From NCBI GenBank assembly GCA_026770585.1, contig MU646457.1, positions 119,394 through 144,211 of the forward strand: a stretch of DNA of 24,818 nucleotides, read 5' to 3'. Below the pieces are notes generated by a model. It was not told where the DNA came from and searched no databases. It saw only the letters and a program-made list of their open reading frames with translations. Shown piece by piece: positions 1-24,818 of this stretch. The stretch is from Baffinella frigidus. Its lineage: Eukaryota; Cryptophyceae; Cryptomonadales; Baffinellaceae. The number at the start of each line of letters is the position of its first letter. Position 1 is the first letter of the stretch. A program made the position numbers and the translations under genes.

Positions 1-19
1 AACTCGTTTTCTGAGATAA

Positions 20-517
20 GAGTGCTGCCTCGAGGGTGACGACAGCGCTCCGCCGGGGGGTTGGGGCTTGGGGTTTAAACACTAAACCCTAAACTCAACA
101 CCCTGCACCCTGCACCCGTAAACCCTCAGCCCCAACCCCGGCTCGCCGCTTCGAGGGCGACGCCGCGCTAGTAATAGTAAAGCAGATGCTAGTCATGATA
201 AAGCAAATGTGTAGTGATTTTCGTTGCCAAGGGTTTAATATCAAATCATTCTTCAGGATATCAAGTCATCCTTCAAGTGAGCTCGCCCGGTCTGGCTCGA
301 GGGCGACAGCACCCCACCAAGTACTCAAAATAGTAAAAAAAATGTGTAGTAACTTTCGTTGCCGACCCCCCCCCCCCGTATGAGCTCACCCGGTCTGCTA
401 CGAGTGATCATACGAGTACTAGTAAAGCAACTGTGTAGTACGGAAAAGATTAAAACCAGACCATTCTTCGGAATGCGCTCACCCGGTCGGCCTCGAAGGT
501 GGCGACAGCGCTCTGCC
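20..517 (-). repeat. Tandem array of tau exon fragments with a GTGTAGTAA-core repeat
   Basis: The block containing tau1 recurs at about 28-56, 141-165, 279-316, 383-400 and 475-517, spaced roughly 90-160 bp. In the sense of the minus strand the copies read VALEADR-like and several end in GTGAGC (or GCGAGC at 279). Two copies differ from tau1 by an in-frame three-base loss (GAVALEPDR, QSAVATFEADR). Between them sit three to four copies of the interspersed core with AGTAAAGCA and TGTAGTAATTTTCGTTGCC (about 163-228, 321-363, 410-437, 525-562). A short telomere-like stretch lies at 61-140 and a C homopolymer at 366-377. Confidence 0.55.
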
Positions 518-639
518 ACATACTATTAACAGTAAAGAAAATGTGCAGTAACTTGCGTTGCCGGTGCTGAGAGAGAGGGAGGCAGAGAGCGAGCGACCCT
601 CCCCGAACGCCCCTTGTCGCTTCGGATGGGTGAACTCAC

Positions 640-690
640 CCGGTCTGCCTCGAGGGCGACGACAGCGCTCCGCCTCTGTGCCGGACGCGC
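640..690 (-). CDS. Candidate 51-bp exon (tau1), minus strand
   Basis: On the minus strand the sequence reads acceptor ggacag, then 17 codons (ARPAQRRSAVVALEADR), then a consensus-like donor GTGAGT. The exon is phase 0 at both ends, which fits the preceding minus exon ending at CAG (1372). The intron between them is largely telomere-like repeat in C-strand orientation relative to this gene. Partial copies of the same block lie to the left (see 20-517). A plus-strand reading of the same bases is also open, but it has no matching splice signals. Function unknown. Confidence 0.4.
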
Positions 691-697
691 CTGTCCA

Positions 698-992
698 GGG
701 TTTGGGTTTAGGGTTTAGGATTTACGGTTTACGGTTTACGGTTTATGGTTGATGGTGCAGGGTTTTGGGGGTTGGGGATAGGGTTTAGGGCGTAGGGTTT
801 GGAGTTTAGGGTGTGGGGTTTGGGGGTTGGGGTGTAAGATTTAGGGTTCAGTGTTCAGGGTGTAGGGTTCAGTGTTATTAGGGTGTAGGGTGCAGGATTT
901 TGAGTTTAGGGTGCAGGATTTTGAGTTAAGGGTGCAGGGTTTTGAGTTTAGGGTGCAGGGTTTTGAGTTTAGGGTGCAGGGTTTTGAGTCGA
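698..992 (-). repeat. Telomere-like heptamer array with a 21-bp tandem repeat
   Basis: Degenerate TTTAGGG/TTTACGG/TGTAGGG units run from 698. From 888 to 992 a 21-bp unit (GGGTGCAGGGTTTTGAGTTTA) is repeated five times in exact register, starting at 888, 909, 930, 951 and 972. Relative to the proposed minus-strand gene this is a C-strand array ending just upstream of the acceptor of exon tau1, so it would be the 3' part of an intron. Confidence 0.85.
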
Positions 993-1293
993 GCCCCTTG
1001 GTCGGATAGCGAGGCGGCATACGGGTCGGGTACGATTCACGCAAATTGGATGCGACAGCTACCAGGCGCGTCCAGTTTGTACTGGCTAGACTGCCCAAAT
1101 GGGCAGTCTATCTTTCCAGAAACAAACCGATTGATTTGCCCCCTCGCTATTCAACATCGGAGCCGGGGAGCCCTCCGAAGTCAAGTGTTTCGACCGTTTA
1201 AGGTTTCCGGGTTTGTTCCAGGGGGGGGGGGCGACCCCCCCCCTCCCCCTCCCTCTCGTACAGATAGGAGGGTTGCAGAACGATCATATCGCT
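993..1293. other. Stretch with no supported gene; G and C homopolymers
   Basis: A mixed-composition spacer with a short palindromic piece (GCCCAAATGGGC, 1094-1105) and a G-run followed by C-rich sequence at 1220-1250. I see no gene here; in the minus-strand model it is intron. Confidence 0.4.
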
Positions 1294-1668
1294 TCACTGC
1301 TGCCGGGCTGGCCGGACAGGATGGATGCGAATATGCGAATGCGGAGGGCTGGGGGGGGCAGGGTGGAGGACCTGCAGAGGTTCTCTCTCCCCCACTTCCC
1401 CCACAGCGGCGCGGATGATGTCAGCGGCCGAGATGGACGCTCGAGGCGTGCTCGCGGCCTGAGCGTGCCGGTCATGAGGCGCTCCGTAAGGTGCAGGCGC
1501 GGCGGGGCTGGGGGGCGGTGTCGGAAAGTAGCTGGAGAAGACCCCATTGAAGGGGGGCGACCACGGCGTCGAGATGGTAGAGGTGTCGTGAAAGATGTCG
1601 CGGGGCGTGTTGGAAGAGCTGGCTTGCCCCACGGGTTGCCGTGCAGGACGGAATTCTAAGAATACCAT
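1294..1668 (-). CDS. Candidate Pro/Ser-rich exon or small gene, minus strand
   Basis: An open frame of 124 codons reads leftward from an ATG at 1668 to a stop at 1294. Of the overlapping frames here it has the strongest GC at third codon positions. The middle is rich in Pro, Ser and Ala (for example FNGVFSSYFPTPPPSP), followed by a more ordinary helix-like stretch, ISAADIIRAAVGEVGERE. After the Leu-Gln codons CTGCAG (ending at 1372) comes GTCCTC, so the frame may be spliced there instead of running on to the stop. The exon would then end in phase 0 and match the exon at 640-690. An upstream acceptor (cttag, exon from 1655) is an alternative to the ATG. No family recognised. A 347-codon frame on the same strand (1472-2515) overlaps it and is judged weaker. 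Confidence 0.4.
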   Translation of the reverse strand: MVFLEFRPARQPVGQASSSNTPRDIFHDTSTISTPWSPPFNGVFSSYFPTPPPSPAAPAPYGAPHDRHAQAASTPRASISAADIIRAAVGEVGEREPLQVLHPAPPSPPHSHIRIHPVRPARQQ

Positions 1669-2513
1669 CGCTCACTACCCTCGATCTCCTGGCCCCATCA
1701 GCGCTCCCACAGAAGCTGAGCCGCTCGTCCGCTCCACCACCGCAGGCGTCTGCACTGCGATTGGCGAGGCTGCCGGCTGCGTGTCCTGGGTCCCTGCTTT
1801 CCCTCTGTCCCAAAACGGGAGCTTGGCCCAAAGCTGCAACTTCTTTGAAGAAGTTTGAATGCGCAACAATCCAGGTCCGGCGCTTGGGGGATGCTGCGCC
1901 CTTCACCGACGCGCTTCGCCGCAGCTTATGTGGAGAACACGCGCGTATCGTTCGCCAGAAATAGAGAGATGTGAGACAGACCTGATGGATGTAAATCGGA
2001 TGACATCCGAGTGTGTTTAAGAAGGTCTTTTTGCAACCTATTTCTGATCTCGAGCCTTCCAGAAGGTTTTTAAGGCAGTCTGTTGTGCCGCCCGCCTGTG
2101 GTAAAAGGCACCATCGAACGGATCGTTCACGTTTTTCGCGACTGGAAGATACACTCAAGTCCAACTGTGTGGCTTTTTCCCTGGTACAGACCGGACGTGC
2201 CCTACATTTTTTTTTTGTAGTTTTAAAATAAAATACTTTTACAATTCGAAAACTTTTTTTCAACGACCACCCACAAAGTTGGAAACGCTCGAATTCGTTC
2301 CGACCTCTCGCCCAACCCCGCCTTTGCGCACGGACCACATCAGACGGAAGTGGAAACCAGTGGCCGGGTGTCTCCCAGGCTTGCAGGCTCCCCACATTTC
2401 CACGTCGAAGGTGCTGGAAAAATGCAGCGGCCTTCGCTCGCGGCGACGACTGGAGGTCAGGGCCCGCTTCTCCCCACCACCTCTCGTTGTGATTTTCCCG
2501 TGGCAAATACTCC
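1669..2513. other. Repeat-poor interval between divergent coding signals
   Basis: This is one of the few stretches free of telomere-like or MITE-like sequence. Several overlapping frames are open on both strands: plus 1595-1858 and 1641-1964, minus 1675-1869 and the long minus 1472-2515. None is clearly superior, because GC3 is high in more than one frame between 1680 and 1860. AT-rich sequence with T and A runs lies at 2200-2270. By position it would hold the 5' ends and promoter region of the minus-strand and plus-strand gene models, but no TATA-like or other promoter motif was identified with confidence. Confidence 0.3.
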
Positions 2514-2645
2514 ATGCATCCTCAACATGCGCCTACCGTCGACAGCCTGGCGGCTGCGCGAGACCATGCACCGTACGCCCTCAACCTTCGACGCGCCGAG
2601 CAGGGCGGGGGGAAGAAGCCAGGAGGCGTCCCCCGACCACTGCAG
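2514..2645 (+). CDS. Possible 5' coding segment of the plus-strand gene
   Basis: From ATG at 2514 a GC3-rich frame runs MHPQHAPTVDSLAAARDHAP and on through a Gly/Lys/Pro segment to a stop shortly after the CTGCAG at 2640-2645. This frame is not the one used by the strongly coding E0 block that begins at 2646, and no donor in the required phase is visible between them. Either this is a separate small frame, an indel separates the two, or E0 simply extends upstream in its own open frame (open from 2279). Confidence 0.25.
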
Positions 2646-2732
2646 AGCTGCTAGAGGAGGGGAAGAGGAAGCGGCGGTTCCTGCGGGCGGTCAAGCGGGA
2701 GGGAGAGACGTTTCTGCGGCGCTTCGCCACAG
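2646..2732 (+). CDS. Exon E0 (basic helical segment)
   Basis: Acceptor CTGCAG follows a C-rich tract and donor ACAG/GTGGCT follows the block. The 28 intact codons are strongly GC3-biased and encode a very basic, helix-like stretch (GKRKRRFLRAVKREGETFLR). Phase is two leftover bases in and one out, which matches exon E at 4125. The frame is also open upstream, so the acceptor could be unused and the exon longer. No domain recognised. Confidence 0.5.
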
Positions 2733-3154
2733 GTGGCTGCCCTGAACTCCTGCACCCAGACTCCTGCACCCGTACAGGCAAGTTGCCTGGTCAGCAAAAC
2801 TGTGCGTAGTTAGTGAGTTGATCACTTTCCACTAGGTTAGGACCTTTTTACAGGGCATGTACGAAGAGTTGACAGTAGAATAAAGAGAACTACACCGAGA
2901 AGAGCACGGGACACCACCAGCAACCCGTAGCAGCTTATAACCGGGTCAGGTGCTGTAGTAATTTTCAGCTAAACCGATGAGATCTCTTCGGTATCTCCCG
3001 TCAGCAATTCCCCCCGTCCGTAGGGCCTCCTACCGCAGGGTCGTACGAATAAATCAAAAAATGTTTCATGCCCGGACTCTTGTGAGGATCCGGTAAAAGC
3101 TGCTTGGGTTGCTGGTGGCAGTCTTCCTGGGGTAGGACCTGCCAGCAGCCACCA
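2733..3154 (+). other. Intron sequence after E0
   Basis: No gene seen. It contains a copy of the short repeat TAGGTTAGGACCTTTTTACA (2836-2855), shared with 4263 and 6194. A local inverted repeat at about 3096-3155 pairs TGCTGGTGGCAG with CTGCCAGCAGCC. Confidence 0.4.
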
Positions 3155-3280
3155 GAAGTGAACCAAATCGCGATATTGAGACCTGTGGGCAATTTCACCA
3201 AGGGATGAATCCTGATGGTTTGCCACCCAGGGGAAATCCCCGATCGCTCGATTTTTCGATCGCTCGATTTGGTTCACTTC
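3155..3280. repeat. Inverted-repeat element (family K)
   Basis: Terminal inverted repeats GAAGTGAACCAAATCG (3155-3170) and its complement (3265-3280) flank about 94 bp. Internal CGATCGCTCGAT repeats lie next to the right arm. The termini resemble those of the element at 14987-15140 (GAAGTGGACC), so they may be one family. Non-autonomous; no transposase is visible. Confidence 0.6.
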
Positions 3281-3432
3281 CCGTGGATGGTGGTGGGGTT
3301 GGATCTCCGAGAGGCAGAACCACCCACCCTCCAAAACGAAGTCGTTTGATCGTAGAGCTTTTCTTGGGTTGTGCCAAGGGGTTATCGGAAGACGCCACAA
3401 CGGTGCAAAAACAATGTACGCACACTAATCCC

Positions 3433-3550
3433 AGCTCTGCCTCAGCCGGGATAGCTGACTATGCTTACGATCAGAGACTATTGCCAAGTTGACATGCTGG
3501 GTGTGTGGTACAAATCCGTCAACTTTGAGGCGGGAAAGAGCTTGGTCTCA
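3433..3550 (+). repeat. MITE-like element, family B, copy 1
   Basis: It carries the family hallmark AGCTCTGCCTCA, then AAGTTGACATGCTGG, then GTACAAATCCGTCAACTTTG and GCGGGAAAGAGC. The AAGTTGAC/GTCAACTT pair makes an internal hairpin. The left end is preserved; the right terminal repeat is degraded here. Confidence 0.7.
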
Positions 3551-3571
3551 CCAGACAGAAGAGACCAAATA

Positions 3572-3754
3572 CAGTGGACCTACCCCACATACCCGTCGGG
3601 GCCGGACTGATTGAGTATGTGTGGAGGGTAGGTATGCGTTACGGTGTCCACCCTTCAGGCATACTTCCTTGCAGGGGGAAATCGGGGGCCGGCCGAAGGA
3701 GTATGTGTGGAGGGTAAGTATGTGTTACGGTAGCCTGTGTTAGGGTAGGTGAAC
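3572..3754 (+). repeat. MITE-like element, family H, copy 1
   Basis: About 183 bp starting CAGTGGACCTACCC and ending with the approximate complement GGGTAGGTGAACTT. Inside, GAGTATGTGTGGAGGGTA occurs twice. A second, nearly identical copy with better termini lies at 20080-20267, about 16.5 kb away. Confidence 0.75.
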
Positions 3755-3876
3755 TTTAGACTGAGAGTGAGCAAGATTTCCCAGTGTTCTCCGTTTGAGA
3801 GGGTGGGTGGTCATCAGTATTCTTTTTCGTATTCTTTTTCTGGTTCGTGAGCCGTGAATAGGAGTAGCTGGTGGCC

Positions 3877-4123
3877 AACCCTAAACCCTACCCCCAAAAC
3901 CTCAACCCCAAATCCTGAACCCCAAACCCTAGACCCTAAACCCCAAACCCTAAACCCCAAACCCTAAACCCCAACCTCCAACCCCTAAAACCTCAACCCT
4001 GAAAGGTGTTTCCGACCCGAACAACGTGTGTTTCCTAACCTCTAAACCCTAAACCCTGAACCCTGAACCCTGAACCTTGAACCCTGAACCTTGAAACCTG
4101 AACCCTGAACCCTGCACGCTGCA
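3877..4123 (+). repeat. Telomere-like C-strand array ending at an acceptor
   Basis: CCCTAAA, CCCCAAA and CCCTGAA heptamers occupy 3877-4003 and 4037-4123, interrupted by about 34 bp. The last units run into CTGCACGCTGCAG, whose final AG is the acceptor used for exon E at 4125. The array therefore forms the pyrimidine-rich 3' end of the intron. Confidence 0.8.
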
Positions 4124-4124
4124 G

Positions 4125-4200
4125 AGGATATGTTCTACACCTTCACGGCGCATCCGACCGACGTGGCGACATACAGCCTCGCAGCTATCGGACCTAGACG
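4125..4200 (+). CDS. Exon E, most complete copy
   Basis: Acceptor gcag precedes it and donor GTACAT follows. The 76 bp hold two leading bases, 24 intact codons (starting DMFYTFTAHPTDVATYSLAA) and two trailing bases. Its entry phase fits the exit of E0; its exit phase fits alpha1 at 7346. Seven or more partial copies lie downstream before alpha1. The protein segment is not recognised. Confidence 0.5.
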
Positions 4201-4642
4201 GTACATGCAGTCCTGGTGCAGGGCCAACACTGTGCGAAGTTAGTGAGATGAGCACTCTTCACTAGGTTAGGACCTTTTTACAGAGCCTGTACGAGGGGTT
4301 GGCATCCGACCGACGTGGCGACATACAGCCTCGCAGCACTCGGCTCTCGGAGTACGCAAACGTAGGGCGTTTTGGGGGGATGGTTATATGTGTACTGGAG
4401 GCTTTGGAATTGGAGCCATTTCTTGAAGCTGTTCCTGGGTTTCGACCAAAAGGCCCCAACGTTCACCAAATCCCCTCTCTCCGACATACAGTCTGGCAGC
4501 TATCGGGCCTAGAAGGTACCACGCACGGTTCTTGGGTTCAGTTGGGGGAACAAGTCAGTTCACACGGAACAACAAGTCAGTTCACACGGAATCTGTGCCA
4601 ACTTGACACACAGTCTGGCGGCAATCGGACCTAGAAGGTACC

Positions 4643-4784
4643 TTCGGGTTTGGGGTTTAGAGGAGGGTATCTTAGCGTTTGTGGTTTGGGTTTAGAGGAG
4701 ACACCTTTAGGGCTTAGAGGAGACACCTTTAGGGTTTAGAGGAGAACCCTTTAGGTTTAAGGGTGCAGGGTTCAGAGGAGGAGG
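4643..4784 (+). repeat. G-strand telomere-like array with TTTAGAGGAGACACC repeat
   Basis: Three to four units combining TTTAGGG with AGAGGAGACACC, plus degenerate flanks. It lies in the intron between copies of exon E. Confidence 0.75.
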
Positions 4785-4801
4785 AGCTTTTATTCGACGT
4801 T

Positions 4802-4964
4802 AATAGGGCAACGGCCCGAAAATGGGGTAGTTAGGCCTACGGCATTGCCTAGGACCTCCTACCGTAGGCCGAGACTTTTTGGTCCTAGGATCCCTCGGCC
4901 TACGGTAGGAGGTCCTAGGCAATACCGTATGCGTAACTACCCCATTTCCAGGCCGTTAGCCTAT
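4802..4964. repeat. Long-arm palindromic MITE, family D, copy 1
   Basis: About 163 bp with outer arms ATAGGGCAACGGCC / GGCCGTTAGCCTAT and long inner arms containing TTGCCTAGGACCTCCTACCG and its complement around a short centre (GACTTTTTGGTCCTAGGATC). Two further near-identical copies are at 13724-13888 and 14494-14656. No coding capacity. Confidence 0.85.
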
Positions 4965-5010
4965 CAACGTATGGCGTCGAGGATAAACGTGATGCGGCGA
5001 GAGAGGAGGG

Positions 5011-5158
5011 GCATTTATCCGGGGAAACCTGTTTTTCTTGAGTTTGATGGCAAGGAAAATCACTACACAATTCGTTCTCATTAGTAATATTAAAGCATTT
5101 ATGCAGTAATTTTCCTTGCCATCAAACTGAAGAAAAATAGGTTTCCCCGGATAAGCAT
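5011..5158. repeat. Fold-back element, copy 1
   Basis: Arms 5011-5064 and about 5103-5158 are complementary over more than 50 bp. The inner part is the family core (GGCAAGGAAAATCACTACAC / GCAGTAATTTTCCTTGCC). The outer part (TTATCCGGGGAAACC and onward) is unique to this copy. The centre contains AGTAATATTAAAGCATTTATG. Confidence 0.8.
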
Positions 5159-5205
5159 TCTGTACCTTCACAGCGCATCCGACCCACCGTCGGTCGGCCC
5201 CGCAC

Positions 5206-5342
5206 ACGCACCCTCTTTCTCCCTCTTTCCCTCTCTTCGTCTCTCACTCCCTCTCGCCCTCTCGCCCTCTCTCCCCCGCTTCCTCTCTCCCTCTCTCCCT
5301 CTCCCTCTCCCTCTCCCTCTCCATCTTTCCCTCTCCCTCTCT
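5206..5342 (+). repeat. CT-rich low-complexity tract
   Basis: About 135 bp almost entirely C and T on the plus strand (CCCTCT/CTCTCT units). It lies between the left and right parts of a copy of exon E (5156-5190 and 5343-5377). Confidence 0.9.
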
Positions 5343-5377
5343 CCGACATACAGTCTGGCAGCTCTCGGACCTAGAAG

Positions 5378-5624
5378 GTACCACGCTAGGTTCTTGGGGG
5401 TTGATCTGGGAGAACAAGTCAGTTCACACGGAATGCGTGCCAACTTTTCGAATTTTCGATTTTCTGTGGGGAAAATGTCGACTAGTGAACCTTCAGAATC
5501 GTAGGGTCCTACGATTTCTCTCGTACGCCAGTAAGCTCTAGAATCTTGTTTGGTACCCTATGACGGGCGTTTTGAGGGAGTTGAGTAGCCCACGGCTGCA
5601 AATAGGCCCACTACGGTTTGTCAG
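5378..5624 (+). other. Intron sequence, no gene seen
   Basis: It contains a repeat of AACAAGTCAGTTCACACGGA (also at 4550 and 4571) and a short perfect hairpin around ATCGTAGG/CCTACGAT near 5498-5514. Confidence 0.4.
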
Positions 5625-5832
5625 GGTTCAGGGTTTAGATGAGAAAGAGAACTTATATTGTCGATCATAAACTTAATCCATCCAGACAGGGCTCGAGGGT
5701 TGCGGGTTTAGGGTTCAGGGTTGAGGGTTCAGGGGTTTGAGGATTCAGGGTGCAGCGTTTAGGGTGCAGGGTTCAGGGTTCGGGGTTCAGGGTTCAGGGT
5801 TCGGGGTTCAGGGTTCAGGGTTCAGGGCTTAG
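5625..5832 (+). repeat. G-strand heptamer array dominated by TTCAGGG
   Basis: After an isolated stretch at 5625-5637, units TTCAGGG, TTCGGGG, TTGAGGG and TTTAGGG run from 5699 to 5832 with period 7. The TTCAGGG variant is homogenised between 5760 and 5826. Confidence 0.85.
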
Positions 5833-5874
5833 GTACCACGCGACATACAGCCTCGCAGCACTCGGCCCTAGACG

Positions 5875-6193
5875 GTATGCATAATGCATCCAGAGAGAGC
5901 TCGTTAACCCCCCTAACTACGCGGGAGAGTCAAAATGTCATTTTACGCCCTGCGTCTTTCTATTATTTCCCCTTGAAATCTGCAAAAGTTGCCGGAAATG
6001 CCCACACATAATTAACTTTGACCCTGCCGGCAACCGCAGGATATGCTTTCCGGTTGCCTAGATAAGACGTCTACCCCTCCCCCGTAGAATGCAACCAGAT
6101 GGGGCTCGTTAACCCCCCCCCCCCTACAAAACCTGCCCGCTTACCGCCGACATACAGCATCCTCGAGTGCTGCGAGGATTCCAAAGCCTCCAG
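5875..6193 (+). other. Intron sequence with a short duplicated motif
   Basis: No gene seen. ATGCATCCAGA...GCTCGTTAACCCCCC (5885-5918) is repeated approximately at 6091-6124. Inverted pieces GTTGCCGG/CCGGCAAC and CCGGTTGCC lie at 5988-6060. Confidence 0.4.
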
Positions 6194-6448
6194 TAGGTTA
6201 GGACCTTTTTACAGAGCCTGCACGAGGGGTTGGCATCCGACCGACGTGGCGACATACAGCCTCGCAGCACTCGGCTCTCGGAGTACGCAAACGTAGGGCG
6301 TTTTGGGGGGATGGTTATATGTGTACTGGAGGCTTTGGAATTGGAGCCATTTCTTGAAGCTGTTCCTGGGTTTCGACCAAAAGGCTTCAACGTTCACCAA
6401 ATCCCCATTATTTCCCCGGCCGAAGTTTTAGCACACGACTCTCCGCTC

Positions 6449-6627
6449 GAGAATGCTAGAGGGGCCTATTTATATGTGGGGTTGTAGACATTTGTACCAG
6501 GATAAGGTATTCCAACTTCGTGACTGGCCAATATATGGCTAGCAACGTGACCAATCAACGAAAGTTACTACACACATGCCCACTTTTTTAAGCACCCTGG
6601 TTTTAAATAGGCCCCTCTCGCGTTCTC
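6449..6627 (+). repeat. MITE-like element, family A, copy 1
   Basis: Terminal inverted repeats GAGAATGCTAGAGGGGCCTA (6449-6468) and ATAGGCCCCTCTCGCGTTCT (near 6607-6626). Inside are TGTGGGGTTGT, TTTGTACCAGGATAA, an ACGTGACCAA segment and the ACGAAAGTTACTACAC core shared with the fold-back family. Other copies: 7007-7215 (inverted) and 21987-22165. Confidence 0.75.
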
Positions 6628-6734
6628 GTGTGGGGAGGTGCACGCGTGCCTCTTCGACTTTCACAGAGCTAGCAATCACCTGTTGGAGGCTGGCAACTGA
6701 GTGGAGGCGCCCCGGCCCCCTCAAAAGCTTCTTC

Positions 6735-6803
6735 CAGGACATTTCGGCCGAGCTCTTCCCAGAGGCGGCCGAGCTGTTCCCAGAGGCGGTCGAGCTCTTC
6801 CCA
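6735..6803 (+). repeat. Short tandem repeat, 24-bp unit
   Basis: GCCGAGCTCTTCCCAGAGGC and variants are repeated three to four times (period 24). In frame it reads ELFPEAAELFPEAVELFPEL. It could be a fragment of coding repeat, but no flanking splice signals or long frame support a gene. Confidence 0.6.
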
Positions 6804-6936
6804 GAGCTGCCTCACTCGGGTTGGCTATTCTCAAGTTAACAGTCTGGGTCCGCGGTACAAATCTGTCAACTTTGGAGCGGGAAACAGCCTGTGCTCACCA
6901 AATCGGTGATCCCCGAATAGACTGAGACAGAGCTAG
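6804..6936 (+). repeat. MITE-like element, family B, copy 2
   Basis: Starts AGCTGCCTCACTCGGGTTGG and ends AATAGACTGAGACAGAGCTA. The termini are complementary (CTAGCTCTGYCTCAGTC-type), so both ends of the family are defined here. The internal AAGTTAACAG...GTCAACTT hairpin is kept. Confidence 0.75.
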
Positions 6937-7006
6937 GAACTTCCACAACCCTCAGAACGCGACCCTGAAAAGGCAGTTTGATCCTCCTAGCTCTGTCGCA
7001 GTCTAT

Positions 7007-7215
7007 CCACTCGAGGCTGGAAGTGGGACTGTTTTAAAACAGGGGTTCTTTTACAAGTGAAGAAAAAAAATGTGTTGTAATTTTCATACACATAGGGGCA
7101 TTTGGTCACGTAGCTCAAGTTATAACTTGAGCTACGTGACCAAGCATGCCCGTGACTGGTACTAAATTTAACAACCCCACATTTAAAATACCCCCTCTTC
7201 CAGCCTCGAGTGTGG
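7007..7215 (-). repeat. MITE-like element, family A, inverted copy with a perfect palindrome
   Basis: Terminal repeats CCACTCGAGGCTGG (about 7007-7020) and CCAGCCTCGAGTGTGG (7200-7215). Read on the minus strand the interior follows the family order (TGTGGGGTTGT, TAGTACCAG, GTGACCAA). It contains a 42-bp perfect palindrome at 7102-7143 centred on TTATAA. Confidence 0.75.
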
Positions 7216-7345
7216 AACTTTGGTTCTAGCTGAAAATTCTGAGCACACGACTCTGATCGTCAGGAGCAGGTACTCGATGGAAGTTCTGAGCACACGACTT
7301 TGATCGTCTGATGTCTGATGGGAGCAGGTATTCGATGGACCTAAG

Positions 7346-7403
7346 GAAGCTGCACTCGTGCCTTGCGCACATCGACGCCGACCGCCACCTCTCCCGCACT
7401 GAG
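7346..7403 (+). CDS. Exon alpha1 (first EF-hand-like loop)
   Basis: Acceptor CTAAG, one leading base, 19 intact codons (KLHSCLAHIDADRHLSRTE) and donor GAG/GTACCC. Entry phase fits the exit of exon E. Joined to beta, it gives a 12-residue loop H-I-D-A-D-R-H-L-S-R-T-E followed by VADIF, which resembles an EF-hand with acidic residues at positions 3, 5 and 12 and a hydrophobic residue at 8. Positions 1 (His) and 6 (Arg) are not canonical, so calcium binding is uncertain. This is the only copy whose acceptor gives the right phase. Confidence 0.5.
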
Positions 7404-7821
7404 GTACCCGGGCACATATGTAGTTATACAGCCTATACATCTACTATACACTAGTTATCCCTTATGTGCCTGTGACGTCCTGAGACGTCAAAAGGTTCAA
7501 ATGTCAACTTTGGCATTTTCTAATTAGGCCGCCTCTTAATGGAAAATTATGAAAAAAACACCAGCTTGTCAGGCTCGCTAAGCTGAACAAATTGAGTAAT
7601 TGGTGCTCAACGAATTGAGAAATTCCTGATTTATGAGACCCGGAAAACCGTCCTCCGCTAAATTGGAATCCCTAGACCTGATTCCTGCTAAAAAAAATGA
7701 TCACGTACCTTTTTCGGCAGATAAGGGATAAAGTCTATAAATGTATTGTACACTGCGTTCCTGGTACGGAATACCCTGTACATCTGTTGTTCGCGGAGCC
7801 CGGTTTGGTGGCCTGGGGAAG
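7404..7821 (+). other. Intron after alpha1
   Basis: No gene seen. AT-rich sequence with a TGACGTCCTGAGACGTCA inverted repeat (7472-7489), and pieces of the TATACATCTA/CACTGCGTTCCTGGTAC repeat that also surrounds the later alpha copies. Confidence 0.4.
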
Positions 7822-8398
7822 CTGCACGCGTGCCTTGCGCACATCGACGCCGACCGCCACGTCTCCCGCACTGAGGTACCCGGGATCCGCGTACAACAGA
7901 TATAAAGGATTTTTTGTACCAGGAACGCAGTGTATAATAGATTTACAGGCTATTTCGTACGTGTACACTAATTACATGTGTGGCCCGGTTTGGTTGCCTG
8001 GGGAAGCTGCACGCGTGCCTCGCACACATCGACGCCGATCGCCACGTCTCGCGCACTGAGGTAACCGGGCCCCGCGTACAACATATATAGGGCATTTTGT
8101 AGCAGTACAATACATGTATAGACTGTATAACTAGTGTACAATAGATGTATACGATATAAACGGATGTATAACCATGTTTGTGGCCCTGTTTGGTCCTCGC
8201 ACACATCGACGCCGATCGCCACGTCCCGCGCACTGAAGTAACCGGGCTCCGCGTACAACATTGTACCTGTACATATATTGTATTTTGTACCAGGAACGCA
8301 GTGTACACTACATGTGCAGGGTGTATCACTAGTGTACAATAGATGTACATGCTGTATAAAGAAGTCGATGGCCCTGCGGAAGCTGCACGCGTGCCTCA
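7822..8398 (+). pseudogene. Tandem copies alpha2 to alpha5
   Basis: alpha2 (7822-7875) and alpha3 (8007-8060) are full-length 54-bp copies with AAG in front and donors GTACCC and GTAACC. alpha4 (about 8195-8237) lacks its 5' third; alpha5 (8383-8398) is only the first codons. Period is about 186 bp. The copies keep the frame ACLAHIDADRHVSRTE, and differ at third positions (GAC/GAT, TCC/TCG, GAG/GAA). Introns between them contain inverted pieces of CACTGCGTTCCTGGTAC and TGTACAATAGATGTATA. They could be alternative exons or decaying duplicates; only splicing data can tell. Confidence 0.6.
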
Positions 8399-8600
8399 CC
8401 CTGAGCCCTAAAACCTACGGTAGGCAACCCGTAGGGGCATAGGGGGGTTCCTACGGTTAAGGTAACGGAAAATTGGGCTCTGGGTGCCTGAAAATCCGTT
8501 CGTAGCCCGCTGTGTGGCTCACCCTGAACCCTCCACCCTATACCCCGTCGATCGCCGATCGACGCCGATCGTGGCGTTGCCATCCCACTAGCCCCTCGAG

Positions 8601-8709
8601 GTGGCTCCAATAGTGCTCGGGGGCATTTTCGATTTACCTTGGATCGAGGTCGGATCCGACCCCGATCCAAGGTAAAATTAAAGACCTTTCAGGGCACGAT
8701 TTGAGCCAC
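8601..8709. repeat. MITE-like hairpin element, family F
   Basis: Ends GTGGCTCCAA / TTGAGCCAC. The centre is a near-perfect 44-bp inverted repeat (8633-8676) around GGATCC with one mismatch pair. Similar small hairpins with GGAGCC/GGCTCC ends lie at 16529-16564 and 16040-16110. Confidence 0.7.
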
Positions 8710-8718
8710 TTGGGATGG

Positions 8719-8805
8719 CTCGTGGTCGACGATCGTCACATCTCGCGCACCGAGGAAGAGCGAATCCAGGAAGACTTGTCCCATTTCATATGGAAAGTCT
8801 TGTAA
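8719..8805 (+). pseudogene. Diverged alpha copy (alpha6), not spliced at the usual site
   Basis: The frame VDDRHISRTE aligns with the C-terminal half of alpha, and four of the codons differ synonymously (GAT, CGT, TCG, ACC). Where alpha1-4 have a donor GT after the Glu codon, this copy continues EERIQEDLSHFIWKVL to a TAA at 8803-8805. It might preserve the sequence that normally follows, or be read-through into unrelated sequence. Confidence 0.45.
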
Positions 8806-8853
8806 ATTAGAAAGTTGGTTTCAAACCAACTTGATAATTTATAAGACTTTTCT
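8794..8853. repeat. Inverted repeat
   Basis: AAAGTCTTGTAAATTA and AAGTTGGTTT pair with AAACCAACTT and TAATTTATAAGACTTT. The perfect centre is AAGTTGGTTTCAAACCAACT. Confidence 0.7.
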
Positions 8854-8892
8854 TTGTTTTTTTGGGGTTTCGAGGTTTCGATAGATTTTATC

Positions 8893-9023
8893 TCGGACCA
8901 TACCAGAATCTGTCCTGATGAAAAGGCGTAAGATAGCATCATTTGATGCCTAAAATAGCATATACACCCTTACCTTCCGCGTGGGGAGCCCAAGATAGCG
9001 GGACAGATTCTGTCTTGGTCCGA
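8893..9023. repeat. MITE-like element with 23-bp terminal inverted repeats
   Basis: TCGGACCATACCAGAATCTG (from 8893) matches the complement of CAGATTCTGTCTTGGTCCGA (to 9023). About 131 bp, no coding capacity. No second copy recognised in this window. Confidence 0.75.
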
Positions 9024-9116
9024 AATCAGATTCACACTCCAGATGTGGATGCACAGAAGGTGTTTCCTAGCTGCGCCTCTTTGGAGTGACTGATCGTTTT
9101 TACGTCCGGCCCGCAG

Positions 9117-9176
9117 GTCGCGGACATATTCACAGCAGTTTCACGCGGGAAGCCCCCCGCACCACTTGCCATCGAC
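9117..9176 (+). pseudogene. Beta exon copy 1 (5' half)
   Basis: Acceptor CCGCAG, then VADIFTAVSRGKPPAPLAID in frame, then telomere-like CCCTAAACCC without a clear donor. It matches the first half of beta5. GCG/GCC and other third-position differences are synonymous. Confidence 0.5.
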
Positions 9177-9363
9177 CCTAAACCCTCAACCCCAACCCCC
9201 AAAACCCAAACCCTAAACTCCAGGTCGCCGACATATGCACAAGAGTCTCGCGTGGCAAGCCCCCCGCACCACTTGTCATCGACCCCAAGCCCTACGCCCT
9301 AAACCCCAACCCCAAAACCCTAAACCCTAGCCCCTACACCCCAAACCTCAAACCCTAAACCTC
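9177..9363 (+). repeat. Telomere-like arrays flanking beta copy 2
   Basis: C-strand arrays at 9177-9220 and 9295-9363 surround beta copy 2 (9224-9294, VADICTRVSRGKPPAPLVID). The first array ends CTAAACTCCAG, and the AG is the acceptor of that copy. Here telomere-like repeat, acceptor, exon copy and telomere-like repeat follow each other with almost no other sequence. Confidence 0.75.
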
Positions 9364-9498
9364 AGACGCTCGCTAGGAACACGCAAGGCAGTCACGACCG
9401 ACCGTCTGGCTTCGGCGTCCGCGTGACCGGTCACGTGGGCGTTCACGAGCCTGCCGGCGGGGCTGTTCCACGGACATATTCACAGGAGTCTCGCGTGC
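9364..9498 (+). other. GC-rich segment with a truncated beta fragment
   Basis: A GC-rich open stretch from 9367 leads into GGACATATTCACAGGAGTCT (9472-9491), a fragment of beta cut off by the fold-back element beginning at 9499. The upstream part is open in a plus frame and in a minus frame (9373-9561). I cannot decide whether it is coding. Confidence 0.35.
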
Positions 9499-9660
9499 AA
9501 TCTCATCCCGGCGAGTATTTCTGAGAAATACGATTTCGGGGATCTCCGATTCGATTTGCAACGAAAATTACTACACGGACGTGACTGAAAATGTCCGGTG
9601 TGTAGTAATTTTCGTTGCCAGGATCGTATTTCTCAGAAATACTACCCAGGATGAAATCGA
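9499..9660. repeat. Fold-back element, copy 2
   Basis: Inner core GCAACGAAAATTACTACAC (9559-9577) pairs with GTGTAGTAATTTTCGTTGC (9600-9618). Outer arms (GAGTATTTCTGAGAAATACG and complement) are specific to this copy and extend to CATCCCGG / CCAGGATG. Confidence 0.85.
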
Positions 9661-9807
9661 GCTTGTAGGGGGCCTGCTCGGCCCTATATGCTGATGTAGA
9701 TTCACGCCCGTCGATACATGTAGTTATACGCGCTATACATCTATTGTAAACTGCGTTCCTGGTACGAAATATCCGTGTTCTGTGCAGACTGTAATGACTA
9801 CATTACC

Positions 9808-9940
9808 CTCCATACAAGTATTAGTTAATTGCTCTTGGGCAACGAAAATTACTACACGATTTGCTTATAAAAGTAATAGTAGAGCATTTGTGCAGTAAAT
9901 TTCTTTACGCCAAAAGCAATTAATTAATACTTGTGTGGAG
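9808..9940. repeat. Fold-back element, copy 3
   Basis: Arms CTCCATACAAGTATTAGTTA (from 9808) and TTAATACTTGTGTGGAG (to 9940) enclose the core CAACGAAAATTACTACAC and AGAGCATTTGTGCAGTAAAT. The arms are again unrelated to those of the other copies. Confidence 0.85.
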
Positions 9941-9957
9941 ATGAACATGCGTCGCAG

Positions 9958-10096
9958 GTCGCCGACATATGCACAAGAGTCTCGCGTGGCAAACCCCCGC
10001 ACCACTTACCATCGACCCCAAGCCCTACGCCCTAAACCCCAACCCCGAAACCCTAAACCCTGACCCCTAAACCCTAAACCCTAAACCCTCAACTTT
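9958..10096 (+). pseudogene. Beta copy 4 followed by telomere-like array
   Basis: Acceptor GTCGCAG, then VADICTRVSRG in frame, but one C is lost in the run after GGC AAA so the following codons shift (near 9991). The telomere-like array 10019-10096 follows and ends TTTAG, which is the acceptor of beta5. This segment is close to a duplicate of 9221-9363. Confidence 0.55.
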
Positions 10097-10098
10097 AG

Positions 10099-10219
10099 GT
10101 CGCCGACATATTCACAGGAGTCTCGCGCGGACAGCACCCCGCGCCACTTGCGATCGAGCTTGGTGGGGGCTTGCTCGACCCCTCGGACTACGAACCGACC
10201 GCCGACCCGTCGCTTATTG
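10099..10219 (+). CDS. Exon beta5 (joins the two EF-hand-like motifs)
   Basis: This is the longest intact beta copy: acceptor TTTAG at the end of a telomere-like array, 40 codons plus one base, donor ATTG/GTATCG. It starts VADIFTGVSRGQHPAPLAIE and ends LLDPSDYEPTADPSLI. The N-terminal residues complete the first EF-hand-like motif begun by alpha. The C-terminal residues plus gamma give a second, ending LIG-LGEF-type. Entry is phase 0 (fits alpha) and exit is one base (fits gamma, which begins with two). At least nine copies of parts of this exon lie within 9.1-11.2 kb. Confidence 0.55.
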
Positions 10220-10380
10220 GTATCGGAGTCCCCCGTACAGGCCTGTGGGTTTTGGGTTCAGGGTTCACGGCTGACGCTTAGGGCTGAGGTATCCCCGCGC
10301 CACTTGCGATCGCGCTTGTGGGGGGGCTGCTCGACCCATCAGACTACGAACCGACCAGCGACCCCCCCCTCATCGGTAAA

Positions 10381-10487
10381 GCTCCGCCTCACTCGAGTGA
10401 CAGACTATCCTCAAGGTGACATGCTGGGTTTGCGGTACCCGTGGGGGGGTGAAGTTGACGTCTGTCAACTTTGAAGCGGGAAAGAGG
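10381..10487 (+). repeat. MITE-like element, family B, copy 3
   Basis: CTCCGCCTCACTCGAGTGAC, then CAAGGTGACATGCTGGGTTT, then GTCAACTTTGAAGCGGGAAA. It lies directly between beta copies 6 and 7. Confidence 0.7.
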
Positions 10488-10568
10488 AAGCTGCTTGACC
10501 CATCGGACTACGAACCGACCGCCGATCCTTCGCTTATCGGTACCGAAGTCCAGTTTATACTCAAAAGA

Positions 10569-10793
10569 CAACATGGTGTCAAATGCTAACATAGTGCAGT
10601 CACCCCCCCCACATGTAAATGTCCCTCTTGGTACTGTTTTCGGGAGACACAGGATTGAAGTCTCCGAGGCCTGTGGTTTCGGGTGCAGCGTTCAGTCGCT
10701 TATCGGTACCGAAGTCCCTTGAAAACAGAGCCAAGAGGGGCATTGACATGCGGGGAGGGTTACTGCACCATGTAGACATTTGACACCATGTTG
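10569..10793. repeat. Long inverted repeat enclosing a beta fragment
   Basis: Left arm 10569-10643 and right arm about 10721-10793 are complementary over roughly 73 bp with a few mismatches (CAACATGGTGTCAAATG, CCCCTCTTGG, CTGTTTTC and complements). The 77-bp loop contains TCGCTTATCGGTACCGAAGT, the 3' end of a beta copy with its donor. Confidence 0.75.
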
Positions 10794-10838
10794 ACATTTG
10801 ACACCATGTTGACATTTGACACCATGTTGGCATTTGAG
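10767..10838 (+). repeat. 18-bp tandem repeat
   Basis: ACACCATGTTGACATTTG is repeated four times with small changes, continuing from the right arm of the long inverted repeat. The single unit in the left arm suggests expansion after the arm formed. Confidence 0.85.
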
Positions 10839-11056
10839 TATGGACCGTCCCTCATCGGTATCCCGCGCCAGGTCATAAGTCGGATTTTCATTTTACTACA
10901 CCATCTACGGGTAAAGTTGATTCTCACCAGGAAAACACGCCAAAAGTGTTGGGAATTGGAGCCCTTCGTGGGCGCTACAATGTTTTTTTGTACCACGAAA
11001 CACTTTTAGCGCGAAACGTTGCGTGTGAAATTCCCACTTGTGAACTGGCGTGGCTT

Positions 11057-11327
11057 GCTCTGCCTCACTTGGGTTGACTGCCAGACTATTCTCAAGTTGA
11101 CATGCTGGGTTTGCGGTACGAATCCGTCAACTTTGGAGTGGGAAAGACCACTCGGAGCACGAACCGCCGATCCGTCGCTTATCGGTAATGCTCCGCCTCA
11201 CTCGGGTTGACTGTCAGACTATTGTTAAGTTGACATGCTGGGTTTACGGTGCACGCCCGTCAACTTTGGAGCGGGAAAGAGCCCGGGCTCACCAAATTGG
11301 TGGGCCCAAATAGACTGGGACAGAGCT
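11057..11327 (+). repeat. Two family B elements in tandem
   Basis: Copies at 11057-11146 (right end lost) and 11188-11327 (complete, ending AATAGACTGGGACAGAGCTG) flank beta copy 10. Both carry CAAGTTGACATGCTGGGTTT or the AAGTTGACATGCTGGGTTTA variant and GTCAACTTTGGAG. Confidence 0.75.
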
Positions 11328-11507
11328 GAGTATCGGAGCCCTCCGAACGTTTATCTGAGAGAACACGGTTGAATCATACTAGTAAAAGTAAAGCATTTGT
11401 TGAGCAATTTTTGTTGGCAGATAAGCCATAAATCAATCCATTCTTGAGGTAAACCTAAAGGATTCAGCCCCATTGTTTTGCCTCCCCCCCGAACCCCCCG
11501 ATTCGTA

Positions 11508-11693
11508 CCTAAACCCCAAACCCCGAACCCCAAATCCTAAGCCCTAAACCCTAAACCCTAAACCCGAAACCCTAAACCCTAAACCCTACACCCCAAACCC
11601 TAAACACCGAACCCCAACCCCCCAACCCCAAACCCTAAACCCTAAACCCTAAACCCTAAACCCTAATCCCTAAACCCTAAACCCAAACCCCAG
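11508..11693 (+). repeat. Telomere-like C-strand array ending at the gamma acceptor
   Basis: CCCTAAA units, several perfect in tandem (11637-11667), end AAACCCCAG at 11693. The final AG serves exon gamma. Confidence 0.9.
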
Positions 11694-11737
11694 GCCTCGG
11701 GGAGTTCTGGGAGATCATGCGAAGAATCGCTCTGATA
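11694..11737 (+). CDS. Exon gamma (second EF-hand-like exit helix)
   Basis: Two leading bases, then LGEFWEIMRRIALI, then GTCGCG as a possible donor (a second GT in the same phase is at 11744). With the last base of beta5 the junction codon becomes GGC (Gly), giving SLIG followed by LGEFWEIM, which resembles the end of an EF-hand loop (Ile at 8, Glu at 12) and its exiting helix. The exon lies between two telomere-like arrays with no other sequence. The donor is weak, so the 3' edge is uncertain. Confidence 0.45.
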
Positions 11738-11748
11738 GTCGCGGTTCA

Positions 11749-12016
11749 CCCTAAACCCTAAACCCTAAACCCTAAACCCTACACCCTGAACCCTAAGCCC
11801 TAGACCCTGAACCCTAAGCCCTAAACCCCAAACCCTAAACCCAGAGCCCTAGAACCTAAACCCGGAACCCCAAACCCGAAACCCTAAACCCCAAAACCTG
11901 AACCCTAAACCCAAAACACCAAAACCCAAAACCCAAACCATAAACCCAAAACCTAAAGCCCAAAACCCAAAACCCAAAACCCCAAACCCAAAACCCAAAA
12001 CCCCACACCCAACCCG
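11749..12016 (+). repeat. Telomere-like array, CCCTAAA to CCCAAAA variants
   Basis: Perfect CCCTAAA at the left grades into CCCAAAA-type units at 11910-12010, ending AACCCGCAG, the delta1 acceptor. Confidence 0.9.
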
Positions 12017-12019
12017 CAG

Positions 12020-12099
12020 CCGAAGGTGGCGCAAGTGCAAGAGTGCGACCTAGCGGGAGAAGAGTACTACCTCACCCCCGAGGGCAAGGCGCAAGCAGA
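12020..12099 (+). CDS. Exon delta1
   Basis: Acceptor CCGCAG, then 26 codons plus two bases (including CDLAGEEYYLTPEGKAQA), then donor GA/GTACGC. A GT donor at the same point is kept in the partial copy delta2 (12255-12315), which supports this boundary over a later GT at 12131. Phase 0 in and two bases out, fitting gamma and epsilon. Not recognised. Confidence 0.55.
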
Positions 12100-12254
12100 G
12101 TACGCACCCCTACTCAAACCCGCCACCCTAGTAAAACGCCCCCCTACTGAAAACTGAAAACCTCCACTCCGTGTTTGGATTGAAAGATGTCACCTTTTAC
12201 CACAACTTAGGGCGTGACTGGCCACTTTTGGAAATCCAAACCGCGTCGGTTAGA

Positions 12255-12315
12255 GCAAGTGCAAGATGCGACCTAGCGGGTGAAGAGTACTACCTCACCC
12301 CCGCAGGCAAGGCGA
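12255..12315 (+). pseudogene. Delta copy 2
   Basis: Following TTAG, the copy reads CDLAGEEYYLTPAGKA in frame and ends GCGA/GTACAA. Its beginning is frame-shifted relative to delta1 and six bases before the donor are missing. GGA/GGT is a synonymous difference. Confidence 0.55.
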
Positions 12316-12408
12316 GTACAATCCCCTACCTCTGCCTGAGTAACACTGAACTCCTTAACCCTACATCCGAAATCCGAAACCCCGATTGTCCTGGTTCGCC
12401 AATCCCTA

Positions 12409-12650
12409 AAACCTAAACCCTAAACCCGAGACCATAAACCCAAAACCCGAAACCCGAAACCCGAAACCCGAAACCCGAAACCCGAAACCCTAAATCCCAA
12501 ACCCTGAGCCCTAAACCCTCATTCCTAAACCTCAAACCCTAAACCCTAAACCCCACACCCCAAACCCCAAACCCCGAACCCTAAACCCCAAGTCCTAAAC
12601 CCAAAACCATAAACCCTAAACCCTAAACCCCAAACCCCAAACCCCAAACC
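12409..12650 (+). repeat. Telomere-like array with homogenised CCCGAAA block
   Basis: CCCGAAA occurs about eight times in perfect tandem at 12436-12490, flanked by CCCTAAA and CCCCAAA units. The array ends CCCCAAACCAG, the acceptor of exon epsilon. Confidence 0.9.
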
Positions 12651-12652
12651 AG

Positions 12653-12692
12653 GTACGACGTAGCGATGGAGACGTATCTCGAGGCTATGCAG
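12653..12692 (+). CDS. Exon epsilon (40 bp)
   Basis: One leading base, 13 codons (YDVAMETYLEAMQ) and donor CAG/GTCATT. The entry phase fits delta1 and the exit phase 0 fits zeta. Sequence on both sides is telomere-like, C-strand before and G-strand (12702-12718) after. No copies seen. Confidence 0.5.
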
Positions 12693-12718
12693 GTCATTCC
12701 TTAGGGTTTGGGGTTTAG

Positions 12719-13085
12719 GATTTCTCTGTTCCTCCACGATCCTGTCCTCCACGAAGTAGTCCCGTCACTTGATATATATTCTATCTCAGATTTGGCTTTT
12801 GATTTTGGAGCCATTTCGTACTTGTAGTGTTTAAACTACCAGGATTTACACCGGATATATTTAGATGGGCGCGTCGCAAAATGTATTCTATGAGGCGAGG
12901 TCATGTAGGTGAGAGTCCCACCCGTGTTAGGTTTGGGGTTAGGGTTTAAATATTAGGGTTTAAGGATTAGGCATACCCTGCCCCTTACACCCTAAACGCT
13001 CCACACTCCACACTCCACACTCCACACTCCACACTCCACACTACACACCAACACCACACACCACAGACTACACACTATAACCTAT
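12719..13085 (+). repeat. Intron with CTCCACA heptamers
   Basis: Unique-looking sequence to about 12930, then a G-strand telomere-like stretch (12932-12972), then CTCCACA in tandem (about 13005-13047) with period 7. No gene seen. Confidence 0.7.
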
Positions 13086-13168
13086 ACCCTACACCATAGA
13101 CCATACACCATAGACCATAGACCATAGACCATAGACCATACACCATACACCATACACCATACACCATA
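13086..13168 (+). repeat. CCATAGA/CCATACA heptamer array
   Basis: About eleven 7-bp units, first mixed, then CCATAGA, then CCATACA. The period equals that of the telomeric repeat, from which it may have drifted. Confidence 0.9.
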
Positions 13169-13266
13169 CACCCTTCCGGGGTTAAGAAGGCAAGTTTCAG
13201 GTAACTGGGTTTAAGGTTTAGGGTTTACCTAATTCCTAAACCCTAATCTTTCAACCCTTCACACTG

Positions 13267-13990
13267 CGGGCAAAGTCACACGCCGCGTGGGAGCAGCGCG
13301 TCAATTTCCTAGACACTAAACACGCAACACCAAGCACCTAAGCACTACACACAAAACCCCAACCCCAAAACACTAAACCCCAACCCCAAAACACTCAACC
13401 CCAACCCCTGAATCCGACAGGCGAAGTCACACGCAGAAGCGCACAACCTTCCTAGACACATAACACTAAGCACCTACGCACTACACACTAAACCCCATAC
13501 ACTACACTCTAAAACATCTAAACCCCAACCCCTGAGTCTCACAGGCAAAGTCACACGCGGCGTGGAAGCAGCACACAACCTTCCTCGCCCGCCTCGCGCA
13601 ACCGCCCCCCCCCGTATCCTTCAGCCATCTTTTTGACCTTATTTTTTCAGTTATCCTTTTTCAGTTCGAGTTTCAAAGATGATACTTCTTGAAAGATGAT
13701 ACGCCACCGCCCCCTCCCACGTTAATAGGGCAACGGCCTGAAAATGGGGTACTTAGGCCTACGGGATTGCCTAGGACCTCCTACCGTAGGCCGAGACTTT
13801 TTGGTCCTAGGATCCCTCGGCCTACAGTAGGAGGTCCTAGGCAATACTGTATATGCCTAACTACCCCATTTTCAAGCCGTTAGCCTATGAACTTGAGGCG
13901 GATCGTGGCCTTGGTCTGAACACCACGACTCTACCGATCAGGCGAAGTCACACGTGGCGTGGGAGCAGCACACAACATTCCCAGACACAA
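13267..13990 (+). pseudogene. Zeta exon copies 1 to 4
   Basis: Copies at 13267-13315, 13421-13468, 13545-13613 and 13942-13990 share AAGTCACACGC and GCACACAACCTTCC-like segments. The third is nearly full length, with acceptor CTCACAG and donor GTATCC. The second and third follow CCAACCCCTGA-type intron ends close to that before zeta5. The others end with CTAGACAC or CCAGACAC instead of the full exon. Confidence 0.6.
13724..13888. repeat. Long-arm palindromic MITE, family D, copy 2
   Basis: Same structure as the element at 4802-4964, with a few substitutions (for example CTACAGTAGG in the right arm). It lies between zeta copies 3 and 4. Confidence 0.85.
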
Positions 13991-14060
13991 AACACTCATG
14001 AACATAGCACTTCAACCCGCAAACACTAAGCACTAAAACCCCAACCCCTGAATCCAACAG

Positions 14061-14128
14061 GCGAAGTCACACGCAGCGTGGGAGCAGCGCACAACCTTCC
14101 TCGCGCGCCTCGCGCAACCGCCCCCCCC
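14061..14128 (+). CDS. Exon zeta5
   Basis: Acceptor ATCCAACAG, 22 codons beginning AKSHAAWEQRTTFLARLAQP, two further bases and donor GTATGC after a C run. Phase 0 in and two bases out, fitting epsilon and eta2. It is probably helical. It is the most complete of five copies, though copy 3 (13545) is nearly as good. Confidence 0.5.
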
Positions 14129-14279
14129 GTATGCCCCAACCTCCCCAAACCCAAACCCTAAATCAGCAAACATCCACACCCGAAACCTTGACCATAACTC
14201 TCACGGGTTTCCCACAACTGTGTGGTCCTACGTATCCAACTGCCTTTGACGAAAGCATCTTCGTAATCTTTTCGTCACT

Positions 14280-14430
14280 ACCCTCACGCCAAACAACCAC
14301 CGACCTAAAAGTCAACCACGCCCCAAAGTCAACTCACAGAGTTCCCCCTCAGGTTGGCGACGGCACAAGGGCCCGCATGCGAGAAGCTGATTTGCGGTAT
14401 GGCGGGGAGGATATGCTATGTGAGGCATGA
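14280..14430 (+). pseudogene. Eta copy 1 with its preceding intron end
   Basis: From about 14280 the sequence parallels 14795-14900: AAGTCAAC...CACAGAGTTCCCCCTCAG and then GTTGGCGACGGCACAAGGGC. One base is missing relative to eta2 after GGCACA, so the frame shifts (it then reads RARMREADLRYGGEDML). It is a duplicate of intron end plus exon start. Confidence 0.55.
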
Positions 14431-14493
14431 AATCAAAGCCTCATAAAGCTCATTCAGTGACTTCTCGAAATCAGGCGGGCGACCGCCTAAACT

Positions 14494-14656
14494 AATAGGG
14501 TAACGGCCTGAAAATGGGGCAGTTAGGCCTACGGCATTGCCTAGGACCTCCTACCGTAGGCCGAGACTTTTTGGCCCTAGGATCCCTCGGTCTACGGTAG
14601 GAGGTCCTAGGCAATGCCGCATGCATAACTACCCCATTTTCAGGCCGTTAGCCTAT
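14494..14656. repeat. Long-arm palindromic MITE, family D, copy 3
   Basis: Same structure as copies at 4802 and 13724. It inserts between eta copy 1 and eta2, and a short telomere-like array follows at 14659-14725. Confidence 0.85.
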
Positions 14657-14863
14657 AAAACCCCTAAACCCTAAATCCCTAAACCCTAGCCCCAACCAAC
14701 CCCAACCCTACACCCTACACCCTACCCCCCTTGCGTTGCAACGCACCTGCAGGCCGCAAACCGCCTTCTCTTCATCACTGCTCTTCATCACTACAAAGCC
14801 AAACAAAGTCAGGTCCAAAAGTCAACGCGTCCCCGAAAGTCAACTCACAGAGTTCCCCCTCAG

Positions 14864-14983
14864 GTTGGCCACGGCGCATCGGGCCCGCATGCGAGAAGCG
14901 AACATCCGTTCTCACGGTCTGGAGGACGCGCGCGTGTGGGACGGCCGCACGGTCCCGGGGGGTAACGTGATCACGTCCGCCGG
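14864..14983 (+). CDS. Exon eta2 (39 codons)
   Basis: Acceptor CCCCCTCAG, one base, then a strongly GC3-biased frame starting LATAHRARMREANIRSHG and ending VWDGRTVPGGNVITSA, two bases, donor GG/GTACTA. Copies eta3 and eta4 stay alike up to this same GT and then diverge, which supports the donor. Phase fits zeta5 and theta2 (the junction codon is Gly). Not recognised. Confidence 0.6.
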
Positions 14984-14986
14984 GTA

Positions 14987-15140
14987 CTAGCCCTCCGAAG
15001 TGGACCAAATCGAGATTTTAGCCCTCTTGATTTCAGGCGGGCGTTTGAGCCGTTCGGGTCAAATTCGACCCGAATGGCTCGAAACCCCACCTGGAAGCCA
15101 AACAGCCATAATCATGGTTTAGTCCACTTCGGAGGGCTAG
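14987..15140. repeat. MITE-like element, family J, inserted beside a donor
   Basis: Perfect 19-bp terminal inverted repeats CTAGCCCTCCGAAGTGGAC (14987-15005 and complement 15122-15140). Inside is a near-palindrome at 15046-15084 (GAGCCGTTCGGGTCAAATTC). The element begins three bases after the exon boundary of eta2. After it comes TGGACGGTCCCC, where eta3 has CTGACGGTCCCC directly after its donor GTA, so the empty site can be inferred. Confidence 0.8.
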
Positions 15141-15154
15141 TGGACGGTCCCCAG

Positions 15155-15391
15155 CGACGTTTTTGGAGGGCGCGCGCGCGTGTGGGACGGCCGCACGGTC
15201 CCGGGGGGTAACATGATCACGTCCGCCAGGTACTGACGGTCCCCGAGATTGTTGACTAACCCCGGAGAATTTGTACCAGGCTTTGTACGTGGAAGAGGTG
15301 GGATTAGTCAACTGGAGTGGACGTTTTTGGAGGGCGCGCGCGTGTGGGACGGCCGCACGGTCCCGGGGGGTAACGTGATCACGTCCGCCGG
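15155..15391 (+). pseudogene. Eta copies 3 and 4 (3' two thirds)
   Basis: 15155-15229 and about 15318-15391 both carry RVWDGRTVPGGN and end at GTACTG or GTTCTG. The 5' part is replaced in both by CGACGTTTTTGGAGGG or GGACGTTTTTGGAGGG. Copy 3 has ATG for GTG in the GGN-V-I part. Confidence 0.6.
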
Positions 15392-15587
15392 GTTCTGACC
15401 CACTCACCCTCCGAAGTAGACCAAATCACCATTTTAGCTTTCTTGATTTCAGGCGGGCGTGATCACAACCACCGGGCACGGATCTCATCCCGCCAGCTAT
15501 TCACATTAAATACTCGAAACCTAGACAGTACGGCTAGGTTTTGTGGAAATTGGCGCCGGACGCAATCCTGTTCAAACACAAATGCCT

Positions 15588-15670
15588 CGCTCTGCCTAAC
15601 TCGGGTTGACAGACTATTCTCAAGTTGACATGCTGGGTTTGCGGTACAAAGCCGTCAACTTTTGAGCGGT
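15588..15670 (+). repeat. MITE-like element, family B, copy 6 (left part)
   Basis: GCTCTGCCTAACTCGGGTTG, then CAAGTTGACATGCTGGGTTT and CGTCAACTTTTGAGCGG. The right end is missing. Confidence 0.7.
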
Positions 15671-15687
15671 ATCGCGTCCGAGAAGAG

Positions 15688-15745
15688 GTACGAGACGCGG
15701 CTGTTCGGGGATGCGCCGTGGGACAAGACAGCCTTTGCGCCATTC
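15688..15745 (+). pseudogene. Theta copy 1
   Basis: Begins after GAAGAG, reads YETRLFGDAPWDKT and then AFAPF, and ends at TTC/GTCTGC. It differs from theta2 by one codon in length and several residues but keeps frame and both borders, so it could also be an alternative exon. Confidence 0.5.
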
Positions 15746-15765
15746 GTCTGCCTTATCTCATGCGG

Positions 15766-15896
15766 AAGCTCAAACCGCACCGCTTTGAGAGTTTCGTCGC
15801 TCAACCCGCAGCGAGAGTCGTGTCCCTCAAATCGCACCGCTTCGACTGTCGTGTCCCATATGGAAGCTAAAAATGCACCGTTTTGAGTGTCGCGTC
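15766..15896 (+). repeat. CTCAAACCGCACCGCTT repeat, an intron 3'-end module
   Basis: CTCAAACCGCACCGCTT and variants occur at 15769, 15827 and 15866, and again at 18198, 18429, 18502 and 18531 and in related form at 23126. They are typically followed within 10-30 bp by (C)GAAACAG or TTTCAG acceptors (theta2, mu1, mu2, rho). Confidence 0.6.
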
Positions 15897-15905
15897 CGAA
15901 AACAG

Positions 15906-15966
15906 GTACGCGGCGCGGCTGTTCGGGGACGCGCCGTCGGACAAGACACGGGAATTTGAGCCATTC
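15906..15966 (+). CDS. Exon theta2
   Basis: Acceptor GAAAACAG, one base, then YAARLFGDAPSDKTREFEPF, then GTCGAG as the possible donor. Entry phase fits eta2; exit phase 0 fits kappa1. The frame stays open past the GT (VERHAGFVSV and on), so the 3' border is the weakest point. Confidence 0.5.
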
Positions 15967-16290
15967 GTCGAGCGCCACGCTGGCTTCGTCTCGGTGCGAA
16001 CACGCCCTAGTCCTCAGACATGGATCAAATGTAGGATTTAGTTTGAGCCGTTTGCAGTGGGAATTGGAGCCTTCAGGTGCAAATTCGCACCTGTTCCCAT
16101 TAAAATGCCTCGGTCACATCCTGGATTTGGTCTTTTTTGGGGCACTAGTGGAAGCACGGCGGTTAACTAATCAGATGTTGACTAAACAAAGAGGGTTTCC
16201 TGGTGCACACGCTTGCCCGGGTTTGTTGCTGTCCTGGTACAGAACCTGCCCGGTTCAGTCAACCGTCGTGACACTCCCACGTGCCTCTCC
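15967..16290 (+). other. Intron with small hairpins
   Basis: A hairpin GGTGCAAATTCGCACC lies at 16076-16091 within a GGAGCC-type repeat. Otherwise I see nothing clear; no gene. Confidence 0.4.
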
Positions 16291-16670
16291 TCGTGCGTAG
16301 CGTCCGGCGTTGACTTTCGCTCTCACAAATCAAAAGTCACGGTGGTAAACCCCAAAAGTCACCGGGTAACTCAAAAGTCGCACGTGCGTAGCGTCCGGCG
16401 TCGACTTTCGCCTCACAAATAAAAAATCAAGGTGGTAACACCCAAAGACGGTAAAACCTTTCGCTCTCAAACCTCGAAAGTCACGGGGGTAAAACTCAAA
16501 GTGTCAATAAGTTATACCAGGAACCCATAAATGGCTCCAAGTCATTTCTAAATTGGAGCCATTTCTGAATGGGGTCCAGGGCTGAACCCTTTTCCAACTA
16601 TCTCAAATCTCAAAAGTCACGGGGGTAAAACTCAAAAGTCATGGCGGTAACTCAAAAGTCACTCTCGCAG
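16291..16670 (+). repeat. AAAAGTCACGGGGGTAAAACTC minisatellite-like intron
   Basis: A roughly 95-bp unit (CGTGCGTAGCGTCCGGCG ... AAAAGTCACGGTGGTAA) is repeated about twice (16292 and 16384). Shorter AAAGTCACGGGGGTAAAACT units follow, with a GGCTCCAA/TTGGAGCC hairpin at 16529-16564. The last unit ends CACTCTCGCAG, the kappa1 acceptor. Confidence 0.75.
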
Positions 16671-16792
16671 GTCCCCCGCGCGCCCCCCGCGCCACCAGGC
16701 GTCAGCGGAGCGGAAATTCCCGGGCAGTTCCAGGGGTACGCCGTGCGGTATCTGCGCGATGGGACCTTACCTGCGTCGAGCAAGGGCGACGG
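16671..16792 (+). CDS. Exon kappa1 (40 codons)
   Basis: Acceptor CTCGCAG, a Pro-rich start (VPRAPPAPPGVSGAEIPG), then GYAVRYLRDGTLPASSKGDG with strong GC3 bias, two trailing bases and donor GACGG/GTATCA. Phase 0 in and two bases out, fitting theta2 and lambda1. Three later copies keep only the second half. Not recognised. Confidence 0.55.
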
Positions 16793-17480
16793 GTATCACA
16801 TTCCACGCCTATTTTTTTCACATTTCACGCCCTTTCCTCATGTTTCAGGCCCCTTTCTGCTCCACTTCTTTGCATTTCACGCCCCTTTCTGATCCCCCCT
16901 TTGCATTTCACGCACCTTTATGCTCCCCATCTTCGCATTTCACGCCCCTTTCTGGGGTACGCCGTGCGGTATTTGCGCAACGGGTCCTTGCCTGCGTCGA
17001 GCAAGGGCGACGGGTACATTCCACGCCCCTTTTATGTTCACATTTCACGCCCCTTTCTGGGGTACGCCGTGCGGTATTTGCGCAACGGGTCCTTGCCTGC
17101 GTCGAGCAAGGGCGACGGGTACATTCCACGCCCCTTTTATGTTCACATTTCACGCCCCTTTTGCCCCCCTTCTTCGCATGTCACGCCCTTTTCTGACGTG
17201 TGTTTTACGTGTTTCACATTTCACGCCCCTTTTCTGTTCGCATTTCACGCCCTTTTTACCCCCCTTCTGCACATTTCACGCCCTTTTCTGGGGTATGCCG
17301 TGTTGTATTTGCGCGATTGGAGTGTGCCGGCGTCGAGCAAGGGCGACGGGTACATTCCACGCCCCTTTTATGTTCACATTTCGTGCCCTTTTCTGCGACC
17401 CTTCTTTGCGTATTAGTCCCTTTTTCTGCTCCCCGTCTTTGCATTTCATCTTTCTGCTCTTTTTCTTCGCATTTCCCTCC
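16793..17480 (+). repeat. Kappa copies 2-4 in a CATTTCACGCCCCTTT minisatellite
   Basis: Units of about 20-30 bp (CATTTCACGCCCCTTTCTG) fill the intron. Embedded are kappa copies at 16955-17013, 17060-17118 and 17291-17349. Copies 2 and 3 belong to a 105-bp near-perfect tandem duplication (from 16951 and 17056). All three read GYAV...LR...PASSKGDG and end GACGG/GTACAT. CTG/TTG, TTA/TTG, TAC/TAT and CCT/CCG changes are silent. Their 5' border is CTG/GGGTA instead of a clear AG. Confidence 0.75.
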
Positions 17481-17488
17481 TGGACTTG

Positions 17489-17722
17489 GACGCGGCCACG
17501 TGTTTAACACTCATCTGTTTCCACATCGGGATGGAGGCAAACCGTGCCCACCTGCTCGAATGGGACGCGGCCACGTGTCTAACACGCATCTGTGTCCCCA
17601 CGAATAGAAAGACGCGGACGCGACCGCGTGTCTAACACGTGTACAACACAGACCCGCGTCCCGTGCGGCAGGATGGACTCGGACGCGACCACGTGTCTAA
17701 CACTCCTCTGTGTCCGCATCAG
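17489..17722 (+). repeat. Repeated 5' part of exon lambda with ACGTGTCTAACAC
   Basis: Four units of about 45-75 bp, each containing a GATGGACTCGGACGCG-type start (degenerate in the first copies) followed by ACCACGTGTCTAACAC and CTGTGTCC. Starts are near 17489, 17561, 17608 and 17670. The last ends TCCGCATCAG, the lambda1 acceptor. Confidence 0.7.
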
Positions 17723-17789
17723 GATGGACTCGGACGCGACGCGGCGCGCGCACGCGGTGGACGACTCCGTCCTCCGCACCGTCCGCCAG
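17723..17789 (+). CDS. Exon lambda1
   Basis: Acceptor GCATCAG, one base, then MDSDATRRAHAVDDSVLR and TVRQ, donor CAG/GTCCCG. Phase fits kappa1 and mu2. Copies lambda2 and lambda3 downstream keep RAHAVDDSVLRTVRQ and RAHTVDDSVLRTVRQ. Confidence 0.55.
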
Positions 17790-17845
17790 GTCCCGCTCCA
17801 AAGTTGCCGGATTTGTACCGTGAAGCCAGCATGTTAACTTGATAA

Positions 17846-18180
17846 AAGTCCTCTTTTCCTAAGTTATGAGGCTCGTTCCCTATGGTTATGAAGCGCGCGC
17901 ACGCGGTGGATGACTCCGTCCTCCGCACCGTCCGCCAGGTTCCCTCTCCCTACGGTTATGAGCCCGTAGAGAAGGTTATGAGGCCTCCCTATGGTATAGG
18001 TCCTCTTTCCCTATAGTTATGAGGCTCCCTACTTATATGAGCCTCATAACCTATGGTTATGAGGCTCTTTCCCTGAGGTTATCAGGCGCGCACATACCGT
18101 GGACGACTCCGTCCTCCGCACCGTCCGCCAAATCCTCTTTATTTACGGTTATGAGCCTCTCGAGACACCGGTTATGAGTA
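17846..18180 (+). repeat. GGTTATGAGGCTC minisatellite with lambda copies 2 and 3
   Basis: CCCTATGGTTATGAGGCTC-type units (about 20-25 bp) occur throughout. Lambda2 at about 17894-17938 has donor CAG/GTTCCC and a silent GAC/GAT change. Lambda3 at 18086-18130 has a good acceptor (TTATCAG), but its donor GT is changed to AA, so it could not splice out normally. Confidence 0.7.
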
Positions 18181-18256
18181 TTCCAGAGCAGTTCTGAAGA
18201 CGCTCAAACCGCACCGCTTGAATTGTCTCGTCCCCCAACCAGTCACATGAATCCTG

Positions 18257-18372
18257 CAGGGGTACCTTGCTCACAAGAAAGCCCCCCCCCCTAGGGCCAC
18301 CATAGGGCCCTAGGCATAGGCCTACTGTAGGGTCCTAGGGAGTGACGGTTTCTTATGAGCAAGGTACCCCTG
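18257..18372. repeat. MITE-like element, family E, copy 1
   Basis: Terminal inverted repeats CAGGGGTACCTTGCTCA and its complement, followed inward by AGAAA / TTTCT. Inner near-palindromic CCTAGG segments (CCTAGGCATAGGCCTACTG). Other copies at 21569-21688 and 22383-22500. In the latter two, TA lies immediately outside both ends, compatible with a TA target duplication. Confidence 0.85.
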
Positions 18373-18394
18373 TAACCCTTCAGCCTCGAAACAG

Positions 18395-18432
18395 GCACCA
18401 TCGCGGGACGAGATCGCCTCGCAGCTGCTCAA
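18395..18432 (+). pseudogene. Mu copy 1 (5' half)
   Basis: Acceptor CGAAACAG, then APSRDEIASQLL in frame, then it runs into the CTCAAACCGCACCGCTT repeat. No donor. Confidence 0.5.
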
Positions 18433-18572
18433 ACCGCACCGCTTCGAGTGGCACGTCCCCTGCGGAAGCTCAAATTACAACTCTTTGACTATCGCGTCCA
18501 ATCAAACCGCACCGTTTCGACAATCGCGTCCCTCAAACCGCAACGCTTCGACTGATCTCGTTCCCGAAACAG

Positions 18573-18638
18573 GCACCATCGCGGCACGAGATCGCCTCGC
18601 GGCTGCTACCGGCACAGCCGTCCTTCTGCCCTGATCTC
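18573..18638 (+). CDS. Exon mu2
   Basis: Acceptor CGAAACAG, 22 codons beginning APSRHEIASRLLPAQPSFCP, and a good donor GATCTC/GTGAGA. Phase 0 at both ends, length divisible by three. Copy mu3 (about 18878-18931) keeps the 3' part and the identical donor. Not recognised. Confidence 0.55.
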
Positions 18639-18655
18639 GTGAGAGCCCTTCTAGC

Positions 18656-18735
18656 GCGCGCGAGAGAGAGAGGGAGAGAGAGCGTGAGAGCGCGACAGAG
18701 AGAGAGCGAGCGAGCGACAGAGAGCGAGAGAAAGA
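18656..18735 (+). repeat. GA-rich low-complexity tract
   Basis: About 80 bp of GAGAGA with GAGCGAGCGACAG variants, between the donor of mu2 and a family B element. Confidence 0.9.
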
Positions 18736-18876
18736 CTAGCTCTGCCTCACTCGGGTTGACTCCCAGACTATTCCCACATTGACATGCTGAGTTTTGGGTA
18801 CATATCCGTCACCTTTGGGGCGGGGAAGAGCCCGGGGGGAACAAATTGGTGAGCCGAAATAGACTGAGAAAGAGAG
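18736..18876 (+). repeat. MITE-like element, family B, copy 7
   Basis: Complete copy: CTAGCTCTGCCTCACTCGGG at the left, ACATTGACATGCTGAG inside, and AAATAGACTGAGAAAGAG at the right. It lies just before mu3. Confidence 0.75.
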
Positions 18877-18877
18877 G

Positions 18878-18931
18878 GACGGGATCGCCTTGCGGCTGCT
18901 CCCGGCACAGCCGTCCTTCTGCCCTGATCTC
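18878..18931 (+). pseudogene. Mu copy 3
   Basis: RDGIALRLLPAQPSFCPDL in frame, ending CTC/GTGAGA as in mu2. The normal acceptor is replaced by the end of the family B element (GAAAGAGAG). Telomere-like CCCTAAAC and CCCGAAA units follow (18949-19047), the latter as a perfect short tandem. Confidence 0.55.
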
Positions 18932-19129
18932 GTGAGAGCCCTGCACGAACCCTAAACTCGAAACTAAACTCGAAAGTGAGAGAGCCCTTTACGAACCCTT
19001 AATTCGAAACCGTAACCCCGAAACCCGAAACCCGAAACCCGAAACCCGACCCTGCATGGTTATCCCGTTCACCGACAGAAACCCGACTCCCTAATCTAAA
19101 AAAGGCTAAACCCGTAACTTTATTTTCAG

Positions 19130-19171
19130 GGGTGGATCCCGGGCGCCTTCTCGGACGCTGTCCGCAAGCGG
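19130..19171 (+). CDS. Exon nu (42 bp)
   Basis: Classic acceptor TTTATTTTCAG, 14 codons (GWIPGAFSDAVRKR), donor CGG/GTCCAC. Phase 0 at both ends. The preceding CTAAT and CTAAA offer branch-site candidates. A G-strand telomere-like stretch (19201-19235) follows. No copies seen. Confidence 0.5.
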
Positions 19172-19235
19172 GTCCACCCCTTCCCCCCCCCAGGACCACT
19201 GTTTAGGGTTTAGGGGTTGGGGTTGTAGGGTTGAG

Positions 19236-19850
19236 GCTGTAGGCTGCCTAGTTGGGGTGCCGCACGGTCTTGGTGAGTGCAGAGTGTAGATTGTCCCCCA
19301 ACCCGTTTCGGTCCTTGAGAATTTAATGTCAAAACATCCTGCCGTCGGGGACTCAGCCTGAACCCATTTCGGTCCTGATCTTCCACAAGAGTTTTTCGGC
19401 GTTTAGGTCCTGATTTTTCGAGGCCTTCACGGAAGAGAATACATGGTGGGCATGTTGGGTGCGATCCGTGATAGAAGCATTGTATCTCTCTAACCCGTAA
19501 CGGTGGCGGACAGCCGTCCGCAACCAGGTCCAACCCCCAACCCCCAAACCCCAAACTGTGGGTTGAGTGGGGAACTCCGACGTTTGCACCTCTGCGGGAT
19601 ACAGGTAGGGAAGCATGCGACCTCCCAGAGAAACGGTGGCTGGGTCCAGTTTTGGAGCTGCAGCTGTGTCACCTACGAACGGCGAAGTAGTTTGCACGAC
19701 GTGGGCATCCGGGAAATCTAGCTCTGCCTGAGTCGGAATTGACTGATCGTTTTCACTCCAAAAGTTGACAGATTTGTACCACAACCCCGGGGAATCAACT
19801 TCCAGTCTCCTCAAAGTCAACTTCCGGTCTCCTCGTTTCGACACCAGATT
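19236..19850 (+). other. Intron after nu
   Basis: Mostly unique sequence. A 163-codon minus-strand frame (19353-19844) and a 114-codon one (19210-19554) are open but show no convincing coding bias; the segment around 19528-19557 is telomere-like. The element-like piece CCAAAAGTTGACAGATTTGT at 19759-19778 is shared with 20473 and resembles an inverted part of family B. Confidence 0.4.
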
Positions 19851-19938
19851 AAATCAGGAACACCATATTAACCTCATCGTCTCTCTCTTTCTCGCTTCGT
19901 GAAGGCATTTACACATGTCTCTCTCTGGCGTGTGTGTC

Positions 19939-20068
19939 AGGTGATGCCGAAGGTCACGTACCCCCCCCCCCCATTTCAGGTAATACTTGAGTTCACGTAC
20001 CCCCCCTTCCCCGGCTTTTGGTGATGCATAAGGCCACGCACCCTGGTCCCAGGTGATGTCTAAGGTGC
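19939..20068 (+). pseudogene. Partial copies of the start of exon xi
   Basis: CAGGTGATGCCGAAGGTCAC (19939), CAGGTAATACTTGAGTTCAC (19977), a weaker one at about 20018 and CAGGTGATG at 20050 correspond to the first codons of xi1 (VMPEVAYPP). The first two run into C homopolymers at the Pro codons. Each has an AG at the homologous acceptor. Confidence 0.5.
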
Positions 20069-20079
20069 AAGCTCAAGTA

Positions 20080-20267
20080 CAGTGGACCTACCCTAACACA
20101 TACCCGTCGGGGCCAGACTGATTGAGTATGTGTGGAGGGTAGGTATGCGTTATGGTGTCCACCCTTCAGGCAAACTTCCTTGCAGGGGGAAATCGGGGGC
20201 CGGCCGAAGGAGTATGTTTGGAGGGTAAGTATGTGTTACGGTAGCCTGTGTTAGGGTAGGTGGACTG
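20080..20267 (+). repeat. MITE-like element, family H, copy 2
   Basis: CAGTGGACCTACCCTAACAC at the left and GTGTTAGGGTAGGTGGACTG at the right are complementary but for one or two bases. The interior is nearly identical to 3572-3754. Confidence 0.85.
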
Positions 20268-20559
20268 CAACGCTCTGTAGCTTGGGTCTCTGTCAACAAA
20301 ATTTACTACATAATTTACGCATGGAGAAACAGTTGACGACCTCTCGCTCTGCCAGAGTCAATTTTTGTCCACCATAAATGTATGTTAGCCGCAGATTTAT
20401 AATGGGATTTCCTGCTCTAATTGTATTTTACTCAGGCAGAGCTAGGATTTGAGCATCCGGGAAACGGTCCACTCCAAAAGTTGACGAATTTGTACCACAG
20501 CCCGGGGAATCAACTTACGAATAAGCCCTCCTGTAACGCTGGCGTTTGGCATGATTCAG

Positions 20560-20652
20560 GTAATGCCGGAAGTCGCCTACCCCCCGGTGACGTCCTCGAC
20601 CGGGATATCGCGCACCCGCCTCGACTCCCGCCTCGCCGAGCACCAACTCAAG
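20560..20652 (+). CDS. Exon xi1 (31 codons)
   Basis: Acceptor ATGATTCAG, then VMPEVAYPPVTSSTGISR and RLDSRLAEHQLK in one frame, donor AAG/GTCATC. Phase 0 at both ends. It is the only copy with both the 5' VMPEVAYPP part and the 3' part. Not recognised. Confidence 0.6.
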
Positions 20653-21255
20653 GTCATCCCGGATTTGTACCGGGAAAATAGATAGACTCGTGGATTTGTA
20701 CCAGAAAAATAGATGGACTTGTAGATTTGTACCAGGAAAATAGATGGACTTGTAGATTTATACCAGCAAAATAGATGGGCACTGTCTGCGAAGTCCCCGG
20801 TGACGTCCTCGAGAGGGATATCACGGACCCGCCTCGACTCTCGCCTCGCCGAGCACCAACTCAAGGTTGTCCAGGGTTTGTACCGGGAAAATAGACGGAC
20901 TTGTGGATTTGTACCAGGAAAATAGACGGACTTGCAGATTTGTACCAGGAAAATAGATGGACATTCTCATTTGTACCAGGAAAATAGATAGACGTGTAGA
21001 TTTGTACCAGCAAAATAGATGGACACTGTCAGCGAAGTCCCCGGTGACGTCCTCGAGAGGGATACCACGGACCCGCCTCGACTCCCGCCTCGCCGAGCAC
21101 CAACTCAAGGTTGTCCAGGATTTAGGACGAACCAGATTTGTACCAGGAAAATAGATGGACTTTGTCATTTGTACCAGGAAAATAAGTGGGCATTGTCATT
21201 TGCACCAGGGGGAAAAATGGACGTGCAGATTTGTACCAGGAAGATAGATGGACAG
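20653..21255 (+). repeat. Xi copies 2 and 3 alternating with a GATTTGTACCAGGAAAATAG minisatellite
   Basis: Units of about 31 bp (GATTTGTACCAGGAAAATAG plus ATGGACTTGTA) occur at 20661-20780, 20873-21022 and 21130-21255. Between them are xi copies at 20794-20865 and 21038-21109, each exactly 72 bp. Both follow GCGAAG, read RTRLDSRLAEHQLK and end AAG/GTTGTC. TCC/TCT is silent; Ser/Pro and Thr/Arg changes occur. No frame disruption is seen in either copy. Confidence 0.75.
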
Positions 21256-21340
21256 TGTCTGCGAAGTGCCCCCTTGAGCTCTCAACCTTCTCTCTTTATT
21301 ACCCTCAGCCTTTTAGAAAGTTATCAACTGAATTACCTAC

Positions 21341-21440
21341 CCTAAACCCTCAACCCTCAACCCTCAACCCTCAACCCCAAACCCTAAACCCCAAACCCCA
21401 AACCCCAAACCCCAAACCCCAAACCCCAAACCCCAAACGC
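21341..21440 (+). repeat. CCCTCAA and CCCCAAA heptamer blocks ending at an acceptor
   Basis: Four to five CCCTCAA units, then about eight CCCCAAA units, ending CCCCAAACGCAG. The AG serves exon omicron. Confidence 0.9.
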
Positions 21441-21442
21441 AG

Positions 21443-21507
21443 GGGTGGCACGGGTGCATGGATAAGATGGACGAACGCGAACCCGGCCACTGGCCCGTCT
21501 GGCTCGA
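21443..21507 (+). CDS. Exon omicron
   Basis: Directly after the heptamer array: GWHGCMDKMDEREPGHWPVW and one Leu codon, then GA/GTAACG. GC3 is high in this frame. A second plus frame across it is open but less biased. Phase 0 in, two bases out. If the donor is not used, a TAA stop follows two bases later, so this could also be a terminal exon ending ...VWLE-stop. Confidence 0.5.
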
Positions 21508-21568
21508 GTAACGTACTCACAGGGCGATTGCGGCCACTTTTGCCGACGTCACCGAAAGTCATCCTCTA

Positions 21569-21688
21569 CAGGGGTGACTCGCTCATAAGAAAGCGCCTCA
21601 TCCTAGGACCCTACAGTAGGGCTATGTCTAGGGCCCTCAGGTGGTCCTTAGGGGGGAGGGGCGCTTTCTTATGAGCGAGGTATCCCTG
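21569..21688. repeat. MITE-like element, family E, copy 2
   Basis: CAGGGGTGACTCGCTCATAA / TTATGAGCGAGGTATCCCTG with TA on both flanks. Inner CCTAGG-type palindrome. Confidence 0.85.
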
Positions 21689-21707
21689 TACGTCTAGGGA
21701 GGGACGT

Positions 21708-21985
21708 TGTGGGTATCTAGGATCTAAGGGCATACAGACGCAAGGTTATGAGGACGCCTAGGTAGATTCACTTAGGCCTCCGAAGTAGATTGAATTAAGA
21801 GAGTTGACTGGAAACTACGGTCCCTCTCAGAGAGAGTTGACTGGTAACTCCGGTCCATCTAAGGTCCGAGGATCCGCTTCAGTAAACGCAACCAAAGACA
21901 GGAGACTCCTCGTGACACCTGGGGCCTGTAGAGTCCAGACCTCATAACCTGGCGTCCTTATGCCATTAGATCCTAGATACCCACA
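21708..21985. repeat. MITE-like element with 48-bp terminal inverted repeats (family L)
   Basis: TGTGGGTATCTAGGATCTAA (from 21708) and its complement (to 21985) extend to about 48 bp with few mismatches, inward to GGTTATGAGG. The interior has two copies of GAGAGTTGACTGG...CGGTCC. A family E copy lies 19 bp to the left and a family A copy directly to the right. Confidence 0.85.
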
Positions 21986-21986
21986 T

Positions 21987-22165
21987 CGGAGGACCCTATT
22001 TACATGTGGGGTTGTACATATTTGTACCAGGATAACGTTGCCAACCTCGTGACTGTGCTAATTTCGCAGAGCCACGTGACCAACTCACGAAATTTACTAC
22101 ACAAACGCCCACTCGCAAAAGAAAACGGCTCAAAACAGGCCCCTCTAGTATCCTCGTGTAGCTCG
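21987..22165 (+). repeat. MITE-like element, family A, copy 3
   Basis: TTTACATGTGGGGTTGTACA, TTTGTACCAGGATAAC, GTGACCAACTCACG and AATTTACTACACAAACGCCC in family order. The right terminal AGGCCCCTCTAGTATCCTCG is kept; the left terminal repeat is degraded. Confidence 0.7.
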
Positions 22166-22318
22166 GGAGTCCGGATTCCGATATTCATTCCCCAGGGCCC
22201 ACGATCCCCAAGCAGGGTGAATTTTGCGCCTGAGAGAGCACCCCGAATACAGTCGATCGAACGGCCCGAGGCGGGCCCGTCCTGGCCTAGCTCCTCACAC
22301 CTCGGGAGTCAACTGCAG

Positions 22319-22351
22319 GCTCACAAAGCTCTGTCTCGAAGCCGTGTCTCT
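22319..22351 (+). CDS. Possible exon pi (33 bp)
   Basis: Acceptor AACTGCAG, one base, LTKLCLEAVS, two bases, donor GTGAGG. Phase fits the exit of omicron. A degenerate copy lies at about 22548-22572 (KLCFETVSR). Very short, so support is modest. Confidence 0.3.
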
Positions 22352-22382
22352 GTGAGGACCTACTCCGCGTACAGCCGACCTA

Positions 22383-22500
22383 CAGGGGTACCTCGCTCAT
22401 GAGAAACTGCCACCCCCCTAGGGACCACCGTAGGGCCCTGGGCATAGGCCTACTGCAGGGTCCTAGGGGTTGGCCGTTTCTTATGAGCGAGGTACCCCTG
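22383..22500. repeat. MITE-like element, family E, copy 3
   Basis: CAGGGGTACCTCGCTCATGA / TTATGAGCGAGGTACCCCTG, flanked by TA on both sides. Inner CCTACTGCAGGGTCCTAGG segment. Confidence 0.85.
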
Positions 22501-22585
22501 TAATGGCCCGATGCGGGCTCGTCTTGGGCTAGCTCCTCACATCAACGAAGCTCTGTTTCGAAACCGTGTCACGGGTCACGAGACC

Positions 22586-22690
22586 TATCCCTCAAGTAGC
22601 CAGGCGGTCAAATTTGACCGCCAAGAGGTCCTAGGCAGGTCCTACGGCCCTACGGCAGGGCGTATGAGCCTACTGGCCACTTAAGGGATA
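22586..22690. repeat. MITE-like element with inner palindrome (family M)
   Basis: TATCCCTCAAGTAGCCAG at the left and CTGGCCACTTAAGGGATA at the right are complementary but for two mismatches. It contains the perfect palindrome GGCGGTCAAATTTGACCGCC (22604-22623). Confidence 0.75.
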
Positions 22691-23030
22691 TCACGACGCC
22701 GTGTCACGGGGCGTCTCGGCCCTCGACGCCGTGTCAGCACGCCGTGTCACGAGGCCACGAAGCCGTGTGTCGAAGTCATCACGGTCATCACGGTCCACGA
22801 AGCCTTGTCACGACCTTATCACGGGTCAAGCAGTCTTATCACGGGTCATCACGACCTAATCACGGGTCATCTCGGCCCACGAAGCCTAGTCAACAAGCCT
22901 TATCACGACCTCATCACGGGCCACGAGACCTGGCCACGGATCATCTCGGCCCACGAAGTCTTGTCACGAAACCTCATCACGGGTCATCACGGGTCATCAC
23001 GCCCTTATCATGGGTCATCACGTGTCATCA
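22691..23030 (+). repeat. ATCACGGGTC / CACGAAGCC short repeat array
   Basis: Irregular units of ATCACGGGTC, ATCACGACCT and CCACGAAGCCTTGTCACG repeat across about 340 bp. The long open frames here (for example 22744-23259) are products of repeat periodicity. Confidence 0.8.
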
Positions 23031-23032
23031 CG

Positions 23033-23570
23033 GCGGACGAGCACGTGCACATCATGCGCGAGCGGGAACGACTGCTTCGCGTCCACGTCCACGGCTGTCA
23101 CGTCCTGGAACGAGATCACCTGTGCACACCAAACCGCACCGTTTCAGGTCACTCGAGATGTTGAAGAAGCTGACTGCTGCCTCGCTGACACCAAATCGCG
23201 CGGTTTCAGCCGCCGCCAGCGAAAATTACTACACAGCTGCTGTACTAGTACTAGTATGATCGTTTTCGTGTAGTAATCGCGAGCGGAAACGACTGCTTCG
23301 CGTCCACGTCCACGTCTGTCACGTCCTGAAACGACATCACCTGTGCACACCAAATCGCAGGGACGTGATAGTGTGTCCGACACACGACGTGTGTATATCA
23401 GCGTGTTGTGGCCTCGAAAGCGCAGGATTTCAGGGGCGTGGACACGTCCACGACTGTCACGTCCTGAAACGAGATCACCTATGCACAGGAAAACGCGACG
23501 TTTCAGGGACGTGGACACTCTCATCAAGGCCTGCAAGGAGATCACCTGCACACACACGGAAAACACGCCT
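23033..23570 (+). pseudogene. Rho exon-like cluster
   Basis: Copies at about 23033-23150, 23278-23360, 23432-23500 and 23507-23560. The first reads ADEHVHIMRERERLLR with high GC3; it may end at CGC/GTCCAC. A block GTCACGTCCTGAAACGAGAT and CACCTGTGCACACC is repeated in each, and ends such as CCGCACCGTTTCAG look like intron 3' ends. The last, after TTTCAG at 23506, reads DVDTLIKACKEI. Exon borders are unclear. A fold-back core (GCGAAAATTACTACAC / GTGTAGTAATCGC, 23219-23280) lies between copies 1 and 2. Confidence 0.4.
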
Positions 23571-23599
23571 CTGCCCCCCCCCCACCCCCCCCCGGTTTA

Positions 23600-24515
23600 G
23601 TCAACTCCCACGAACAAACCACACTTTTTTTCAGTCAACTGTTCCGGGAAGGCACCTGGAGCCCCTCGGCGAGCGCCATCAAGTCTCCTGCCACGCCCGC
23701 CTCCTCACCCAGCACGATGCAGTTGACTAACTCCACGCTTCTCTCGTACTAAACCCTCACGGGTTACTCACCTCCCTGACACAAAAAAACAAAATCTAGG
23801 CAACTGCAGTTGACCAAATATAGTTGGCTAAATTTAGTCGACTACTCCCGGGAAGGCACCTGTGAGTTTTTTTTTGCGGGTGTCTGGTCCGTGAAAGGGT
23901 GCTGTTTTGGGTGTCTGGTCCGAGAAGGGGCGTCGACCTGCAGCCCCTCGAGGCGAGCGCCATCAAGTCGACCGACACGTCCGCCTCCTCACGACGCAGT
24001 TGACTAACTCCACAGCACGACGCAGTTGACTAAATCCACACGTCTGTGGTACTAAACCCTCACGGTTTAGTCACCTTCCAGCAGAAAAAAAATGATCGAG
24101 TGTAGTTGACCCAATTTAGTTGACTGAATTTAGTCGATTGCTGTCGGGAAGGCACCTGAAGCCCCTCGGCGAGCGCCACCAAGTCTCCTGTCACGTCCGC
24201 CTCCTCACCCATAACGAGGGAGTTAACCAACTCCACACTTCGCAGGAACCAAACCCTCACGGTTTAGTCACCTCCCCGGTACAATAGAGAACATTTTTTT
24301 GGTCACCTGCAGTTGACGATATTTAGTTGACATGGTTTAGAGATCACATCGGCCTTGGTCCACTCAGGCTGTATGATCCGCGCCCACAACCACCCGGTGC
24401 ACACCAAAATCTGACGGGTTTGTACTGCAAAATTTAGTTGACTGTTCCGGGGAAGGCACCTGAAGGCCTTCGGCGAGCGCCATCAAGTCGACCGATACGT
24501 CTGCCTCCTCCCCTG
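23600..24515 (+). repeat. Sigma cluster: four units of about 200-300 bp with exon-like block
   Basis: Units share TAGTTGACTGTTCCGGGAAG, GGCACCTG and a GCGAGCGCCATCAAGTC block at about 23648, 23842, 24149 and 24451. The fourth block, 24466-24515, has an acceptor (CTGAAG), one base, PSASAIKSTDTSASSP, one base and donor GTTTAG. GAC/GAT, TCC/TCT, TCA/TCC and CCC/CCT differences among copies are silent in this frame. Two copies read TGA just upstream of the block, so the exon must begin after it. Between units lie GGTTTAGTCAACTCC and AAACCCTCACGG segments. Confidence 0.5.
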
Positions 24516-24818
24516 GTTTAGGGTTTAGGGTTTGGGGTTAAGGGTTTGGGGTTTAGGATTTGGTGCTTGGTGTTTGGTGTTTGGAGTTTGGGTTTTAGGG
24601 TTTAGGGTTTAGCGCTTAGGGTTTGGTGTTTGGTGTTTGGTGTTTGGTATTTGGGGTGTGGGGATTAGGGATTAGGGATGAGGGATTAGGGATTAGGGTG
24701 TAGGGTGTAGGGTGTAGCGTAGGGTGTGTAGGGTGTAGGGTGTAGGGTGTAGCGTAGGGTGTAGGGTGTAGGGTGTAGGGTGTAGGGTGTAGGGTGTAGG
24801 GTGTAGGGTGTAGGGTGT
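24516..24818 (+). repeat. G-strand heptamer array, ending in homogeneous GGGTGTA
   Basis: TTTAGGG and TTTGGTG units grade into GATTAGG and then GGGTGTA in near-perfect tandem from about 24688 to the end, broken by a few TAGCGTAGGG units. It follows directly after the donor of the last sigma block and runs off the window. Confidence 0.9.

Follow-up and report, generated by a model that had tools for sequence, protein, structure and literature searches.

Partial exon copies in the introns of a predicted cryptophyte gene look like debris of repeated local duplication

What do repeated, incomplete copies of exons represent when they lie inside the introns of the same gene? Exon duplication has mostly been studied through full exons that reached the message. 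In a 24,818-nt stretch of a Baffinella frigidus contig (MU646457.1; hereafter the window, to whose first letter all positions refer), a preliminary description offered two options: a mutational process that copies short segments within introns, or a splicing system that uses duplicate exons. Our analysis favors the first, and the copies look like debris of repeated local duplication, not spare working exons; the second finds little support in the sequence.

The window holds part of an intron-rich eukaryotic protein gene. One open frame of 381 codons is formed by 16 plus-strand exons chained in phase across 4125-23547: E (76 nt, 4125-4200, with AG acceptor and GT donor), alpha (7328-7403), beta (10099-10219), gam0 (11694-11743), gam (12026-12090, GC donor assumed), ydv (12653-12692), aks (14061-14128), lat (14864-14983), yaa (15906-15993), fqg (16728-16792, start border uncertain), mds (17723-17789), aps (18573-18638), gwi (19130-19171), vmp (20560-20652), gwh (21443-21507) and dvd (23507-23547, GC donor), the last and least certain. 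All acceptors are AG, and the donors comprise 14 GT and 2 GC. The chained frame contains no stop, the other two frames contain 8 and 6, and GC at the three codon positions is 0.67, 0.50 and 0.82; the introns, which occupy 94% of 4125-23547, have 0.52 GC. For this gene and a second one described below, the exons were selected by eye while the repeats were already apparent, so that the definition of exons was not independent of the finding of repeats. The gene is a predicted one, with no homologue of its product to confirm it: the 381-residue product had no match among 5.8 billion proteins, in Pfam or in PDB, and no relative in the searched collection of genome contigs. Six-frame Pfam, Rfam and tRNA scans of the whole window also returned nothing, as did a search for two of the repeat patterns among viral contigs.

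Defining an exon copy as a further match at a local score of at least 36 within 3 kb of the main exon, we found 38 extra copies in the window, from 11 of the 16 exons and in families of 2 to 9 members with the main exon counted; gam0, ydv, gwi, gwh and dvd had none at this threshold. This confirms the recurring exon-like blocks that had been described in 4125-24515, and the families occupy separate intervals that follow one another in gene order, as proposed. The expectation that one copy has both borders and the others are truncated was also borne out, in that a single copy (13545-13612) reaches both exon ends, while 31 reach one and 6 are internal only. The description of nearly every exon as copied holds for many exons, but at the stated threshold 11 of the 16 exons here have copies, and 9 of 18 do so in the second gene.

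All copies lie on the plus strand. Copies of E comprise internal parts at 4302-4343 (exon positions 26-67, 95%) and 6233-6274, the latter within a block (6188-6406) sharing 98% identity with 4257-4475; 3' parts with GT at 4482-4513, 4605-4635, 5344-5375 and 5840-5874; and, downstream and lacking AG, a 5' part at 5149-5187 that adjoins a palindrome (5015-5154). Those of alpha span exon positions 18-76 with GT at 7817-7875 (97%, within palindrome 7732-7951) and 8002-8060, 34-75 with GT at 8195-8236, and 5-36 at 8365-8396. For beta, positions 1-59 with AG recur at 9117-9175 and 9224-9282, in visible tandem units of 107 nt (9114-9325), and at 9958-10015; positions 7-29 (9473-9495) and 55-83 (9656-9684) lie left and right of palindrome 9500-9657; positions 39-110 are found at 10293-10364; and donor-end copies with GT are found at 10492-10537 (74-119) and, flanked by two dispersed elements, at 11146-11182 (79-119). 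The gam copy (6-65, 12255-12313) has a one-base deletion and lacks GT. Exon aks is copied at 13270-13299 (1-30, GG replacing AG), 13421-13453 (1-41 with AG, two deletions), 13545-13612 (1-68, alone in being full-length, with a one-base shift of its donor) and 13942-13981 (1-40 with AG).

In the 3' half of the gene, lat has copies at 14353-14387 (1-36 with AG, with 83 nt of homology into the intron), 15164-15227 (57-118 with GT) and 15328-15391 (57-120 with GT, 98%), and yaa has one at 15688-15748 (1-64 with AG). Positions 6-65 of fqg recur with GT at 16954-17013 and 17059-17118, in 105-nt tandem units (16932-17161, 99% match), and at 17290-17349. Copies of mds are found at 17672-17689 (1-18 with AG, ending a series of several units of about 60 nt that by eye begins at 17481), 17893-17938 (22-67 with GT, 98%) and 18085-18130 (21-66, AT replacing GT), and those of aps at 18395-18429 (1-35 with AG) and 18876-18931 (11-66 with GT). 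Positions 23-93 of vmp, with GT, recur at 20795-20865 and 21039-21109 in tandem units of 213 and 244 nt, respectively (20582-21272); a series of 5' copies of vmp was also seen by eye at about 19938-20070. Blast gave two extra plus-strand direct-repeat clusters of exon-like blocks, poorly covered by the exon chain, at 23057-23507 and 23630-24513; dvd has no copies at threshold despite the repeat cluster just 5' of it. Another Blast repeat cluster, at 25-674, lies outside the 4125-24515 interval.

The arrangement of the copies is orderly. At a score of at least 36, neither inverted copies nor matches in a reversed-sequence null were found within 3 kb, and the remainder of the window held no direct copies. 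A looser search over the entire window gave no inverted matches at 34 or above and one distant direct match (yaa at 10951, score 30), and the reversed window at a cut-off of 28 gave one match, of score 31. Across both genes, all 62 copies within 3 kb are direct, and no direct copy lies beyond 3 kb in the searched sequence. The copies thus have the direct orientation and close neighborhood of local tandem duplication. They also follow a side rule: in the two genes, 20 of 22 acceptor-end (exon-start) copies lie upstream of the main exon and 2 downstream, and all 28 donor-end (exon-end) copies lie downstream (Fisher 5e-12), so that the retained border correctly predicts the side for 48 of 50 partial copies. 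Among the 2 is the E copy at 5149-5187, an exception in the window. Such a rule is what duplication across a splice border predicts; neither dispersal nor spare full exons would predict it.

Not all repeats in the window stem from exons; several are dispersed elements with matches on other contigs. One family of 89-136 nt is represented on the plus strand at 11190-11327 and also at 3476, 6807, 10380, 11054, 15583, 17791 (minus strand) and 18736, and a palindromic element sits between copies at 4796-4970 and again at 13711-13895 and 14489-14656. A block at 3570 and 20077 and several palindromes are likewise dispersed and present on other contigs. Telomere-like repeats also lie in the intron spacers, and degenerate TTTAGGG tracts are compatible with several groups of algae and alveolates. 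The exons and their copies behave differently: none of the 16 exons and none of the 38 copies had a match (E <= 1e-3, unmasked) in 54 kb of readable sequence from nine other contigs, a comparison with little power for short copies, and when the 219-nt E block was compared with the whole genome its E part matched only within the same gene. This goes against the possibility, raised in the preliminary description, that the blocks are pieces of dispersed transposons.

The same pattern is present in another gene of this 382-Mb assembly. This second gene lies on a different contig (C840, stretch L025) and has 24 copies from 9 of 18 exons; it was selected since its clusters caught the eye and the stretch was fully readable, and the two genes are not notably similar (best E 0.04). 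Five further stretches (L013, L016, L017, L020 and L024) were read wholly or partly by eye. L016 has one exon with a donor-end copy, while an apparent minus-strand gene in L013 lacks clusters of this kind, and copies may therefore be absent from some genes. In tandem-masked sequence, local copies were found for 10 of 16 exons in the window and 6 of 17 in L025, and also for 46 of 150 and 56 of 150 random non-exon segments, respectively. Copying is thus not clearly exon-specific, and exon-specificity is not established.

Could the copies nevertheless be functional duplicate exons, spliced alternatively or in a mutually exclusive manner as in Dscam? Their splice dinucleotides are often retained (over the two genes, 20 of 23 copies keep AG and 25 of 29 keep GT), and main-versus-copy differences at codon positions 1, 2 and 3 number 41, 32 and 81, an excess at third positions that would suit such a role, as would the full-length copy of aks. 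However, copies with an acceptor and a donor together are almost absent, and 9 of the 11 indels have lengths that break the frame; 29 of the 38 copies are free of indels. Over both genes, sites split among copies number 5, 3 and 23 by codon position, while changes private to a single copy number 22, 19 and 33, a marginal third-position excess (p 0.048). These two distributions indicate that a constrained exon released its copies at various times and that the copies have mostly drifted since. The copies look dead, given that only 1 of 38 spans both ends, most indels break the frame and private changes are only mildly third-position-biased. Mutually exclusive exon clusters (PMC6071210) likewise have adjacent duplicated exons with the intron flank partly co-duplicated, but their members, as that source presents them, are complete exons included by splicing. 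We rejected full alternative exons on the scarcity of full-length copies, the shifted donor of the sole one and the broken frames; a functional role, which would also leave the side rule unexplained, is unlikely. An assembly artefact is hardly credible, as the copies are 0-20% diverged and interleaved with other sequence, and a like pattern occurs on two further contigs, one represented by a single exon seen by eye. Pack-type elements, small inverted-repeat elements that capture and spread exon fragments, could be suspected from the alpha copy within a palindrome and from other copies that adjoin palindromes, but this is very unlikely in view of the missing matches on the nine contigs (subject to the low power for short copies), the locality of the E part, the direct orientation and the side rule. 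Dispersal of the exon copies by elements was rejected on the same locality, orientation and side rule.

A process tied to the splice border itself deserves more weight, though we consider it improbable. Here the duplicated stretch would start or end within about 10 nt of a splice site, the lesion being linked to transcription, to an R-loop or to the insertion of an element at the border. The exon sides of the copies share 18-72 nt at 80-100%, whereas homology on the intron side is unexpectedly short, with a median of 7 nt over 52 neighboring pairs; simple tandem duplication between random endpoints would leave longer flanks. The frequent retention of AG and GT points the same way, as do dispersed elements that begin 2-6 nt from a donor, at the main mds exon and at two beta copies, and a palindrome (14986-15141) that begins at +3 of the lat donor. 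On the other hand, the flank homology is at least 20 nt in 17 of the 52 pairs, reaching 124-160 nt, and fills the spacer in 7; spacers hold later insertions, which shorten the apparent flanks, and non-exon segments have local copies too. Element insertion near the border accounts for some of the short flanks, such as the one at the lat donor with its palindrome, but not clearly for all. It is likewise doubtful that duplication with border-tied breakpoints is genome-wide, with genes continually shedding half-exons and introns forming a fossil record of exon definition.

We consider it probable that these introns grew by recurrent local duplication and insertion of small elements, half-exons being tolerated for want of a partner splice site. 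Short stretches that happen to span a splice border would be duplicated locally and repeatedly, an acceptor-spanning event placing an intron end and exon start ahead of the intact exon and a donor-spanning event placing an exon end and intron start after it. Under exon definition, a border that lacks a nearby partner would go unused and its half-exon would be tolerated unspliced, while full copies with both borders would lengthen the mRNA and be lost. Small palindromic elements and telomere-like repeats would later insert into the spacers. As the intact exon is conserved, old exon copies would stay recognizable longer than purely intronic duplicates. The direct and local copies, the side rule, the tandem units, the frame-breaking indels, the mildly biased private changes and the second gene all agree with mutational copying. 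The short intron-side homology and the two acceptor-end copies found downstream count against this explanation, as do the slight third-position excess in private changes, the circular choice of exons, the pattern-based selection of the second gene, the local copies of non-exon segments and the lack of any homologue of the product.

Related phenomena are known, and we compare them as they are outlined in the cited sources. Exonize recognizes 'inter-boundary' and 'intronic' matches among tandem exon duplications, counted over whole gene catalogues (PMC12343006); these too are intragenic exon duplicates, some crossing exon and intron and some degenerate within introns, but here most exons of one gene have several half-copies under a strict upstream/downstream rule. 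The introners of Amoebophrya and other eukaryotes (PMC7789003, PMC9860276) resemble the present case in that small inverted-repeat elements in protist introns shape those introns, but they are repeated introns spread genome-wide, whereas the copies described here stay close to the exon from which they derive. Tandem genomic duplication within a gene can also alter exon-intron structure by creating a new intron (PMC4974935); here existing introns acquire half-exons instead, and intron creation inside exons was rejected for this reason.

In this gene the debris of duplication is visible and orderly, with many half-exons that carry one splice site and lie on predictable sides. If this holds, these introns would provide a natural test of exon definition, in which a border without its partner is ignored, and intron growth could be dated against a constrained exon. 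It would also be a caution that repeat-rich protist introns may resemble exon arrays to gene finders. Were the border-tied process true, the introns would amount to a natural screen of the splice-site arrangements that the cell tolerates unspliced.

The 16 exons of the window gene, picked by eye on the plus strand, run from 4125 to 23547. All of them have AG acceptors, 14 have GT and two GC donors, and the phases along the whole chain are compatible, a fit that is weaker evidence than it appears since the borders were set with phase in sight. Least sure are the borders of the exons gam, fqg and dvd. Joined, the exons contain no stop in frame, as against 8 and 6 in the other two frames, and their GC content at codon positions 1/2/3 is 0.67/0.50/0.82 (introns, 0.52). 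Exons measure 40-121 nt and introns a median of 922 nt, the latter making up 94% of 4125-23547. Judging from these exons and from the size of the assembly (382,457,362 bases in 1364 contigs), we say that the source is a eukaryote. No Pfam domain was found across six whole frames of the window, nor any relative of the gene product. Ahead of the interval under study, at 25-674, lies another exon-like block with at least three occurrences.

Each exon was compared with its surroundings over 3 kb in both directions, the other exons being masked. At a local score of at least 36, this search yielded 38 further, mostly partial copies from 11 of the 16 exons; within the same range there were no inverted copies and no matches in reversed sequence, and the remainder of the window held no direct match. 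At looser cut-offs the reversed window gave one chance-level match (score 31), and a single far-off direct match appeared (score 30). Tandem arrays are still plain at 9114-9325 (unit 107 nt), 16932-17161 (105 nt) and 20582-21272 (213 and 244 nt).

The pattern recurs in a second gene of the genome; to look at other genes was a check that the preliminary description had suggested. On contig C840, a gene of which 18 exons were read, and whose product resembles a coiled coil, has 24 copies from nine exons by the same test, with no inverted copies, null matches or farther-off copies in the 12.5 kb examined. Its first stretch (L025, extended by L030) was drawn regardless of content, but was picked for analysis on account of its conspicuous clusters. 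Between the two genes there is no similarity of note (best E 0.04). On a third contig, blast and inspection by eye revealed a single exon followed by a copy of its donor end.

The position of a copy depends on which border it keeps. Across both genes, 20 copies with the exon start lie upstream and two downstream of the exon, while 28 with the exon end lie downstream and none upstream (Fisher p 4.9e-12, copies taken as independent). AG is kept in 20 of 23 start-reaching copies, and GT in 25 of 29 end-reaching ones. A direct duplication over an acceptor would necessarily leave the partial copy ahead of the intact exon, and one over a donor would leave it after that exon; this side rule would not follow if copies landed at random places.

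The blocks had been proposed to be local to this gene, and dispersed transposons probably do not account for them: in 54,076 readable bases from nine other contigs, none of the 16 exons or 38 copies, unmasked, matched at E <= 1e-3, a threshold scarcely reachable for the shortest copies in what is a small genome sample. A whole-genome search with a 219-nt block containing part of E found four places in the window and one match at 75% on another contig, where the E part was not covered. The window palindromes and an 89-136-nt family do match several of the nine contigs, and copies have elements within or adjoining them. Palindrome 9500-9657 sits between two beta pieces and has probably divided what was a single copy. 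Palindrome 14986-15141 begins 3 nt past the lat donor. A reversed dispersed element at 17791-17850 starts 2 nt past the mds donor, and its family also starts 5-6 nt past the donors of two beta copies, hinting at insertion near splice sites. Directly from its donor, the intron following E starts with some 100 nt (4201-4304) 82% identical to 2772-2874, perhaps a common introner-like element. By eye, the introns of the two genes repeatedly contain stretches whose ends resemble TTGACTAA...TTAGTCAA (window 23700-24450; L025 1-1500; L031 8900-9850).

Local duplication is not peculiar to exons. Of 150 random non-exon, non-tandem segments of exon lengths, 46 had local copies in the window, and of 150 in L025, 56 did; both counts may be raised by stretches of intron that belong to the very tandem units concerned. 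Among exons searched likewise in tandem-masked sequence, 10 of 16 had such copies in the window and 6 of 17 in L025. Local duplication is thus general in the DNA examined, and the exon excess in the window may arise because one partner is conserved, leaving the pair recognisable for longer. One observation fits the duplication reading poorly: between neighbouring members, intron-side homology ends soon past the splice border (median 7 nt, 52 pairs), reaching at least 20 nt in 17 pairs and filling the spacer in seven. Since indels are scarce inside the window copies (11 over 38), simple decay fails to explain this abrupt end. Insertions close to the border account for part of it; a less probable reading is a duplication process whose breakpoints are linked to splice sites.

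When the main exons (those of the phased chain) are compared with the 38 window copies, the 154 differences split 41/32/81 over codon positions 1/2/3. Nine of the 11 indels break the frame. In both genes together, sites at which the copies all share a difference from the main exon number 4/3/9, sites split among copies 5/3/23, sites under one copy only 11/16/36 and changes private to a single copy 22/19/33. All these counts take as independent copies that are not. From them and the indels we conclude that the exon is coding-constrained and sheds copies at various times, which afterwards mostly drift; the third-position excess among private changes, which counts against drifting copies, is slight (p 0.048).

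Telomere-like C-rich tracts, defined as two or more AACCC in the 60 nt upstream of an acceptor, precede 8 of 16 acceptors in the window and 12 of 18 in the C840 gene, the corresponding backgrounds among all 60-mers being 8% and 33%. In the G-rich orientation, such tracts precede none of the 34. A possible role of the C-rich tracts is to provide branch sites and pyrimidine tracts.

Exon duplications that are partial or intronic form an established class (PMC12343006), mutually exclusive splicing rests on duplicated full exons (PMC6071210), and Amoebophrya has repeated introns with inverted repeats (PMC7789003). Among the titles and abstract openings listed from open-access papers, none describes genes in which half-copies widely flank the exons and obey such a side rule. 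We therefore call this wide flanking by half-copies a new form of an already known kind.
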